DNA from: Pontibacter chinhatensis
GTDB taxonomy: Bacteria > Bacteroidota > Bacteroidia > Cytophagales > Hymenobacteraceae
Reading direction: 5' to 3'
Assembly: GCF_900113285.1 (NCBI RefSeq)
Contig: NZ_FOOT01000012.1
Span: 1 to 64,000, forward strand
DNA length: 64,000 nucleotides
Below, in pieces: positions 1 to 64,000 of this stretch. Position 1 is the stretch's first letter. Every line of letters begins with the position of its first letter. The notes under the pieces are model-generated. The model had not been told where the DNA came from and did no database searches. It saw only the letters and a program-made list of their open reading frames with translations. The position numbers and the translations under genes are program-made.

Positions 1-191
1 CTTCGCCTCATCCCCTGCCCCGCTCCTGCTGAACGGGAGGGCAAAAGTAGAAAACCTTTCCCGAAACGCAAACGCCCCGCCTAAAAAAAGATGGCACAAC
101 AGCGGAAATAGCTCAAGGTCAGGGGGAAAGTTTTCAAGGAGCCCGCCCCTTTCTCTCTTCCCTATTTCTCCCGGACGCTTAAGGGTAACAT
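1..191. other. Window edge, no gene recognised
   Basis: I see no convincing reading frame or RNA gene here. It is probably the region downstream of a gene that lies outside the window; the terminator that follows fits that reading. Confidence 0.4.
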
Positions 192-229
192 AAAGGGGGC
201 ATGATTAAGTTCATCATGCCCCCTTTTTT
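192..229. terminator. Bidirectional terminator hairpin
   Basis: A 13-bp stem (192-204 with 214-226) around a G5/C5 run is followed by six T on the plus strand. It can end transcription arriving from the left and also serves the minus-strand DUF2480 gene that stops at 248. Confidence 0.7.
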
Positions 230-247
230 CTGGAAATATTTTTTAAA

Positions 248-763
248 CTATGCGTTTCTCGGCTTTTTATAGAGCGGCACGGTGCTGCACGGCTCTCCAT
301 ACATAACGCTGGATGCCACCGGAACTAGCTTTCGCATGATCTCCACATAAGCATAAGCAGGTACCGGTGCGCTTCCACATCCTTTTACCACCACCTTCGC
401 ATCGCGGTATTCCTCCATATCAATTTTGGCTATCGCCTCCAGGAAGAGCGCCTGCTCCAGCGCCTCCAGGTTGCCGAACACATAGTAGTTGGCGTAATTC
501 TGCAGTTTTGTGGCCAGCAACATATACGCCCAGGTCGGCACGATGGCATCCACTGAGCAGATGATAGCCACGTTCTTACCTTCGTACTGCGACCAGTCAT
601 GATCTTTGACGAAGGCACGGAAATCCTTCTCGCGCAGGATCAGTCCCTGAAACAGGTTATCCTTAATATCATACACTACCCGCTCTCCCGGATGAATCAG
701 CTCTTCCAGGTTTAGGGTTACCAGCGCACTTTGCGCCACTCGGTTTATGATCTCTTCTGACAT
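248..763 (-). CDS. DUF2480 family protein
   Basis: A 171-residue soluble protein without signal peptide or membrane segment. Sequence and length match the Bacteroidota family DUF2480, whose biochemical role is not known to me. Visible marks are an N-terminal LNLEELIHPGERVVYD stretch, a central DAIVPTWAYMLLATKL segment and a C-terminal KGCGSAPVPAYAY stretch with a cysteine that may be functional. It starts with ATG 15 nt downstream of the tsaB stop codon and so is very likely co-transcribed with it. A terminator follows at 192-229. Family assignment is from memory of the family; function is open. Confidence 0.75.
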   Translation of the reverse strand: MSEEIINRVAQSALVTLNLEELIHPGERVVYDIKDNLFQGLILREKDFRAFVKDHDWSQYEGKNVAIICSVDAIVPTWAYMLLATKLQNYANYYVFGNLEALEQALFLEAIAKIDMEEYRDAKVVVKGCGSAPVPAYAYVEIMRKLVPVASSVMYGEPCSTVPLYKKPRNA

Positions 764-778
764 GGTTATACCTCCTAA

Positions 779-1474
779 TTATTTTGCGCCCTTGCCCGGG
801 CTTGTTATATAAACATCCTTCAGGTAGAAGGGTTCATAATACGCTACATCCTCAAAGGCCTGCTGTTTATACTTTGGCAGCGCCAACGCTCCTATGGTTT
901 TGGCATTCGGGAGCACGCCTTCTATAAACAAGGCATTGGCCTCAGTGTTTACTATACTTTTATACTTAGCAGCGCCGCTTCCGAAGAAGATGATTGGTTG
1001 CTTCTCCAGCCTTGCCCTAAAAGTCTGCTCATCCAGCACCACCGGTGCTATCGGCTCCACCTCCTGCAGCTCATGCGTGAGCAGGCAAGTATAAACCTCC
1101 ATCCGGCGCGCATCCAGCATGGGGCAGAACAAGTAACGCTCCGGGTTCGGCGTCATACCTATAACTTGTGCCGCCAAGCCATATAAGGTCGAAACCTCCA
1201 GCAGCGGTATGTTGAGCGAGAAGCACAAACCTTTGGCCGTGGATGTTCCGATACGCAGGCCTGTATAAGAACCAGGTCCGCCGGATACCGCTACTGCGCT
1301 TAGATCCTGCAAAGTATACCCGCAATTTTCGACCAGCTGCGCCACCATGACGGTGATGTGGGAAGAGTGCGACTTCTCTATCTGCAGCTCAGAGGCCCCC
1401 AGCAACTGCTGATCTTTATATAATGCGATGGAGCAGACAGTGGTAGAGGTTTCGAGCGCGAGCAACAGCGGCAT
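779..1474 (-). CDS. tsaB: tRNA threonylcarbamoyladenosine biosynthesis protein TsaB
   Basis: TsaB is the non-catalytic ASKHA-fold partner of TsaD in t6A37 modification of ANN-decoding tRNAs. The 231-residue product has the N-terminal LALETSTTVCSIAL phosphate-loop-like segment, the EKSHSSHI stretch and the family signature SGGPGSYTGLRIG near residue 70. I chose the ATG at 1474; a TTG two codons upstream is possible but less likely. It heads a two-gene unit with the DUF2480 gene and has its own promoter (1507-1538). Length is normal for the family. Confidence 0.93.
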   Translation of the reverse strand: MPLLLALETSTTVCSIALYKDQQLLGASELQIEKSHSSHITVMVAQLVENCGYTLQDLSAVAVSGGPGSYTGLRIGTSTAKGLCFSLNIPLLEVSTLYGLAAQVIGMTPNPERYLFCPMLDARRMEVYTCLLTHELQEVEPIAPVVLDEQTFRARLEKQPIIFFGSGAAKYKSIVNTEANALFIEGVLPNAKTIGALALPKYKQQAFEDVAYYEPFYLKDVYITSPGKGAK

Positions 1475-1506
1475 GGGCAAGTATAGTTATAGTATGAAAG
1501 ATACCA

Positions 1507-1538
1507 CAAAATTACGTTACACTGGTAAAGCTTCCAAA
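1507..1538 (-). promoter_or_regulatory. Bacteroidota-type promoter of tsaB
   Basis: On the minus strand, TTTG (1535-1538) is followed by 20 nt and TAATTTTG (1507-1514), matching the -33 TTTG / -7 TAnnTTTG consensus of the Bacteroidota primary sigma factor. The tsaB ATG lies 32 nt downstream of the -7 box. The -33 box overlaps a copy of the dispersed heptamer (TATACTTTTG). Confidence 0.72.
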
Positions 1539-1613
1539 AGTATAGCTTATGTATAGCAAAAGAGGGAAGCACTGCTGCGCCTCCCTCCCCTGCTTGTGTT
1601 TTTATACTTTTAT

Positions 1614-3263
1614 TTAATTAGCCTTCAGGTATGATTTATACTTTACAGGATCCTTCAGCACCTGCACAGCTGCCAGGATATCCGGGTCATCATCAAAAGA
1701 AGACTCGATATAACCTTTCTGCAGGTAATAGCGGGAGGCTATCTCCGACTCCAGCATCTCCTGAATCTCGGCGCGGAAACGCATCAGGTCGTTGGCCTTG
1801 TTGTGCGATACTTTCTTACGGATGGCCGCTAACTCAGCTTGTATATCATCATAGTGCTTCCCTTCCTTCGCTTTTGAAGCCAGATCCTCCAGCTCACTCT
1901 CGATAGCAGTTGTGTAGGAGAGGTCTTTATCATCCAGGTAGGCTACAAACTTTTTATACTCTGCATCAGTCAGCTTAAACTCTGTGGCTGCCGGAATGCT
2001 GGGGTGCTCCAGTTTATACTTGTTCGCATAGTCGAAGAAATAGCCTTTGGCAGCTATGGTCCGGATTATTTCGGAGAAGTTCGGTTGTTCTACCTCTACA
2101 TCAGGGCTAACACCACCACCATCGTATACCACACGGCCGGCTGCTGTTTTAAAAGCCGCGCGCAGCGAATCAGGTATCATCGCTACACTGCCGTCCTCGT
2201 TGCGGTGGGCATAGTCGATGGCCTGGATGCAGCGGCCACTTGGGATATAATATTTAGCTGTGGTTACTTTAAGTTGGGAGTTGTAAGACAGCGGGCGCGT
2301 CACCTGCACCAGGCCTTTGCCAAAAGTGCGCTCTCCTACCAGCACGGCGCGGTCATAGTCCTGCATCACGCCGGCCACAATCTCGGAAGCCGACGCGCTT
2401 CGTGAGCTGGTCAGCACCACCAGCGGCATCTCCAGGTCCAGCGGCTCATCCAGGGCTTTGTAGGTTTTGTTCCACTCCTCCACCTTACCCTTGGTACTTA
2501 CGATGTCTTTGCCCTTCTCCACAAAAATGTTTGAGATGTTCACAGCCTCATGCAGCAAACCGCCCGGGTTGTCGCGCAGGTCCAGCACAATTTTCTGGGC
2601 GCCTTTCTCCTTCAGCTTCTGCACCGCCATCTTTACCTCCTTGCCTGCATCCACAGTAAAGCCTGAAAGTTGCAGGTAGCCGATCTCGCCATCCAGCATG
2701 CCGTAGTAAGGCACGTTTTCTACCATGATATTCTCGCGCAGCAGGTCCAGGGTCTTGGACTTGTTCTGCCCATAGCTGCGGATCTCCAGCTTAACGGAGG
2801 TGTTGGCCTGCCCTTTCAGCAACTTGCTCACCTCTTCGGTAGACTTACCCCGCACATCCACGCCATTTACTTTCAGGATTTCGTCGCCGATAGCCAGGCC
2901 TGCTTTGTGCGCCGGAGAGTTCTCGTAGGGCATCTGCACCACCACTTTCCCGTCGCGGCTACCGATAACGGCACCAATACCGCCATACTGCCCAGTGGTC
3001 ATGGTGCGGAAATCCTCAATATCATCCTCCGGAATATAGTTAGTATAGGGGTCGAGCGACTTGAGCATGGCATCAATGCCCGTACGCATCATCTGCGCAG
3101 GCGGCACGTCATCCACATAGTACGTGTTTACCTCTTTGAAAAGGGTCGCAAAAACATCCAGGTTTTTGGCTATTTCAAAGTATCGCTCGGAATCTGTTTT
3201 AAAGGAAAAGAGGCCAAGGGCGAAAACGCCGATGAAAAGGCCGGTTATAGTTTTCTTATGCAT
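1614..3263 (-). CDS. S41 family C-terminal processing protease (CtpA/Prc-like)
   Basis: A 549-residue envelope serine protease. An N-terminal hydrophobic segment (ITGLFIGVFALGLFSF) acts as signal or anchor. A PDZ domain follows at about residues 85-170 (GGIGAVIG, NSPAHKAGLAIGDEILKVNG), then the S41 core. The catalytic Ser is in SASASEIVAG and the general-base Lys in GERTFGKGLVQ. The C-terminal 170 residues are a charged extension common in Bacteroidota members. These enzymes trim C-termini of periplasmic proteins; the substrate here is unknown. It starts 30 nt after rnpA and is probably in the rpmH-rnpA transcript. Confidence 0.92.
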   Translation of the reverse strand: MHKKTITGLFIGVFALGLFSFKTDSERYFEIAKNLDVFATLFKEVNTYYVDDVPPAQMMRTGIDAMLKSLDPYTNYIPEDDIEDFRTMTTGQYGGIGAVIGSRDGKVVVQMPYENSPAHKAGLAIGDEILKVNGVDVRGKSTEEVSKLLKGQANTSVKLEIRSYGQNKSKTLDLLRENIMVENVPYYGMLDGEIGYLQLSGFTVDAGKEVKMAVQKLKEKGAQKIVLDLRDNPGGLLHEAVNISNIFVEKGKDIVSTKGKVEEWNKTYKALDEPLDLEMPLVVLTSSRSASASEIVAGVMQDYDRAVLVGERTFGKGLVQVTRPLSYNSQLKVTTAKYYIPSGRCIQAIDYAHRNEDGSVAMIPDSLRAAFKTAAGRVVYDGGGVSPDVEVEQPNFSEIIRTIAAKGYFFDYANKYKLEHPSIPAATEFKLTDAEYKKFVAYLDDKDLSYTTAIESELEDLASKAKEGKHYDDIQAELAAIRKKVSHNKANDLMRFRAEIQEMLESEIASRYYLQKGYIESSFDDDPDILAAVQVLKDPVKYKSYLKAN

Positions 3264-3293
3264 AATGTCAGGCTATAGGAGACGCAGGTAAGT

Positions 3294-3701
3294 CTATTTA
3301 CTTACAAAACGCGCCAAACCTGAAATTAGTTTTTTCTGGATAGAGTGGAAAGATTTTTTTTCCTTCCCGATATAAAGGATGCCCAGCAGGCGGGGAGCCT
3401 GGTCGGGTTGTTGGATGATAATGTGCTTGTTTAAGCGATACGCCTCACGCATCTGCCGCTTCAGCAGGTTACGGTCTACGGCGCGCTTAAAGTAGCGTTT
3501 TGAAACGGAGAGGAGCACCTGGGTTTGCCCAGGCGGCAGGTCCTGCGGCGTGTAGTACACAAACCGCAGCGGATACAAATTAAAAGAAGAACCCTTGGCG
3601 AAAAGCAGCGAGATAAGCCGCTTCTGGCACAAGCGTTCTTCTTTTGAAAATGTATAGTTTAAAGGCTGGCCGGCTGGCTCATTGGTAGCAGCTGTATTCA
3701 T
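3294..3701 (-). CDS. rnpA: Ribonuclease P protein component
   Basis: RnpA binds the catalytic RNase P RNA and helps it cleave 5' leaders from pre-tRNAs. The 135-residue product is small and basic, with the family signature KRYFKRAVDRNLLKRQMREAYR (the RNR motif) in the middle and a C-terminal IGKEKKSF segment. The first ~18 residues (NTAATNEPAGQPLNY) extend beyond the fold and vary between species. It lies 41 nt downstream of rpmH, the usual pairing in bacteria. Confidence 0.95.
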   Translation of the reverse strand: MNTAATNEPAGQPLNYTFSKEERLCQKRLISLLFAKGSSFNLYPLRFVYYTPQDLPPGQTQVLLSVSKRYFKRAVDRNLLKRQMREAYRLNKHIIIQQPDQAPRLLGILYIGKEKKSFHSIQKKLISGLARFVSK

Positions 3702-3742
3702 TAGCGGCTATGCAATAGCGAAGCCTATTCCTGCATCAGGAA

Positions 3743-3904
3743 TTAAGCTGCCTTGTGTCTTTTGTCGCTAGAAACGGTCAGTCTCTTTCTGCCTTTGGCT
3801 CTTCTGCTGGCCAATACTCTTCTACCGTTAGCGGTTTCCATTCTAGATCTGAAACCGTGCTTGTTTCTTCTTTTTCTCTGAGAAGGCTGGAATGTTCTTT
3901 TCAT
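3743..3904 (-). CDS. rpmH: 50S ribosomal protein L34
   Basis: A 53-codon gene reading [18 protein letters not shown]..., ending ...SSDKRHKAA, which is unmistakably bL34. The protein is highly basic and sits in domain III of 23S rRNA. It is first in the rpmH-rnpA-S41 protease unit and has a textbook promoter immediately upstream (3933-3963). Confidence 0.97.
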
Positions 3905-3932
3905 CGTCTGCCAATGGTTTTATTATGGCCTG

Positions 3933-3963
3933 CAAAATTAGTAAACCTTTAATGAATCGCAAA
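3933..3963 (-). promoter_or_regulatory. Bacteroidota-type promoter of rpmH-rnpA
   Basis: On the minus strand, TTTG (3960-3963), a 19-nt spacer and TAATTTTG (3933-3940) form a very good match to the -33/-7 consensus. The rpmH ATG begins 28 nt downstream of the -7 box. Confidence 0.8.
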
Positions 3964-4096
3964 GTCTGGTTCATAAATTTTAAAAAAAGATGCTACAGCG
4001 CTGTGTTTTGGTGTTGAGAGAACTGGTATTCAGGTAGGCGTGGCCGGATCGGTTTTATACTTTGGCTATGCTTTATACTTAAGTTATACATTACTC

Positions 4097-4600
4097 TCTG
4101 GTGCAAGCGTCCGTTTGTGCCTCCTATAGCCTTGTCGCTGGCGCGAGTTTGTAGCTCGTACCTACTATGGTGTTGGGTTTGTAACCCAACTGGCTCGCAG
4201 AGCCATACTTATACTTTTGCTGTACTTTCTATACTTGCCGATTTATACTTTATACGTCTCTGGCGCAAGCGTCCGCTTGTGCCGCTTTTAGCTATCGCTT
4301 CCCGCAGCTTGACACAAGCTATTCTTACCAGCTTCCGTTCATCCTATAGTTCCCACAAACCTAAAGTTGCATCTCTGACTATGGAGCTCTCAAGCCCGAG
4401 AGGGCTCACCTTCGGGCATCGCGCGGCGTGCCTGAAGCTGCCTCCGCGCTGCTCCGGCTGCCTCACTTCGTTCGGCACCGCAACATCCACAAGGCGCTCA
4501 ACCCAAAGGCTGGGAACAGATTCGATAGCTGCTGCTAATGCAACTTGAACAGAACTCCCCTCCTTGGCTAAGGAGGGATGGTTGGACCCGGCACTGCAAA
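4097..4600 (+). repeat. Mosaic intergenic repeat, copy A
   Basis: The gap between divergent rpmH and the M61 peptidase gene holds no plausible gene. It contains four mini-hairpins (4100-4121, 4140-4162, 4168-4194, 4262-4283), a core of about 270 bp running from ACAAGCTATTCTTACCAGCT to GGGAACAGATTCGATAGC, and a CCCCTCCTTGGCTAAGGAGG palindrome (4556-4577). The same modules in the same order recur at 15.4, 37.1 and, reversed, 60.0 kb. Unlike those copies, this one lacks the 104-bp TGTCATCTCGA module. Confidence 0.8.
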
Positions 4601-4652
4601 AGCTATTCCACTCCTTTCCAATAATAACTTCCGACTTTTCAATCCACGTACA

Positions 4653-4660
4653 TAGCTTTG
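4653..4660 (+). promoter_or_regulatory. Candidate -7 box for the M61 peptidase gene
   Basis: TAGCTTTG matches TAnnTTTG and lies 27 nt before the ATG at 4688. No clear TTTG is visible at the -33 distance, so this is a moderate call. Confidence 0.45.
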
Positions 4661-4687
4661 CAAAACGAACGTATAACCTGACGCATC

Positions 4688-6403
4688 ATGATACATTATC
4701 GCCTCTCCTTTCAGAACCCGCTAACGCACTTTGTGGATATCACTATCACGATAATAGGTAACCAGCAGCAGGAGCTATACTTGCAACTGCCCGCCTGGCG
4801 CCCTGGGCGGTATGAGTTGCAGCAGTTTGCCCAAAAGTTGCGGGCCGTGACAGCCTCTGCCGACGGAGAAGGTATCACCATCGAGAAAGTGACCAAGGAC
4901 CGTTGGCTGGTGCAGGCCGGAGATGCCTCGGAGGTACAAATCCGCTACAGCTTTTTTGCGCGCCAGATGGATGCCGGTGGCTCGTGGCTGGATGAGGAGC
5001 AGCTTTACCTCAACCCGATTAACTGCCTGATGGCGGTAGAAGGGCGCGAACAAGAGGAATGCCAGCTAGAACTGCAGCTGCCGGAAGAGTGGCAGATTGC
5101 CTGCGGGCTGCCCGAAGTGGAGAAGCATACGTTGCAGGCGGCAACCTTTGACGAGCTGGTGGACAGTCCTTTTATTGCGAGCGACAGCCTGAAGCGGGAA
5201 ACGTTTGAGGTAAGCGGTTATACTTTCCACGTCTGGATACAGGGCGACTGCCAGCCGGACTGGGCGAAAATAAAGCAGGACTTTATCGGGTTTACAAAAG
5301 AGCAGTTAGAAGTGTTCGGCGATTTTCCGGTAAAAGAGTACCATTACCTGAACCAGATTCTGCCTTACCGCTATTACCACGGCGTGGAGCACAGCCACTC
5401 TACCGTCATCACGCTGGGGCCAGGCGAGCTGCTTATGTCGCCGGCCTTGTACAAAGAGTTTGTGGGCGTGAGTTCGCACGAGCTCTTCCATACCTGGAAC
5501 ATCAAGAAAATACGCCCTGCCGAGATGCTGCCGTACAACTTCGCGCAGGAGAATTACTTCAAGACAGGTTATGTAGCCGAAGGCATCACTACCTACTACG
5601 GCGATTACATGCTGGCGCGCAGCGGCTTCTTTACTGCTGAGGCATACTTTGAAGAACTCAACACCACCCTGCAGCGCTACTTCGCCGACTACAGCCGCCA
5701 TAACCTCTCCGTTGCAGACTCCTCCTTCGATTTGTGGCTGGACGGCTACAAGCCGGGCATCCCCGACCGCAAGGTATCCATCTACATCAAAGGCGCCCTC
5801 ACCGCCCTGCTCCTGGACCTGCAGCTACGCCAAGCTACCGGTAACAGCGCAAGTATGGATGTGGTGATGAGGGAGCTATGGGAGCGTTTCGGCAAAAAGA
5901 ACATCGGCTACTTGGAGCAGGACTACGCTAACCTAGTAGAGGAAGTGGCAGCACAGTCGTTTCAGCCATACTTTGACAGGTACATCCACGGCACTGAACC
6001 TATTGAACATGCCCTGGACGAAGCCCTGCGCTATGTAGGCTGCACCCTGGCCGAACACCAGAACCCGCTTATTTATGAGAGCAAGTATGGCTTTAAGGTT
6101 TCTTCTGAGGGAAGTATAAAAGTAACTGCCATTGCCCCAGGCTCACCGGCCAGTGAGCTTTTAAGTATAGACGATGAACTGGTGGCCCTGAACGGACGCA
6201 AACTGGAGAACAACCTGCAACAGCTGCTGGCGCTGGAGCCACAGGAAATGGAGCTAACCTTGTTCCGGGAGAAGCAGCTGCGCGTGGTAAGGCTGGAACC
6301 CAACGGCCAAAGCTACTACAGCAAGTATACGGTGCAGAAACGGCAGGACGCGACGGCGGAAGAAATGGAGAACTTCAGATTGTGGCTGAAGCAGGCGTTT
6401 TAA
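4688..6403 (+). CDS. M61 family metallopeptidase with PDZ domain
   Basis: A 571-residue zinc peptidase of the glycyl-aminopeptidase family M61. An N-terminal beta-rich domain (about 1-165) is followed by the catalytic domain with the zinc motif HELFHTWNIKKIRP and, some 35 residues later, the third-ligand region GYVAEGITTYYGDY. A C-terminal PDZ domain is visible in IAPGSPASELLSIDDELVALNG. There is no obvious signal peptide, so it is probably cytoplasmic or peripheral. It likely trims small N-terminal residues from peptides. It stands alone between repeat-filled gaps. Confidence 0.9.
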   Translation: MIHYRLSFQNPLTHFVDITITIIGNQQQELYLQLPAWRPGRYELQQFAQKLRAVTASADGEGITIEKVTKDRWLVQAGDASEVQIRYSFFARQMDAGGSWLDEEQLYLNPINCLMAVEGREQEECQLELQLPEEWQIACGLPEVEKHTLQAATFDELVDSPFIASDSLKRETFEVSGYTFHVWIQGDCQPDWAKIKQDFIGFTKEQLEVFGDFPVKEYHYLNQILPYRYYHGVEHSHSTVITLGPGELLMSPALYKEFVGVSSHELFHTWNIKKIRPAEMLPYNFAQENYFKTGYVAEGITTYYGDYMLARSGFFTAEAYFEELNTTLQRYFADYSRHNLSVADSSFDLWLDGYKPGIPDRKVSIYIKGALTALLLDLQLRQATGNSASMDVVMRELWERFGKKNIGYLEQDYANLVEEVAAQSFQPYFDRYIHGTEPIEHALDEALRYVGCTLAEHQNPLIYESKYGFKVSSEGSIKVTAIAPGSPASELLSIDDELVALNGRKLENNLQQLLALEPQEMELTLFREKQLRVVRLEPNGQSYYSKYTVQKRQDATAEEMENFRLWLKQAF

Positions 6404-6412
6404 GATGCATAA

Positions 6413-6740
6413 TGCTTTACCCACCTCTACCCCTCTCAAGAGGGGAATTATCCGTAGGCGACTACATCTCACTTGCTGGCGCGGGTTTGCAACCTGTGTC
6501 TCATTATAATGTCAGATTTGCAATCCAACTGGGTCAGAGGTTCAACGATAGCCGGTCACGAGTGTGGACGCTCGCGCCATAATGAGCCGGTTTACCAAAA
6601 CATAAGAACCTACCTCTGGGGAGAATATGTTTTTGCTACCTGCTGCCAAGAACCTTTCAGGATGATAAAATAAAAAAGTATGATCGCCCCAGCCACCTCT
6701 GCAGGCATATGATATGATTTATACTTGCATTGATTGCCCT
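6413..6740. repeat. Repeat fragments in a 337-bp gap
   Basis: Between the convergent M61 and FAD oxidoreductase genes lies a C/T-rich palindrome (CCCCTCTCAAGAGGGG, about 6431-6446). Mini-hairpins follow, including GGGTTTGCAACCTG, GATTTGCAATC and the framed hairpin at 6554-6578. I see no gene. Confidence 0.6.
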
Positions 6741-7979
6741 CTAGTTAAAAAGCAGCTTAGCATAGAACGAGGGCTGACGGAGGCGCTCGCGCAGGTCTAG
6801 GTCGTTGAACATGCAGGAGATGGTCTCGGCCAGGGCTTGGTTCTTACTTGCCTTGCTGGCCACTTTATCGAAAAGCCAGGGATAGTTTAGCAGCTTTTGC
6901 ATCTGGCGGCTTAGCCGGAGCTCTTTCCAGAGGCGATTATAAACGGCTTTATCGTAGCCCTGCATGAATTGGGCAGAGAAATCCTGCTGCTGCAGGCACT
7001 TTTCCGCTTGTGCTGCCGCCCACCTGCCGCTTATCATGCCGTTGCTGATGCCTTCGCCGGTAAAAGGGTCTATCAACGCGCCGGCATCGCCCAGGAGCAT
7101 GTAGTTGTCGCCAGAGAGGGTGCGCTTTCTGGAGCCGAGCGGCAATCCGAAGCCCCGTATCTCATCTACCAGTTCGGCTTTGGCAAAGCGGCGCTGCAGT
7201 TCGGGATGCTCCGCTATCATGCGCAGCATTTCCTTTTTCAGGTTCACTTTTTTGCGGCTCACAGCGCTACTCAGCATACCCACCCCCACGTTGGCATGGC
7301 CACCCGGCAAGGGGAATATCCAGAAGTAACCCGGCAGAAAATCTTTGAAGAAGTGCAGCTCTATAAACCCATCGGCATCCATCCCTTCCACGCCTTTGTA
7401 GTAGGCGCGCAGGCCCGCGCAGTAGTGTTCCGGCTCCTGCTCCAGCCCTGCCACATGCCGCGAAAAACCCGATTGCGCCCCGTTGGCCACCAGCAGCAGC
7501 TTCGCCTGCACCAGCGGCTTGCCAAGTTTATCCGAAAGTATAAATCCGCCTCTCGGTACGCGCTCATACTTGGTAATTTCCAGGTTTTCCCGCAGTTCGA
7601 TTTCCGGCCGCTGCCGCACCTGCTGCACCAAAAAATCATCAAAATGAATACGTTTGGAAATGTACCCGGCTGGTGTGTCCTTTTCAGGTTGGTAGTTATA
7701 CTTGAAGGGCACGCTCAGCTTATGCCCGCCCGGCGAGATAAAGTGGATACCCCACGAAGGCAGTGCCTCCTGCAACTCGCCCAACTGCTGTGGCAAACCT
7801 GGCGAAATACGACGCAGCTCGTTGACCACTTTGCCGCTCAACGCATCGCCGCATACTTTGTCGCGCGGAAAGACGGCCTTATCGAGCAGAAGCGACGGGA
7901 TGTCTTTGTTGGCCAGGTGAAGGGCGGCAGTGGCTCCGGCAGGGCCTGCGCCAAGTATACAGATGTCGGTTTGGTGCAT
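6741..7979 (-). CDS. Geranylgeranyl-reductase-family FAD-dependent oxidoreductase
   Basis: A 412-residue flavoprotein. The N-terminal dinucleotide-binding motif is ILGAGPAGATAALHLA, followed by DKAVFPRDKVCGDALSGK, typical of the GGR/digeranylgeranylglycerophospholipid reductase superfamily. The second FAD motif is LLGDAGALIDPFTGEGISNGM near residue 285. Members reduce isoprenoid chains or hydroxylate aromatic compounds; the substrate cannot be read from this sequence. No signal peptide or membrane segment is seen. The gene is monocistronic with a recognisable promoter at 7999-8030. Confidence 0.85.
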   Translation of the reverse strand: MHQTDICILGAGPAGATAALHLANKDIPSLLLDKAVFPRDKVCGDALSGKVVNELRRISPGLPQQLGELQEALPSWGIHFISPGGHKLSVPFKYNYQPEKDTPAGYISKRIHFDDFLVQQVRQRPEIELRENLEITKYERVPRGGFILSDKLGKPLVQAKLLLVANGAQSGFSRHVAGLEQEPEHYCAGLRAYYKGVEGMDADGFIELHFFKDFLPGYFWIFPLPGGHANVGVGMLSSAVSRKKVNLKKEMLRMIAEHPELQRRFAKAELVDEIRGFGLPLGSRKRTLSGDNYMLLGDAGALIDPFTGEGISNGMISGRWAAAQAEKCLQQQDFSAQFMQGYDKAVYNRLWKELRLSRQMQKLLNYPWLFDKVASKASKNQALAETISCMFNDLDLRERLRQPSFYAKLLFN

Positions 7980-7998
7980 GGGAAAGTATAAGGTCTGC

Positions 7999-8030
7999 TA
8001 AAGATAGTAGAAGCAGCCAACCGGCACAAA
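7999..8030 (-). promoter_or_regulatory. Promoter of the FAD oxidoreductase gene
   Basis: On the minus strand, TTTG (8027-8030), a 20-nt spacer and TATCTTTA (7999-8006) match the consensus except for the last base. The ATG is 20 nt downstream of the -7 box. Confidence 0.55.
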
Positions 8031-8040
8031 CCGGACACAA

Positions 8041-8073
8041 AAAAGGGAAGCCCTGTTACAGGACTTCCCCTTC
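8041..8073 (-). terminator. Terminator of the 66-aa ORF
   Basis: An 11-bp stem with one mismatch (8045-8055 with 8059-8069) is followed on the minus strand by six T. Confidence 0.65.
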
Positions 8074-8111
8074 CTTAGTTTTTCATAGTCTATTTTGCTT
8101 GGAAAGGCGCC

Positions 8112-8312
8112 TTACTTTTTATCGTATGGCGTGTTGTTACCGCCCTTTGCCAGGTTGCGGTTCGGGTTCTGCACTTTAGTATCGTCTTTGTTCAGTGCGC
8201 TGCGCACCGGGTTTTTCTCAATGTTGCCCATCAGTTTATTTGGGTCTTCCTGATTTGGATTGTTCTTCTTCAGCTCATCCAACGTCTTCTTATTCTCATT
8301 CTTGATGCTCAT
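8112..8312 (-). CDS. Small hydrophilic protein, 66 aa, unknown function
   Basis: The frame gives a Lys/Asn-rich, probably disordered protein starting MSIKNENKKTLDEL and ending NNTPYDKK. There are no cysteines, membrane segments or known motifs. I place the start at the ATG at 8312 rather than 20 codons upstream, because the extra residues look like untranslated leader. A terminator directly downstream and the normal composition support a real gene. The function is not recognised. Confidence 0.6.
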   Translation of the reverse strand: MSIKNENKKTLDELKKNNPNQEDPNKLMGNIEKNPVRSALNKDDTKVQNPNRNLAKGGNNTPYDKK

Positions 8313-8450
8313 AGCTTGTTTTTCTCTTAGTGTATGGTATAGTTTACCGCATCGGACTATACTTTGTTGCACTTAGCTGCTGCGCCTTTAAGCTAAGAAG
8401 CCACCTGCAGGCTTTTTAAGAGCATTAAAATTGTACTATATCTAAAAAGA

Positions 8451-8476
8451 AAAAGGGAAGCCGAAGCTTCCCTTTT
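8451..8476 (-). terminator. Terminator of the PfkB kinase gene
   Basis: An 11-bp perfect stem with a CGAA loop (8451-8461 with 8466-8476) is followed on the minus strand by a T-rich tract. Two heptamer copies abut its plus-strand 3' side. Confidence 0.75.
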
Positions 8477-8497
8477 ATACTTTATACTTGGTTATAC

Positions 8498-9421
8498 TTA
8501 CTGCAGCACCGTGTCAAACGCCACCAGGTTCACGAACTGCTGCACACGGGCGTCAATCTCTTCCTGCGAAAGGTTTTTGAGGCGCTCTGTACCGAATTTT
8601 TCCACGCAGAACGAGGCCATGGCCGAGCCATAAATTACGGCGCGCTTCATGCTCTCGAAGCTGATGTCTTTTGTGCTGGCCAGGTAACCGATGAAGCCAC
8701 CCGCAAACGTGTCGCCAGCTCCGGTTGGGTCAAACACTTCTTCCAGCGGAAGGGCTGGCGCAAAAAACACTTTCTCCTCGTGGAACAACAGGGCGCCGTG
8801 TTCGCCTTTTTTGATGATGAGGAACTTAGGCCCCATCGCCATGATTTTTTTGGCCGCTTTCACCAATGAGTAGTCGCCGCTGAGTTGGCGCGCCTCCTCG
8901 TCGTTAATCGACAGCACATCTACCAGTTTCAGGGTTTCCTTCAGGTCGTCCAGGGCAATGTCCATCCAGAAGTTCATGGTGTCCATCACAATGAGTTTAG
9001 GACGGCTGCTGAGGCGCTCGATTACGGTTTTCTGCACCTGCGGCGCCAGGTTGCCCAGCATCAGGTACTCGCAGCCCTGGTAGCTGTCGGGGATAATCGG
9101 GTCGAAATCGCCCAGCACGTTGAGCTCGGTGGCCAGCGTTTCGCGGCTGTTCATGTCGTTGAAGTAGCGGCCCGACCAGAAGAAGGATTTCTCGTTCTCC
9201 TTTACCTGCACGCCTTCGGTGCTGATGTTACGCTCGTGCATCAGGGCGATGTGGTCCTGGTCAAAGTCACCTCCCACTACCGACACCACGTTTACCGGCT
9301 TTACAAAGTATGACGACGACAGAGAAATATAAGTGGCCGCACCACCCACGATCTTATCTGTTTTTCCGAAGGGAGTCTCCAGCGCATCAAACGCCATCGA
9401 ACCTACTACTACTAAGCTCAT
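8498..9421 (-). CDS. PfkB/ribokinase family sugar or nucleoside kinase
   Basis: A 307-residue kinase of the ribokinase fold. The PfkB signature DPTGAGDTFAGGFIGYLA near residue 240 carries the anion hole and the catalytic Asp. The N-terminal GSMAFDALETPFG and GGAATYISLSSSYF segments are the substrate-side part of the fold. Close Bacteroidota proteins are usually annotated only as PfkB-type or sugar kinase, so the phosphoryl acceptor (ribose, adenosine or other) is open. It is monocistronic with its own terminator and a candidate -7 box. Confidence 0.88.
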   Translation of the reverse strand: MSLVVVGSMAFDALETPFGKTDKIVGGAATYISLSSSYFVKPVNVVSVVGGDFDQDHIALMHERNISTEGVQVKENEKSFFWSGRYFNDMNSRETLATELNVLGDFDPIIPDSYQGCEYLMLGNLAPQVQKTVIERLSSRPKLIVMDTMNFWMDIALDDLKETLKLVDVLSINDEEARQLSGDYSLVKAAKKIMAMGPKFLIIKKGEHGALLFHEEKVFFAPALPLEEVFDPTGAGDTFAGGFIGYLASTKDISFESMKRAVIYGSAMASFCVEKFGTERLKNLSQEEIDARVQQFVNLVAFDTVLQ

Positions 9422-9472
9422 ATTTTTAATTGTTGATTGTTACACAGTTTAATTGCTGAATAGCTGCCTCCA

Positions 9473-9480
9473 CAAAAGTA
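9473..9480 (-). promoter_or_regulatory. Candidate -7 box for the PfkB kinase gene
   Basis: On the minus strand this reads TACTTTTG, matching TAnnTTTG, 51 nt upstream of the ATG. A -33 TTTG is not evident. Confidence 0.4.
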
Positions 9481-9531
9481 CTTATTACTAAAAATTTAGC
9501 AGCTCAGCCACTTCGCAATTTGTCTAAATAA

Positions 9532-9563
9532 AAAAAGCCCTTGAAGGTTCGCTTCAAGGGCTT
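9532..9563 (-). terminator. Terminator of tRNA-His
   Basis: An 11-bp perfect stem (9535-9545 with 9553-9563) begins just after the tRNA 3' end and is followed on the minus strand by a run of T. Confidence 0.8.
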
Positions 9564-9565
9564 GG

Positions 9566-9640
9566 GGTGGAAGATGGGGCTCGAACCCACGACCCCCAGA
9601 ATCACAATCTGGTGCTCTAACCAACTGAGCTACAACCACC
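9566..9640 (-). tRNA. tRNA-His (GTG anticodon)
   Basis: The minus strand folds as a cloverleaf. It has the D arm GCTC...GAGC, an anticodon stem CCAGA/TCTGG with loop TTGTGAT (anticodon GTG), the T arm GTGGG-TTCGAGC-CCCAT and discriminator C73. The His-specific extra G at position -1 (9640) is encoded; the 3' CCA is not. The acceptor stem as written, GTGGTTG with CTTCCAC, has two adjacent T-T mismatches at 5-68 and 6-67. Confidence 0.96.
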
Positions 9641-9658
9641 GTGTCTCGTTTGAGTGTG

Positions 9659-9689
9659 CAAATATACATAGCATTTCAGACAATGCAAT
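9659..9689 (-). promoter_or_regulatory. Promoter of tRNA-His
   Basis: On the minus strand, ATTG (9686-9689), a 19-nt spacer and TATATTTG (9659-9666) lie just upstream of the tRNA. Confidence 0.6.
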
Positions 9690-9784
9690 ACTCTGCGCGC
9701 ATTTTTTAGCTCAAAAAAGAGCTCAGAAACGCAAAAAGCTATAAATCAGAAGTATATTTTTTATGAATATGTATCTGATTCTAT

Positions 9785-9970
9785 ACTCTCGCTCGCCTCT
9801 GGCGAGTGTGGGTATCATGTGGCGTCCCGCCACGCTAAGAATAGTTGCTGTACTTTTACCATAGCGGCCAGAGGCCGCCGGACAGCTCACACCAGAGAAT
9901 AATGTTTTATCTATAACCGGGCCGGAGGCCCAACTATAGTCCGGCACGAGCGAGGACGCTCGCGCCATAC
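9785..9970. repeat. Cluster of five mini-hairpins
   Basis: Consecutive short palindromes: CTCGCC-TCT-GGCGAG, GTGGCG-TCC-CGCCAC, GCGGCC-AGA-GGCCGC, GGGCC-GGA-GGCCC, and the framed hairpin at 9943-9966. Loops are 3-4 nt of TCY/RGA type. No gene is seen between the tRNA promoter and 9975. Confidence 0.75.
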
Positions 9971-9974
9971 TTTT

Positions 9975-10343
9975 TTACCTGCTAAGCTTCGTACCGCACC
10001 ACGGGCAGTAATTAATCACAACCATGGTAGCGCTGCCATCGTGCACCGGGATGCCGTATAGTCCTTCATCCCACTTGTTGATGATGACGTCCGGGTCGTC
10101 ATACTTTATATCGCCGTCTTCGTCCAAGCTCTGGTATACTTTGTCGGCCAGCATCAGGCAGCAGTAGTTTTCGTAGTCGAAGCCGTTGGCCTTTAGCTTT
10201 TCGGCGGTGGCCCAGTTGTAGCAGGCCTCATCCTCGTGGATGGCATCTACATACGCCTCATATTCCTCCGAAGCAGTTACCTCCTCCGGCAGCTCCTTCC
10301 CGAAAAAGCGGGCGTGCAGTTTTTTAAACTTCTCCAGTTCCAT
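9975..10343 (-). CDS. Hypothetical protein with C-terminal CPWCG zinc-ribbon-like motif, 122 aa
   Basis: A 122-residue acidic protein. The body is rich in Glu/Asp and aromatics (NWATAEKLKANGFDYENYCCLMLADKVYQ). The end, NYCPWCGTKLSR, is a half zinc-ribbon knuckle (CPxCG). It resembles small conserved bacterial proteins of unknown function, possibly the DUF6980 group, but I cannot confirm that. It ends 5 nt upstream of nothing on its strand and follows pyrC (stop codon at 10349 lies 5 nt beyond its start), so the two are tightly linked and probably co-transcribed. Confidence 0.7.
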   Translation of the reverse strand: MELEKFKKLHARFFGKELPEEVTASEEYEAYVDAIHEDEACYNWATAEKLKANGFDYENYCCLMLADKVYQSLDEDGDIKYDDPDVIINKWDEGLYGIPVHDGSATMVVINYCPWCGTKLSR

Positions 10344-10348
10344 ACTTG

Positions 10349-11683
10349 CTACCGGTCGAACAGCATTCGTTCGCCTTTCTTGCTCTCGTCAAACTCACCA
10401 TTGGCAAAGGCCAGGTGGCCGGAAACCAGCGTGTGGGTAATACTGGAGCTAAACGTGTGCCCCTCGAACGGCGACCAGCCGCATTTATAGTAGGTGTTCT
10501 CTTTGGTTACGGTGTAAGGCTTGTTCAGGTCTACCAGCACCAGGTCAGCCCAGTAGCCTTCGCGGATGTAGCCACGCTCGCGCACGTTGAACAGGATGGC
10601 CGGTGCATGCGCCATCTTCTCCACCACCTTCTCCAACATCAGCTTGCCCTGCTTTACAAACTCAAGCATCATCTGCAGCGAGTGCTGCACAAGCGGCACC
10701 CCGGATGGCGCCTGTTTATACTTGCCCTGCTTCTCTTCCCACAGGTGCGGGGCATGGTCGGTGGCAATCACGTCGAGCTTATCCTCCAGCAGCCCTTTCA
10801 GCAACCCTGCTTTGTGGCGCGCCTCTTTTACAGCCGGGTTACACTTTATCTGGGTGCCATAGGTATCGTAATCTTCCTTATCGAACCACAGGTGATGCAC
10901 GCATACTTCGGCGGTGATGCGCTTCTCTTTCAGCGGAATGTCGTTGCGGAACAGCTTCAGCTCCTCTTCCGTGGAAATATGCAGAATGTGCAGGCGGGTG
11001 TTATACTTCTCGGCCAGCTTCACGGCCAGGAAAGACGACTTAAAGCAAGCGGCCTCGTTGCGGATTTCCGGATGGCACTTCACCGGGATGTCCTCTCCGT
11101 ACTTAGCCTCATACAGCGCCATGTTGTCGCGGATGGTTTGCTCGTCCTCGCAATGCACTGCAATCGGCAGTTTGGCCCTGGAGAAAATCTGCTCCAGCGT
11201 CTGCTCGTTATCCACCAGCATGTTACCTGTAGAGGAGCCCATGAAGATTTTAATGCCGCAAACGGTGTTGGGATTGGTGAGCAGCACCTCGGCCAGGTTG
11301 TCGTTGGTGGCTCCCATGTAAAAGGAATAGTTGGCCAGCGAGGTCTCCGCCGCAATTTTATACTTATCCTCCAGCAGCTCCTGCGTCACGGTATTAGGCA
11401 CCGTGTTGGGCATCTCCATAAACGAAGTGGTACCACCAGCCACAGCCGCCCGGGCCTCCGTTTCGATGTTTGCCTTGTGCGTCAGGCCGGGCTCACGGAA
11501 GTGCACCTGGTCGTCGATAACGCCGGGCAGCAAGTATAAACCGGTGGCGTCGATGGTTTGGTCGGCGTCGGCACTTATACTTTGGCCAATCTGCGCGATG
11601 CGGCCGTTCTGCACCAGCACATCGGCCGTGGTTATACTTCCTTCGTTTACGAGTTGAGCGTTCTTGATGAGGATAGATTTCAT
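10349..11683 (-). CDS. pyrC: Dihydroorotase (class I, amidohydrolase)
   Basis: This enzyme cyclises carbamoyl-aspartate to dihydroorotate, the third step of pyrimidine synthesis. The 444-residue product has the amidohydrolase features in order: GVIDDQVHFREPGLTHK (metal-binding DxHxR with a Gln in place of the commoner first-shell Met/Val), the carboxylated-Lys region, HILHISTEEEL, and the late ATDHAPHLWEEK with the catalytic Asp. Class I length and the TDHAPH motif favour dihydroorotase over allantoinase. Its stop is 5 nt before the 122-aa gene. A candidate -7 box lies at 11706-11713. Confidence 0.9.
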   Translation of the reverse strand: MKSILIKNAQLVNEGSITTADVLVQNGRIAQIGQSISADADQTIDATGLYLLPGVIDDQVHFREPGLTHKANIETEARAAVAGGTTSFMEMPNTVPNTVTQELLEDKYKIAAETSLANYSFYMGATNDNLAEVLLTNPNTVCGIKIFMGSSTGNMLVDNEQTLEQIFSRAKLPIAVHCEDEQTIRDNMALYEAKYGEDIPVKCHPEIRNEAACFKSSFLAVKLAEKYNTRLHILHISTEEELKLFRNDIPLKEKRITAEVCVHHLWFDKEDYDTYGTQIKCNPAVKEARHKAGLLKGLLEDKLDVIATDHAPHLWEEKQGKYKQAPSGVPLVQHSLQMMLEFVKQGKLMLEKVVEKMAHAPAILFNVRERGYIREGYWADLVLVDLNKPYTVTKENTYYKCGWSPFEGHTFSSSITHTLVSGHLAFANGEFDESKKGERMLFDR

Positions 11684-11705
11684 ACTTGCTAAGATACGTG
11701 TTAGG

Positions 11706-11713
11706 CAAAATTA
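11706..11713 (-). promoter_or_regulatory. Candidate -7 box for pyrC
   Basis: On the minus strand this reads TAATTTTG, a full match to TAnnTTTG, 22 nt upstream of the ATG. A weak TCTG lies about 22 nt further upstream. Confidence 0.5.
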
Positions 11714-11757
11714 ACACATTATCTTAGTTTCCGGCAGAAATCCTATTGGTTTGTGGG

Positions 11758-12981
11758 CTATTCCGGCTGCATCAGCTTGCCAATGAAAAGTATGGCGTTG
11801 GAAGATTTCTCCCGGATAAGGAAAACAAACGGCCTGTCGATGCGGATGGAAGAAGGGATGGAAGTAAGTACCATGCCAACAGATGTTGCAGCAGCCGCCT
11901 CAGTACCTTCCTCGTTCACCTCCACAAAGGTTTTATGCATTACTTCGGATATCGCCAAGCCTGCCTGCCCCTCCAGCATTCTGCTAAAGTCTGCCTGCGG
12001 GCTAAAGGCAATGCCCATCCCCTGCTGCTCCAGCATCTGGTTTAGCTTTTTGCCATACTCCAGCTTAAACTTTGGCATGTGCAGCTCCAGCTTCGAGGTA
12101 TCCGCGGCGGATAACCAACTGTTCAGGTTTGCGTCACTCAGCTCCTCTACCACCTGCTGCACCGTGCGATCTGCCTTTGGCATCACGATCGTCATGCTAT
12201 ACTGCTGGTTTCCGTAAGGCAGATCTATTACTTCTTTTGTCTGGTCCTGAAAGTATAAATACTTGCCATTCTTCATTGTCATGAAGTCATGGGTGATGGT
12301 GTTGCCGTCTTCTTTGCGGAACGGCCCGGGCTTCGTCAGCTTTTTATCGAATGGGTAGGTCCAGGTGCCTTTAAAGTAAATCGCATTAACCAGAAACAGC
12401 ACATGCCGCGGAGTTACCTCCTCCACAATTTTCTCAATCTTGCCGTTGGTGTTGCTTTTAACCCAGCTATTTATCTGGTCTTTGGCGGTTGGCGAGGCAA
12501 AATCCAGGCCTTTCACCGTGGCGTTAAAGTATGTTTTGTTTGTTTCTGCGAACGGGGCCTGCAGTTTAAAGTCATTTCTATGCCAAAGCGAGTTGGCTGA
12601 GGTAAAAACCACTTTCTTATCCACTCCCTTCAGCAGCGCGTCCAGTTCTTTGTAAGATTTGTTGATGTCTTCGTCCGAGTTCAGCTGAAAGCCCAAGGTT
12701 TCCCGCATCGCCTCTTTGGTAGCGCCATTGGCCCCGTTGTAGGTCATGGTTAAGGCCATACTTATACTTAGCGGCGAGATAAACACGTTGTCCTGCTCTT
12801 CCTCGCTGAGCTGGGCAAAGGCGCGAAAGGCGAAGTCGTTGGAGCTTTCCACAGTCTTCTGCTCCTGCACCGTCAGGGCACGTACGTTGGGCGTATTGTC
12901 CGCGACTTCGTCTTGCTGGCAACCAGAGAATAGTGTGGCTGCCGCGGTGGCTATACTTAACAGGAGCATGTTCTTGTTCAT
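11758..12981 (-). CDS. Serpin-family protease inhibitor lipoprotein
   Basis: A 407-residue serpin. The start at 12981 gives MNKNMLLLSIATAAATLFSGC, a lipoprotein signal with lipobox FSGC, so the mature protein is lipid-anchored to the envelope. Serpin landmarks are FAQLSEEEQDNVFISPLSISMAL, LVNAIYFKGTWTYPF and the reactive-loop hinge NEEGTEAAAATSVG. The small Ala-rich hinge is that of inhibitory serpins. Counting from it, the scissile bond falls near Leu-Thr-Ser (P2-P1-P1'), an inference. Bacterial serpins are thought to guard against proteases of self or neighbours. An upstream extension of 23 codons is unlikely because it precedes the signal peptide. Confidence 0.93.
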   Translation of the reverse strand: MNKNMLLLSIATAAATLFSGCQQDEVADNTPNVRALTVQEQKTVESSNDFAFRAFAQLSEEEQDNVFISPLSISMALTMTYNGANGATKEAMRETLGFQLNSDEDINKSYKELDALLKGVDKKVVFTSANSLWHRNDFKLQAPFAETNKTYFNATVKGLDFASPTAKDQINSWVKSNTNGKIEKIVEEVTPRHVLFLVNAIYFKGTWTYPFDKKLTKPGPFRKEDGNTITHDFMTMKNGKYLYFQDQTKEVIDLPYGNQQYSMTIVMPKADRTVQQVVEELSDANLNSWLSAADTSKLELHMPKFKLEYGKKLNQMLEQQGMGIAFSPQADFSRMLEGQAGLAISEVMHKTFVEVNEEGTEAAAATSVGMVLTSIPSSIRIDRPFVFLIREKSSNAILFIGKLMQPE

Positions 12982-13083
12982 GACAGTGGCGTTATGGGCA
13001 ACGTATAAGTCCTTTTCCCAATGACCCTTATGGCCGGCAAAGGGTTGCAAAAGCTTAGGAAGTATGCCTACGAGAAGTAGCTG

Positions 13084-13302
13084 CTACTGATGGAGGTGTC
13101 TCGCACATACAGCACAGACACCAAGTTCATTTACTTCTAATGGGCCATAGTATTGCCTGATATGCTCTGCTAAAAAGCCCGGATAAACTTTCTGAGGGAG
13201 TTCGGGCTTATACCCTATCGTCTGACATAAAATATATTGATTTAGCCACTTCTTTACTTCGGGATACTGCTTCGTATACAATTCTCTGTCTCTTCCCTTC
13301 AT
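13084..13302 (-). CDS. Small Cys-containing protein, 72 aa
   Basis: The product begins MKGRDRELYTKQYPEVKKWL and ends with GVCAVCARHLHQ, which together with an upstream cysteine (YILCQT) could bind a metal. I recall similar short Bacteroidota proteins of unknown function but cannot name a family. It lies 18 nt downstream of the nucleotidyltransferase gene, so it is probably the third gene of that cassette. Composition is more AT-rich than the surrounding housekeeping genes. Confidence 0.6.
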   Translation of the reverse strand: MKGRDRELYTKQYPEVKKWLNQYILCQTIGYKPELPQKVYPGFLAEHIRQYYGPLEVNELGVCAVCARHLHQ

Positions 13303-13320
13303 TAATACAGGCTTTTATAG

Positions 13321-13758
13321 TCAAGTTAAATTCTCCAGATCATCCAAATCCCGCCTGCGCCCACTACTCTCCTTGTTCTTACGAAGATCTTTCAAACTGA
13401 TAAAACTTACTGGTATACCTTCATCCTCTAGCACTACTTTATTAGGATAGCATTCTTCAAATTTTACACCATCAATACTTGTAAGCACATCTATCCTGAG
13501 GGGAGGGTAACCTAACTGAATAATATTTTCTTTGGTGAGAAAGTCTTTCTCTGTTAAACCGAAGCTGCCAAACCCAAATTCCTGCATTACCTCTACCATT
13601 GTGTTAGCAGTTTCTTCATCAGGACTTATCCATACATCCAGATCACCAGTGTACCTGGGGTGCCCGTGTATACCAACTGCATAACCACCCACTATCAGAT
13701 ACTTAACCTTATGCTTGTTTAATAATTCTACAAACTCTCTGAAGTCTTGGCTCAACAT
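13321..13758 (-). CDS. Nucleotidyltransferase-fold protein (DUF6036/AbiEii-like)
   Basis: A 145-residue minimal nucleotidyltransferase. The core motif KYLIVGGYAVGIHGHPRYTGDLDVWI has the GG...DxD arrangement of the Pol-beta superfamily, with a third acidic position in PLRIDVLTSIDG. Proteins of this kind occur as the enzymatic half of toxin-antitoxin or abortive-infection modules, or as orphan genes. The ATG at 13758 lies inside the preceding 61-aa ORF, a 50-nt overlap implying translational coupling. What it modifies is unknown. Confidence 0.8.
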   Translation of the reverse strand: MLSQDFREFVELLNKHKVKYLIVGGYAVGIHGHPRYTGDLDVWISPDEETANTMVEVMQEFGFGSFGLTEKDFLTKENIIQLGYPPLRIDVLTSIDGVKFEECYPNKVVLEDEGIPVSFISLKDLRKNKESSGRRRDLDDLENLT

Positions 13759-13894
13759 CTTTCTTTATGAATTTTATGTATTGGCTGCGAAGTAATTCAA
13801 TAGCTGCCAAGCGCTCTTGTGGCGATTTGGACTGCCAGTACGCATAATCCGACTGTTGATCTTTAAGGCCTATTTTTCTAACAACTTTTTCCAT
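13709..13894 (-). CDS. Small partner of the nucleotidyltransferase, 61 aa
   Basis: A 61-residue basic protein with a YWQSKSPQERLAAIELLRSQYIKF stretch that I recognise as a recurring companion of small nucleotidyltransferase genes in many phyla; I do not know an established name. Its last 50 nt overlap the nucleotidyltransferase gene in another frame. By position it may be the antitoxin-like or specificity component, which is inference only. Confidence 0.68.
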   Translation of the reverse strand: MEKVVRKIGLKDQQSDYAYWQSKSPQERLAAIELLRSQYIKFIKKDVEPRLQRVCRIIKQA

Positions 13895-13977
13895 ACTTCA
13901 TATCAGTATCAGCAACAATATACGCATTTTACCGGTCGGCTTTACACCAGCTACACTTCCCTCCCGCAAAAATCCCG

Positions 13978-13985
13978 TACCTTTG
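13978..13985 (+). promoter_or_regulatory. Candidate -7 box for the DEAD helicase gene
   Basis: TACCTTTG matches TAnnTTTG and lies 29 nt before the ATG at 14015. Two heptamer copies lie between the box and the start. Confidence 0.5.
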
Positions 13986-14014
13986 CATTAAAACACCAAG
14001 TATAAAGTATAACC

Positions 14015-15373
14015 ATGGCAGAAGAAGCGGAGAAAGAAATCACCACGTTCGAGGATTTTAAACTGAACAGGCAGTTGCTGAATGCCATTGAAGAAGCTGG
14101 CTACGAGAAACCAACACCCATACAGTTAAAGGCAATCCCGGTGATAATGGGCGGCCACGACGTGATGGGCATTGCCCAAACCGGCACCGGCAAAACGGCG
14201 GCTTTCCTGTTGCCTATCCTGATGAAGGTGAAGTATGCACAGGGCATAAACCCGCGCGCCATTATACTGGCCCCTACCCGCGAGTTGGCCATGCAGATAG
14301 AGGAGCACATCACACTCCTTGGCAAGTATACCGACATCCGCCACACAGCCATCTACGGCGGTTTGGGCCCGAAAACGCAGATTGAGACAATAAACAAGGG
14401 CATTGACATCCTGGTAGCCACACCAAAGCGCCTGATGGAGCTGTACCTGAAAGGCGAGCTGGTACTGAAGGAAGTAAAAACATTGGTGCTGGACGAGGCC
14501 GATAAAATGATGGACATGGGCTTTATGCCCCAAATCCGCCAGATGCTGGAAGTAATCCCGCGCAAGCGCCAGAACCTGCTCTTTTCGGCTACGATGCACC
14601 CGAAGGTAGTGGAACTGTCGGAGGAGTTTCTGGAGTTCCCGACCCGCATAGAGGTTACGCCGCAGGCCACGCCCGTAGAAACCGTGAGCCAGACCTTGTA
14701 CCAGGTGCCGAACCTGCGCACCAAAATCGCGCTGCTCGAGCACATCATCCAGGATGAGGAGGTGTTTAACCGCGTCATCATCTTTACCAGAAGCAAGAAA
14801 AATGCGGAGGATGTGGCCAAATTCCTGGAGCGAAAAGAGTATGGCGAGGTACGGGCCATACACGGCAACAAAGGACAGAACACACGCATCAACTCCATGG
14901 AGGCCTTTAAAGGCGGCGATGTGCGCTTTCTGGTAGCTACGGATGTGGCATCAAGAGGGATTGACGTAAGTATGGTGAGCCATGTGATCAACTTTGATGT
15001 ACCGTTTGTGTACGAAGATTACGTGCACCGCATCGGCAGAACCGGTCGCGCTGAAAACGAAGGGGCAGCAATCACATTTGCCAACCCGGCCGAGATGTAC
15101 CATATCCGCAAGATTGAAAAACTCATACGGATGCAGATACCGGAGCAGCCGATGCCGCCGGAGGTAAAAATCCATGAAATAACCTTTGAGGAGCAGCAGG
15201 CCATCGCCCGCGACATTGACCACCAGAAGCGCCTGGAGAACCCTGACTTTAAAGGTGCTTTCCATGAGAAGCAAAGCAAGCATAAGTCTAATTTCGAGAA
15301 GGGCAAAAAGAAAGGCGACCCGAAGAACTCTGGCTGGCAGAAGACTAAGAAAAAAGGCGGCCGCAGGAAGTAA
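14015..15373 (+). CDS. DEAD-box ATP-dependent RNA helicase
   Basis: A 452-residue RNA helicase with all core motifs in order: TPIQLKAIPVI (Q motif), AQTGTGKT (I), PTRELAMQI (Ia), VLDEADKM (II), FSATMH (III), VIIFTRSKKN, LVATDVASRGIDV (V) and HRIGRTGRA (VI). The final ~45 residues are a Lys-rich tail (KKGDPKNSGWQKTKKKGG), as in RhlE-like proteins where it binds RNA nonspecifically. The likely role is ribosome assembly or cold RNA remodelling; the exact subfamily is not certain. Confidence 0.95.
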   Translation: MAEEAEKEITTFEDFKLNRQLLNAIEEAGYEKPTPIQLKAIPVIMGGHDVMGIAQTGTGKTAAFLLPILMKVKYAQGINPRAIILAPTRELAMQIEEHITLLGKYTDIRHTAIYGGLGPKTQIETINKGIDILVATPKRLMELYLKGELVLKEVKTLVLDEADKMMDMGFMPQIRQMLEVIPRKRQNLLFSATMHPKVVELSEEFLEFPTRIEVTPQATPVETVSQTLYQVPNLRTKIALLEHIIQDEEVFNRVIIFTRSKKNAEDVAKFLERKEYGEVRAIHGNKGQNTRINSMEAFKGGDVRFLVATDVASRGIDVSMVSHVINFDVPFVYEDYVHRIGRTGRAENEGAAITFANPAEMYHIRKIEKLIRMQIPEQPMPPEVKIHEITFEEQQAIARDIDHQKRLENPDFKGAFHEKQSKHKSNFEKGKKKGDPKNSGWQKTKKKGGRRK

Positions 15374-15424
15374 CGATGTTTTTGAGGGACTCTATTCGGC
15401 TACTGACTGAGGGGTGCGCCTCTT

Positions 15425-16355
15425 CCCGCTTATGGCGCAAGTCTTCAGACTTGTGTCTTACTATGGTGTTGGGTTTGTAACCCAACTGGCTTGAAAAGCC
15501 ATATATATACTTCGGCTGTGCTTTTATACTTTGGCTATACTTTTATTCTTGCTGATTTATACTTTATACTTCCTCTGGCGCAAGCGTCCGATTGTGCCTT
15601 TTTCTACTTTGGCTATACTTCCATAGCCTCGGCTTACTTCCATTTGAAACAAGCTATCCTTATTAGCTGCCGTTCATCCTCTAGTTTCCACATACCTATC
15701 GTTTCATTTCCTACTTTCTGCCCTCCCAGGCCGGGAGGCCTCGTTTTCCTGCTCGGCGCTGTGTTCCCTCCTTGCCTCGCTGCCGCTCAGCATGCCCTTG
15801 ACGGGCACCGGATCTCACAAGGCGCCTCACAGAAAAACTGGGAATCTTTCGATAGCCTCCGCTATTACAACTGTCCCCTTGAGGGGAGCATAGGGGTGTA
15901 ATCGTCTGCTGGGACATGAGGTGGTTCAAATCTGATTGCTCCAGTCATTGCTGTCATCTCGAACTTGGGGAGAGATCTGGTTAGAATTCCCGATAGATCT
16001 CTCACAGCTACGCTGGCTCTCTTCGGCTCTCGCCTCAAGAGTACTCGAGATGACAGAGAAAGTGGCAAGTATAAACTGTCCCCTTGAGGACAAGTGAGAC
16101 GAGAATCGAAACTTGCGACCAAAGGTACATAGGGGGATGTAATCGCCCGCAGTGAATTCCCCTCCTCGGAGGGGCTAGGGGTGGGTTTATACTTGTAGGT
16201 AAAAGTCGCGACCTGTCCACGCGAGAACCAAGGCTATGAAACTTATACTTCAGCAGTGGCAATAACAGACTCCCCGCCTTAGACTACCGAGAACGCGAGT
16301 TCGAAGGTAGCGAGCGCAGCTCTGAGGGGGAAGGGGTGGTTGGACCCGGCACTAT
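15425..16355 (+). repeat. Mosaic intergenic repeat, copy B
   Basis: This fills the 996-bp gap between the convergent helicase and membrane-protein genes. In order it holds framed hairpins (15434-15457, 15464-15490, 15577-15598), the core (about 15640-15865), a CTGTCCCCTTGAGG module and the 104-bp TGTCATCTCGA element (15952-16055). A second CTGTCCCCTTGAGG module follows, then a CCCCTCCTCGGAGGGG palindrome, a GTCGCGACCTGTCC stretch, and a final GGGGTGGTTGGACCCGG end shared with copies A and C. Open frames across it are not conserved in register and are not genes. Confidence 0.85.
15952..16055 (-). mobile_element. MITE-like element with TGTCATCTCGA inverted ends, copy 1
   Basis: The 104-bp unit is bounded by TGTCATCTCGA and TCGAGATGACA, a perfect 11-bp terminal inverted repeat, and encodes nothing. 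Its interior (CAGCTACGCTGGCTCTC) is inverted relative to the copies at 37419 and 60194. Similar TGTCATC-ended small elements are common in Bacteroidota genomes; no mobilising enzyme is seen here. Confidence 0.7.
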
Positions 16356-16369
16356 TTAACCCCCACGCC

Positions 16370-16855
16370 TCACAGCTTGATATGTAATAGCAAGTGCTCA
16401 GCCATATGGCCGAACTCAAACACCATCAGGTTTAAGACAGAGCTCCAGAAAATGGAACTCCAGAGCATGTGCAGAAAGATATTTTTGCGCGGGGCTCCGA
16501 ATAGCGCTACTACCAGCGTGCCGAAGATAGGAGTAAAGATAACGGGGGTCAGAAAAGCTACGCCCGGAACGCCAAAATGCTGCCACACCCGTATGATTCG
16601 GCGGGTCCGCTTGCTGAATACCGGCTTTTGCTTTGCCCGTCTGCGTTGCGAAATCCATTTGGCCACCGCCTTGCCAATGGTAGAGAAGATGGTAACACTT
16701 GTCATCATGCCGGCCACCGTCAGCAACACGGTTTCAGGGTAAGATAAGCCGAGCGAAACACCTGTCAGCGGCCCCCCAATGAACTTCACCATACTCATCA
16801 GGTACACCGAAAGGTACTTTAATACTTCCACAAACACCACAGGGCTCAGTAACAA
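16370..16855 (-). CDS. Small integral membrane protein, 161 aa
   Basis: Three or four hydrophobic segments are visible: ETVLLTVAGMMTSVTIFST, GVAFLTPVIFTPIFGTLVVALF and FLHMLWSSIFWSSVLNLMVF. They are separated by a very basic loop (RRRAKQKPVFSKRTRRIIRV) that should face the cytoplasm. The layout recalls small multidrug-export-type proteins, but I would not assign a function. The frame opens with TTG at 16855; a GTG just downstream or the ATG at 16798 are alternatives, so the start is uncertain. Confidence 0.7.
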   Translation of the reverse strand: MLLSPVVFVEVLKYLSVYLMSMVKFIGGPLTGVSLGLSYPETVLLTVAGMMTSVTIFSTIGKAVAKWISQRRRAKQKPVFSKRTRRIIRVWQHFGVPGVAFLTPVIFTPIFGTLVVALFGAPRKNIFLHMLWSSIFWSSVLNLMVFEFGHMAEHLLLHIKL

Positions 16856-16950
16856 GGGTAAACTGTTTCAGGTCGCATGAAAAGGGCAACTATGCTTTAT
16901 ACGTTTCCGGCTAAAATAAATGCACCGGCGCAACAGAAAGTATGGGCAGT

Positions 16951-17607
16951 TTATACTTTGGGGCCAAAGGCCAGGTCGCCGGCATCGCCGAGGCCGGGCA
17001 CGATGTAGGCTTTTTCGTTAAGGTGGTCGTCCAGCGCCCCCAACCAGATATGCGCTTCCGGCACCTGCTCCTGCACGTAGGCCAGCCCCTCGGGGGCGGC
17101 AATAGCCGCGGCAAAATGCACCTGCAGCGGCTTGCCGTGGCGCAGCATGCCCTTGTACGATTTCACCAGCGAGCGGCCGGTGGCCAACATGGGATCCGCC
17201 AGGATCAGGATCTTATCGTGCAGGTCGGTGGAGGCCAGGTACTCCATGTTGATCTGAAGCGCTGTGTGCTCCTCTTCCACCCTGTAAGCGCCTACAAAAG
17301 TGCTGTAGGCCTTGTCAAAATAGTTGAGCATGCCGTTATACAGCGGCAAGCCCGCCCGCAGGATAGTGGCCAGCACCGGCTGCTCGGCCAGCAGAAGCGT
17401 CTTTGTCTCGGCCAGCGGCGTGGTAACAGTTACTTCCTGGTAGGGCAGCGTTTTGGAAATCTCGTAGGCCAGCAGTTCTCCCAGCCGCTCCAGGTTGCGG
17501 CGGAAGCGCAGGCTGTCGCCATGCACCTGCACGTCGCGCAGCTCAGCTACAAAATGGTTCGCCAGTGAAGGGGTTTGGGTCAGGATATGTACATTTTTAT
17601 TCTCCAT
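16951..17607 (-). CDS. upp: Uracil phosphoribosyltransferase
   Basis: This salvage enzyme converts uracil and PRPP to UMP. The 218-residue product has the PRPP-binding loop LADPMLATGRSL near residue 130. It also has the C-terminal uracil-binding signature VPGLGDAGDLAFGPK typical of Upp; NYFDKAYSTFVGAYR lies between. I set the start at 17607 (MENKNVHIL), because the 15 extra upstream residues are not family-like. The enzyme is cytoplasmic and the gene monocistronic. Confidence 0.94.
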   Translation of the reverse strand: MENKNVHILTQTPSLANHFVAELRDVQVHGDSLRFRRNLERLGELLAYEISKTLPYQEVTVTTPLAETKTLLLAEQPVLATILRAGLPLYNGMLNYFDKAYSTFVGAYRVEEEHTALQINMEYLASTDLHDKILILADPMLATGRSLVKSYKGMLRHGKPLQVHFAAAIAAPEGLAYVQEQVPEAHIWLGALDDHLNEKAYIVPGLGDAGDLAFGPKV

Positions 17608-17855
17608 GATAGCTGCCAAAGTATGAACGGGTTTCATCCCAAAGATACACAAGGACGCGCCTTACACCAATCCGAAAGGTATATTTCGCACCCTTCTCCT
17701 CCTAACATCTTACACACCGCATACGTACATGCCGCCCTGATGCGTTCTGTCAGGGCCCTGCCAAGTATAAATTCAGCCTTCGGGGCAGCGGAATCAGCCT
17801 TAAAAACAGTACATTCGCATTTAATAATAGTGATATAGCCACAAACCACTTATAC

Positions 17856-19517
17856 ATGAAACGCATACTTGGTGCTTTTGCCCTCTCGCTTGCCGCTTTT
17901 GCCGCGCAGGCGCAGGACGTCTACATGCCCTACGACCGCGACACCTATCACTTAATAGACCGCTACCAGATAAAGTTTGGCAAGCAGGTGCCGGAGATGC
18001 ACACCGCCGTTCGCGCGTACGGCCGCGCCGAGGTTGCCGAGCTGGCCGAGATCAGCGCCCGCAACGCTGTAACCCGGGCTGACGAGTTTAACGCCGCTTA
18101 CCTGCTCAACGACAACTGGAACTACACCGACCAGGCGCAGAACGAGAGCCGCAAACCTTTCCTTACCCATTTCTACCGCAACGTGTCGGACCTCTACCAT
18201 GTGGATACCGAGGACTTTGTGCTGCGCGTAAACCCGGTGATTCATTTTGAGGTGGGCGTGGATAACGAGTCGGATGGGGTGCGCTACGTGAACACGCGCG
18301 GTGCCCAGATAGAGGGAAGTATAGACGACCGGTTTGGCTTTTACTTTTTTGTGGGCGAAAACCAGGCCCGCTACCCCGAGTACGTGAACCGCCGCATCCG
18401 GCGCGATGGCGTGGTGCCGCACGAGGGTTTTTGGAAGGATTTTAAGAAGGATGGGGCCGATTACATCACGGCACGTGGCTATATGAACTATGCCCTGAGC
18501 AAGCACGTGGAGGTGCAGTTGGGCCACGACCGCCACTTTATCGGCGACGGCTACCGCTCGCTCATTTACTCCGACTATGCCCCGCCGGCCTTCTTCCTCA
18601 AGCTCAACACTAAAGTATGGAAGCTGCACTACATGAACCTCTTCCAGGAGCTGATTCCGGTGTTTAACCGCCGCGATGAGCTCTACCCTAAAAAGTACAT
18701 GGCCATGCACCGCCTGGGCGTGAACATTACCGACAACTTTAACTTCGGCCTTTACGAACAAGTGATCTTTGCGCGCGGCAAGGGCCGTTTCGAGCTGCAG
18801 TACCTTAACCCGATCATCTTCTACCGCAGTGTGGAGCACGGCCTGGGCAGCCCCGACAACATGCTGCTGGGCGGAGACTTCCGCTGGAACCTCTGGAACC
18901 GCCTGCAGCTGTACGGCCAGGTGGCGCTGGATGAGTTTGTGCTCGATGAGGTGAAAGGCGGCAACGGCTGGTGGGGCAATAAGTTCGGTGGCCAGTTCGG
19001 AGCCAAGTACATCGACGCCTTCGGGATTCCGAACCTGGACCTGCAGGGCGAGGTGAATGCCATCCGCCCATATACTTACCAGTATGAGGATGAATTCTCT
19101 AACTTCCAGCACTACCGCCAGCCACTGGCGCACCCCATGGGAGCCAACCTGGTGGAACTGGTAGGCATCGTACGGTACCAGCCCATCCCGCGCCTGCACC
19201 TGACGGCCAAAGCCATTGCTACAAAGTATGGCCAGGATGTAGTTTCTGCTACTGATACCCTGAACTACGGCAACAACGTGCTTCTCTCCTACCTCGACCG
19301 CGTGTCTACTTACGGTAACGAGATTGGGCAGGGCGTTAAAACTAACCAGGTGCACGCCGACCTGACGGCCTCGTTCCAGGTGCGCCACAACCTGTTTGTG
19401 GACCTGAAGCAGGTGGTGCGCCGCGTGAAGGCAGAAGGTGAGGCTCCGGACTACAACACGTCCTTTACCTCCTTTGCCCTCCGCTGGAATATCCCGCAAC
19501 GGCTACACGAGTTTTAA
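17856..19517 (+). CDS. Wzi-like capsule-assembly outer-membrane protein
   Basis: A 553-residue protein with a signal peptide (MKRILGAFALSLAAFAAQAQ, cleavage after AQA) followed by alternating aromatic/polar strands of an outer-membrane beta-barrel. These include YALSKHVEVQLGHDRHFIGDGYRSL, KLHYMNLFQEL and FELQYLNPIIFYRSVEHG, which match the capsule assembly Wzi family of Bacteroidota. Wzi anchors surface polysaccharide in Enterobacteria; in Bacteroidota the role is inferred. A terminator follows at 19527-19558. Confidence 0.8.
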   Translation: MKRILGAFALSLAAFAAQAQDVYMPYDRDTYHLIDRYQIKFGKQVPEMHTAVRAYGRAEVAELAEISARNAVTRADEFNAAYLLNDNWNYTDQAQNESRKPFLTHFYRNVSDLYHVDTEDFVLRVNPVIHFEVGVDNESDGVRYVNTRGAQIEGSIDDRFGFYFFVGENQARYPEYVNRRIRRDGVVPHEGFWKDFKKDGADYITARGYMNYALSKHVEVQLGHDRHFIGDGYRSLIYSDYAPPAFFLKLNTKVWKLHYMNLFQELIPVFNRRDELYPKKYMAMHRLGVNITDNFNFGLYEQVIFARGKGRFELQYLNPIIFYRSVEHGLGSPDNMLLGGDFRWNLWNRLQLYGQVALDEFVLDEVKGGNGWWGNKFGGQFGAKYIDAFGIPNLDLQGEVNAIRPYTYQYEDEFSNFQHYRQPLAHPMGANLVELVGIVRYQPIPRLHLTAKAIATKYGQDVVSATDTLNYGNNVLLSYLDRVSTYGNEIGQGVKTNQVHADLTASFQVRHNLFVDLKQVVRRVKAEGEAPDYNTSFTSFALRWNIPQRLHEF

Positions 19518-19526
19518 CCTTCTTCC

Positions 19527-19558
19527 GCCCCTTCCTAAAAACAGGAGGGGGCTTTTTT
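19527..19558 (+). terminator. Terminator of the Wzi-like gene
   Basis: A 10-bp stem with one G-T pair (19527-19536 with 19543-19552) is followed by six T. Confidence 0.7.
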
Positions 19559-19716
19559 ATACTTCTCCTTTCACTGGCGCCGGCATCTGACCGGTGCCGA
19601 CGGTGTGTGCGAGTCTCCAGACTCGCTTATACCTACGTAGCTGCTTAGAAGCTACCACCTATTAATCAGCTCCGTCAAAACTTCCGCTTTACATTTATCA
19701 CTCCGTTCTATTTCAG
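19559..19716. repeat. Gap with two mini-hairpins
   Basis: This part of the 352-bp gap before the ABC transporter holds GGCGCCGGCATCTGACCGGTGCC (from 19576) and GCGAGTCTCCAGACTCGC (19609-19626), members of the framed hairpin family. No gene is seen. Confidence 0.6.
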
Positions 19717-19724
19717 TATCTTTG
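19717..19724 (+). promoter_or_regulatory. Candidate -7 box for the ABC transporter gene
   Basis: TATCTTTG matches TAnnTTTG and would give a long leader of about 140 nt before the ATG at 19870. No clear -33 TTTG is seen. Confidence 0.4.
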
Positions 19725-19869
19725 CAACGGCTGGGCGAAATCACACCGCAATAGCCAAAGTATAAACAACTTAACCCATGATTTGTGGCTGCCACAGCGT
19801 AGCCATACGTATTGCCGGAGGGCAGAGAAGGCTTGTGCAGAAGAAGCATCCGGCAACCCCAACCATACC

Positions 19870-21708
19870 ATGAAGACCTACCTTCGCATACTACAGTTTG
19901 CCAAACCCTACAGCCGGTTTGTGCCGCTCTACACCCTTTATACTTTCCTGGGCATCATTTTCGGCCTGTTCAACTTCACCCTGCTCATTCCGTTACTGGA
20001 CGTGCTTTTCGGTAAAGTTGGCAACGACGAGGTAATGGCCATGGTCGCCACCAAGCCGGTGTTCGCGCTCAACCTGGAGTTCTTCAAGGACTTTTTTTAC
20101 TACCATTTCGGTCATGTTATCCTGGAGCAGGGGCGCCAGGGGGCTTTGATGTTCGTCTGTATCATCATCATCGTATCAGTGTTTCTGGCTAACCTGTTCC
20201 GCTACCTGGCCTTCCGGATTGTGGGAGCGCTGCGGGCGCACGTGGTGCGCAACATGCGCCGGACTGTGTACGAGCGCGTAACCGAGCTGCACCTGGGCTA
20301 CTTTAGCAACGAGCGCAAGGGCGACTTGATGACGCGCCTGACCGTGGACATACAGGAAGTGGAAAGCTCCGTAGTGAGCACGCTGACGGTGGTCATTCGC
20401 GAGCCGGTTTCCATCATTGCCTTTTTTATACTTCTCTTTAACATGTCGGTAGAGCTAACGCTGTTCTCGCTTATACTTCTGCCGCTATCCGGCGGTATCA
20501 TTGCGGGCATCTCCAAGCGACTGAAGCGCAAGGCCAAGGAAGGACAGAACTCGCTCAGTTTTATACTTACCATCATCGATGAGACCCTGAGCGGCATGCG
20601 CGTGATCAAGGCCTTCAATGCCGAGCCGTTTATACTTGGCAAGTTCCACGATCAGAACAACCGTTACGCCCGCATCCAGTGCTCCATTGCCAACAAGCGC
20701 GATCTAGCCTCCCCGCTATCGGAGTTCCTAGGCGTGTCGGTGGTGGCGGGGCTGCTGCTCTACGGCGGCACAATGGTACTTAATAATGAGTCAGAGCTTG
20801 GGGCCAGTGAGTTTATCACCTACATCATCCTGTTCTCGCAGGTGCTGGTGCCGGCTAAGGCCATGTCAGCGGCCTTCAGCAACATCCAGCGCGGCCTGGT
20901 GTCCGGCGACCGGGTGCTGCAGGTGGTGGATACGGAGCCGCAGATCAAAAACAAGGCTAACGCCAAGGTGCTGCCCGCCTTCAGACATGAGATAGAGTTC
21001 AGGGATGTAGCCTTCGCCTACGGCGACAAGCCGGTGCTGCAGGACATCAACTTCAGTATACAGAAAGGCAAGACCGTGGCCCTGGTAGGCCCATCGGGTG
21101 GCGGCAAATCTACGCTGGCCGACCTGGTGCCGCGCTTCTACGACCCCACCAGCGGCGCCATCCTCATCGACGGCCACGACATCCGCGACTATACCATGGA
21201 GTCGGTGCGGGCGCAGATGGGGGTAGTGACGCAGGAGTCTATCCTTTTCAACGATACGATTTTCAACAATATCGCCTTTAACAAGACGGATGCCACGGAA
21301 GAGGAAGTAATCGCCGCCGCTAAAATCGCCAACGCGCATGAGTTTATCATCAATGCCGAGAACGGCTACCAGACTATGATTGGCGACAGGGGCAGCAAAT
21401 TATCAGGCGGACAGCGCCAGCGTTTAAGCATCGCCCGGGCCATCCTACAAAATCCGCCGATACTCATACTGGACGAGGCTACCTCGGCGCTGGACACGGA
21501 ATCGGAGAAGCTGGTGCAGGAGGCTTTGACTAACCTGATGAAGAACCGTACCTCCATCGTAATTGCGCATAGGTTAAGTACCATTCAGCATGCCGATGAA
21601 ATACTGGTGCTGCAGCAGGGCAGAATTGTAGAAAGAGGCAACCACGAAGAACTGCTGGAGCACTCCGGTTTGTACGCCAAACTAACGCAAATGCAGCTAA
21701 CGGTTTAA
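19870..21708 (+). CDS. MsbA-like ABC exporter (permease-ATPase half transporter)
   Basis: A 612-residue half transporter. Six hydrophobic segments fill the first ~320 residues (such as FVPLYTLYTFLGIIFGLFNFTLLIPLL). The ATPase domain follows: Walker A GPSGGGKST, Q-loop VVTQESILF, signature LSGGQRQR, Walker B ILILDEATSALD and H-loop IVIAHRLS. Its form fits MsbA/lipid-exporter types, which flip lipid A-core or related amphiphiles as homodimers in the inner membrane. I set the start at 19870 because the 29 upstream codons are not hydrophobic or conserved. The gene carries at least five heptamer copies in two frames. The lipid substrate is inferred. Confidence 0.9.
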   Translation: MKTYLRILQFAKPYSRFVPLYTLYTFLGIIFGLFNFTLLIPLLDVLFGKVGNDEVMAMVATKPVFALNLEFFKDFFYYHFGHVILEQGRQGALMFVCIIIIVSVFLANLFRYLAFRIVGALRAHVVRNMRRTVYERVTELHLGYFSNERKGDLMTRLTVDIQEVESSVVSTLTVVIREPVSIIAFFILLFNMSVELTLFSLILLPLSGGIIAGISKRLKRKAKEGQNSLSFILTIIDETLSGMRVIKAFNAEPFILGKFHDQNNRYARIQCSIANKRDLASPLSEFLGVSVVAGLLLYGGTMVLNNESELGASEFITYIILFSQVLVPAKAMSAAFSNIQRGLVSGDRVLQVVDTEPQIKNKANAKVLPAFRHEIEFRDVAFAYGDKPVLQDINFSIQKGKTVALVGPSGGGKSTLADLVPRFYDPTSGAILIDGHDIRDYTMESVRAQMGVVTQESILFNDTIFNNIAFNKTDATEEEVIAAAKIANAHEFIINAENGYQTMIGDRGSKLSGGQRQRLSIARAILQNPPILILDEATSALDTESEKLVQEALTNLMKNRTSIVIAHRLSTIQHADEILVLQQGRIVERGNHEELLEHSGLYAKLTQMQLTV

Positions 21709-21836
21709 CCGGATTTTGTACTTCAGAAGTATAGCCACTGCCTAAAACATAATCTTACAACTATATAGTATTTGTAAATAATATTTTTTTGTTAATTTTA
21801 GCCAAACAGTTGTTGTACGCAAATCGCTCAAGAAGC

Positions 21837-22178
21837 ATGAAAGCTCTGAAAGCACTTCTCGATGTACTTGTGTTTGGTTATATCATCTTCACGGTACTGC
21901 TCCTGGCGGGGGCTATAGACGAAACGGCTATCTTAAATACAAATGCGGAGGATGAAGTCCTCACGCTCTACAAAGGGCTGGTAGCCATAGGCGGCGTGAT
22001 TATGCTGGCGCGAGTGGTGATGAGCAGCGTTTACGTGGCCGACCTGAAGCACGAGCAGTACCGCGCCGAGCTTAAAATCAACAACCTGAAAGCCTCCCTC
22101 TACGAGAGCCGCCAGGCGTTCCGCAGCAACAGCTACAAAGAAGTGTACGCCGAGGAGCGGCAGGCAGAGGTGGCGTAA
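21837..22178 (+). CDS. Two-TM membrane protein, 113 aa, unknown
   Basis: The ATG at 21837 gives MKALKALLDVLVFGYIIFTVLLLAGAI, a first membrane segment, and a second in LYKGLVAIGGVIMLARVVM. The C-terminal ~50 residues (KHEQYRAELKINNLKASLYESRQAF) form a charged probable coiled coil. It resembles DUF2975-like small membrane proteins only in layout, and no family is recognised. It lies 9 nt upstream of gmhA and is probably co-transcribed. Confidence 0.7.
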   Translation: MKALKALLDVLVFGYIIFTVLLLAGAIDETAILNTNAEDEVLTLYKGLVAIGGVIMLARVVMSSVYVADLKHEQYRAELKINNLKASLYESRQAFRSNSYKEVYAEERQAEVA

Positions 22179-22187
22179 CATACCCAC

Positions 22188-22763
22188 ATGACAGCTACTA
22201 CCATACTTGCAGAACTGACGCAGGCACAGGACGTGCTTAATGCGTTTCTGTCTGATGCGGCTAACATCGCATCCATTGAACAGGCCGCCGAAACGATGGC
22301 CGCCTCTATCCAAAACGGAGGTAAAATAATCAGCTGCGGCAACGGCGGCTCCATGTGCGATGCCATGCACTTTGCCGAAGAGCTCTCCGGCCGCTACCGC
22401 AACGACCGCCGCGCCCTACCGGCCCTCTCCATCTCCGACCCCAGCCACATGAGCTGCGTGGGCAACGACTACGGCTACGAGTACGTGTTCTCCCGTTACC
22501 TGGAGGCGCTGGGCAACCAGGGCGACGTGCTGCTGGCCATCAGCACCAGCGGCAACTCGGGCAACGTGCTGCGCGCTGCTGAAACCGCCAAAGCCAAAGG
22601 CATGAAAGTGGTTGGCCTGACCGGCAAGGACGGTGGCAAGCTGGCCCCGCTCTGCGACGTGGAGATACGCGTGCCGCACTTTGGCTACGCCGACCGCGTG
22701 CAGGAAATCCATATCAAGGTCATCCACATCTTTATACTTTTGCTGGAGCAGAAGCTGGTGTAA
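22188..22763 (+). CDS. gmhA: Phosphoheptose isomerase
   Basis: GmhA converts sedoheptulose-7-phosphate to D-glycero-D-manno-heptose-7-phosphate, the first step of ADP-heptose synthesis for LPS core or S-layer glycans. The 191-residue SIS-domain product has [23 protein letters not shown] near residue 46, the phosphate-binding [14 protein letters not shown], and the C-terminal [16 protein letters not shown]. Length is normal. It follows the two-TM gene and ends before a strong hairpin. Heptose genes were not seen elsewhere in the window. Confidence 0.92.
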
Positions 22764-22783
22764 CTCACCTCCAAGTATAAACC

Positions 22784-22835
22784 AAAGTATAAATCCGGGT
22801 GGCAGCGCAGTTTCTACCACCCGGATTTATACTTT
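22784..22835 (+). terminator. 19-bp perfect hairpin with heptamers in both arms
   Basis: Arms 22784-22802 and 22817-22835 pair perfectly around a 14-nt loop. Each outer arm end is a heptamer copy (AAAGTATAAA / TTTATACTTT) and the inner part is the GC-rich TCCGGGTGG / CCACCCGGA. It lies just after gmhA and is probably its terminator, though only four T follow. Confidence 0.7.
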
Positions 22836-22903
22836 TAACCTGCCCTGGGCATTCTAAACACAGAAAACTCGTACGTAGTAAGTATAAATTTATACTCTGC
22901 CGG

Positions 22904-23542
22904 ATGAAACACACGCTATACCTTATACTTGCGCTGGCCGCCTTTCTCGCCTCCTGCCAAAGCCAGGAAAACAGCAGGCAAACCGAGCCGGACACCATAC
23001 CCGCAGATACCACGGCTGCACAACCACCCAAGCCTCCCGCCCCGGACTCGACTTACCTCATCGTTCCAGGCGAAAGTATAGGCAAGGTGAAGGTGGGGAT
23101 GTATGGCGAGGCACTGGCGCGTATACTTGGCGAGCCCGACAGCAGCGACGCCGCGATGGGCAAGGCACTCTACTTCTGGGAAGGCGAACAGCCGGCGCAT
23201 TATGTGTCGGTGTTTACGGTAACCGATTTCGGAGGCCAGGTAGAGAAGCCGGTGGTGCAGCAGGTACAGATCACCTCGCCGCGGTTCCTGACAAAAGACA
23301 GCATTGGCACGGGCAAGCCCCTCTCCGAGATCCGGCAGAAGTATGGCCCGCTCCGGCCACTGGCTTATTTCCAGAACGCGCAGCAGCAACAGGTGTATAT
23401 TTTCGACAACCAGGCCCAGGGCATCGCCTTTGAGGTAACGCTGCCCGACAGCCTGTGCTCTGCCATCACGGTGCATCCCAAAGGCGAGGATATGGCCGAC
23501 ATCTACCTGCCCCTGCACCCGGACATGACCCGAATTAAGTAA
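22904..23542 (+). CDS. Lipoprotein, 212 aa, unknown
   Basis: The start at 22904 gives MKHTLYLILALAAFLASCQS, a lipoprotein signal with lipobox LASC. A Pro/Thr-rich linker (TEPDTIPADTTAAQPPKPPAPD) precedes a domain with repeated SIGKVKVGMYGEALARILGEPDS-like turns. That pattern resembles SmpA/OmlA-type or DUF-type small beta domains in which IGKVKxGM precedes a helix. No specific function can be given. It likely sits on the periplasmic face of a membrane. Confidence 0.72.
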   Translation: MKHTLYLILALAAFLASCQSQENSRQTEPDTIPADTTAAQPPKPPAPDSTYLIVPGESIGKVKVGMYGEALARILGEPDSSDAAMGKALYFWEGEQPAHYVSVFTVTDFGGQVEKPVVQQVQITSPRFLTKDSIGTGKPLSEIRQKYGPLRPLAYFQNAQQQQVYIFDNQAQGIAFEVTLPDSLCSAITVHPKGEDMADIYLPLHPDMTRIK

Positions 23543-23556
23543 TTTTGCCACAGGCC

Positions 23557-23572
23557 ATACTTTTAAAAGTAT
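23557..23572. repeat. 16-nt perfect palindrome formed by inverted heptamers
   Basis: ATACTTTTAAAAGTAT brings two inverted heptamer cores together in the gap between the lipoprotein gene and yifB. It could be a weak terminator or a protein-binding site; nothing else is seen around it. Confidence 0.5.
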
Positions 23573-23652
23573 AACTCGGAATCAATTAGGTGCCAGCGTT
23601 GTTCCGCATCAAAAAAAATCCCGAGAACCTATACTTCCAACTGAAAGCAAAC

Positions 23653-25191
23653 ATGCTGATTAAGACCTTTGGCAGCGCCGTGCAGGGCGTCAATGCCTAC
23701 ACCATTACCGTAGAGGTTAGCGTTAGCCCCGGCACCAAATACTTCCTGGTAGGCCTGCCCGACAACGCCGTGAAGGAGAGCGAGCAGCGCATCGAGTCGG
23801 CCCTGAAGCACTTTGGCTACAAAATACCGCGCCAGAAGATTGTCATCAACCTGGCTCCCGCCGATATCCGCAAGGAAGGCTCCTCCTACGACCTCACGCT
23901 GGCTATGGGCATCCTGGCCGCCTCCGGCCAAATTTCCGCCGACAAGGTTTCGCAATACATGATCATGGGAGAGCTGTCGCTGGACGGTTCGCTGCGGCCG
24001 ATAAAAGGAGTGCTGCCCATTGCCATACAAGCCCGCAAAGAGGGCTTCAAAGGCTTTATACTTCCGGCCCAGAACGCGCAGGAGGCCGCTATCGTGAACA
24101 ACCTGGATGTAATCGGGGTGAACAACATACTGGAGGCCATAGAGTTTCTGGATGGTGCGCGCGAGATTGAGCCTCTGGTGATAAACACCCGCGAGCTTTT
24201 CGGCAACACCGCCGACCAGTACGCTGCTGATTTCTCGGATGTGCAGGGACAGGAAAATATTAAGCGTGCCCTGGAGATTGCCGCTGCCGGAGGCCACAAC
24301 CTGATTATGATTGGCCCGCCGGGAGCCGGTAAGACCATGCTGGCCAAGCGGCTGCCGTCCATACTGCCACCTCTTTCAATGCATGAGGCACTGGAGACGA
24401 CTAAGATACACTCGGTAGCGGGCAAACTGGGCGAGGCCGCCTCACTCTTGACCACACGCCCCTATCGCTCCCCGCACCACACCATTTCGGATGTGGCCCT
24501 GGTGGGAGGCGGCGGCGTGCCGCAGCCCGGCGAGATTTCGCTCTCGCATAACGGGGTGCTGTTCCTGGATGAGTTGCCCGAGTTTAAGCGCACGGTGCTG
24601 GAGGTGATGCGCCAGCCGCTGGAGGAACGCCGCGTGACCATTTCCCGCGCCAGGACCACCATCGATTTCCCCGCTAATTTTATGCTGGTGGCCAGCATGA
24701 ACCCGTGCCCCTGCGGCTACTACAACCACCCTGAGAAAGAATGCGTGTGCGGCCCCGGTGTGGTGCAACGATACTTAAACAAGGTAAGCGGCCCGCTGCT
24801 GGACCGCATCGACCTGCACGTGGAGGTGACCCCTGTTACGTTTGACGAGATGACTGCTACGCGTAAGGCTGAGGACAGCGCCTCCGTGCGGGAACGTGTG
24901 ATGAAGGCACGCGACGTGCAAACGGATCGCTTTAAGGACGTGCCGCAAATCCACTCCAACGCCATGATGCCCTCGCAAATGGTGAAGGAAGTATGCCAGA
25001 TAAACGAAGCCGGGCGCACGCTGCTGAAGACGGCCATGGAGCGCCTGGGCCTCTCGGCCCGCGCCTACGACCGCATCCTGAAAGTGAGCCGCACTATTGC
25101 CGACCTGGCAGGCAGCGAAGAGATAAAAATTGAACATTTAGCAGAGGCTATTCAGTACCGCAGCCTCGACCGCGAAGGCTGGGCAGGCTAA
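23653..25191 (+). CDS. YifB family Mg-chelatase-like AAA+ ATPase (ComM-like)
   Basis: A 512-residue AAA+ protein of the YifB/ComM family. An N-terminal Lon-protease-like domain (about 1-170, YFLVGLPDNAVKESEQR) precedes the Mg-chelatase ATPase. The latter has Walker A GPPGAGKTMLAKRLPSILPP, the FLDELPEF Walker B and the zinc-type loop NPCPCGYYNHPEKECVCG. A C-terminal helical lid follows. ComM is a hexameric branch-migration helicase helping integrate DNA taken up in natural transformation; that role here is inferred. I start at 23653 (MLIKTFGSAVQGVNAY), where family members begin. Confidence 0.93.
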   Translation: MLIKTFGSAVQGVNAYTITVEVSVSPGTKYFLVGLPDNAVKESEQRIESALKHFGYKIPRQKIVINLAPADIRKEGSSYDLTLAMGILAASGQISADKVSQYMIMGELSLDGSLRPIKGVLPIAIQARKEGFKGFILPAQNAQEAAIVNNLDVIGVNNILEAIEFLDGAREIEPLVINTRELFGNTADQYAADFSDVQGQENIKRALEIAAAGGHNLIMIGPPGAGKTMLAKRLPSILPPLSMHEALETTKIHSVAGKLGEAASLLTTRPYRSPHHTISDVALVGGGGVPQPGEISLSHNGVLFLDELPEFKRTVLEVMRQPLEERRVTISRARTTIDFPANFMLVASMNPCPCGYYNHPEKECVCGPGVVQRYLNKVSGPLLDRIDLHVEVTPVTFDEMTATRKAEDSASVRERVMKARDVQTDRFKDVPQIHSNAMMPSQMVKEVCQINEAGRTLLKTAMERLGLSARAYDRILKVSRTIADLAGSEEIKIEHLAEAIQYRSLDREGWAG

Positions 25192-25231
25192 CAACAGCAC
25201 AGCAAATAAACCTGTTTAACAATAACTTAAC

Positions 25232-25265
25232 AAAAGCAGCAACCATACCCGGTTGCTGCTTTTTG
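25232..25265 (+). terminator. Terminator of yifB
   Basis: A stem of about 13 bp (25232-25244 with 25251-25263) formed by GCAGCAACC/GGTTGCTGC is followed by T residues. Confidence 0.75.
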
Positions 25266-25432
25266 TTTACCTTATTCATACTTTATACTCCCTAAATTGT
25301 ACTCCTGCATCGCCAAGTTTATACTTTGAGCCTATACTTTTCCGCGAACCTTGCGTAATACCATACGACTGTTAGCCACGAACCTGATAGGCGCTGACAA
25401 GAACAGAAGTTTTTTACCAATGAAGAAAAGCT

Positions 25433-26011
25433 ATGAAACAAACCTTATTAATCTTTGCACTCTTGCTGGCAACCGTTTTTGCCGCCGATGCCCAAAGTAT
25501 AGGTGTGCGGGCAGGTGTTAACTACAGCGGTTTTTCGGGCGATGACTCGTTCGCCAGCGACAGGATGTTCCGCTTCCATGCCGGCCTAACCTCCAAGTTC
25601 TTCCTAACCACCGATGAGTTCTTCGCCATACAGCCCGAGTTGCTGTTCTCCCTGAAGGGGGCGGAGTCGGATGACGACGACTTTAAGGTGAAGGTGAGCT
25701 ACATCGATGTGCCGGTGCTGGCCCACATTAATGCGGGACCAATTTACTTCGAGGCAGGTCCGCAGGTATCCTTCCGGGTAGGGGGCGATATCGAACTGAA
25801 CGGCACCAACATACAGGATGACCTCGACGACTTTAAGCGGACTAGTTTAGGATACGCTGCAGGTGTGGGCTTTGCCGCCGGCGCCTCGGGGCTTACCGTG
25901 GGCGTGCGCTATAACGGCGATATCTCCAAACTTTACGACAACGATAACATCTCCGACGCCCGCAACAGCGTATTCATGCTCACGCTGGCTTATACTTTGC
26001 CTGGCCGGTAA
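25433..26011 (+). CDS. PorT-family outer-membrane beta-barrel protein, 192 aa
   Basis: A signal peptide (MKQTLLIFALLLATVFAADA) is followed by eight or so amphipathic strands, e.g. IGVRAGVNYSGFSGDD, FAIQPELLFSLKGAE and GPIYFEAGPQVSFRVGG, ending DARNSVFMLTLAYTL. This is the small 8-strand OMP_b-brl_2/PorT-type barrel common in Bacteroidota. It is the first of three tandem related genes, each with its own terminator. The specific role is unknown; it need not be the T9SS PorT itself. Confidence 0.85.
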   Translation: MKQTLLIFALLLATVFAADAQSIGVRAGVNYSGFSGDDSFASDRMFRFHAGLTSKFFLTTDEFFAIQPELLFSLKGAESDDDDFKVKVSYIDVPVLAHINAGPIYFEAGPQVSFRVGGDIELNGTNIQDDLDDFKRTSLGYAAGVGFAAGASGLTVGVRYNGDISKLYDNDNISDARNSVFMLTLAYTLPGR

Positions 26012-26049
26012 GATTGCCTTTAGTATGAAATAAAACTATCGAAAAACTA

Positions 26050-26079
26050 AAAGTTCGGCTAAGCGCCGAACTTTTTTTT
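26050..26079 (+). terminator. Terminator of barrel gene 1
   Basis: A 10-bp perfect stem AAAGTTCGGC/GCCGAACTTT is followed by a T run. Confidence 0.85.
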
Positions 26080-26310
26080 GCCCCTATGCCACCTCCCTGT
26101 GCATAGTGCCCACACATATTTTCAGATACTATATACCATAAGGCTATACTTTGGCCTGCTTGTTGATATCTGCTAGATACCCGGAACAGGAGAACCTGAA
26201 GGCCGCTGGCGCACCGTCCGCCGAAGTCTTGTAGGAAAGGCTGCTCCAGGACAATTTATTAACCACAGAGTATGTGGCCCCGGGTGCCGCATACGTTAAC
26301 CTATAAAAGT

Positions 26311-26979
26311 ATGAAGAAGCTATTATTATCATTAACCATCGCGCTGGCATCATTTACGGTGGCGCAGGCCCAGTCTGGGCTGGGTGTTCGGGGAGGCGCT
26401 AATTTCTCCAACCTTTCCGGCGACCTGAAAGACGAGTCGAGGTATGAGAACAAGGTGGGCTTCCATGGCGGCCTTACCTACAACATACCGGTAGTGGGCG
26501 ACTTCTTCTCGATACAGCCAGAGCTTTTATACTCTAACAAAGGCTTTAAGTATGAGGACACCGAGGTAACACTGCCGGTGGGAGGCACCTTCCGCCGGGA
26601 GGGCAACATGAACTACAACTACCTCGAGCTGCCGGTGCTGGCCCGCATCAAAGCCGGCCCCATCTATTTTGAGGCTGGTCCGCAGGCCTCTTACCTACTC
26701 AGCGTGAACAACAATATCAAGGAGTACATGAACGGGGACCGCACCAGCTCCGCCACCACCGAAATCAGCAAAGGCGACATCAAGGACTTTGAGCTTGGTT
26801 ACGCTGCCGGTATAGGTATTACTAGCGGCATGCTGAGCGTGGGCGTGCGCTACAACGGCAGTGTCACCGATTTTATGGATAAGTCCTCCACTGAGTTTTT
26901 TGATGATGAGAACTTCACCGACGCCCGTCACTCCACTATCATGCTGACGCTTGGCCTGAACTTCTCGGCCTCCAGATAA
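26311..26979 (+). CDS. PorT-family outer-membrane beta-barrel protein, 222 aa
   Basis: Paralogue of the preceding gene, sharing AGPIYFEAGPQ and the C-terminal DARHSTIMLTLGL. The start at 26311 gives the signal peptide MKKLLLSLTIALASFTVAQA; 13 further upstream codons are outside it. The barrel body shows long polar loops (VNNNIKEYMNGDRTSSATT) between strands. As with its neighbours, the function is unknown and envelope location is inferred from the signal peptide and strand pattern. Confidence 0.85.
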   Translation: MKKLLLSLTIALASFTVAQAQSGLGVRGGANFSNLSGDLKDESRYENKVGFHGGLTYNIPVVGDFFSIQPELLYSNKGFKYEDTEVTLPVGGTFRREGNMNYNYLELPVLARIKAGPIYFEAGPQASYLLSVNNNIKEYMNGDRTSSATTEISKGDIKDFELGYAAGIGITSGMLSVGVRYNGSVTDFMDKSSTEFFDDENFTDARHSTIMLTLGLNFSASR

Positions 26980-27003
26980 GAATTTTCTTTTCCTGTAATG
27001 CCT

Positions 27004-27042
27004 AAGCCAGCCCTTGCCATTTTGGTAGGGCTGGCTTTTTTG
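27004..27042 (+). terminator. Terminator of barrel gene 2
   Basis: An 11-bp perfect stem AAGCCAGCCCT/AGGGCTGGCTT (27004-27014 with 27027-27037) is followed by T residues. Confidence 0.85.
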
Positions 27043-27104
27043 CTTCTCAACCTATTCTCATTGGCAGCAGTATCATTAAACTATACACACAATCCCTGCC
27101 TGCT

Positions 27105-27764
27105 ATGAGAAAGACGCTATTACTACTGCTGTTTATACTTGTGCCGGCACTGCTGGCGCAGGCGCAATACGCCCGCCTGGGCGCCAAGGTGGGCGGCAAC
27201 CTGTCCCGGGTACAGGGCTCCGACGGCTCCTCCAGCCTCACAAACAACCTGGCAGGGTTTAATGGCGGGCTTATACTTAGCTATGAGTTTGTCTCGCGGC
27301 TGGCCCTGCAGGCAGAGCTGCAGTACGAGCAGAAGGGCTTTGTTTACGACAACTACCCCATCAGCACGAACGAGGTACTCACTGATGACCACCGGCTACA
27401 CTATCTGACGCTGCCCCTGATGCTAAAACTGCAGAAAGGGGGCTTGTTTGTGGAAGGCGGCCCCTACGTGGGCTACCTGGTGGGCGAGTCTACGCAGGTG
27501 AAGCGCGTAGACAGCCAAAGCGCCGGCAGCGACAACCCTGTTATACTTGGAAACTATTCCTTACACCTAACGGATTTTGAGCGCTGGGACTATGGTTATA
27601 CGGTCGGCATTGGTTTGGAACTGGACAACGGGTTCTTCGTGAGCCTGCACAACATGGGCGGCCTTACCTCCTTCTCCAAAGCCCTGGACCAGAAGAACTT
27701 TGGCTTCAAGCTAAGTATAGGTTACCTGCTGCGCCCACCCTCAGTAGACGAAATGATGCTCTGA
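27105..27764 (+). CDS. PorT-family outer-membrane beta-barrel protein, 219 aa
   Basis: Third and most diverged of the tandem barrels. The signal peptide is MRKTLLLLLFILVPALLAQA, and strands include ARLGAKVGGNLSRVQG, LALQAELQYEQKGFVYD and GGLFVEGGPYVGYLVG, the last aligning with YFEAGPQ of the first two. It ends with GFKLSIGYLLRPPSVDEMML, a tail beyond the last strand. Function unknown. Confidence 0.83.
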   Translation: MRKTLLLLLFILVPALLAQAQYARLGAKVGGNLSRVQGSDGSSSLTNNLAGFNGGLILSYEFVSRLALQAELQYEQKGFVYDNYPISTNEVLTDDHRLHYLTLPLMLKLQKGGLFVEGGPYVGYLVGESTQVKRVDSQSAGSDNPVILGNYSLHLTDFERWDYGYTVGIGLELDNGFFVSLHNMGGLTSFSKALDQKNFGFKLSIGYLLRPPSVDEMML

Positions 27765-27770
27765 AAAACC

Positions 27771-27804
27771 AAAGGCCCGGTTGCAGTAGCAACCGGGCCT
27801 TTTT
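27771..27804. terminator. Bidirectional terminator between convergent genes
   Basis: A stem of about 12-14 bp with AGTA loop (GGCCCGGTTGC/GCAACCGGGCC) is flanked by A residues on the left and T on the right. It serves the barrel gene and the convergent dipeptidase gene. Confidence 0.85.
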
Positions 27805-27822
27805 ATACTTTATACTTTAAGA

Positions 27823-29187
27823 TTACTTCTTCAGCTCTGCAAAATACTTGTAGAACAAAGGTATCGTTTCGATGCCCTTCATGAAGTTAAAGAGGCCGTA
27901 GCTCTCGTTTGGTGAGTGGATGGCATCCGAGTCCAAGCCAAAGCCCATCAGCACCGAATCCAGCCCCAACTCTGACTTGAACATGGCCACAATCGGAATG
28001 GAGCCACCGCTACGCACCGGAATGGGCTTCACCCCAAAGGTCTCCTCATAAGCCTTAGCAGCTGCCTGGTAGGCCGGAGAATCGGTAGGCGTTACCACTG
28101 GCTCGCCTCCGTGGTGCGGCTTCACTTCCACCTTCACGCTCTTAGGCGCTATACTTTCAAAGTGCTTCTTAAACTTCTCAGTAATCTCCTCTGAGGTCTG
28201 GTTAGGCACCAGGCGCATCGAGATTTTAGCATAGGCCTTGGAAGGAATCACCGTTTTGGCGCCCTCACCGGTATAGCCACCCCAGATACCGTTCACATCC
28301 AGCGTCGGGCGGATGGAGTTGCGCTCCATGGTTACGTAGCCGGCCTCACCGTGTACATCGCCCAGGTTCAGCGCTTTTTTATACTTCTCCAGGTCAAACG
28401 GGGCGCGGGCCATGTCGGCACGCTCCTCCTGGCTCAGCTCCTGCACGTTGTCGTAGAAACCGGGTATGGTGATGTGGTTGTTCTCGTCGTGCAGCGAGGC
28501 AATCATCTGGCACAGTATGTTGATGGGGTTCGCCACGGCGCCGCCGTACAGGCCGGAGTGCAGGTCACGGTTCGGGCCGGTCACCTCTACCTCCAGGTAG
28601 CTCAGGCCGCGCAGGCCGGTGGTAATGGATGGCGTGTCGTTGGCCAGCATACCGGTGTCGGAGATCAGGATCACGTCCCCCTGCAGGCGGTCTTTGTGCT
28701 CGCGCACAAAAGCGCCCAAGTTCACGGAGCCCACTTCCTCCTCGCCCTCAATCATGAACTTAACGTTGCAGGCCAGCGTGCCGGTTTTCACCATCGTCTC
28801 GAACGCCTTTACGTGCATGTACATCTGGCCCTTGTCGTCGCAGGCGCCGCGCGCGTATATCTTGCCATCTTTTATCACGGGCTCAAACGGAGGCGAGGTC
28901 CACAGCTCATACGGGTCGGCAGGCTGCACATCGTAGTGGCCGTAAACCAGCACGGTCGGCAGGTTGGGATCAACCAGCTTCTCGCCGTACACCACCGGGT
29001 TACCGGCAGTCTCCACCAGCTCCACGTTATCGGCACCGGCCTCTATCAGGCGCGCCTTCAGGTATTCGGCATTGCGCATGACATCGGCCTTAAACTTAGG
29101 GTCGGCACTAACCGATGGGATGCGCAGCATGTCGAGCAGTTCGTCTACAAAACGATCTTTGTTATCGTTGATATATTGGTTAAGCAT
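27823..29187 (-). CDS. M20 family dipeptidase (CNDP-like)
   Basis: A 454-residue di-zinc peptidase. Metal and catalytic regions are in order: VYGHYDVQPAD (first His and Asp), ARGACDDKGQ (bridging Asp), MIEGEEEVGS (catalytic Glu and ligand), and SDTGMLANDTPSITTGLRGL at the lid-domain entrance. The C-terminal ligand His is in GFGLDSDAIHSPNESYGL. No signal peptide is seen, so it is cytoplasmic. It likely cleaves dipeptides with broad specificity. Length and layout match the carnosinase-like M20 group. Confidence 0.93.
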   Translation of the reverse strand: MLNQYINDNKDRFVDELLDMLRIPSVSADPKFKADVMRNAEYLKARLIEAGADNVELVETAGNPVVYGEKLVDPNLPTVLVYGHYDVQPADPYELWTSPPFEPVIKDGKIYARGACDDKGQMYMHVKAFETMVKTGTLACNVKFMIEGEEEVGSVNLGAFVREHKDRLQGDVILISDTGMLANDTPSITTGLRGLSYLEVEVTGPNRDLHSGLYGGAVANPINILCQMIASLHDENNHITIPGFYDNVQELSQEERADMARAPFDLEKYKKALNLGDVHGEAGYVTMERNSIRPTLDVNGIWGGYTGEGAKTVIPSKAYAKISMRLVPNQTSEEITEKFKKHFESIAPKSVKVEVKPHHGGEPVVTPTDSPAYQAAAKAYEETFGVKPIPVRSGGSIPIVAMFKSELGLDSVLMGFGLDSDAIHSPNESYGLFNFMKGIETIPLFYKYFAELKK

Positions 29188-29225
29188 AGCGTTTGGGTTT
29201 ACTCAGTAAGGGATAAAGATACAAA

Positions 29226-29256
29226 AAAAAGCCACCCCTTACAGGCGGGGCGGCTT
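29226..29256 (-). terminator. Terminator of plsY
   Basis: An imperfect 9-10-bp stem (AAGCC-A-CCCC with GGGG-C-GGCTT) is followed on the minus strand by eight T. Confidence 0.7.
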
Positions 29257-29283
29257 TTCTCATACTTTTATACGTGCTATACT

Positions 29284-29931
29284 TTAGCGTTTGCGGCCGA
29301 GTTTGATGTTGGCCTTGCTTTCCTCTCCGGCGATGAGGCGGTTGATGTTCTTGCGGTGCGTGAGCACCACCACCGCGAAAAGTATAAACCCGAAGATAAT
29401 GAGAATCGGGTTTTCGGGGCGGAAGCGGGGCACCAGCAACAGCAGCATCGGGAAGGCCAGTGCCGCAATCATGGAGCCCAGCGAAACATACTTTGACGTG
29501 AAGAGCACCACCACGAAAATGGCAATGCACACCAGCGCCACCACCGGCTCGATGGCCAGCATCATGCCCAGCAAGGTAGCCACTCCTTTGCCGCCCTTAA
29601 AGCGCTCGTACACCGGGAAGATATGACCCAACACGCCGATGGCACCATAAGCCAACTGGTAAAAGATCAGGTTATCAGGCTCGATGGCATTAAAAATCAC
29701 CAGAAAGCCGGCCAGCGAGGTAGCCGTCCAACCCTTAAAAATATCAAGCAGCATTACGATGGTACCGGGCTTTTTGCCCAGCACCCGGAAGGTATTGGTG
29801 GCACCGGAGTTGCCGCTGCCATGTTGCCGGATATCGATGCCATAGTATGCCTTGCCTATCCACACAGCCGAGCATATAGAGCCGACGAGGTAGGCCACGA
29901 TGGCAAACGCAACTATTACTACTATTTCCAT
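29284..29931 (-). CDS. plsY: Glycerol-3-phosphate 1-O-acyltransferase PlsY
   Basis: PlsY transfers an acyl group from acyl-phosphate to sn-glycerol-3-phosphate, starting phospholipid synthesis in the inner membrane. The 215-residue, multi-pass product has the three family motifs: GSGNSGATNTFRVLG, GHIFPVYERFKGGKGVAT and a less exact third. About six hydrophobic segments are seen. The tail ends in NIKLGRKR. It is monocistronic, with a candidate -7 box upstream. Confidence 0.95.
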   Translation of the reverse strand: MEIVVIVAFAIVAYLVGSICSAVWIGKAYYGIDIRQHGSGNSGATNTFRVLGKKPGTIVMLLDIFKGWTATSLAGFLVIFNAIEPDNLIFYQLAYGAIGVLGHIFPVYERFKGGKGVATLLGMMLAIEPVVALVCIAIFVVVLFTSKYVSLGSMIAALAFPMLLLLVPRFRPENPILIIFGFILFAVVVLTHRKNINRLIAGEESKANIKLGRKR

Positions 29932-30017
29932 ACAATTCAGATTACAACCAGGGGCTTGCTACTGCCATAAAGCACCGATTTGCAGGCGCAGGTGCATAAA
30001 AAGGCGCAAAACAAGCC

Positions 30018-30025
30018 CAAATATA
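30018..30025 (-). promoter_or_regulatory. Candidate -7 box for plsY
   Basis: On the minus strand this reads TATATTTG, a full match to TAnnTTTG, 86 nt upstream of the ATG. The -33 region is weak. Confidence 0.4.
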
Positions 30026-30100
30026 GGTAAATCTTGATTTCCTAACTAATAATTAAGCGCCGCATTAACCTATACGCTCCGCTCATGCCTCCTGGTTATA

Positions 30101-33100
30101 TCAGAAGGCTCCCTCCCCTTCTTCCTCCTGCTTCTTTTTCTTCTTCCGGCTCTTCTTGTCATCGTCTTCCGAGATGAAGTCGAAGTTACCTGTAGGCTGG
30201 CTTACAACCTGCTCAGTGGCGGTTTTGAAGCCAGGCTGCCCACCCAGGTACATGTTCTGGAAGTGGTTGATGAACTCGCTTTTCTCCATCGTCAGGCCCT
30301 CGTATATGCCGAAGCTGGCCGAGGAGCCGCGGTTGCCCTTGGACTTGCCGCGTATTGCCTTGTTAAACTTGTCGTCAGACGATACCATGGTCAGGCCATT
30401 CTCGAAGAAGCTGAAGTAGTACCAGGTATACTGGTCGGCCTGCAAGTATAAATTCACCACCGGGTCGCCGTGCATGTCCTGCTTCATCTCCAGGTAACCG
30501 TTCATGCGCGCGTTGATGTCCTCCTTCATGCTGCTGGCCACCCCGAGGCCGCCCACGCTGTACCAGGCTTTCTGGTCGTTAGACCAACGCAGGTTCACGT
30601 CAGAGAGTATCAGGCTTCGCTCCAGTTTTTTAGATAGTTTCGGCAGCGGCACGTACTCCACCACCGACAGCTCTTTATACTTGCGTGCATCGCGGTCTCC
30701 CACAAATTCCCCTATCTGGTAGAGCAGGGCATCATCCACCTTGCTGATGGCGGGTGCCCCGGCGGCATTGCCGCGCAAGTTGCCTGCCATGGCGCCAAGG
30801 GCGGCTCCCGGCACATCCATGTCAAAAGCCAGAAGGGTATGCAGGCTGTAGCGGCTGCTGTCCACGTTGGCGTCGCCGCTGCCGGAGGCCGTGATGTTAA
30901 ATCCTTTCTTCGGCTTCACCAGGTTAAGCTTGCCCTCAAAATGCACGGTGTTCGATGCCTCGTTGTAGCGCAGCACGTTGCCTTCATAGGCATTGCCATA
31001 GGCCCTTGCCTCGCGCCCCATTTTAAACTCCCCACTTTCCTTGTCATACGAGAGCAGCCCATCCACCGTGAAAAGGTCCAGGTCCTCTTCCGCCTGCTTC
31101 CTGGACACAAAAGTATTGTAGAGTGTACCAGAGCCAGCGCTTACGTGCAAGCCCGTATGCAGCGGCAAGCCATCAGCGGCCTTCGGCTTCAGGATCGGGA
31201 TGCGCACGTTGTTCGGGTCGAGGGTGTCTTTCTTGTATGGGAACCAGTCGGAGTCTTCCGGATTTCCGGTGAAGTTCAGCTTTACCTCGCCGTTAAAATC
31301 CATGTTCTGGTTAGAGGCATGCAGCACAGCCTTGCCGCGGTACATGATTCTTGGGAAGATGTAGAACGGTGCGGTTCCTTCCTCCACGCTGGCTGTGGCA
31401 TACGTATAAATCGGCTTCTTTTTCTGCTGCGGGTTGCCGTACACAAAGTCTCCGAAGTGCAGCTTAAACGAGTCGCCGGCGGCATTGTAGTAATCGCGCA
31501 TGGCATCGCCCCGCATTTCGTATCGCGACAGCACATCGATATTGCCGGCGTATAGTTTGTGGTGCTGCTGCACGGAGTCGGTAAGTACCTGGGCATTGCG
31601 CAGGGTGCGGATGCTCGCCCCGGCCTGCACGGCCACCTTGCCGCTGTCCGGCACCACGTACGAGTCGGCTACAGCAATGTAAGGCACCCCAGAGGCGTGC
31701 AGTGTGTTATCCTGCAGGCTGAACTCGCCGCCCTCGGCCATAAACCGCAGTCCTTCCTGGTCGGGGTGCTGGGAGTAGAACCAGTTTTTGCCGCCGTTCT
31801 CATCCGCTTTCAGGTTTACCTTTTTCTGGTTCATGTCCCAGCGGGCGCTACTCATGGAGGTTTTATACTGTGTTTTCGGGAACTCCATACTGGCCGCTCC
31901 CTTCTGCTCACTCGCAAAGTCCACAAAGCCGGTGGTCATGTCGTAGGTAAAGGCCACATCCTGCGCCTTAATGGCTGGGCGCCCCTCCACGTCCGACTTC
32001 ACAAGCATCTGGGCATTGTTGCCGCTGAAACTGCGCTGGTCGAACCTGAACTTATCGGTCGTAACGTTGGCGTTTGCATTGTCCAGTACGCCGGTGCCGT
32101 ACAAACCGCCCGGCGACATCTTGGCCACTCCCTTGAAAGTATAGCCTTCCTTGTACATGTTCATCGGCTCCTCCGCGGTTTGCAGGTACATGGTATCCGC
32201 CTGAGGCTGCCAGTTCATGTTAAAGCCTTTGAGCGAGGCAGCCGGGTAAGCAATGCCGTTTACCGTCGTTTCGCTGATGGTTACTTCTGTGCCGCCCTCT
32301 GCTACGGCTCCATTTTTGTAGAACGTATACTCAGGGGCATGGAGCGTTGCAGCCAGGTAGGTTAACTTACCGCGGCTCTGGATACCCGCCGAGCTCAGCA
32401 TGATTGTATCGTAAACCATCCCTTTACCACCGTAGGTCTCCAATCCCTTGGCCGACGGCTGATAATAGAAACCCATGGTCTCATCGGGCATCAACTGCAG
32501 CTTTGCCTTGATGGGCGGGAAAATCCCTCCGGAGTGGAAAGTGCCGTCGAAGGCTACTTTGTGGTTTCCTGAACTGAGGCTGTCGAGCTTAAACGGAGGC
32601 ATGTCGAAGTATACAGTGCTGTCGTAGGCCCCTCCTGCCACCTCGGGGCGCGAGAAAGCCATCTGCGCACCGGCCACCGCATCGAACTTGGGGTACTCCG
32701 CCATAAACTTTTCCCCCGATTTGTTATCCGGTTTGTTGATATACAGCTTGCCCGACGAGCTACTGGTCATCACCTGCTCCCTGGCTTTATTGTTTTTGGC
32801 CCTGCGGTTGTCGGTCACCAGGGCGATGGTGTCCAGCTTGGTCAGGTCGATGGAGAACTCATCGTAGTTAAACCGGAACTCCGTGCCGCGCAGGGCCAAC
32901 CGGCTGGCGTATACTTGTCCGTCAAATTCGATGTCGCGGTTCTTGAGCACGTGGATTTCCTGGCGGCGGGGCAGAATGTATACACTGGCCGTGTCGTTGT
33001 TAAACGTGATTTTGTTTACCCCGCGCACCGTCAGCTTGTTATTCTCCAGGTTCAGGGTGGCGTTGCGTCCGGAGGGCACCACCGACTTTATCACAATATG

Positions 33101-34861
33101 GTCGTAGTCGTTCTTGTCACGCGAGGCCCCAACGTAGTGCCAGGCCTTGTTTTTCAGCTCCACAAAGCCGGAGGCAGGGTCGTAGTCCAGGTAGCCCTGG
33201 TAGGCCATGTTCTGGGCCGCCTCCCGCACGGCCTTCTCATCCAGGCGGGTGGCGCGGGCCACGTCAGCAGTATAAAAAGTGCTGGACTTCACTTTGGCCC
33301 CGTAGCCTACCAGCACCTGCAGCGGGTGGAAAGGCGCGATGCCCACTAGTTGCTGGTAACGCACATTGGAGTAATATTCCGTGGACTCCAGCTGCACCGG
33401 TATCAGTGTCTTGGTGTTCAGGATGGAGAACTCGATTTCCGGCTGATTCAGGTTCCAGTGCAGGCGCTCCGCCGTCACCTCCAGGTTGTGGTAGGAGTCG
33501 TAAAGCGGGGTGCGGGCGTAAGGACCTTTGTCTTTCGTCAGGGTCAGGTCCTGGTTTACGCGGGAGTAGCGCAGCTGCATGCCCGGGTGCGTGAGCGAGT
33601 CTTGCCCCATGTACACGGACACGGAGGCACGGCTAGCCACCACCACCGAGTCCTCGAAGGTATAGTTGCGGGCCATGGTGCGGAATTTCCGCTGCCCCTG
33701 CCTCGACACCACCAGCTGCGACAGGCTGCCATCCAGCGGGCGGCTGCCAATCATGTCGCCGCTGAGCGAGAAGCCGCCGGTATAGGCAATGTCGCCTCCC
33801 AGGCTGCTCAGCCGGGCATCGTTGGTGAAGGAGGTAAACTTTGGATAAGGGTAACTGCCGGTTTTGCGCTTGCTGCTTATCCACTCCAGGGCGCCATCCA
33901 CAGGCGCTGCCAGCACCGCATTATAAGTTACTTTGGTATCAGGAGCCTTGAAACCGGCAAAGCTGGTGTTAAAGCTATACTTGTTGAACTCGGCTTTGGC
34001 CGGCTCTCCTTTTACCTTCCAGTTAAACTCGCCTCCCTCGCCCACAAACATGTTCTGGGCAAGCATCAGCTGGCCCGAGGTGTTCTGTATAGCGGCAGAG
34101 TCCCAGGGCGTGACGAACACGAGTGCCACCTTCTCCAGCTTCAGCACAGGCCCCGATACTTTGGGCATAGCTGGCACAAACATGCGCTTTATACTTTCCT
34201 TCTGCTTCTGGGCGTTCTTCTGCTTCTCCTCTTTCTTAGGCTTTGGCGCTACCGTTCCCCAACCGTCATCATCCCAGGTATCCTCACTTGCGGCCGGCTC
34301 ATCGTCCCAGGACACGCTTCCCCAGGCATCGGCGTCCCCCGCCTGCTCCTCTACCGCCTTGCTGGCCCCTTCGTAGGCAAAACTGAAGCTGCCCCCGGAG
34401 GTACGCAGGCTATAGTAGGAGTTCTGAAACAACTTATTCTGATCCATGAACAGGCTGAGCGTGCGCAGGAACTGCTCCAGCTGTTTCACGTCTTCCTGCT
34501 GTGCTGCCTTTGCCGTTACCTCCAGCAGGTTATCCAGCTGGGCCGGGCGCAGGTTCTGCTTCTTGACACCGGCAGTTAGCATGGTAAAGAAGTCGGAGAA
34601 GTGTGGGCTGGTGCGCATGCGTTTGCGGTACATGCGCTGCGCGATTTCCACCACCTCTTTCTGCTGTTTGGAGGAAAGCTTTCCGCTGCTCCATACTTCC
34701 TCCAGGTCGGCAGAAAGTGCCTCAGCGTTCTCAACCTTTCCCGCCAGTAGCATCGCTTTCGCATCTGCCACAAACTTGTCTGGCTCGGCAGAAAGTTTTA
34801 CCTGCTGCGCCTGCGCCGTCAGAACCGTAAAAAACAGGATAAGGGGTAAAAGTTGTTTCAT
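30101..34861 (-). CDS. Giant secreted protein of 1586 aa, unrecognised
   Basis: The start at 34861 gives a signal peptide (MKQLLPLILFFTVLTAQAQ). A helical N-terminal region of about 150 residues follows, with a predicted solenoid-like pattern (ENAEALSADLEEVWSSGKL). Then comes an acidic Trp/Asp-rich low-complexity stretch (DDEPAASEDTWDDDGWG) and a Lys-rich one, roughly residues 165-230. The remaining ~1300 residues are dense in short strands and turns (such as DIEFDGQVYASRLALRG and FPKTQYKTSMSSARWDMNQKKVNLKA), suggesting a long beta-rich structure, perhaps of the LptA/AsmA type. The C-terminus is highly charged (KKSRKKKKKQEEEGEGAF). I do not recognise a family. It starts 52 nt after prmA. Confidence 0.8.
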   Translation of the reverse strand: MKQLLPLILFFTVLTAQAQQVKLSAEPDKFVADAKAMLLAGKVENAEALSADLEEVWSSGKLSSKQQKEVVEIAQRMYRKRMRTSPHFSDFFTMLTAGVKKQNLRPAQLDNLLEVTAKAAQQEDVKQLEQFLRTLSLFMDQNKLFQNSYYSLRTSGGSFSFAYEGASKAVEEQAGDADAWGSVSWDDEPAASEDTWDDDGWGTVAPKPKKEEKQKNAQKQKESIKRMFVPAMPKVSGPVLKLEKVALVFVTPWDSAAIQNTSGQLMLAQNMFVGEGGEFNWKVKGEPAKAEFNKYSFNTSFAGFKAPDTKVTYNAVLAAPVDGALEWISSKRKTGSYPYPKFTSFTNDARLSSLGGDIAYTGGFSLSGDMIGSRPLDGSLSQLVVSRQGQRKFRTMARNYTFEDSVVVASRASVSVYMGQDSLTHPGMQLRYSRVNQDLTLTKDKGPYARTPLYDSYHNLEVTAERLHWNLNQPEIEFSILNTKTLIPVQLESTEYYSNVRYQQLVGIAPFHPLQVLVGYGAKVKSSTFYTADVARATRLDEKAVREAAQNMAYQGYLDYDPASGFVELKNKAWHYVGASRDKNDYDHIVIKSVVPSGRNATLNLENNKLTVRGVNKITFNNDTASVYILPRRQEIHVLKNRDIEFDGQVYASRLALRGTEFRFNYDEFSIDLTKLDTIALVTDNRRAKNNKAREQVMTSSSSGKLYINKPDNKSGEKFMAEYPKFDAVAGAQMAFSRPEVAGGAYDSTVYFDMPPFKLDSLSSGNHKVAFDGTFHSGGIFPPIKAKLQLMPDETMGFYYQPSAKGLETYGGKGMVYDTIMLSSAGIQSRGKLTYLAATLHAPEYTFYKNGAVAEGGTEVTISETTVNGIAYPAASLKGFNMNWQPQADTMYLQTAEEPMNMYKEGYTFKGVAKMSPGGLYGTGVLDNANANVTTDKFRFDQRSFSGNNAQMLVKSDVEGRPAIKAQDVAFTYDMTTGFVDFASEQKGAASMEFPKTQYKTSMSSARWDMNQKKVNLKADENGGKNWFYSQHPDQEGLRFMAEGGEFSLQDNTLHASGVPYIAVADSYVVPDSGKVAVQAGASIRTLRNAQVLTDSVQQHHKLYAGNIDVLSRYEMRGDAMRDYYNAAGDSFKLHFGDFVYGNPQQKKKPIYTYATASVEEGTAPFYIFPRIMYRGKAVLHASNQNMDFNGEVKLNFTGNPEDSDWFPYKKDTLDPNNVRIPILKPKAADGLPLHTGLHVSAGSGTLYNTFVSRKQAEEDLDLFTVDGLLSYDKESGEFKMGREARAYGNAYEGNVLRYNEASNTVHFEGKLNLVKPKKGFNITASGSGDANVDSSRYSLHTLLAFDMDVPGAALGAMAGNLRGNAAGAPAISKVDDALLYQIGEFVGDRDARKYKELSVVEYVPLPKLSKKLERSLILSDVNLRWSNDQKAWYSVGGLGVASSMKEDINARMNGYLEMKQDMHGDPVVNLYLQADQYTWYYFSFFENGLTMVSSDDKFNKAIRGKSKGNRGSSASFGIYEGLTMEKSEFINHFQNMYLGGQPGFKTATEQVVSQPTGNFDFISEDDDKKSRKKKKKQEEEGEGAF

Positions 34862-34913
34862 AAAGGTAGCGGTTGGGTGATTGGATGGTAATTTATACTT
34901 CTGGATGCGTAGG

Positions 34914-35741
34914 CTAGGCCTTGAAAATGGCAGAAACCCAGTTGTTCTTGACCCGGTGAGAGCCATAGGTCAGGCCCAGTTCCTCGCATCGTTGCTGTAT
35001 CATGGGCAGATCTTCGGTATAGAAGCCGCTCAGCAGCAGGTAGCCGCCTGGCTTCAGCACTGCCTTGTAAGCCGGCATATCTTCGAGCAAAACGTTGCGG
35101 TTGATGTTGGCCAGGATGATATCGTATGGTTCATCACCTGCGATGGTCTCGGCACCGCCCAGGCGTACGTCTATACTGGCGTAACCGTTTAGTTCGGCGT
35201 TTTCGCGGGCGTTTTCCACGGTCCAGTCCTCTATCTCCACCGCCACAATCTCTGTAGCGCCCAGCTCGCCGGCCATGATGGCAAGTATACCGGTGCCGCA
35301 GCCCATGTCCAGCACGCGCTTGCCCTGGTGGTCCAGCGTGAGCTGGTTCTCAATCATAAGCGTGGTGGTTTCGTGGTGGCCCGTGCCAAACGACATTTTC
35401 GGGTTTATCACGATATCATACTTTGCCTCGGCTGGTTTCTCGTGAAACGAGGCGCGCACCGACACCTGACCGCCGATGAACAGCGGCTCGAAGTTCCGCT
35501 CCCACTCCTCGTTCCAGTTCTGGCGCTCGATTTTCTGCACCGTGTACTCCACCTGCACAAAATCAGCGTAGCGGGCCAGTACTTCCTCCAGATCCTGCTG
35601 GCTATACTTGTCCTCCTCCACATAGGCACTAAAGCCGTCCTCCGTCTCTACAAAGGCATCGAAGCCCAGCTCTGCGAGCTCGGCAGTGAGTATATCCGCA
35701 AAATCAGCGTTTACTTTTAAGGTTACTTCTAAAAAATCCAT
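34914..35741 (-). CDS. prmA: Ribosomal protein L11 methyltransferase
   Basis: PrmA trimethylates ribosomal protein uL11 using S-adenosylmethionine. The 275-residue product has an N-terminal substrate-binding domain (about 1-100). The class I methyltransferase domain follows with MSFGTGHHETT, motif I VLDMGCGTGILAIMAGELGA, VEIEDWTVENAREN and IILANINRNVL. I start at 35741 (MDFLEVTLKV), as PrmA usually does, not seven codons upstream. It sits 8 nt after the 117-aa gene and 52 nt before the giant gene, so the three may be one transcript. Confidence 0.94.
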   Translation of the reverse strand: MDFLEVTLKVNADFADILTAELAELGFDAFVETEDGFSAYVEEDKYSQQDLEEVLARYADFVQVEYTVQKIERQNWNEEWERNFEPLFIGGQVSVRASFHEKPAEAKYDIVINPKMSFGTGHHETTTLMIENQLTLDHQGKRVLDMGCGTGILAIMAGELGATEIVAVEIEDWTVENARENAELNGYASIDVRLGGAETIAGDEPYDIILANINRNVLLEDMPAYKAVLKPGGYLLLSGFYTEDLPMIQQRCEELGLTYGSHRVKNNWVSAIFKA

Positions 35742-35749
35742 GGTAAAAA

Positions 35750-36103
35750 TTAATCTCGACAAGTGGCAAAAGAGCGTACATCGGTAAAATGCACGGTAAA
35801 ATCGGCCTGGTGGCGCTGGTCAGTTACATAGAGCACGTGGCTGGCGAAAGCCTTGGTGGGCGTCACGAACCACACGGCAGGCGCGTCGGCAAAAAGCTTG
35901 TTGCTCTCACGGTACACGACCATGTCGGCAAAGGCTTCCTGCTCGCCCAAATACACCACATGCGAGGCGGTGTTTTTATACAGCGGGTTACGCTCCAGGT
36001 AAACGGCCCCGTACACCTGGCAATGGTTGCGGGCTGCCTCTGCCGCAGGAGCAGCACCCAGGTAAGGTAGCAGCGAAATCCAGAGCGTCAACAGTAACTG
36101 CAT
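35750..36103 (-). CDS. Small secreted protein, 117 aa (possibly DUF6150)
   Basis: The N-terminus MQLLLTLWISLLPYLGAAPAAEA is a signal peptide. The mature part has one Cys early (NHCQVYGAVYLE) and one at the end (FATCRD) that could form a disulfide, plus three similar segments built on VY/VV-x-A-D-x-x-V (KNTASHVVYLG, AFADMVVYRES, AFASHVLYVTD). These look like short internal beta repeats. The family may be DUF6150, which I state tentatively. It begins downstream of the tpiA terminator and precedes prmA. Confidence 0.7.
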   Translation of the reverse strand: MQLLLTLWISLLPYLGAAPAAEAARNHCQVYGAVYLERNPLYKNTASHVVYLGEQEAFADMVVYRESNKLFADAPAVWFVTPTKAFASHVLYVTDQRHQADFTVHFTDVRSFATCRD

Positions 36104-36137
36104 AATATTAATTTGTTAAAATATAGGCAAGATACAA

Positions 36138-36174
36138 AAAAAGGTCGCTCGTCCAGCAGACCAGCGACCTTTTT
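36138..36174 (-). terminator. Terminator of tpiA
   Basis: A stem of about 11 bp (AAGGTCGCT/AGCGACCTT) around a 13-nt loop is followed on the minus strand by seven T. Confidence 0.8.
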
Positions 36175-36193
36175 AACAATTTCCTATTGTATT

Positions 36194-36955
36194 TTAAATG
36201 GATTTAATCACATCCGTAAAATCCCTTGATTTAAGCGATGCGCCACCGATCAAACCGCCATCTACATCGGCCTGAGAGAATAGTTCTTTGGCGTTGCCCG
36301 GGTTGCAGCTGCCGCCATAAAGTATAGAGGCGTTGTAGGCTGCCTCGGCATCGAACATGCGGGCCAGTTGCTCCCGGATATACTCGTGCATTTCCTGTGC
36401 CTGCTGGCTGCTGGCCGTACGGCCGGTGCCAATGGCCCAAATTGGCTCATAGGCAATCACCACCTGGTCAAACTCCTCGTTGCTGAGGTAAGAAAGGCTG
36501 TCGTGCAGCTGCTTGCCCACATAGTCGAAGTGGCGGTCGGCGTCGCGCTCCTCCAGCGGCTCTCCGCAGCAGAAGATTGGTTTCATGCCGTGGGCAATGG
36601 TGGCTTTCATTTTCTGGTACAACGTTTGGGCGTCCTCGTGGTGGTACATGCGGCGCTCGCTATGGCCGATGATCACATACTCCACGCCTACCGACTTAAG
36701 CATGGCAGCCGATACTTCGCCGGTGTAGGCGCCGCTCTCGTGCTCGCTCACGTCCTGCGCGGCCAGGTGCATTTTGTCGTTGCCCTGCACCAGCTTGCCT
36801 ACGCTCTGCAGAAACGGAAACGGAGGGGCCACTACCACGGTCACCTCGCTGTTCACCTCGTCCCGCACCATGTTGTCGATCTCCGATACCAGCGAGAGCG
36901 CCTCTTCGGCTGTTTTATTCATTTTCCAGTTGCCTGCAACAATCTTCTTTCTCAT
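36194..36955 (-). CDS. tpiA: Triosephosphate isomerase
   Basis: TpiA interconverts dihydroxyacetone phosphate and glyceraldehyde-3-phosphate. The 253-residue TIM barrel has the substrate Lys region GNWKMNKT at residues 8-15, the electrophilic His in IIGHSERR near residue 97, the catalytic Glu in VIAYEPIWAIGTG near residue 170, the phosphate loop ILYGGSCNPGN and DGGLIGGASL at the end. All key residues are present and the length is normal. It is monocistronic, with its own terminator. Confidence 0.98.
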   Translation of the reverse strand: MRKKIVAGNWKMNKTAEEALSLVSEIDNMVRDEVNSEVTVVVAPPFPFLQSVGKLVQGNDKMHLAAQDVSEHESGAYTGEVSAAMLKSVGVEYVIIGHSERRMYHHEDAQTLYQKMKATIAHGMKPIFCCGEPLEERDADRHFDYVGKQLHDSLSYLSNEEFDQVVIAYEPIWAIGTGRTASSQQAQEMHEYIREQLARMFDAEAAYNASILYGGSCNPGNAKELFSQADVDGGLIGGASLKSRDFTDVIKSI

Positions 36956-37036
36956 GTTTTATACTTTGTATTGATGATTTTATACTTGGCTTGTTCCGAA
37001 GCTTTACGGCAAGATAGGAAAAAATGGTGTACCTGA

Positions 37037-37124
37037 TATTTATACTTTGCCGGAGTATTTAAGTAGTTCTATACTTGCTGGTTTATACTTCGCTATACTT
37101 TATACTTTGCCTATACGTCTATGC
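37037..37124. repeat. Heptamer-dense segment upstream of tpiA
   Basis: Between 37041 and 37110, TATACTT occurs at least five times, sometimes in near-tandem (TTCGCTATACTTTATACTTTGC). It begins the 939-bp gap between tpiA and uvrA. No gene is seen. Confidence 0.7.
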
Positions 37125-37760
37125 TTATCTGGCGAAAGCGTCCGCTTGTGTCGTTACTCTTTAGCTATACTTTCCTAGCCTCGGCTTCCCACAGCTGGAA
37201 ACAAGCTATCCTTTCTAGTTACCGCTCATCCTCCAGACTTACATACCTATCGTTGCATCTATATTTGGCTCCCTCAAGGCCGGGAGGCCTCGCCTTCGGG
37301 CATCGCGCTGTGTTCCCTCCTTGTCTCGCTAGCGCTCAGCATGCCCTTGACGGGCACCGGATCTCACAAGGCGCTCAACTCAAAGGCTGGGAACAGATTC
37401 GATAGCCACGGCCCTTGCTGTCATCTCGACCCTCTTGAGGCGGGAGCCGAAGAGAGCCAGCGTAGCTGTGAGAGATCTGAAGAGAATTCCGGATAGCTCT
37501 CTCGCCCTGCTCGAGATGACAGGTGGAGCGGCAAGTATAAACTGTCCCCTTGAGGACAAGTGAGAGTACGAGTTCGAAGCTTGCGAGCAAAGCTCAAGTG
37601 GGGTGTAATCGTCTGTTAGGTTTATACTGTGTAGGGACAGGTCGCGACCTGTCCGCGCGAGAACTGCAACTACAAAGCTTATACTTCAGCACCAGTAATC
37701 ACAGACTCCCCTCCTTGGCTAAGGAGGGGTAAGGGGTGGTTGGACCCGGTATTGCACATA
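37125..37760 (+). repeat. Mosaic intergenic repeat, copy C
   Basis: It has a framed hairpin (37131-37152), the core (about 37190-37405, with CCGGGAGGCCTCGCCTTCGG and GACGGGCACCGGATCTCACA) and the 103-bp TGTCATCTCGA element (37419-37521). A CTGTCCCCTTGAGGACAAG module follows, then GACAGGTCGCGACCTGTC and CCCCTCCTTGGCTAAGGAGG, ending GGGTGGTTGGACCCGG. The order is that of copy B. Frames in it are not genes. Confidence 0.85.
37419..37521 (+). mobile_element. MITE-like element with TGTCATCTCGA inverted ends, copy 2
   Basis: 103 bp bounded by a perfect 11-bp inverted repeat (TGTCATCTCGA / TCGAGATGACA). The interior GAGCCGAAGAGAGCCAGCGT runs in the plus direction, opposite to copy 1. Noncoding. Confidence 0.7.
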
Positions 37761-37838
37761 GCCCCCCTCGCCTGTTTTTAGGGAAGGGCGGTGGGGTTTA
37801 TACTTGGCTAGAGGCAATCTAGCCTGGCACCGCAAACG

Positions 37839-37874
37839 ATAAAGCCGCTGCATGTATACTTGCAGCGGCTTTAT
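37839..37874. terminator. Terminator of uvrA
   Basis: A 14-bp stem ATAAAGCCGCTGCA/TGCAGCGGCTTTAT with loop TGTATACT. The stem and loop are almost identical to the gldD terminator at 59973-60006, read in the opposite direction. Confidence 0.8.
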
Positions 37875-37894
37875 ACTTATACTTTATACTTCGC

Positions 37895-40702
37895 CTACAG
37901 CTTATCCTTCAGGAACCGAGCCGTATGGTTGTCCTCCAGCTTCGCCATTTCCTCTGGGGTACCTTCGAACAACAGGTGGCCGCCATTTAAACCTCCTTCC
38001 GGACCAAGGTCGATGATCCAGTCGGCGGACTTGATGATATCCATGTTGTGCTCGATGATAACGACGGTGTTGCCATTCTCAATCAGAGCATTGATGGAGG
38101 TAAGAAGCCTGCTGATGTCGTGGAAGTGCAGGCCAGTGCTTGGCTCGTCGAAGATAAACAGGATGTTCTCGTGGTGCGGCTGTATGCCCTTGGTCAGGAA
38201 GGAGGCCAGCTTTACGCGCTGCGCCTCGCCACCCGACAGCGTGTTGCTCGATTGACCTAGTCGGATATAACCCAGCCCCACATCGTTCAGCGGCCGCAGC
38301 TTTTCGATAATCTTCGGCTGATCGGCAAAAAAGCCAATACTATCGGCGATGGTCATATCCAGCACCTCGGAGATACTCTTGTCCTTATACTTGATATCGA
38401 GCACGTCCTGCTTAAAACGCTGGCCATGGCAGCTGTCGCAGGTCAGGTAGATGTCGGCCATAAACTGCATCTCGATCTTCACCTGTCCCTCGCCCTGGCA
38501 TACTTCGCAGCGGCCGCCCTCGATGTTAAACGAGAAGTGCGACGGCTTGAACCCACGCGCTTTTGCTAGCGGCTGATCGGCGTACAGGGTACGGATAGCG
38601 TCGTAAGCCTTCACGTAGGTTACAGGGTTGGAGCGCGACGACTTGCCGATCGGGTTCTGGTCCACAAACTCCACGTGCTCAATCTTACCGTAGTCGCCGG
38701 CCAGCTTGTCGAATTTGCCGGTAGCCTCTGCGGTAGCGCCGTGCAGCTTCTGCATGGCCGGAGCCAGGATTTTCTTGATCAGTGTCGATTTACCGGAGCC
38801 GCTTACGCCTGTCACCACCGTCATCACATCCAGCGGAATCTTCACGTTCAGGTTTTTGAGGTTGTTCTCGCGCGCCCCAATAATCTGAATGGCATTGCGC
38901 CACTTGCGCCGCTGCGTGGGAACGGGCACCTCCATGCGGCCACTCAGGTACCTGGAAGTATAGGTATCTGCCTTTCTAGTCAGCTCGTCCAGCGTTCCCT
39001 GAAACATCAGGTTACCACCACCAGAGCCGGCCTCCGGGCCAATATCAATTAACTGGTCAGCCGCGCGCATCATCTCCTCCTCGTGCTCCACCACAATTAC
39101 CGTGTTGCCCAGTTGCTGCAGCGAGCGCAGCACGCCAATCAGTTGCTCGGAGTCTTTAGGATGCAGGCCAATGCTTGGCTCGTCCAGGATGTACATGGAG
39201 CCCACCAGGGCGCTGCCCAGCGAGGTAGCCAGGTTGATGCGCTGGCTCTCGCCGCCGGAAAGGGTGTTGGAAAGCCGGTTGAGCGTCAGATACCCGAGGC
39301 CCACGCGCTCCAGATAGCCCAGGCGGTTGGTGACCTCCGTTACCAGGCGCTCAGCCACGTTCTGCTCGTGCTCTGTCAGCTGCAGGTTCTGGAAGAATGG
39401 CAGCACCTGCGTAATCGGCATCAGCACCAGGTCAGTTATACTTTTGCCGCCCACTTTCACGTAGCTGGCATCCTTGCGCAGGCGCGAGCCTTTGCAGTCG
39501 GGGCAGGTAGTGCGGCCGCGGTAGCGCGACAGCATCACGCGGTACTGTACCTTGTGCGTTTGCGACTGAATCTCCTTAAAGAAAGCGTTGAGGCCGGAGA
39601 AGTACTTATTGCCGGTCCACAGCAGTTCCTGCTCCGCCTCCGTCAGCTCGTTATAGGGCCGGTGAATCGGAAAATCGAAGCGAATGCCGTTTTTGAGCAG
39701 CGGCTGCAGCCACTCGCTCATCTTATCGGTGCGCCACGGGGCAATGGCCCCCTCGTACACCGTCAGGCTTTTATCGGGAATTACTAGGTCCGGGTCAATG
39801 CCGAGCACGCTACCGAAGCCCTCACAGGTCTGGCAGGCGCCGTAGGGGTTGTTGAAGCTGAAGAAGTTGACCGACGGCTCCTCGAACGTCATTCCGTCCA
39901 GCTCAAACCTGTTGGAGAAAACACGCTCCTCGCCGTCGCCATACTTTACGCGGCACTCGCCGTGGCCCTCAAAGAAGGCTGTCTGCACCGAGTCGGCAAT
40001 CCGGAACTGCAGGTCCTCGTCGGATTTGTAGATCACGGCACGGTCCACGAGAATGTATACTTCCTTGCCCAGGTTTGGCTTCTTCTCCTCCAGCAGCTCC
40101 TCTATAAAGTATACCTGCCCGTTGGCGTAGATGCGCGAGTAGCCTTTCTGCAGCAGCAGGTCCAGCTCCTTGCCCAGGCTGCGCTCCTTGTGCTGGTGCA
40201 GCGGCGCCAGAATCATCACGCGGGCCTCATCCTCTAAAGAGAAGATAAAGTCCACCACGTCGGTAACGGTGTCTTTCTGCACCACCTCCCCGGAGATGGG
40301 CGAATAGGTTTTGCCGATGCGGGCGTAGAGCAGCTTCAGGTAATCGTAAATCTCGGTGCTGGTGCCTACCGTGGAGCGGTTGTTTTTTATACTTACCTTC
40401 TGCTCGATGGCGATGGCCGGGCTGATGCCACGGATATAGTCCACGTCCGGCTTGTCCATACGGCCCAGGAACTGGCGCGCGTAAGAACTCAGGCTCTCCA
40501 CGTACATGCGCTGCCCCTCTGCATAGAGCGTGTCAAACGCCAGCGACGACTTGCCGGAGCCGGAAAGGCCGGTAATGACGATGAACTTGTTGCGGGGCAG
40601 CGCCACACTCAGGTTTTTGAGGTTGTGCACCCGCGCGCCTTTAATAATGATGTGCTGACGGGCATCGAGCTCGTCCAGTTTATCTTTGGTTATGTTTACC
40701 AT
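37895..40702 (-). CDS. uvrA: Excinuclease ABC subunit A
   Basis: UvrA finds bulky DNA lesions and loads UvrB in nucleotide excision repair. The 935-residue product has two ABC ATPase modules: Walker [21 protein letters not shown] near residue 45 and [11 protein letters not shown] in the second half, each with an LSGGExQR signature. Zinc-binding pairs are [24 protein letters not shown] and CDSCHGQRF. The C-terminal [22 protein letters not shown] is typical. It is monocistronic. Confidence 0.98.
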
Positions 40703-41101
40703 ACATTAGATAGCCTCTGCAGCAAGTATAAGTAGCCGTTGCTGAGGCTGTTTTAAGCTAATTTTCAATCTGTAAAGATACGAATAGATAACCGCTTTTT
40801 GAAGGCCTTTGTTGCAGTTGGTGCTCAGGCAGCTTATACTTTATATCCCTTTTTGTTAGTGGCTTCTCCTGTAATTAGTGCAATACCAGGTCTGATGCCT
40901 CCTTGCGTGGATTCACAAAAAAAATCAGGGCTTTCACTAAAATATAACACAAGGGCTACTCATACCCTCCCCGCGCTCGTAAATACCATAACAACCACAC
41001 CGAGTAGTGCTCTGCTGCTCACCCTTCAGTAGTACCACTGTACCCACTTCCTGGGTATGCCTTCTGTTGATACTTACTTCTGAACCAAAACATACCCTAT
41101 T
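40703..41101. other. 399-bp gap between divergent uvrA and the T9SS gene
   Basis: No gene or strong hairpin is seen. On the minus strand TATCTTTA at 40773-40780 is a candidate -7 box for uvrA. The right half is low in complexity, with CCC/ACC-rich stretches. Confidence 0.4.
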
Positions 41102-42151
41102 ATGAAAAATATCTACACGCTGCTGAAGTTGTGCGTAATTACTTCTTTTGCGCTACTGCTGCCTCAGGGCAAAGCACTGGCGCAATTTCCAAATCCACCT
41201 GTCTTCGAAGATGCTGTTTGTGCGTTAGACACTACTTTTCTATTCTTATCTTATGAGGCTGTTTCAGAAGACGAGGCCGACCCGGAAAATCTGACAGTTG
41301 TACTAAACGTTGTTGTGCCGGAGCCAAATCCAGCTGGCATAGATGCGCTAACGTTCTTAGCGCCTGGCCCGGGGGCCATTCTTGTCACTTATACCCTTGA
41401 TGAATTAATAGAAGACCCATTCGTAGAGCTTGTAGTAGATAGGGAGGTGTTTTTGACCACACCGGATGTAATTGTTACAGCCATCGATTATGTTCCATTA
41501 ATTGGTACAATAATTATTCCGTGGCCGCTCTACATTATAGACTTCCAGGCCCGTTTAGACACTGACGACCCCTGCCTGCCCATCACCCCGCTGCCTGTAG
41601 AGCTATCCCGGTTTGAAGGAAAGGCAACCCAGAGCGGCATCAGCCTGGAGTGGGAAACAGCCAGTGAAATCAATAACAGCCACTTCGAGATTGAACGCAG
41701 CGCCGATGGCAGCGCCTTCGAGCAACTCGGCAGCGTAGCCGGCCACAGCAACTCGGTGGCAACTATAGAGTACAGCTACCTGGACAAGCACCCCAACCCC
41801 GGCACCAACTACTACCGCCTGCGGCAGGTAGACTTCGACGGAAAGTATGAGTACAGCAACGTGATAGCCGTAACAGCCCCTGAGACTACGCAGGCGCTGC
41901 AGGTGCAGGTAGTGCCCAACCCCTGCCTCAATGGCGATTGCCAGCTGCGCATCGCTACTGCCACGGCAGGCCAGCCGGTGCGGGTGCAGCTGAAGGACCT
42001 GTCGGGAAGGGTGGTGTTTGAGCAAAGTATGCAGCACGATGGCGAGCCCCTGCAGCTAACACAAGCGCAACTGCAGCGGCTGCGCGGGGTGTTTATACTT
42101 TCGGCTGTAGCCGGACAGGAGGTAGTGCGGCAGCGGGTGGTGCTGGAGTAA
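41102..42151 (+). CDS. Secreted protein with type IX sorting domain, 349 aa
   Basis: A signal peptide (MKNIYTLLKLCVITSFALLLPQGKALA) precedes an acidic N-terminal domain of about 150 residues (EDEADPENLTVVLNVVVPEPN) that I do not recognise. A fibronectin-III-like module follows (SRFEGKATQSGISLEWETAS ... NYYRLRQVDFDGKYEYSNV), the part that usually precedes T9SS tails. The C-terminal ~75 residues (VVPNPCLNGDCQLRI ... GVFILSAVAG ... VVLE) are the T9SS type A sorting domain, which targets proteins for secretion and anchoring on A-LPS. Function of the N-terminal part is unknown. Confidence 0.85.
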   Translation: MKNIYTLLKLCVITSFALLLPQGKALAQFPNPPVFEDAVCALDTTFLFLSYEAVSEDEADPENLTVVLNVVVPEPNPAGIDALTFLAPGPGAILVTYTLDELIEDPFVELVVDREVFLTTPDVIVTAIDYVPLIGTIIIPWPLYIIDFQARLDTDDPCLPITPLPVELSRFEGKATQSGISLEWETASEINNSHFEIERSADGSAFEQLGSVAGHSNSVATIEYSYLDKHPNPGTNYYRLRQVDFDGKYEYSNVIAVTAPETTQALQVQVVPNPCLNGDCQLRIATATAGQPVRVQLKDLSGRVVFEQSMQHDGEPLQLTQAQLQRLRGVFILSAVAGQEVVRQRVVLE

Positions 42152-42253
42152 AGTATAAACTGACTTTTTCTGCGCCTCAAGGCACAACCCACCCCCACCC
42201 CTGAAACGTATGGTTGGTTACTGTTAAACCAATCTTAAAAGCATCGTTTTACT

Positions 42254-42376
42254 ATGGGAAAAGGAGATAAGAAGAGCCGGAGAGGCAAGATAGCCAAGGG
42301 CACCTTTGGCAAGAGACGCGCGCGCAAGCACTACAACCTGAAAATGAAGCCCGCCAATAAGGATAATGCCTCTTAA
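42254..42376 (+). CDS. 30S ribosomal protein THX
   Basis: A 40-codon gene starting MGKGDKKSRRGKIAKGTFGK and ending KPANKDNAS. This is the small basic THX protein (bTHX) bound in 16S rRNA of Thermus and Bacteroidota ribosomes; the KGDKKSRRGKI...G..GKxR motif is characteristic. It is followed by a very strong terminator at 42394. Confidence 0.9.
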   Translation: MGKGDKKSRRGKIAKGTFGKRRARKHYNLKMKPANKDNAS

Positions 42377-42393
42377 GTAAAGTAAACGCTACA

Positions 42394-42446
42394 CAGGTTC
42401 GCCCTGCCGCCGGAACTACTCCCGCGGCAGGGCGAACCTGCTTTTA
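42394..42446 (+). terminator. Terminator of the THX gene
   Basis: A 17-bp perfect stem (42394-42410 with 42424-42440) formed by GGTTCGCCCTGCCGC, followed by CTTTTATA. It is unusually long for a Rho-independent terminator. Confidence 0.85.
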
Positions 42447-42787
42447 TACTTGCCATGCTGCTATTTTTCTGCTGAAACCGCCGTACCACCTCTGTATTAG
42501 GCATATCCAAAATTCTTACTAAAAACAGGCCCGATTATGCAACTATGGTTTCTGAAAAAAGTATAAACATTTACCTATTTTCAGTTCCGGGCTTTGCTCC
42601 CCGAAGGCGCCTCTGGCCAGCAAAAAAAGCCCACAGAAACAACCGCACGACCTACCTGTTGTAAGAATGGCTCGTGCCTGGAATTTGTAAAGTATAATTT
42701 CTCGAGCTAACGCTTGGCTGCAAGGCAAACGCCTTCAGTACAGTAAGACGTTTATTAACCCATTTAAAACTTAACTAACACCAATCC
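42447..42787. other. Gap between THX and the 112-aa gene
   Basis: No gene is seen; a 61-codon minus-strand frame (42543-42728) lacks coding features. The segment is AT-rich with two heptamer copies. Confidence 0.4.
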
Positions 42788-43126
42788 ATGCAAGTACTGG
42801 ACATCAAACAATTGCTAGAAAACATTGAGCGGCAGGTGTACCAGCAGGAAATCACGACTGACGACGCAGTAACGAAACTAATCAACGCTGAAATTGCCAA
42901 GGCCATCAACCTGAAGTATAAAAAGGAGAACGAGGCCGAGGAAGATATGCTGAAAAACGTTTCCTGCACCACCCTGGAGTGTTACCTGGAACACCTGAAG
43001 GCTGTGGAGGCTAAACTCCGCAAGCCCTGCGATATCTCGGCCCAATGCAAACCCTTAGAGGAGCGCGAGATCAACCGCCGCCTGTTGCTTATCCTGAACC
43101 GCCTGAAAGGCTACAGCAGAAAATAG
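42788..43126 (+). CDS. Hypothetical protein, 112 aa, helical
   Basis: A Lys/Glu-rich, probably coiled-coil protein (MQVLDIKQLLENIERQVYQQ ... AEIAKAINLKYKKENEAEED) with three cysteines (NVSCTTLECYLEH, RKPCDISAQC). No membrane segment or known motif is seen. I do not recognise the family. It lies alone and is followed by a hairpin with a T run. Confidence 0.65.
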   Translation: MQVLDIKQLLENIERQVYQQEITTDDAVTKLINAEIAKAINLKYKKENEAEEDMLKNVSCTTLECYLEHLKAVEAKLRKPCDISAQCKPLEEREINRRLLLILNRLKGYSRK

Positions 43127-43154
43127 CAACCGGCACCTGTCATTTTTAAAGACT

Positions 43155-43195
43155 ATCCTTCGCAAGATTCCTCAGCTCTTTCGAAGGATTTTTTA
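43155..43195 (+). terminator. Terminator of the 112-aa gene
   Basis: An 8-bp stem ATCCTTCG/CGAAGGAT with a 19-nt loop is followed by six T. Confidence 0.6.
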
Positions 43196-43387
43196 TTTCC
43201 GGCCCTTTCTTTCCCCTCTCGCTGCCATACATGATGCATGTCATTTTTTTGCAGCAGCACACCTGCTATACTTGCAGGATAGCCCTACTACACGGCAACT
43301 AAACAACAACATACTTAACGGCTAAAGGCAATTAGCCCTGCATTTACTGCCGGTCTGCCACAGGAGGGCGCTGCTAAAGTAACAACG

Positions 43388-43780
43388 ATGAAGAGAGACA
43401 TAGAGACTGAGGAAGACGTAAAACTGCTCGTTGACACCTTTTACGCCCACGTAAACGAGGATGGGTTATTGGCGCCTGTATTTAATGACGTGGCAAAGGT
43501 AAACTGGCAGCACCACCTGCCGGTGATGTATAACTTCTGGAGCTCGCTGCTTTTCGGAAGTATGGCCTACAAAGGCCAGCCTTTCCCGAAGCACACGCGC
43601 CTGCCCATCAAACAGGAGCACTTCGGGCGCTGGGTTATACTTTTTACCCAAACCATTGAAGAGCTTTTTGAGGGCGTAAAGGCGGAGGAGGCCAAGTATA
43701 AAGCCAAAAGTATAGCCCGCATTTTCCAGATGCGCATGGGCCTGCTCAGCATCCTGGACCAGGAGCCCGAGATGCAATAG
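43388..43780 (+). CDS. Group III truncated hemoglobin
   Basis: A 130-residue 2-over-2 globin. The N-terminal FYAHVNEDGLLAPVFNDV and the WQHHLPVMYNFWSSLLFG helix (with the Trp/Phe distal pocket) lead to the KQEHFGRWVILFTQT segment carrying the proximal His. Group III globins bind O2 or NO; they have been linked to respiration or stress protection in other bacteria. Here the role is inferred. It is monocistronic with a hairpin at 43800. Confidence 0.93.
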   Translation: MKRDIETEEDVKLLVDTFYAHVNEDGLLAPVFNDVAKVNWQHHLPVMYNFWSSLLFGSMAYKGQPFPKHTRLPIKQEHFGRWVILFTQTIEELFEGVKAEEAKYKAKSIARIFQMRMGLLSILDQEPEMQ

Positions 43781-43799
43781 CGTTGCATAGCACAAATTT

Positions 43800-43835
43800 T
43801 AAGGCAGTGGCTCCGGCTTACTGCCTTTTGTTTTT
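43800..43835 (+). terminator. Terminator of the globin gene
   Basis: A stem of about 8 bp, AAGGCAGT/ACTGCCTT, followed by TTGTTTTTA. Confidence 0.6.
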
Positions 43836-44229
43836 ATACTTATTCTGCATCCGTATTTTATGGTATAGTTGCGGCGCTTTTGCCGAAGGTAAATTCAACT
43901 GTTAAGTCTGCGAAGCAGAGGCTCATTCCCACAATAATTGTCACTTTCTGCTCCGCTACCTGCGCCAGCTGCATGCACTATCGCCCCGCCAGGTTTTTTC
44001 TTCTATTTTGTAAGCCTCACACATCCAACAAATTGCACTTTAAAAGATAGCATTTTTCTATATGTGGGAAACAAAATTTAACACATCGCATTATAACTTT
44101 CATTTTACTTACGTATATACAACTTTACAAGTCTGAAGCGCAACGTTTTAGGGGATTGGCAAGTATAAGGGCCACTTCTTTTTTTGTCTATTACCGGCAT
44201 CAAAGCTTGCACATCCAAAAGGCGTTCTA

Positions 44230-44237
44230 TATATTTG
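44230..44237 (+). promoter_or_regulatory. Candidate -7 box for the sigma factor gene
   Basis: TATATTTG matches TAnnTTTG about 87 nt before the ATG. I see no TTTG at the -33 distance, so a second regulator or another sigma factor may be needed. Confidence 0.35.
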
Positions 44238-44291
44238 ATTTACATTTCTGAAAAAAACTGTTTAAAACAAGTAAACGCGACAATATGATAT

Positions 44292-44320
44292 AAAGCTCTA
44301 CGTTAACTTAATGTAGCTTT
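44292..44320 (+). promoter_or_regulatory. Hairpin next to the sigma-factor start codon
   Basis: AAAGCT-C-TAC pairs with GTA-GCTTT around GTTAACTTAAT and ends three nt before ATG 44324. In mRNA it would occlude the start region. Its regulatory meaning is inferred. Confidence 0.4.
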
Positions 44321-44323
44321 AAG

Positions 44324-44926
44324 ATGAATACAACTACCCAGATGAGCGACTCAGCATTAGTATCGCTCTACATCGCAGGTAATGAAGGTGCGTTTGAACA
44401 GCTTGTAAACAGGCACAAAAACAAAGTCTACACAACTATTTTATTGATCGTAAAGGACTCGTACACGGCCGAGGACCTCATGCAGGATGCGTTTATCAAG
44501 GCCATCCATACCATGAAGGGCGGACGCTATAACGAGGAAGGCAAGTTCTCTTCCTGGATCTGCCGCATTGCACATAACCTGGCAATAGACCATTTCCGTA
44601 AAGAGAAGAGAAGCCCGGTGATCACGCTGGAAGACGGCAGCAACGTGTTCAACACCATGTCTTTTGCGGAGGACTCTATCGAGTCCCGCCAGATAAAGGA
44701 GGACACACACGCCCGATTGCGCGAACTAATCCAAACGCTGCCACAGGCGCAGCGGGAAGTGCTCATGATGCGTCATTATGCAGAAATGAGCTTCCAGGAA
44801 ATCGCCGACGCTACCGGTGTGAGCATCAACACTGCCCTGGGGCGCATGCGCTATGCGCTGATAAACCTCAGGAAAAAGATGCTGAAAAGTAATATTGCGT
44901 ATGATACAAACCTCTACACAGAATGA
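44324..44926 (+). CDS. ECF-type RNA polymerase sigma-70 factor
   Basis: A 200-residue sigma factor with region 2 (SLYIAGNEGAFEQLVNRHKNKVYTTILLIVKDSYTAEDLMQDAFIK, the -10 recognition helix in DLMQDAF...SSWICRIAHNLAIDHFRK) and region 4 (LIQTLPQAQREVLMMRHYAEMSFQEIADATGVSINTALGRMRYAL) as its helix-turn-helix. There is no region 1 or 3, so it is ECF class. It overlaps the next small gene by 26 nt. No obvious classic anti-sigma is present nearby; the 76-aa partner may play that role, which is inferred. Confidence 0.95.
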   Translation: MNTTTQMSDSALVSLYIAGNEGAFEQLVNRHKNKVYTTILLIVKDSYTAEDLMQDAFIKAIHTMKGGRYNEEGKFSSWICRIAHNLAIDHFRKEKRSPVITLEDGSNVFNTMSFAEDSIESRQIKEDTHARLRELIQTLPQAQREVLMMRHYAEMSFQEIADATGVSINTALGRMRYALINLRKKMLKSNIAYDTNLYTE

Positions 44927-45131
44927 ACTGATCCAGTATGTTTATGATGAGTTGGCCGACGACGCCTGCGCACAGCTGGAATCAGCGTTTTTGCAAGACT
45001 CAGAGCTAGCCGAGGGCTGCTCCGACCTGCTTATGCTCCAGAACCTGCTTGACGGTGCCCTGAAATCACCCAATGAGCGCGCGGTACAAAACATATTAAA
45101 TTACTCAAAAAGCTTAAGTTTGCAGTCCTAA
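44901..45131 (+). CDS. Small acidic partner of the sigma factor, 76 aa
   Basis: It starts with ATG at 44901 inside the end of the sigma gene (a 26-nt overlap), which implies coupled translation. The product is short and acidic (NELIQYVYDELADDACAQLESAFLQDSELAEGC), resembling the N-terminal helix pair of anti-sigma factors that binds sigma region 4, but without a zinc motif or membrane anchor. I infer that it may modulate the sigma factor; this needs experiment. Confidence 0.7.
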   Translation: MIQTSTQNELIQYVYDELADDACAQLESAFLQDSELAEGCSDLLMLQNLLDGALKSPNERAVQNILNYSKSLSLQS

Positions 45132-45151
45132 CCAGATTGCAAACTTTTTTT
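45116..45151 (+). terminator. Hairpin with T tract directly before nth
   Basis: A 9-bp stem AAGTTTGCA/TGCAAACTT overlaps the end of the 76-aa gene. Its T tract runs into position 45151, and the nth ATG begins at 45152. It ends the sigma operon or acts as an attenuator for nth. Confidence 0.7.
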
Positions 45152-45835
45152 ATGCTTAAGAAGGAACGTTACAAGCTCCTGATAGAGTACTTTACCCAAC
45201 ACTTTCCGGAGCCGGAGACAGAACTGGCCTACAGTAACCCGTACGAGCTGATACTGGCAGTGGTGCTTAGCGCCCAGTGCACAGACAAGCGCGTGAACAT
45301 GGTAACACCTGCCCTTTTTGAGGCTTACCCTACGGCAGAGGCACTCGCCATGGCTACGCCCGAGGATGTTTTTCCGCTGATCAAGAGTATTTCTTACCCC
45401 AACAACAAGGCAAAGCATCTGGCCGGTTTGGGCAAGATGCTGGTGGAGCAATTTAACGGGGAAGTACCCAGCACAGTGGAGGAACTGGTAAAGCTGCCAG
45501 GCGTGGGCCGTAAGACCGCCAACGTGATTGTGTCTGTTATCTGGAACCAGCCGGCTATGGCGGTGGATACGCACGTGTTCCGTGTGAGCAAGCGCCTGGG
45601 CCTGGTAACCAAAACCGCTAAAACGCCGCTGGAGGTGGAAAAGCAACTGGTGGCAAACATCCCGCAGGAGCTTATCTCCAAAGCGCACCACTGGCTTATA
45701 CTTCATGGCCGCTACATCTGCCTGGCCCGCCGGCCCAAGTGCGAGGAGTGCCCCCTTACCCATTTCTGCGCCTTCTTTCAGAAGAACTTCCCTAACATCC
45801 CCGATGATCCGGAGAATAAGCTAGGCGGGGTGTAA
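45152..45835 (+). CDS. nth: Endonuclease III
   Basis: Nth excises oxidised pyrimidines and cuts the abasic site in base excision repair. The 227-residue product has AVVLSAQCTDKRVNMVTPALF with the catalytic Lys region, the helix-hairpin-helix LPGVGRKTAN around residue 120, the catalytic Asp in VDTHVFRVSKRLGL, and the [4Fe-4S] cluster C-x6-C-x2-C-x5-C near the end. I start at 45152 (MLKKERYKLL); a TTG five codons upstream would fall in the hairpin. Confidence 0.96.
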   Translation: MLKKERYKLLIEYFTQHFPEPETELAYSNPYELILAVVLSAQCTDKRVNMVTPALFEAYPTAEALAMATPEDVFPLIKSISYPNNKAKHLAGLGKMLVEQFNGEVPSTVEELVKLPGVGRKTANVIVSVIWNQPAMAVDTHVFRVSKRLGLVTKTAKTPLEVEKQLVANIPQELISKAHHWLILHGRYICLARRPKCEECPLTHFCAFFQKNFPNIPDDPENKLGGV

Positions 45836-45929
45836 GCGTGGAAGTATAAAGTATAAATCATGAGCGGCATGGGGTAGTATCCTGTAGTTTATACTTTGGT
45901 AAGTACGGAGCAATAGTCGTTTACACTTT

Positions 45930-46005
45930 ATTGTCATCCTGAGAGGATCTTGTGGGTAGCCACATAAGCTTAAATTCTAGCAGGTTCTTTCAGCATGAGA
46001 CTATT
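45930..46005. repeat. Degenerate TGTCATCCTGA-type repeat fragment
   Basis: TTGTCATCCTGAGAGGATCT at 45931 and CAGCATGAGAC near 45993 look like degraded ends of a common small palindromic element. It lies between nth and the convergent TonB-type gene; nothing else is seen there. Confidence 0.4.
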
Positions 46006-46048
46006 CTTTTATACTTCAATCTGGCACTATCCCCATACTTTATACTTG

Positions 46049-48838
46049 CTAAAACCGGAAGAGGGTATTTCTGCTCTCGCTCCTTGCCTTGCCGCCAAAG
46101 TTGCGGATATCGTAGATGAAAGTGACCATGCCGTAACGGGTTAGTGCTGTTGCCCGCACATCCTCTATCATGTTCTCGCGGATAAAGCGGTTGGCGCTGA
46201 TGTTCTGGTCCAGCAGGTCGAATACCGATAGCTTCAATTGTGCCCGGTCATCCTTCAGGAACAGGAAGGTAACGGCGGCAGTAAGCCTGCTGTAACTGTC
46301 CTGCAAGCCAGGCACGGCATCCGAAGTGTGCCACTGCTCCAGGTACGCCTCCCACACCACGCGCTTCGGCACCCGAAGTACCAGGCGGCTAGTGGCAGCT
46401 CTGAACAGAGTATTATAACTATCGAATACATCTTCCTCATAGCGGCTGCGATTCATGCTCACCCGCAACGTCTGGTAAAACTCAAGCTTGTCGTTCAGGT
46501 TTATCCCCGCGTTTACCGAAGGATTAAAATTGACGATTTGCCCATAGCTCCGCACCCCGTTCAGGATGATCAGCATTTTACGGTAGCCCCCGCCAGCCGA
46601 TGCTCCCAGCGAAAACCGCCTGCCTGAATCATACTTAAATTCCTTTGATACCCTTGCCATTCCGTTCACCTGCCAGTTCCCATCGGTGTTGACAGGCCGG
46701 GAAGTCTGCACCCCGTCAGGCCCGATTGTCCGCTCTCTGGTAATATCATCCCGGTTTATACTTCCGTAGGCAAAGAGGTTGTAGTTGAGCGACTTGTTGA
46801 AATCATACTTATAGAAATTTAAGTTAAAAGTATGGGAGACAGTAGGTGCCAGAGCCGGATCCCCATACCGGATAAACAGCGGGTTAGCGTTATCTACCAC
46901 AGGCTGGATATCTGCAGCTCCCGGCTCACGTAGCGCGGATGAGTAGCTTAAGTTCAGTTCTTTCCAGCGCACGCGCAGCGATGGGAAGGCATAGAGGTAG
47001 TCCTGCAGAATGGGTTTTCCTTCCCGGAAGGCGGTCTTGATATTGAGCGACATAAACTCCACTGCGGGCTCCATTGTTAGCTTTCCCTTTTTCCAGTTGA
47101 GGCCTGTGGTTACATAGTTTCGCCAGCCTTTCCGATCGAAAAGCGTGGAAAAATCATCCAGCAGCACATCATAATCGTTGTTTTCCGGATCATAGGCGTA
47201 GGTGCTTACGGCGTTATCTTCTTTAAAATAGTGAGAGTTCAGCCTGATAACGGCACCCAGGTTCTTTGAAAGCGGCTCGATGTAAGCAAGGGTATTGCGG
47301 ACGCCCAGATTGTCCCTGCCTTCGTTCCGGAGCTGGTTAAGCTCCGCTGTTTGAGGCTGTGGCTCAAAAAAGCGGTTGAGGGCCAGGTTATACTTGTCCT
47401 GAAGTGTGGTGCCGTACTTATAGGTGCCAAATAAACTAAACACCCGACCCTTCTTAGCGAAGAGGCGGCTTAAGGAATATGTGCCGGCAAAGCTGTCCGT
47501 GTCACCCTCTAAACGCTCGTTATTATTTCCCTCATTTATCATTCTGCCGGTATTCCGGTAGGTATTGGTCAACTCCTTCTGTCTTGCAGTGCTTTGGCCG
47601 AGCAATATGCTTGGTCTGAAGTAAAATTCCGTAAGGGAGTCCAGCTTCCACTCCAGCTTACCCCCTATCTGGTGCTTATGGCTCCTGCTGTTCTGGTCCC
47701 GGCTGCGGCGTGTGATTAGGGTATCGCGCCCTAACGATTGCCTGGCATCTACATGTTGGCTTACCTCTTCGTCTATGCCTCCGTAGAAGTATTGCAGGTT
47801 CAGTTTGATGCCGTTTTTGGTGACCGTATTAAAGTTTGCACCTCCGCCGGATGACTGCTGCACCCCTTCCCCCATTCCGCCAAAGGAGACTCCGTTCAGC
47901 TCATAACCGCTGCCCGACATGGCAACGCTGTTCATCCCGCTCCGGTCAAACCCTCCTATCTTTCTCATATCGCCCATGCCAAAGCCCGGCCGGTTCAGGT
48001 TGTTAGAGTAACCCAGCAGGCTTAGCTGTGTGGTATCGCGGAAAGTGTTTATCAGGCCGCCGCCTTCATACCGGTTGTCGGTGCCGATACCCCCATATAC
48101 TTTGCCGAACATGCCCTTTTTGACTCCTTTTTTGAAGGTGAGGTTTACCACCTGCGGGATTTCGTTCTCGGGCAAGTATGGGTCCCGTCGCACTACCTCT
48201 GGGTCATTCATCACCTGTACTTTCTCAATTACATCGGCCGGTAGGTTGCGGCTGGCAATAGTGGGGTCACTGCCGAAGAACTCTTTCCCATCCACCAGTA
48301 TCTTGTGCACCGTTTTTCCATTCACACTAATGTTACCCGCCGCGTCCACCGCTACCCCCGGCAGCTTTTTCAGCAGGTCCTCTACCAATGCGGTGGGCAG
48401 TGTCTTAAAAGAGGAGGCGTTAAACTCCAGCGTATCATTCCTCACCAGCACCGGCGGCGTTTCGGCCACCACCAGCACCTCGCTCAGCAGCTCGGAGCTT
48501 GGTTCCATCTTTAGCTCGCCCAGGTCCAGCACGGGCTGCTCCGCCGAAAGTATAAACTCCTTGCGGTATACTTTAAAGCCCATCATCGTAATCACTGCCC
48601 TAAGCTCCCGGCCAAAGGGCAGCCCCGACACTCTGAATACGCCTTTCTCATCGCTCATCCGAAACGTGACCATCGCTGTGTCGCTGGCAGTATAAACCGC
48701 TACTGCGGCATAGGGCAGCGCTTCTTTCGTTTCCGCGTCCAGGAGTATGCCCTTTAGCTCGCCTTTCTGGCTTTGGGAGAAGGAGTGCTCTGGGTACAGC
48801 ACGAGCAGCAGCAACGTGAAAATCAGGAGGAGTTTCAT
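46049..48838 (-). CDS. TonB-dependent-receptor-like outer-membrane protein with CarboxypepD_reg domain
   Basis: A 929-residue protein with a signal peptide (MKLLLIFTLLLLVLYPEHSFS). A carboxypeptidase-regulatory-like beta domain follows (GELKGILLDAETKEALPYAAVAVYTASD). Next are a plug-like segment (LLKKLPGVAVDAAGNISVNGKTVHKILVDGKEFFGSDP) and a C-terminal beta-barrel of about 650 residues. The plug-barrel arrangement matches the OMP_b-brl_3 or TonB-receptor-like group of Bacteroidota. No SusD-like partner is next to it, so the substrate is unknown. Confidence 0.88.
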   Translation of the reverse strand: MKLLLIFTLLLLVLYPEHSFSQSQKGELKGILLDAETKEALPYAAVAVYTASDTAMVTFRMSDEKGVFRVSGLPFGRELRAVITMMGFKVYRKEFILSAEQPVLDLGELKMEPSSELLSEVLVVAETPPVLVRNDTLEFNASSFKTLPTALVEDLLKKLPGVAVDAAGNISVNGKTVHKILVDGKEFFGSDPTIASRNLPADVIEKVQVMNDPEVVRRDPYLPENEIPQVVNLTFKKGVKKGMFGKVYGGIGTDNRYEGGGLINTFRDTTQLSLLGYSNNLNRPGFGMGDMRKIGGFDRSGMNSVAMSGSGYELNGVSFGGMGEGVQQSSGGGANFNTVTKNGIKLNLQYFYGGIDEEVSQHVDARQSLGRDTLITRRSRDQNSRSHKHQIGGKLEWKLDSLTEFYFRPSILLGQSTARQKELTNTYRNTGRMINEGNNNERLEGDTDSFAGTYSLSRLFAKKGRVFSLFGTYKYGTTLQDKYNLALNRFFEPQPQTAELNQLRNEGRDNLGVRNTLAYIEPLSKNLGAVIRLNSHYFKEDNAVSTYAYDPENNDYDVLLDDFSTLFDRKGWRNYVTTGLNWKKGKLTMEPAVEFMSLNIKTAFREGKPILQDYLYAFPSLRVRWKELNLSYSSALREPGAADIQPVVDNANPLFIRYGDPALAPTVSHTFNLNFYKYDFNKSLNYNLFAYGSINRDDITRERTIGPDGVQTSRPVNTDGNWQVNGMARVSKEFKYDSGRRFSLGASAGGGYRKMLIILNGVRSYGQIVNFNPSVNAGINLNDKLEFYQTLRVSMNRSRYEEDVFDSYNTLFRAATSRLVLRVPKRVVWEAYLEQWHTSDAVPGLQDSYSRLTAAVTFLFLKDDRAQLKLSVFDLLDQNISANRFIRENMIEDVRATALTRYGMVTFIYDIRNFGGKARSESRNTLFRF

Positions 48839-49053
48839 AGGCAGTGCTTGTCAGGTAGAAGGGGTAACTGCTTGCCTGCACGGGAAATTCAGTAGAATTT
48901 AGAGAGCAAACAGGACATGTGCTTTTACAATATAAGTAAAAGCTAATATAAAGCACCGCAAAATGTAATCTTTTGAAAGCTAGACACAATTACAAGCGAG
49001 TAAGGGCACTGCAAGTATGGACGCAGGAACAACAGCCTTAGCGAAAGAACAAA
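48839..49053. other. Gap upstream of the TonB-type gene
   Basis: This region has no clear hairpin or gene. It has one heptamer-like site (GCAAGTATGG) near 49012. Confidence 0.4.
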
Positions 49054-49086
49054 AAAAGAGGCAAGCTTAACCGGCTTGCCTCTTTT
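49054..49086 (-). terminator. Terminator of the 166-aa gene
   Basis: A 13-bp perfect stem AAAAGAGGCAAGC/GCTTGCCTCTTTT is followed on the minus strand by seven T. Confidence 0.85.
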
Positions 49087-49100
49087 ACTGGATATACTTC

Positions 49101-49601
49101 TTAGGACTGCGACCTGTCTCTCTCATGGTAGCCGCGTTTGCCCTTTCCGCCTTTCTCGTGGTGTCTGGCTTTCATTTGCTCGCGTTTCTGCGCCTGCATC
49201 TCCTCATACTTGGCGTACTGCTTCTTGTTGAGGATATCTTTCAGCTCTTCGTTGTGGCGCTGGTGGGCTGCCATCATCTCGTTACGCATGGCCTCACGAG
49301 ACTCGGCGCTTTTCCTGTCGCCTTTCCTAAAATCGCCCCGCTTCGATTCACGCTCTTTCGCTTCTTTCAGGTATAGCGCCTCCACCTTCCGGGCCTGCGA
49401 CTTGTTAAGGTCCAGCTCTTTGGTCATGCGTTCCGCCCTCAGCTTTGCCCTTTCCTCAGGAGATTTTCGCTTGCGATCGTCTTTGTATTTTTTAACCCGT
49501 ACTTCCTGCCGCTGCATTTCAGGGCCTTGTGCTACTGCGGGTGCCACAGCGCTTCCTGCTACCAGCACACTTAATGCCAGCATCAATATGTTCTTTCTCA
49601 T
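49101..49601 (-). CDS. DUF4890-like secreted charged protein, 166 aa
   Basis: A signal peptide (MRKNILMLALSVLVAGSAVAPAVA) precedes a very charged, helical region (RKSPEERAKLRAERMTKELDLNKSQARKVEALYLKE) similar to Spy/DUF4890 proteins that act as periplasmic chaperones. The C-terminal part is Lys/His-rich (MKARHHEKGGKGKRGYHERDRSQS). The family fit is from pattern only. It is monocistronic. Confidence 0.72.
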   Translation of the reverse strand: MRKNILMLALSVLVAGSAVAPAVAQGPEMQRQEVRVKKYKDDRKRKSPEERAKLRAERMTKELDLNKSQARKVEALYLKEAKERESKRGDFRKGDRKSAESREAMRNEMMAAHQRHNEELKDILNKKQYAKYEEMQAQKREQMKARHHEKGGKGKRGYHERDRSQS

Positions 49602-49765
49602 CTTCTTCTGCTTTTATGGGATTGGATAGATTAACAGCAAAGCCCGGGCCCGGTGTGTTTGCTACCTCTACATTACCAAATGCTGTGCCACTTTCTGTAG
49701 AACAGCAGCAGCGAAAATTCAAAAATTCATAATCAACTGATTATAAGCAGGTAAAACAGAAGAGT

Positions 49766-50980
49766 CTAGTAATACTGAACAGCGTCCTTCACCGCCTTCT
49801 CCAGCACCTCCTCTACCTGCAGTACCAGTTGCTGGCGATCGAAGAGTTGGCGGGCTATGGAAGCGCCGTTGGCTGAGGCAGTTTGCAGTTGCTGCGGATC
49901 AGCCAGCACTTCGCGCAGTGTCTGCGCAAGTAGCTCCGGTTGCTCGGCAGGCGAGTACCAGCCACAGCCATACTTTTCTACAAAGGCTTTGGTCCAGCCG
50001 GGGTTGGTGACGATAACAGGCGTGCCGCAGGCAAGGCTGTCGTAGAACTTGGCGGGCGAATTGCTGGCCAGTACCGGCAGGTCGTTAAAAGGCACTAAAG
50101 AAACATCGGCCAGCTTAAAGAGCCTGAACACATCGGGGCGTGGCTGTGGCGACAGTAACAGCAGGTTAGGCGTCTGCGCAGCCAGCTCCTTAAGTTGTGG
50201 CTCATAGTACCCGTTGCCTGTAAACATGAACGTTATACTTGGGTCTGAGGCCATATTTTGGATCGTCTGCATGAGCGTGGGCATGCTGTTGGCCCGCCCG
50301 AAGGTGCCGGCATAAAGCACCACCCGCTTTCCGTGCAGGTTATACTTTTGCCGCAGCTGTTCCACCTCCTGCTCCTGCACAGCATCTACTAAATCCAGGT
50401 CGGTGCCATTGTAGTTGGTTGTGATTTTCTCCTTCGGGATGCCCAAGCTGGCTACGTACGCCGTCATGTCCGGGGAAAGGGTGATAATGTGGCTGGCGCT
50501 CTCGTAAAGGCTTTGCTCCATGGTATAGAGGCGCTGCTGCAGCCAGCTGTTCTGCACCGCCCCCATCTGTATCGGGAAGCTTGGCCAAAGATCCTGCACC
50601 TCAAAAACCCACGGCACACCGCGCAACCTGGACACCTGCGCCGCCACCCAAGGCGTGCTGAGCGGGGTAGACACTGCCCATAGCACATCAGGCTTCTGCA
50701 GCTGCATGGTTTTCTTAAAGGCGCTCCCCGCAAATCCGGCAAAGGCTTTGAGGCGCTTGCGCACCCCCATTTTGTTCGAGTATGGCGCCAGGCACTCATG
50801 CAGCTCCACTCCCTCCGGCACCCAGAAATGATTGTAGGTTACCCTGGTCTTCCTCCAGCCATCGCTTGTTACCAGGCTTAGCTTATGCCTGTGCACCAGC
50901 TCCTGCATAAACGTGTAGTGGCGGCACGTAGCAGGGCAGTCCGGGTTGTGGTGGTGCTGGTTCAGGAGGGCAATGTGCAT
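49766..50980 (-). CDS. Glycosyltransferase family 4 protein
   Basis: A 404-residue GT-B glycosyltransferase. An N-terminal Rossmann-like domain (MHIALLNQHHHNPDCPATCRHY) is followed by the C-terminal GT4 domain with KRVVLYAGTFGRANSM, TGNGYYEPQLKEL and the EX7E-type SLVPFNDLPVLASNSPAKFYDSLACGTPVIVTN segment. GT4 enzymes are retaining and use nucleotide-diphospho-sugars, often in polysaccharide synthesis. The acceptor is unknown, since no other polysaccharide genes are adjacent. Confidence 0.88.
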   Translation of the reverse strand: MHIALLNQHHHNPDCPATCRHYTFMQELVHRHKLSLVTSDGWRKTRVTYNHFWVPEGVELHECLAPYSNKMGVRKRLKAFAGFAGSAFKKTMQLQKPDVLWAVSTPLSTPWVAAQVSRLRGVPWVFEVQDLWPSFPIQMGAVQNSWLQQRLYTMEQSLYESASHIITLSPDMTAYVASLGIPKEKITTNYNGTDLDLVDAVQEQEVEQLRQKYNLHGKRVVLYAGTFGRANSMPTLMQTIQNMASDPSITFMFTGNGYYEPQLKELAAQTPNLLLLSPQPRPDVFRLFKLADVSLVPFNDLPVLASNSPAKFYDSLACGTPVIVTNPGWTKAFVEKYGCGWYSPAEQPELLAQTLREVLADPQQLQTASANGASIARQLFDRQQLVLQVEEVLEKAVKDAVQYY

Positions 50981-51075
50981 TCTTGATTGTTAAATTGTTG
51001 CTTCGCTAAATTGTTGAAACGCTATCTAAGTAGATTCTCCGCACAGTCAACAACTCAGCCACGTAACCGCTAAAG

Positions 51076-52080
51076 CTACCGCCTTCTTTCCGGTTTATAC
51101 TTTGATTCCTCGAAAATCTTGCGGTAGTCCGTCTCTGCCATTAGTTCCGGCAAGATTACCTTAGGGTTACGCTCCATGTATTTGCGTACAATCTGCCAGC
51201 CAACCCATGTTCCAATACGACCGGGGGCAGTAGCGTCTATTTCAGGGGTGTTAGGGCGCTCGCCAATGTATTTGTTCACCACAAAAGGCGTTTTCTCGAA
51301 CAGCAGTTCCTTCTCCACAAAATGCGCCCAGATGCGGCCTTCGTTGTAGTTTACATCCGCTATCTGCTTATCGGTGTAGGAAATGATGGAAGAGTCCGGC
51401 ACGCACGGCAGCACCGACTTTACGAAATAATAGGCTTTCCCCATCCCAATCATTTCCGAAAGCAGGTTACGATCCTTAAAGTTGGTTCTGTTAAAGCGGT
51501 TGGAGAGCAGCAGCATGGCCGCCGGCACCATCTTCTCCGGCTCATAGCGCTTCAGGATATACTCGTAAGCCTGCGGGCGGTATTTTGCCTTTTCCCCGAT
51601 AAAGTAATCGATGCCGAACACGATCAGGCTGTCTGACACGTATAAGTCGTTGCCCAGCGTGCCCAAACCCGTCACAAAGGTCTTCACCTGCGGCGCCCTG
51701 AAATCGGGGTAGTTATACTTTATCACCCGGAAAGCATCCGCCAGCAGCTGCTCTTCCTGCTGCATGTCGCCGAAGGTTTGCATGGCCTGCTGTGCCAGCG
51801 AGTCCAGCTCCGGGTTGGTGGCCAGGCCATGCAGCGGGTTTATGAAGGCAGAGTCGGAAGGGTACTCGCTTCGCTGCAGGTACTGCTCTGCAAAGTATGG
51901 ATGGGCCTGGATAAAGCCTGCCATCTGGGCCTTTGTTTTGGCCTCGAAGAATGGTTTTTCCAGCCGCTCAATCTGCACATCCATCGGGATTTGCGCTATC
52001 TCCTTGGGTAGCTCGCAACCCTTTTTGCCGCAGCCAAAGGCAAACACAAGTATGGCAAGTATAAGTAATCTGTAATACAT
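51076..52080 (-). CDS. gldB: Gliding-motility lipoprotein GldB
   Basis: GldB is an envelope lipoprotein required for gliding in Flavobacterium johnsoniae. The start at 52080 gives MYYRLLILAILVFAFGCGKK, a lipoprotein signal with lipobox FAFGC. The body of 334 residues carries the family marks VIKYNYPDFRAPQVKTFVTGLG, LIVFGIDYFIGEKAKYRPQ and the C-terminal PGRIGTWVGWQIVRKYM. It is divergent from the PorT barrel gene. A -7 box lies at 52099-52106. Confidence 0.9.
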   Translation of the reverse strand: MYYRLLILAILVFAFGCGKKGCELPKEIAQIPMDVQIERLEKPFFEAKTKAQMAGFIQAHPYFAEQYLQRSEYPSDSAFINPLHGLATNPELDSLAQQAMQTFGDMQQEEQLLADAFRVIKYNYPDFRAPQVKTFVTGLGTLGNDLYVSDSLIVFGIDYFIGEKAKYRPQAYEYILKRYEPEKMVPAAMLLLSNRFNRTNFKDRNLLSEMIGMGKAYYFVKSVLPCVPDSSIISYTDKQIADVNYNEGRIWAHFVEKELLFEKTPFVVNKYIGERPNTPEIDATAPGRIGTWVGWQIVRKYMERNPKVILPELMAETDYRKIFEESKYKPERRR

Positions 52081-52098
52081 TGTTTTTGTATCTTTACG

Positions 52099-52106
52099 CA
52101 AAAATA
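52099..52106 (-). promoter_or_regulatory. Candidate -7 box for gldB
   Basis: On the minus strand this reads TATTTTTG, a full match to TAnnTTTG, 18 nt before the ATG, giving a very short leader. A weak -33 region is seen. Confidence 0.5.
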
Positions 52107-52155
52107 GGGGTTACTTTGTAATAGGGTAACGTAAAGTATAATAAAAGCTAAGCTA

Positions 52156-52827
52156 ATGAAGAAAATCACACTGTTAATGCTGTTTTTGTGCGTTGGGTTC
52201 ACATCGATGGCACAGGTTGAGATTGGCCTGCAGCTCTCGCCTACTATTTCTGGCAACCGCTTTGTGGCCGAGGACAGGTATAACCTGGAGAAGGAGAACA
52301 ACAAGCTGCGCCTTGGCGTGGGCGTGGTAGTAGATTACTTCTTTGCCCAGAACTATGCTTTCAGCACCGGTTTGATGTACCGCAGCAAGGGCTCCGAGAT
52401 TTCTTACAACTACACCCGTGAGCTTGGCGACGGTTCCACAGAGCGCATCAGCGGCAAGGACGACATCTCCATACAGTATATCCAGCTCCCGATAACGCTG
52501 AAGCTCTTTACCAACGAGGTGGCCCCAGGCACGATTTTATACTTCCAGGTGGGTGGCGCGCTTAATACCAAGGTTGCCGCACAGGTAAACAACAAAAAGG
52601 TAATAGACGGGAATAAGGTAATCAAGCGCTTCAACATTTTCGAGACGGATGCCATACTTGGCGGCGGCGTGGAGTTTGAGCTGGGCCAGAGCACGAAAAT
52701 CTTCGGGGGCCTCACCTACCACCGCGGCCTGACCAATATCGACGACCATTACAAGAAGAAGCTCAGCGACAAGAACATCTCCGTGAAAAACAACGGTGTG
52801 TCGGTTGACTTTGGCCTGAAGTTCTAG
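52156..52827 (+). CDS. PorT-family outer-membrane beta-barrel protein, 223 aa
   Basis: A signal peptide (MKKITLLMLFLCVGFTSMAQ) is followed by strands such as VEIGLQLSPTISGNRF, YAFSTGLMYRSKGSEISYNY and TILYFQVGGALNTKVAAQ, ending VSVDFGLKF with a terminal Phe typical of outer-membrane barrels. It is divergent from gldB across a 75-bp gap, which may mean shared regulation. Whether it is the T9SS component PorT/SprT is uncertain. Confidence 0.85.
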   Translation: MKKITLLMLFLCVGFTSMAQVEIGLQLSPTISGNRFVAEDRYNLEKENNKLRLGVGVVVDYFFAQNYAFSTGLMYRSKGSEISYNYTRELGDGSTERISGKDDISIQYIQLPITLKLFTNEVAPGTILYFQVGGALNTKVAAQVNNKKVIDGNKVIKRFNIFETDAILGGGVEFELGQSTKIFGGLTYHRGLTNIDDHYKKKLSDKNISVKNNGVSVDFGLKF

Positions 52828-52851
52828 CCTGCCATACTTTACCTAAAATAC

Positions 52852-52888
52852 AAAAAAGCCGCTGCTATTTACTAGCAGCGGCTTTTTT
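52852..52888. terminator. Bidirectional terminator between convergent genes
   Basis: A 16-bp perfect stem built on GCCGCTGCTA/TAGCAGCGGC with six A before and six T after serves the barrel gene and rng. The GCCGCTGC stem resembles the uvrA and gldD terminators. Confidence 0.9.
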
Positions 52889-52906
52889 GTGCCCGTAAGC
52901 CAAGGC

Positions 52907-54505
52907 TTACTCTTCATCTTTGTCCTGCACGCCGTTCATATCATTGAAGGCGGAGCGTAGTTCTATTTCTTCACCCCTGCTGTCCATCACTTTAAACTCC
53001 ATGATGCCCAGGGAAGTATCTTTGATCAGGCTTACCCACCTGAAGTACTTAAAGAACCATTTCACCTGCCGTGAGAACAAGCCTTTGGTATAGTAGGCAT
53101 GCACGAACGGGTGTAGGTATATTTCCAGACTCTTATGGTTGTGGCTTGTCAGCAGGTCGTCTACCGCTGCGTCAATTTCGTCTGTTACCAGTATACTGGC
53201 AGATGTTTTACCGGTGCCGCCGCAGGTAGGGCAAACCTCACCGGTTACAATGTTTTGCTCGGGCCTCACGCGCTGTCTGGTGATCTGCATCAGGCCGAAT
53301 TTCGAGATTGGAAGGATGGTGGACTTGGAGCGGTCGCGCTTCATTTCCTCCTTCACCACCTCGTATACTTTCTGGCGGTTTTCGGGCGACTTCATATCGA
53401 TGAAGTCCACTACAATGATACCACCTATATCCCGGAGGCGCAGCTGACGGGCCACTTCTTTGGCGGCCATCATGTTTACGTGCAGTGCGGTTGCCTCCTG
53501 ATCGGTTTCGGTATTGGATTTGTTCCCACTGTTCACATCGATTACATGCAGCGCCTCGGTGTGCTCTATCACCAGGTATCCGCCCCCTGGTATCGTCACG
53601 GTTTTGCCGAAAGCAGCCTTTAGCTGTTTCTCGATGTGGAAGTGTTCAAAGGTCTTGGTTTTGCCAGTATAGTGCTTCAGGATCTTAACCCTTTCCGGCG
53701 CTATACTTTGCACATAGGCTTTGATCTCATCATAGAGCTGGGTGTTATCCACCACTATGTTGTCAAAGCTCTCGTTTAGTAAATCCCTCAAGATGGAGGA
53801 AGAACGATTGAGCTCGCCAATGATCTTGTCGTTTGGCTTCGCTATTCTGAGGGTTTTAAAGCCCTCTTCCCAATTTGCTAACATGTTGCGCAGGTCTCTG
53901 TCGAGCTCTGCCACATCGCGGCCTTCTGCCACTGTACGTATAATCACACCGAAGTTCTCCGGCTTGATACTCGTGATCAGGCGTTTCAGTCGGGTGCGTT
54001 CCTCCTTACTGACAATTTTCTTGGATACGCTTACCGTGTTTGAGAACGGTACGAGCACCAGGTAACGGCCGGCAAGAGAAAGCTCACAGGATAAGCGTGG
54101 TCCTTTGGTTGAGATAGGCTCTTTTACGATCTGCACCAACAGCTGCTGCCCTTTTTTGAGCACATCAGCTATTTTGCCGAGTTTGTCTATCTCAGGCTCA
54201 AACTTTGCCTGGTTTAGCTTGGGTGTTGCGTTCTTCTGTGTTTGCGCCGCTTTTACATACTTGTTCAGTGTTTTGATGTTGGCTCCCAGGTCATGGTAGT
54301 GCAGAAATGCATCCTTCTGGTAACCGATATCAATAAAAGCGGCGTTCAGTCCAGGCATTACCTTTTTTACAGTGCCCAGAAAAATATCACCTACAATGTA
54401 GTCCGTGTCTTTCGACTCGAAGTGATATTCAACTAATCGTTTGTCCTGTAAAAGCGCAATGCGATCCCCATCCTGAGTAGAATTGATGATTAGCTCGTTG
54501 CTCAA
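52907..54505 (-). CDS. rng: Ribonuclease E/G family endoribonuclease
   Basis: An RNase of the E/G family. The 532-residue product has the S1 domain (DYIVGDIFLGTVKKVMPGLNAAFIDIGYQKDAFLHYHDL) and a catalytic region with HVIDVNSGNK and IGGIIVVDFIDMKSPENRQKVYE. The Zn-link motif CPTCGGTGK follows. It has no long C-terminal scaffold, so it is RNase G-like. It starts with TTG at 54505 (SNELIINSTQDG), as expected for this family. It follows the small basic protein gene. Confidence 0.95.
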   Translation of the reverse strand: MSNELIINSTQDGDRIALLQDKRLVEYHFESKDTDYIVGDIFLGTVKKVMPGLNAAFIDIGYQKDAFLHYHDLGANIKTLNKYVKAAQTQKNATPKLNQAKFEPEIDKLGKIADVLKKGQQLLVQIVKEPISTKGPRLSCELSLAGRYLVLVPFSNTVSVSKKIVSKEERTRLKRLITSIKPENFGVIIRTVAEGRDVAELDRDLRNMLANWEEGFKTLRIAKPNDKIIGELNRSSSILRDLLNESFDNIVVDNTQLYDEIKAYVQSIAPERVKILKHYTGKTKTFEHFHIEKQLKAAFGKTVTIPGGGYLVIEHTEALHVIDVNSGNKSNTETDQEATALHVNMMAAKEVARQLRLRDIGGIIVVDFIDMKSPENRQKVYEVVKEEMKRDRSKSTILPISKFGLMQITRQRVRPEQNIVTGEVCPTCGGTGKTSASILVTDEIDAAVDDLLTSHNHKSLEIYLHPFVHAYYTKGLFSRQVKWFFKYFRWVSLIKDTSLGIMEFKVMDSRGEEIELRSAFNDMNGVQDKDEE

Positions 54506-54544
54506 TTTCTCTCAAATGGTTATGTTGGATGTATAAGACCAAAG

Positions 54545-54571
54545 CCCACTTTAACTTGCGTAAAGTGGGCC
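54545..54571. terminator. Hairpin between the 29-aa gene and rng
   Basis: A 9-bp stem CCCACTTTA/TAAAGTGGG with a 7-nt loop. No strong T tract follows, so it may be a processing or attenuation site inside the operon. Confidence 0.5.
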
Positions 54572-54590
54572 CTCTTGAACGCGGAAGAAA

Positions 54591-54680
54591 TTACTTCTTC
54601 TTATGTCTGTTTTTTCTCAGGCGCTTCTTTCTCTTGTGCGTAGCGATTTTATGTCTTTTTCTTTTCTTTCCGCAAGGCAT
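54591..54680 (-). CDS. Small basic AURKAIP1/COX24-type protein (bS22/mS38-like), 29 aa
   Basis: A 29-codon gene reading MPCGKKRKRHKIATHKRKKR, ending LRKNRHKKK. Over half the residues are Lys or Arg. It matches the AURKAIP1/COX24 domain, related to mitoribosomal mS38 and mycobacterial bS22, which bind the small-subunit decoding region. It sits between the TPR gene and rng, an arrangement I recall in other Bacteroidota. It is too short for ordinary gene finders. Confidence 0.88.
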   Translation of the reverse strand: MPCGKKRKRHKIATHKRKKRLRKNRHKKK

Positions 54681-54732
54681 ATTCTTGTAGGTTTGGTTTT
54701 ATAAATGATTTCTTCAGTTACTTTTAAAGCAT

Positions 54733-55596
54733 TTACTGCAGTCTGGCCAGGTACTCGTCCACAGAGGTATTCAAAGCTGGGTCGTTGCTCATGCCTTTCA
54801 CCTTGTTAAACAGCTCCTTGGCTCTTTCAGTTTCGCCCGTCTCAGCCAACGACACCGCCAGGTAGAAGGTTCCTTCCACGTGTTTCGGGTTAACCGACAC
54901 CAGCTTCTCGAAATGGCCCACCGCCTTGTCGTACTGGTTAGACTGTATGGACAGGATGCCCAGGTTGAACAAAGCCTTCTGGTTATTCGGATCCGCCACA
55001 ATCACCTCGCGCAGCATGGTGATACCCTGCATTGGGTTAGAAGTGGCAATGTAGGTCATGGCCACATTTGTTTTGGCGTCGTTGTCCGAAGGGTTGTTCT
55101 TCAGCACCTGCTCATACATGTTGCGGGCCTTGGCTCCCAGCTCGCTGGCGCGCTCCTGAGTGGCGGCAAAGGTAAAAGCCTCATAGTAGGCGTCTCCGGC
55201 TCTCTTGAAGCTTTTCTCACCTCCACGGGCGTTGGCAGCAATTTCGTAGTAGTACCCAGCGCTGTCATACCTGGCAGCGTTGGAGTAGGCTTCGGCAAGC
55301 TCCACAGCCACCAGGCTACGTGTCTGCTCGTCGGTAGCTTTGTTATACTTAGAACGCGCAGTTGTCAGCGCCATCAGTTGCTCTGGTGTGGCAACCCTGT
55401 GTGCTTTAACTGCATCTTCACCGGCCCCGTGGTCGTGGCCATCGTCTTCTGAGTGGCCCTCCGGTAAACCGCTGCTTTCTTCAGTTTTGGCTAAGTTATC
55501 CTGATCTTCGTTGTTAACAACAACCTTAGGCAAAAAGAATAAAACGGCCACCAGAGCGATGGCTACAACAACTATCAATACCTGAGACCGTTTCAT
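54733..55596 (-). CDS. Membrane-anchored tetratricopeptide repeat protein
   Basis: A 287-residue protein with an N-terminal anchor (VLIVVVAIALVAVLFFLP) and a disordered Asp/His-rich linker (EDDGHDHGAGEDAVKAH). At least four TPR-like units follow (ADPNNQKALFNLGILSIQSNQYDKAVGHFEKLVSVNPKHVEGTFYLAV). It is probably on the periplasmic side of the inner membrane and scaffolds other proteins. It lies between HU and the 29-aa gene in a conserved Bacteroidota order; the partner is unknown. Confidence 0.85.
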   Translation of the reverse strand: MKRSQVLIVVVAIALVAVLFFLPKVVVNNEDQDNLAKTEESSGLPEGHSEDDGHDHGAGEDAVKAHRVATPEQLMALTTARSKYNKATDEQTRSLVAVELAEAYSNAARYDSAGYYYEIAANARGGEKSFKRAGDAYYEAFTFAATQERASELGAKARNMYEQVLKNNPSDNDAKTNVAMTYIATSNPMQGITMLREVIVADPNNQKALFNLGILSIQSNQYDKAVGHFEKLVSVNPKHVEGTFYLAVSLAETGETERAKELFNKVKGMSNDPALNTSVDEYLARLQ

Positions 55597-55658
55597 TCTT
55601 TTTACGCTACGTTAATATGTTACTGAAAATAAAGTTCGTTCAGCAAAGATACAAAAAA

Positions 55659-55964
55659 TTAAGAATGCGCTAGCTCCTGAATCTTTTTGCTGTTCTTGAT
55701 CTTCTGGATAAAGGTCTTAGACGGCTTGAAGCTTGGAATAAAATGCTCGTCGATGATGATAGATGTGTTTTTAGAAATGTTACGAGCTACTTTCTTCGCA
55801 CGCTTCTTATTCACAAAGCTACCAAAACCTCTCACATAGATGTTGTTACCATCAGCCATAGAGTCCTTCACAACCTTGAAGAAAGCCTCGATTGTAGACT
55901 GAACATCTGCCTTATCAATCCCTGTCTTATCAGCAATCTCTGATATTACTTCTGCTTTAGTCAC
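55659..55964 (-). CDS. HU/IHF-family DNA-binding protein
   Basis: A 101-residue nucleoid protein. The N-terminal dimerisation helices (MTKAEVISEIADKTGIDKADVQSTIEAFF) precede the beta-arm (IYVRGFGSFVNKKRAKKVARNISKNTSIII), which inserts in the minor groove. The C-terminal tail is longer than in HU proper, which is more IHF-like. It starts with GTG at 55964. It is the head of the HU-TPR-small basic-rng unit, with a strong promoter at 56054-56083. Confidence 0.94.
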   Translation of the reverse strand: MTKAEVISEIADKTGIDKADVQSTIEAFFKVVKDSMADGNNIYVRGFGSFVNKKRAKKVARNISKNTSIIIDEHFIPSFKPSKTFIQKIKNSKKIQELAHS

Positions 55965-56286
55965 TTTCTTAAATTTTTAGAATATTAATAATATGTTAAC
56001 TTTCTAATCTTTGGAAAATCAGGCGGTTCCGCAGAACGATGAAATTCGGGGCACAAAGGTAGTTTTACTTTTCGAATTGCAAAAGATTTAGCGCTAAATT
56101 ATTAACTATTAACCTCCTGCCTCCTATAAAGCTGCCCTTCGATTCTACAACTTGCCTGCCGCATTCACCCTTCCCTAACGCGCCTTAACTGTTTATATTT
56201 TAACGTCTGCCACTTACCTTGCGCCTGCCCAAAGAGCAAACAATACCTTACGCTGTTTGTTTTGCAGAACCTAAACTGTACAATTT
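55965..56286. other. 322-bp gap between divergent HU and mutY
   Basis: It holds the HU promoter and otherwise AT-rich DNA. I see no gene or terminator. Confidence 0.45.
56054..56083 (-). promoter_or_regulatory. Promoter of the HU operon
   Basis: On the minus strand, TTTG (56080-56083), an 18-nt spacer and TACCTTTG (56054-56061) match the consensus well. The GTG start is 89 nt downstream of the -7 box. Confidence 0.68.
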
Positions 56287-57378
56287 ATGCAACCCGCTCC
56301 AAACCCTTCTTTCGCGCCGACTCTAACTAACTGGTACAGCAGGCACAAACGTTCCCTGCCCTGGCGCGACACGAAAAATCCATACTTTATCTGGCTCTCC
56401 GAAGTGATTCTGCAGCAGACGCGGGTAGCGCAGGGATTACCCTACTATGAGCGCTTTGTGGCCGCCTACCCTACCGTACACGATTTGGCCGCCGCCCCGC
56501 AGGATGAGGTGCTGCGGCTGTGGCAGGGACTTGGTTATTACTCCCGGGCTCGCAACATGCACCACACGGCCCAGTTAGTAGTGGAAAAGCACGGTGGCCG
56601 GTTTCCGGACAAGTATGAGGAGTTGCTGAAGCTGAAGGGCGTGGGGAGCTACACGGCGGCGGCCATTGCGGCCTTTGCCTTTCAGGAGCGGGTGGCGGTG
56701 CTGGACGGCAACGTGTTCCGGGTGTTGGCGCGCGTATTTGGCATTACGGAGGATATTGCGGCCCCTGCGTCGCGGAAGGTGTTCCAGAAACTGGCCGATG
56801 AACTGGTGCCTGCCCAGGAGCCCGATACCTACAACCAGGCCATTATGGAGTTTGGAGCCATACAATGTACTCCGCTCATGCCTGATTGCATGTTCTGCCC
56901 GCTGCAGCAAAGCTGTTTTGCCTTTAACCACGGCATGGTGCAGGAGCTGCCGGTAAAATCAAAGGCCAAGGCGGCGCGGCCGCGTTTTTTCCACTACATC
57001 GTGTTCGAGCTCAACGGCACCTACTACCTCCGTAAGCGGCTTGAGGGCGACATCTGGCAGGGGCTTTATGATTTTTACCTCTACGAGAGCGAGAACAAAG
57101 ACCTGCCCATGGAGCAGCTGCTGCGCGAGCTGCAGGAGGCGGGCATTCCGGTGCAGGCGGCCCTGCTGCAGCCACCGGCAAAAGATTACAAACATATCCT
57201 GAGCCACCAGAAAATAACGGCGCGTTTTTACCGTATAAAACTCAAGGATTCGCTAAAAGATGAGGTGCTCCAGGAAACAAGATTAGCCGCTTATAACGTT
57301 GGAGAAATAGATGCTTTGCCGAAGCCAGTTTTAATCAATAGTTATTTGCAGGATGCTAAGATTTTAGTATATTTATAG
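56287..57378 (+). CDS. mutY: A/G-specific adenine glycosylase
   Basis: MutY removes adenine mispaired with 8-oxoguanine. The 363-residue product has the catalytic Glu in WLSEVILQQTRVAQGLPYYERF, the helix-hairpin-helix LKGVGSYTAAAIA, the catalytic Asp in VLDGNVFRVLARVFGI, and the [4Fe-4S] cluster C-x6-C-x2-C-x5-C. A C-terminal MutT-like domain recognises 8-oxoG (FHYIVFELNGTYYLRKR). It begins the mutY-ssb-gldE-gldD run. Confidence 0.96.
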   Translation: MQPAPNPSFAPTLTNWYSRHKRSLPWRDTKNPYFIWLSEVILQQTRVAQGLPYYERFVAAYPTVHDLAAAPQDEVLRLWQGLGYYSRARNMHHTAQLVVEKHGGRFPDKYEELLKLKGVGSYTAAAIAAFAFQERVAVLDGNVFRVLARVFGITEDIAAPASRKVFQKLADELVPAQEPDTYNQAIMEFGAIQCTPLMPDCMFCPLQQSCFAFNHGMVQELPVKSKAKAARPRFFHYIVFELNGTYYLRKRLEGDIWQGLYDFYLYESENKDLPMEQLLRELQEAGIPVQAALLQPPAKDYKHILSHQKITARFYRIKLKDSLKDEVLQETRLAAYNVGEIDALPKPVLINSYLQDAKILVYL

Positions 57379-57491
57379 GCTGAAACTTTTCTTTAAACAA
57401 AAGCATTAAGAGGTTCAGTAAAAGCCATATTTGCCTCCAGCTTGGTTGCTGGAGTAGCCCAATTCAATTTAATATTTAGACAAAAAAAGAC

Positions 57492-57968
57492 ATGGCAAGT
57501 GTAAACAAAGTAATTTTGATCGGAAATCTGGGCAAAGACCCTGAAGTACGTCATTTAGAAGGTGGCGTGGCCGTTGCCCGCTTCCCAATTGCAACCTCTG
57601 AAACGTTTAAAGACAAGAACGGGCAGAGACAGGAGCGCACCGAGTGGCATAACATCGTGGTATGGCGAGGCCTTGCCGAAGTAGCAGAGAAATACCTGCG
57701 TAAAGGCAACTCTGTTTTTATCGAAGGCAAAATCCGCACCAACAGCTATCAGGATAAAGAAGGCGTGCAGCGCTACAACACCGAAATCGTGGCCGACAAC
57801 ATGACCATGCTTGGTGGCCGCGGTGGCGATAATAACGGAGGCGGCGACTACCAGGGCTCTTCCGCTGCTGCAAGCGGCGGGAATTACAGCGGTGGCGCCA
57901 CAGCCAACAAGGGCGGCAGCCCGGCCGGCGGCTTCCAGAGCGACGAGCCGGACGACTTGCCGTTCTAA
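57492..57968 (+). CDS. ssb: Single-stranded DNA-binding protein
   Basis: SSB binds single-stranded DNA as a tetramer and recruits repair and replication proteins. The 158-residue product has the OB fold ([19 protein letters not shown] ... [20 protein letters not shown]), a Gly-rich linker ([13 protein letters not shown]) and the acidic tip DEPDDLPF that contacts partner proteins. All parts are complete. It lies between mutY and gldE, as in other Bacteroidota. Confidence 0.97.
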
Positions 57969-57994
57969 CCTATGTTTAACTAAACAAAACAATC

Positions 57995-59365
57995 TTGGAA
58001 AGTACAGATTCCGGAGACCCCCTGAGTTACAGCTTACTCCAACTTTTACAGAGTTCTTTAACTCAACTCAGGATTGAATACCTGGTTGCCATTTCAGGCG
58101 GCCTGATCTTATTGCTGCTCTCGGCCCTGACCTCAGGTGCCGAGGCAGCATTTTTCTCTCTTTCGGAGCAGGAACTAGAGCAGTGCAAAACAAGCAAGCA
58201 CCCCGCTGAGCAACGTGTGTACCGCCTCCTGCAGGACCCGCGCAAGCTTCTTACCACCATACTTATACTTAACAATGGCATCAATGTAGCCATCATCACG
58301 CTGTTTGCCTACGTGGCCTGGCAGGTGTTCGGCACCATGACCTTATCGGCCGGCTCGCTGGCAGTATGCCTGCTGTTTGCTACTTTCTTCCTGGTTTTTT
58401 GCGGGGAGGTGCTGCCGAAAGTATACGTGCAGCGGCACCGCATGCCGCTGGCCCGAAGTATGGCAAGTGTGCTCGACAGGCTGCAGTTCCTTATCCAGCC
58501 TTTCTCATGGCTCCTTATCTCTATCAATGAGCTTGTGGAGCGCAAGTATATGCTCCGGGGGTATACGCATACCATTGAGGAGCTGCACCATAGCCTGGAT
58601 GTGGCCCTGACTAAAGCGGATACCTCGCCGGAGGAGCGCAAGATCCTGCGCGGGGTGGTAAACTTCGGGTCTATCTCGGTAAAACAGATCATGCGCCCGC
58701 GCATCGATATTGTAGCCTTTAATACCTCCATGACCTTTCCGGAACTGATGCCGGAAATAGTAAAATGGGGCTACTCACGCGTACCGGTATATTCCGAAAG
58801 CACCGACCACATAGAAGGCATCCTTTACGTGAAGGACCTGTTGCCGCACCTGGGCAAGGGCCCGGACTTTGACTGGCAGCAGCTGGTGCGTCCTCCGTTT
58901 TTTGTGCCGGAGAACAGGCGCATTGCCGATCTTTTCCAGGATTTCAAGGAAAAGCATGTGCACATGGCCATCGTGATAAATGAGTATGGCGCCACAGTTG
59001 GCCTGCTTACCCTGGAGGACATTGTGGAGGAGATTGTGGGAGAGATCAACGATGAGTTTGACGACGATGATGATATCATTTACTCCCAACTCGACGAAAA
59101 TACCTTTATCTTTGACGGCAAGACCTCGCTGCACGATTTCTGTAAGATAACAGAAGTTCCCTTCGATGCCTTTGACGAGGTAAAGGGCGCAAACGAGACA
59201 GTGGCCGGCCTGATGCTCACCTTATTCTCCGGGATTCCGAGGGCTGGGGAGGCAACAGCCTATGGCCGTTTCCACTTTACGGTAGAGTCGGCGGACACGA
59301 AGCGCGTAAAAAGAGTAAAGATAAATGTCGCAAGCAAGAAAGAGCAGTATCATAAAGTTGGGTAG
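57995..59365 (+). CDS. gldE: Gliding-motility-associated protein GldE (CNNM/CBS transporter-like)
   Basis: GldE is a multi-pass CNNM/CorC-type membrane protein linked to gliding. The 456-residue product has an N-terminal DUF21 membrane domain ([31 protein letters not shown] and three more segments), two CBS motifs ([18 protein letters not shown] and the [10 protein letters not shown] region) and a C-terminal CorC-HlyC domain. It begins with TTG at 57995. It overlaps gldD by 41 nt. Whether it moves ions is unknown. Confidence 0.93.
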
Positions 59366-59945
59366 CCTGAAGGCATTTATGTGGGCGGCCCTGGCCGCTG
59401 GTATAGTAGCCTGCAGCGGCACGGAGTATACCCCAAAACCGAAAGGCTATAACCGCATCGATCTGCCCTCCCATACTTACCAGCAACTGCGGGAAGCGCA
59501 CCCTTATACGTTCGAGTACTCCAAGCACGCCAAAATCCGCCCGGACTCTTCCGGGATAGCCGAGCCACATTGGATCAACATCATCTATCCCAGCCTGGGC
59601 GCCAACGTGCAACTAACTTACAAGAAGCTGGAGAACGATGATAAGAAGCTGAACGACCTAGTGGAGGATGCCCGCAAACTTACCTCCAAGCACCAGATAA
59701 AGGCTTACGCTATCGAGGAGGCAGAAATTAAAACGCCTTCCGGTGATATAGCCTCTGTGTTTGAGCTGGAGGGCGAGGTTCCCAGCCAGTTCCAGTTTTA
59801 CGTAACCGACTCAACAGACAACTTCCTGCGCGGCGCTTTATACTTCCGCACCGCCACCCAAAACGACTCCCTCGCCCCAGTAATTGAGTTTGTAAAGAAG
59901 GATATCATTCATTTGCTGAATACGCTGGAGTGGAAGGAGATGTAG
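59325..59945 (+). CDS. gldD: Gliding-motility lipoprotein GldD
   Basis: GldD is an envelope lipoprotein needed for gliding and type IX secretion. The 206-residue product has a lipoprotein signal ([17 protein letters not shown], lipobox IVAC), then [21 protein letters not shown], the family hallmark, and the ISCGNL-free body ending [10 protein letters not shown]. The ATG at 59325 overlaps gldE by 41 nt; an ATG at 59379 would leave too short an N region. It is followed by the uvrA-like terminator. Confidence 0.92.
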
Positions 59946-59972
59946 GTGTTTATTTGATAGGATAGAAAGTAT

Positions 59973-60006
59973 AAAAGCCGTTGCAAGTATACATGCAGCG
60001 GCTTTT
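59973..60006 (+). terminator. Terminator of gldD
   Basis: A 13-bp stem AAAAGCCGTTGCA/TGCAGCGGCTTTT with loop AGTATACA, which contains most of a heptamer. It is the near-inverse of the uvrA terminator at 37839. Confidence 0.8.
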
Positions 60007-60009
60007 TGT

Positions 60010-60605
60010 TTGTAGTACCGGCTCCAACCACCCCTGGCCCCTCCTTGTCTAAGGCGGGGAATTTGTAGTTACTGGTGCCAAAGTATAAGCACCGTAGCAT
60101 CAGTTCTTGCGCGGACAGGCTGCGCCCTGTCCCTACAAAGTATAAACCCACCCCAGCCCCTCCCAAGAGGGGAATTATACTTACTCCTTCCCCTATCATC
60201 TCGAACACTCTTGAGGCGAGAGCCGAAGAGAGCCAGCGTAGCTGTGAGAGATCTATCTGAAATTCTAACCAGATCTCTCCCAAAGGTCGAGATGACAAAA
60301 AAGTGGCTATCGACTTTATCCCAACCTTTGGGTTGAGCGCCTCGAGAGGTTCCGGTGACGAACGTCAGTGAGGCAGCCCGAGGCACGAGGGCAGGAAGCG
60401 AAAGCAGCGCGATGCCCGAAGGCGAGGCCTCCCGGCCTGGGAGGGAGCCAAGTAGGAAATGAAACGAGCCGCTGGTGGGAACTAGAGGATGAACGGAGGC
60501 TAGCAAGTATAGCCTATGTCAAGTTGCGGGAAGCAGTGGCTCAAGGAAGGCACAAGCGGACGCTTGCGTCAGATAAGTTAGAGTACAGCCCAAGTATTAA
60601 ATCCT
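60010..60605 (-). repeat. Mosaic intergenic repeat, copy D (reversed)
   Basis: On the minus strand it repeats the module order of copies B and C: framed hairpin (60549-60570), core (about 60310-60525), the 104-bp TATCATCTCGA element (60194-60297), CCCCTCCCAAGAGGGG, GCGGACAGGCTGCGCCCTGTCC and a closing GGGGTGG stretch. It fills the gap between gldD and recG, which are on the same strand, so it does not mark a convergent junction. The frames in it are not genes. Confidence 0.85.
60194..60297 (+). mobile_element. MITE-like element with TATCATCTCGA/TCGAGATGACA ends, copy 3
   Basis: 104 bp with ends differing by one base from a perfect inverted repeat. Interior direction (GAGCCGAAGAGAGCCAGCGT) is plus, as in copy 2 and opposite to copy 1, although the surrounding mosaic is reversed here. 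Confidence 0.7.
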
Positions 60606-60654
60606 GCTAATCCTTTAATCCTGAAAATCCTGATCCAGACTAACAATAAAGTAT

Positions 60655-60690
60655 AAAGCCCCTCAGCATTTACACCTGTCGGGGCTTTTG
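60655..60690 (+). terminator. Hairpin before recG
   Basis: A stem of about 7 bp (AAGCCCC/GGGGCTT) and further weak pairing, followed by TTG. It lies 50 nt before the recG start and may end readthrough from the repeat region. Confidence 0.5.
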
Positions 60691-60739
60691 CTTATTTTTG
60701 TACTTTATACTTGCCATACATTCACCCGATAGCAAGCCA

Positions 60740-62845
60740 ATGACTGTGAGCAATTTCTTCAACACCAAAATAGAATTCCTGAAAGGCGTGGGCCCCATGC
60801 GGGCGGAGCTGTTGCAGAAAGAACTCAGCATCTTCACCTATGGCGACCTAATCCAGCACTACCCTTTCCGCTACCTCGACCGCACCCAGTTCTACAAAGT
60901 TTCGGAACTAGACGAGAGCATGCCCTACGTGCAGGTGCGTGGCCGCATCCGGGGAAAAGAAGTAATTGGCGAAGGCCGTAAGCAGCGGCTGGCCGCTACG
61001 CTGGTAGATGAAAACGGCGACCAACTGGAGCTGGTGTGGTTTAAGGGCGTGAAGTGGATGGAGAAAACGCTGAAGAACCATACCGACTACATCGTGTTTG
61101 GCAAGCCGACCGAGTTCAACGGCAGGTTCAGCATGGCCCATCCGGAGCTGGAGGAACTGGCCGAAGAGAAGCAAACGACCTCTTTCCTGCAGCCGGTCTA
61201 CAACACCACCGAAAAGCTCAAAGCCCACCGCATCGATAGCAAGGTGCTCGCCAAGATGATGGAGCATTTACTGAAGGTGGCCCTGCCGCAGGTGCAGGAG
61301 TCGCTGTCGCCGGAGCTGATTGATACTTATAAGCTGATGGACAAGCGCAGTGCTTATACCAACATCCACTTCCCGGAGACGGTGGAGAAGTATAACGCGG
61401 CTAAGTTCAGGCTGAAGTTTGAGGAGCTTTTTTACATACAGCTGCGCCTGTTCCGCCAGAAGGTGGTGCGCAAAGCTGACCTAAAGGGGCAGGTGTTTAA
61501 CCAGGTGCCCACCCTCAACGAGTTCTACAAAAACCACATGACCTTCGATTTGACCAACGCGCAGAAGCGAGTGGTGAAGGAAATCTATGCGGACCTGACG
61601 GCGGGCAAACAGATGAACCGCCTGCTGCAGGGCGACGTGGGCTCGGGCAAGACCATCGTGGCCTTCATCACCATGCTCATTGCCGCAGACAACGGGGCGC
61701 AATCGGTGCTGATGGCGCCTACCGAGATCTTGGCCGACCAGCATTACGTGGGCCTGAAAGCCTTTGCCGACCGCCTGGGCATTAACCTGGGCAAACTGAC
61801 CGGCTCTACCAAGGCCAGTGAGCGAAAGGTACTGCACGAGCAGCTGCGCTCCGGCGACATGAAGATGATTGTGGGCACGCATGCGCTGCTGGAGGACGTG
61901 GTGCAGTTCCAGAACCTGGGCCTGTGCATCGTGGACGAGCAGCACCGCTTTGGCGTGGAGCAGCGCTCCAAACTGTGGCGCAAAAACCCGCGCATCATCC
62001 CGCACGTGCTCGTGATGACAGCCACTCCTATCCCCCGCACCCTGGCCATGACCTTGTACGGCGACCTGGATGTATCAGTGATTGACGAGCTGCCAGCCGG
62101 TCGAAAAGAGATTGTAACCGTCCATCGTTTCGACTCGCACCGCCTGCGCGTGTTTCAGTTTGTGCGCGACCAGATAAAGCTGGGCCGCCAGGTATACATC
62201 GTGTACCCGCTCATCGAGGAGTCGGAGCAGATGGAGAACTACAAGGACCTGATGGACGGCTATGAAAGTATAAAACGCGCTTTCCCGGAGTACCAGGTAA
62301 GTATGGTGCACGGCAAACTGAAGCCGCAGGACAAGGACTACGAGATGCAGCGCTTCGTAAAGAATGAAACGCAGATTATGGTAGCCACCACCGTAATCGA
62401 GGTGGGTGTGAACGTGCCGAATGCTTCTGTGATGATTATTGAAAGTGCCGAGCGGTTCGGCTTGTCGCAGTTGCACCAGTTGCGCGGTCGCGTGGGCCGG
62501 GGTGCCGAGCAAAGCTACTGCATCCTGATGACGGGCTACAAGCTGAGCAAAGACAGCAAAACCCGCCTTGAAACGATGGTGCGCACCAACAACGGCTTCG
62601 AGATTGCCGACATCGACCTGAAACTGCGTGGCCCGGGCGATTTAATGGGAACCCAGCAGAGCGGCGTGCTCGACCTGCTCATCGCCGACCTCTCCAAGGA
62701 CGCGCCTATACTTCAGGAGGCCCGCGCCGCCGCCCAACGCGTGCTGCACCAGGACCCGCAACTAGAAAAGCCCGAAAACGCCAACATCCGGCGTCATATC
62801 CAATCGCTGAGCGCCAATACAATCAATTGGAGCAGAATCAGCTGA
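60740..62845 (+). CDS. recG: ATP-dependent DNA helicase RecG
   Basis: RecG remodels stalled replication forks and branch-migrates junctions. The 701-residue product has the wedge OB domain (about 50-150, VRGRIRGKEVIGEGRKQRLAA). Superfamily 2 helicase motifs follow: GDVGSGKTIVAFITM (Walker A), MAPTEILADQH, VDEQHRFGVEQR (DEQH box), MTATPIPRTLAMT, and VATTVIEVGVNVPNA, with QLHQLRGRVGRG near the end. I start at 60740 (MTVSNFFNTK), as the family does. The gene is complete. Confidence 0.97.
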   Translation: MTVSNFFNTKIEFLKGVGPMRAELLQKELSIFTYGDLIQHYPFRYLDRTQFYKVSELDESMPYVQVRGRIRGKEVIGEGRKQRLAATLVDENGDQLELVWFKGVKWMEKTLKNHTDYIVFGKPTEFNGRFSMAHPELEELAEEKQTTSFLQPVYNTTEKLKAHRIDSKVLAKMMEHLLKVALPQVQESLSPELIDTYKLMDKRSAYTNIHFPETVEKYNAAKFRLKFEELFYIQLRLFRQKVVRKADLKGQVFNQVPTLNEFYKNHMTFDLTNAQKRVVKEIYADLTAGKQMNRLLQGDVGSGKTIVAFITMLIAADNGAQSVLMAPTEILADQHYVGLKAFADRLGINLGKLTGSTKASERKVLHEQLRSGDMKMIVGTHALLEDVVQFQNLGLCIVDEQHRFGVEQRSKLWRKNPRIIPHVLVMTATPIPRTLAMTLYGDLDVSVIDELPAGRKEIVTVHRFDSHRLRVFQFVRDQIKLGRQVYIVYPLIEESEQMENYKDLMDGYESIKRAFPEYQVSMVHGKLKPQDKDYEMQRFVKNETQIMVATTVIEVGVNVPNASVMIIESAERFGLSQLHQLRGRVGRGAEQSYCILMTGYKLSKDSKTRLETMVRTNNGFEIADIDLKLRGPGDLMGTQQSGVLDLLIADLSKDAPILQEARAAAQRVLHQDPQLEKPENANIRRHIQSLSANTINWSRIS

Positions 62846-63056
62846 GTTTGAAAGTTAAAAAGTTAGAAGGTTAGAAAGTTAGGCCCTTTTATACTTTGGT
62901 TCCACGCGAAACAATAGGTAAAAGGTAATATTGCAGCTGTTTATACTTTGTGTGAGCGAAGAGCAGTGTATTAGGAAGCACAGTTACGCTTATCCGGCTG
63001 CCATAGACTGTAGGCATGTAATAATTACTAACAAACGTGGTTGTAACTAACTAATT
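62846..63056. other. Gap after recG
   Basis: It has a short tandem GTTAGAAGGTTAGAAAGTTAG (62866-62883 region) and two heptamers. The sequence turns AT-rich at about 63,000. No gene is seen. Confidence 0.45.
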
Positions 63057-63488
63057 GTGTTCTATGATAGAACTTTAAAGAACTACGAACTGCACGCAAT
63101 AAAAGTGACTTGGTATAATCTGATATTCTTCCACGTATTTAAGCGCTACTATAAAAACGGTAGGCATAAAAATGACATCCCTTGGTTGACTGCTTCTGGA
63201 ATAGTGGGGGTGTCGAGTCTACTGTATCTGTTTATTATTACTGCCTTGACTTACTTTCTTGTCAATGGAGAAATGCCAGAATTTGATGGAAAGTATTCTC
63301 TTCTTTTCTGCACTTCTTTTGTAGCACTTAATTGGATGTGGTTTACCGGTGGGAATAGATACTTGGAGATATATAACGGTTTTAAAGACAAGTATACAGA
63401 GGATAAGTTAACTGAGGCCTTATCATGGTCTTATGTCTTTGGTGCTTATATTGTATTTATTGTCGTGATTATTACTTTGAAGATGTAA
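63057..63488 (+). CDS. Three-TM membrane protein, 143 aa, accessory
   Basis: The frame opens with GTG at 63057 and ends TAA at 63486-63488. Three hydrophobic segments are seen (SGIVGVSSLLYLFIITALTYF, LLFCTSFVALNWMWF, SYVFGAYIVFIVVIIT). A basic N-terminal loop (HVFKRYYKNGRHKND) suggests an inside start. It is strongly AT-rich with TTA/ATA codons, unlike recG. I do not recognise a family. It precedes the attC-like site. Confidence 0.65.
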   Translation: MFYDRTLKNYELHAIKVTWYNLIFFHVFKRYYKNGRHKNDIPWLTASGIVGVSSLLYLFIITALTYFLVNGEMPEFDGKYSLLFCTSFVALNWMWFTGGNRYLEIYNGFKDKYTEDKLTEALSWSYVFGAYIVFIVVIITLKM

Positions 63489-63546
63489 ATAGGCGGTGGG
63501 GCAGGATTCAGGAAATAGGGGAATAGAAAAATTAAAAACACCGAAA

Positions 63547-63612
63547 CGCCAACAAAGCACATGTATAAGGCTGCGGCTACGCCTTGCTCACCTCATGTAC
63601 AAGCAGTTGCCA
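63547..63612 (+). other. attC-like recombination site
   Basis: AAC (63551-63553) and GTT (63606-63608) flank two nested stems, ACATG (63559-63563) with CATGT (63594-63598) and AAGGC (63567-63571) with GCCTT (63581-63585). Their 5- and 7-nt outer spacings resemble integron attC sites. The flanking 7-mers do not match the full RYYYAAC/GTTRRRY consensus. An ORF starts 22 nt after the GTT, as in cassettes. No integrase is seen in the window. Confidence 0.45.
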
Positions 63613-63629
63613 GTAACTCGTGATTAAGA

Positions 63630-64000
63630 ATGAGAAAGAGATACAATACATTAATCTTTATTGGAATTCTGCTGCTTACAAGTTATGTGCTTTACCCTGA
63701 TTCTTTTCCTCCGCGAACTCCTATAAAAGTAGTAAGACTTGTGAGCGGTCTTAAAATCTCAGAAGGTATAAAGTTTGAGATGCTGCAAGACGACTGGGCG
63801 CTTAACGGAGATGGTACAACACATGTCAAAGCAAAACTTACAGACAAGCAGCTAAGTGACATTTTGAAGCAAGCATCCGAACAAAAATATCATGCTTTGC
63901 CTATTCTGGAGAAATCTTATGAACTCTTCATACCAGAAGCAATCGCTGATGCGGAGAATGGGTATTACCAACTTAAAATAGATGATGATGACCCGAGAGA
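63630..64000 (+). CDS. Partial ORF with N-terminal signal/anchor, cut by window edge
   Basis: The ATG at 63630 opens a frame to the edge (at least 123 codons). The N-terminal segment MRKRYNTLIFIGILLLTSYV is a signal or anchor. The visible part is AT-rich and charged (DDWALNGDGTTHVKAKLTDK). No family is recognised, and the C-terminus is outside the window. It sits just after the attC-like site. Confidence 0.65.
   Translation, partial: MRKRYNTLIFIGILLLTSYVLYPDSFPPRTPIKVVRLVSGLKISEGIKFEMLQDDWALNGDGTTHVKAKLTDKQLSDILKQASEQKYHALPILEKSYELFIPEAIADAENGYYQLKIDDDDPR

Follow-up and report, generated by a model that had tools for sequence, protein, structure and literature searches.

The window analysed here, a stretch of 64 kb, carries on its forward strand yifB/comM (23590..25191), a competence-linked gene encoding a Mg-chelatase-like AAA ATPase (PF01078), and is crowded with the short word AAGTATA/TATACTT, of which we counted 176 copies over both strands (61 forward and 115 reverse). 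Sixteen of these fall within bases 1-5000 (868..4782), the very number given by a first-pass annotation of this DNA, and include an intergenic cluster of five co-oriented copies at 4056-4250. Copies are also found next to gene ends. At and just past the stop codon that closes the minus-strand gene 8498-9397 lie three reverse copies (8476..8499), two of which abut, and four further reverse copies, partly tandem with 6-7 bp spacing, lie just past the stop codon of the minus-strand gene 37895-40702 (37855..37891). Two head-to-tail forward copies (13998..14011) stand directly ahead of the start of a DEAD-box helicase gene at 14015. Additionally, two intergenic arrays on the reverse strand hold six (15506..15620) and eight (36960..37172) co-oriented copies.

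Coding sequences carry the word as well. The forward-strand ABC transporter gene at 19870..21708 contains five copies (19939, 20427, 20472, 20562 and 20631), in keeping with the earlier claim of at least five. A dense stretch upstream of yifB and just inside it holds ten copies (22733..23636), or the eleven previously reported near 22.7 kb once the copy at 24057 is included. Within this stretch, an inverted pair of copies forms the base of a terminator-like hairpin (22785..22834) whose arms match at 18 of 19 bases, the one strict hairpin with such a pair in the window. Over ten sequences of G000, the source genome (the window and nine other loci), the spacing between copies has a median of 214 bp and a mean of 383 bp, with co-oriented clusters at 6-15 bp spacings and some inverted pairs.

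Abundance and placement of the word

The count of 176 compares with Markov expectations of 5.2, 10.6 and 31.5 copies at orders 1, 2 and 3; the values at orders 4 and 5 (90.2 and 157.0) come from training that includes sub-words of AAGTATA itself. Among the one-mismatch neighbours, AAGTATG reaches 62 copies in the window and each of the other 20 only 2-16. The flank logo defines a non-palindromic word, AAGTATA(AA), which extends to AAGTATAAA (82 copies in the window) without a wider repeat unit. In G000 as a whole (5.07 Mb in 25 contigs), AAGTATAAA is present 4,309 times and the reversed word 32 times. Taken with the order-2 expectation, these counts make the overrepresentation of AAGTATA larger than the first-pass annotation had assumed. 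Since the genome is balanced between strands (2,097 and 2,212 copies of AAGTATAAA) and copies occur in co-oriented clusters, the 61:115 imbalance of the window looks local.

Gene calls, made with a simple codon-usage caller built for this analysis, assign 91 of the window's copies to genes and 85 to the spaces between them, which gives 1.9 and 5.6 copies per kb, respectively. Over 400 kb of G129, 329 genic and 410 intergenic copies correspond to 1.1 and 4.0 per kb, so that intergenic density is 3-4 times genic density in both. Every reading frame is used by the coding copies of the window, whether sense (24/8/20) or antisense (7/9/23). This frame use, together with the conservation and the dialects described below, shows that the word is kept at the level of DNA, as the earlier proposal had concluded from its differing frames.

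Chi and FtsK-orienting sites show strong polarity along each replichore. When orientation was set against GC skew in 20 stretches of G129, copies divided 206:169 where skew is positive and 174:190 where it is negative (p=0.056), at most a weak and non-significant lean; no strong replichore polarity of the word was seen in these stretches, and a polarity of the Chi-like or FtsK-orienting kind was rejected.

Dialects and conservation of sites

When yifB was searched against named genomes, its top matches were in uncultured Pontibacter and the next in Rufibacter. Many of the 50 Pontibacter genomes surveyed, G000 included, carry one short word at thousands of copies each. By whole-genome counts, 22 genomes use AAGTATAAA (1,270-4,337 copies), five AACTATAGC (2,017-2,985), twelve AGGTATAGC (1,365-2,768) and one, G002, ATATATAAA (1,739, against 122 for the control). 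G117 shows a weak GGTATA (194 in 100 kb vs 21 expected), and the remaining nine have no clear word, with weak remains in two of them (G131 and G075). Some genomes are mixed: G018, one of the five of AACTATAGC dialect, also holds 1,062 copies of AAGTATAAA, and G058 and G033, tallied among the 22 AAGTATAAA genomes, hold 752 and 891 copies of AACTATAGC. All four dialects keep TATA, with about equal forward and reverse counts. In samples of the yifB region from the 49 relatives (mostly 20 kb, and 9.7-13 kb in three), genomes devoid of AAGTATA frequently had a related word.

The dialects follow the genus tree. In a FastTree topology built from 12 proteins of the yifB region (coverage 46-100%; topology only), the AGGTATA genomes form one clade, as do the AACTATA genomes, whose clade also includes the mixed G058 and G033. 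Outside the genus the word is scarce. High AAGTATAAA numbers were confined to Pontibacter in a count over 150 genomes, and the maximum among 100 genomes from five other genera of the family was 260 (control in the same genome, 137), with a modest excess in one genus, g3 (for example 209 vs 80 in G003); at the Rufibacter and Hymenobacter loci, no heptamer rose above the print threshold.

Conservation was measured for the G000 sites of the yifB region, with expectations taken from AT-rich control heptamers and with G109 excluded as near-identical to G000. Against 15 intact genomes of the same dialect, 231 of 473 site comparisons were exact (19% expected). The corresponding figures were 18 of 120 for six genomes without a clear word (13% expected), 10 of 68 for AACTATA genomes (15% expected), 8 of 59 for AGGTATA genomes (13% expected), 0 of 31 for G002 and 0 of 21 for G117. 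Conservation in orthologues, a check proposed by the first-pass annotation, exceeds that of the control heptamers mainly between genomes sharing a dialect. Four arbitrary control heptamers were conserved at 1 of 53 sites (11.5 expected), and AAGTATG and the overlapping AAAGTAT showed a moderate excess.

Some rewriting in place can be seen between dialects; toward AACTATA it is weak. With G043, G105 and G077, AAGTATA stands at the aligned position of 8-25% of the AGGTATA sites, and it was the top counterpart in AAGTATA-dialect relatives in 9 of 9 pairings (once tied), which combine three queries with three subjects and are not independent. The AACTATA sites aligned with AAGTATA amount to just 1-4 per pairing of 26-54, a weak signal.

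These observations bear on whether the word has any function. A functionless word might in principle arise from mutation bias, from codon usage or from a mobile repeat, and the co-oriented arrays and repeated spacers of some intergenic copies would suit an origin of this sort. Such an origin is, however, very improbable: the reversed word stays at background, all six coding frames are used, the logo reveals no wider repeat, orthologous sites are conserved beyond control heptamers (the four arbitrary ones included), and the word differs between related genomes.

Competence genes and word density

In Riemerella anatipestifer, comEC, dprA and an HHH protein are described as essential for transformation, and yifB mutants as reduced in it (PMC8459023). 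Judging from its domains, the HHH protein of Pontibacter is probably the product of the same gene. Matches to comEC, dprA and the HHH gene were found in 50 of 50 genomes, including the nine with no clear word, in which these three genes and yifB all have full-length, stop-free matches. Competence genes by themselves, therefore, do not imply the word.

Insertions interrupt yifB in four related genomes (G052, G067, G073 and G087); they measure 10-17 kb, apart from one of 6 kb, and enter either just ahead of the Walker A motif (at residue 242) or close to residue 373. Phage-type integrases were confirmed with Pfam in the G052 and G073 insertions; that of G087 looks alike by eye, and none was called in that of G067. 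Each of the four belongs to the AAGTATAAA dialect (4 of its 22 genomes, compared with none of the other 28; p=0.03). In Acinetobacter, too, mobile elements are reported to target comM, and transformation to fall when the gene is lost (PMC11472951). The word is rarer in acquired DNA, here the five island stretches in yifB, which hold 0.53 copies per kb (0.10-0.96) compared with 1.36 in their flanks. A fifth AAGTATAAA genome, G089, has comEC, dprA, the HHH gene and yifB broken, the last by an in-frame stop at residue 263; 45 of its 50 compared genes (four regions) are whole, the fifth broken one being an unknown gene of 255 aa with one stop. Apart from these five genomes and G046 (see below), yifB has stops only ahead of residue 25, where they precede the likely start or lie close to it.

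These five genomes are the five with the lowest densities among the 22 of AAGTATAAA dialect (231-414 vs 476-968 copies per Mb). The chance of this ordering is 1 in 26,334, a figure that ignores the tree, uses rounded genome sizes and treats the genomes as independent, part of the link having been noticed and tested on the same ones. Conservation points the same way. Excess site conservation in the yifB region, which flanks the insertions, runs from -0.07 to 0.14 in the five broken genomes, whereas the 15 intact ones span 0.27 to 0.49. The contrast is weaker in the comEC and dprA regions, where pooled exact sites number 51 of 172 in five broken genomes (22% expected) and 49 of 108 in three intact ones (25% expected; p=0.01). 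G052 departs from this contrast, its sites away from yifB being no weaker (5 of 12 exact).

Eroded copies give a less uniform picture. Single-mismatch relics number 23 of 88 in G089 against 11 of 83 in G049 (p=0.04). In a comparison that covers G089, G073 and G067 and leaves out G052 and G087, the single-mismatch excess per exact copy is 1.42, 1.44 and 0.41, respectively, with 0.30-0.98 in eight intact genomes. Whole-genome relic ratios are 2.13 in G089 and 1.23-1.71 in the other four, which thus fall within or slightly above the 0.92-1.58 spanned by 15 intact unmixed genomes; the highest values belong to the mixed G058 and G033 (2.31 and 2.90), probably because their two words are such close neighbours. 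We therefore rejected relics as a mark of broken competence in general, since they fit G089, fit G073 in part and do not fit G067. Moreover, G046, of AGGTATA dialect, has comEC, dprA and yifB broken, yet keeps 2.43 copies per kb with no relic excess. This genome runs against the competence link, and recent loss or sequencing error would be excuses rather than support.

HIP1 of cyanobacteria is a palindromic octamer iterated through genes and spacers. The Pontibacter word might likewise be maintained by a role at the level of the chromosome, for instance in methylation, as a context for mismatch repair or in organising the nucleoid, with dialects following a changing DNA-binding protein or methylase. 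The word is indeed genome-wide, on both strands and iterated through genes and spacers, and any DNA-binding protein would suit the dialect shifts. We nevertheless regard this explanation as quite unlikely, at roughly one chance in ten, because it does not predict the lowest density and conservation where competence genes are broken, and the word, unlike HIP1, is non-palindromic, changes dialect and appears to track the integrity of competence genes. The first-pass annotation had likened the word both to HIP1 and to uptake sequences. The second likeness is strengthened by the dialects, the competence-gene link and the island depletion; the first fits poorly, the word not being palindromic.

A putative DNA uptake sequence in Bacteroidota

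Our best reading is a self-DNA tag recognised in natural transformation, which accounts at once for the abundance of the word, its dialects, its conservation within shared dialects, its scarcity in islands and the low densities of the five broken genomes. We estimate at about 0.7 the probability that the word is the DNA uptake sequence of Pontibacter, with dialects, acting through presumed uptake, a putative receptor and biased recombination. The competence machinery would include a sequence-specific DNA-binding protein that prefers DNA bearing AAGTATA(AA); fragments with the word would be taken up and recombined more often, and the word would be maintained and spread by biased transformation. 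A change in the specificity of the recogniser may then slowly rewrite the genome into a new dialect around the common TATA core, and copies would erode once competence genes break.

The word could instead act after uptake, if a putative recombination protein linked to transformation or repair favoured exchange there, in the manner of Chi or an integration signal, and copies spread by gene conversion without serving as an entry tag. Drive, dialects and a dependence on yifB and dprA would also follow, ComM is described as working in recombination rather than entry (PMC11472951), and the copies of G129 lean weakly with GC skew. We hold this to be unlikely, if somewhat less so than the HIP1-like explanation, in view of the lack of strong replichore polarity in G129 and of the very similar dialect behaviour documented for uptake sequences (PMC3630211).

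The uptake reading gains from comparison with known systems. The Neisseriaceae DUS, as described in PMC3630211 and PMC2397512, is likewise a short non-palindromic word at thousands of copies, with dialects that follow the tree, an invariant core (CTG in DUS, TATA in Pontibacter) and inverted pairs at terminators; it is also reported absent from recently acquired genes. The USS of Pasteurellaceae are 9-bp words with lineage subtypes (PMC3630211), a likeness in form, although word and phylum differ and the uptake role in Pontibacter is putative. Pontibacter differs from Neisseriaceae, too, in phylum and machinery: matches to the type IV pilus ATPase (PF00437) in the 50 genomes were weak ones of about 40-65 positions, just over the cut-off in three genomes, and this component was rejected, none of the matches being credible. 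No ComP-type minor pilin is therefore expected, and Pontibacter should rely on machinery unlike that of Neisseria and Haemophilus.

Within the phylum, the R. anatipestifer pathway involves comEC, dprA, the HHH protein and yifB (PMC8459023), and R. columbina prefers its own DNA (PMC7965970), which is the nearest evidence from Bacteroidota. The k-mer table of the latter study has A/T-rich words only, their function left open by its authors, and the portion cited describes no dialects (PMC7965970).

On balance, we lean toward a pilus-independent form of self-DNA recognition in Bacteroidota, in which a putative envelope protein reads a TATA-centred word. Several specificity switches would have occurred within one genus, each rewriting the genome, and islands in comM would interrupt this loop, leaving the word to decay. 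The literature matches listed hold no account of this word, or of uptake sequences or transformation in Pontibacter, and the literature covered describes dialect-bearing uptake sequences only for Neisseriaceae and Pasteurellaceae. If true, Pontibacter would be an independent case in another phylum, apparently operating without pilus ATPases, and the principle would evolve repeatedly with different receptors. This one genus combines switches of dialect, mixed genomes, losses and naturally occurring knockouts of competence genes, a variety that makes the origin and persistence of uptake words (uptake bias, drive or selection) directly testable.

As to the receptor, DUF5689, a candidate derived from Riemerella, was rejected, since it is present in 22 of 50 genomes and does not track the word. 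Its form of about 430 aa occurs at 12 loci, and most of the six examined resemble SusC/SusD clusters by eye.

Word arrays and overlapping word pairs

Three intergenic stretches of the window (4056-4260, 15506-15640 and 36960-37170) are alike, carrying co-oriented arrays of the AAGTATA/TATACTT word and having a GCAAGCGTCCG-like piece in common; they may perhaps represent a dispersed spacer repeat. Two words can also converge and overlap to form the palindrome AAGTATACTT, which is frequent in the stretches taken from the Pontibacter genome G129 (L188-L207). Convergent word pairs at a 3-bp offset number 19 in 400 kb of G129, as against 3 in 164 kb of the P. chinhatensis genome.

Insertions in yifB and its downstream genes

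Two insertion points are seen in the competence-linked gene yifB, one directly before Walker A and the other near residue 373 (L155, L156, L157, L159-L160), and each appears, as judged by eye, to be paired with its own integrase type. Both points are occupied in G087. In G073, the insertion houses a defence gene, a Type ISP restriction-modification enzyme (L157:9805-13008; PF18135, N6_Mtase), within this competence gene.

Downstream of yifB, the window carries three tandem outer-membrane beta-barrel genes (25433-27764; PF13568), and genes resembling them occupy the same position in several relatives.

Words in G046 and in a metagenome-assembled genome

In the AGGTATA-dialect genome G046 (L158, L263, L264), comEC, dprA and yifB show apparent frameshifts or stops, while the compared neighbour genes are whole; despite this, the AGGTATA word is present without erosion.

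The heptamer CTGTTAC is conspicuous in a 21.6-kb locus (L020) of the metagenome-assembled genome Bacteroidetes bacterium RIFCSPLOWO2_12_FULL_35_15, with 21 copies versus 1 reversed, and is possibly another iterated word.
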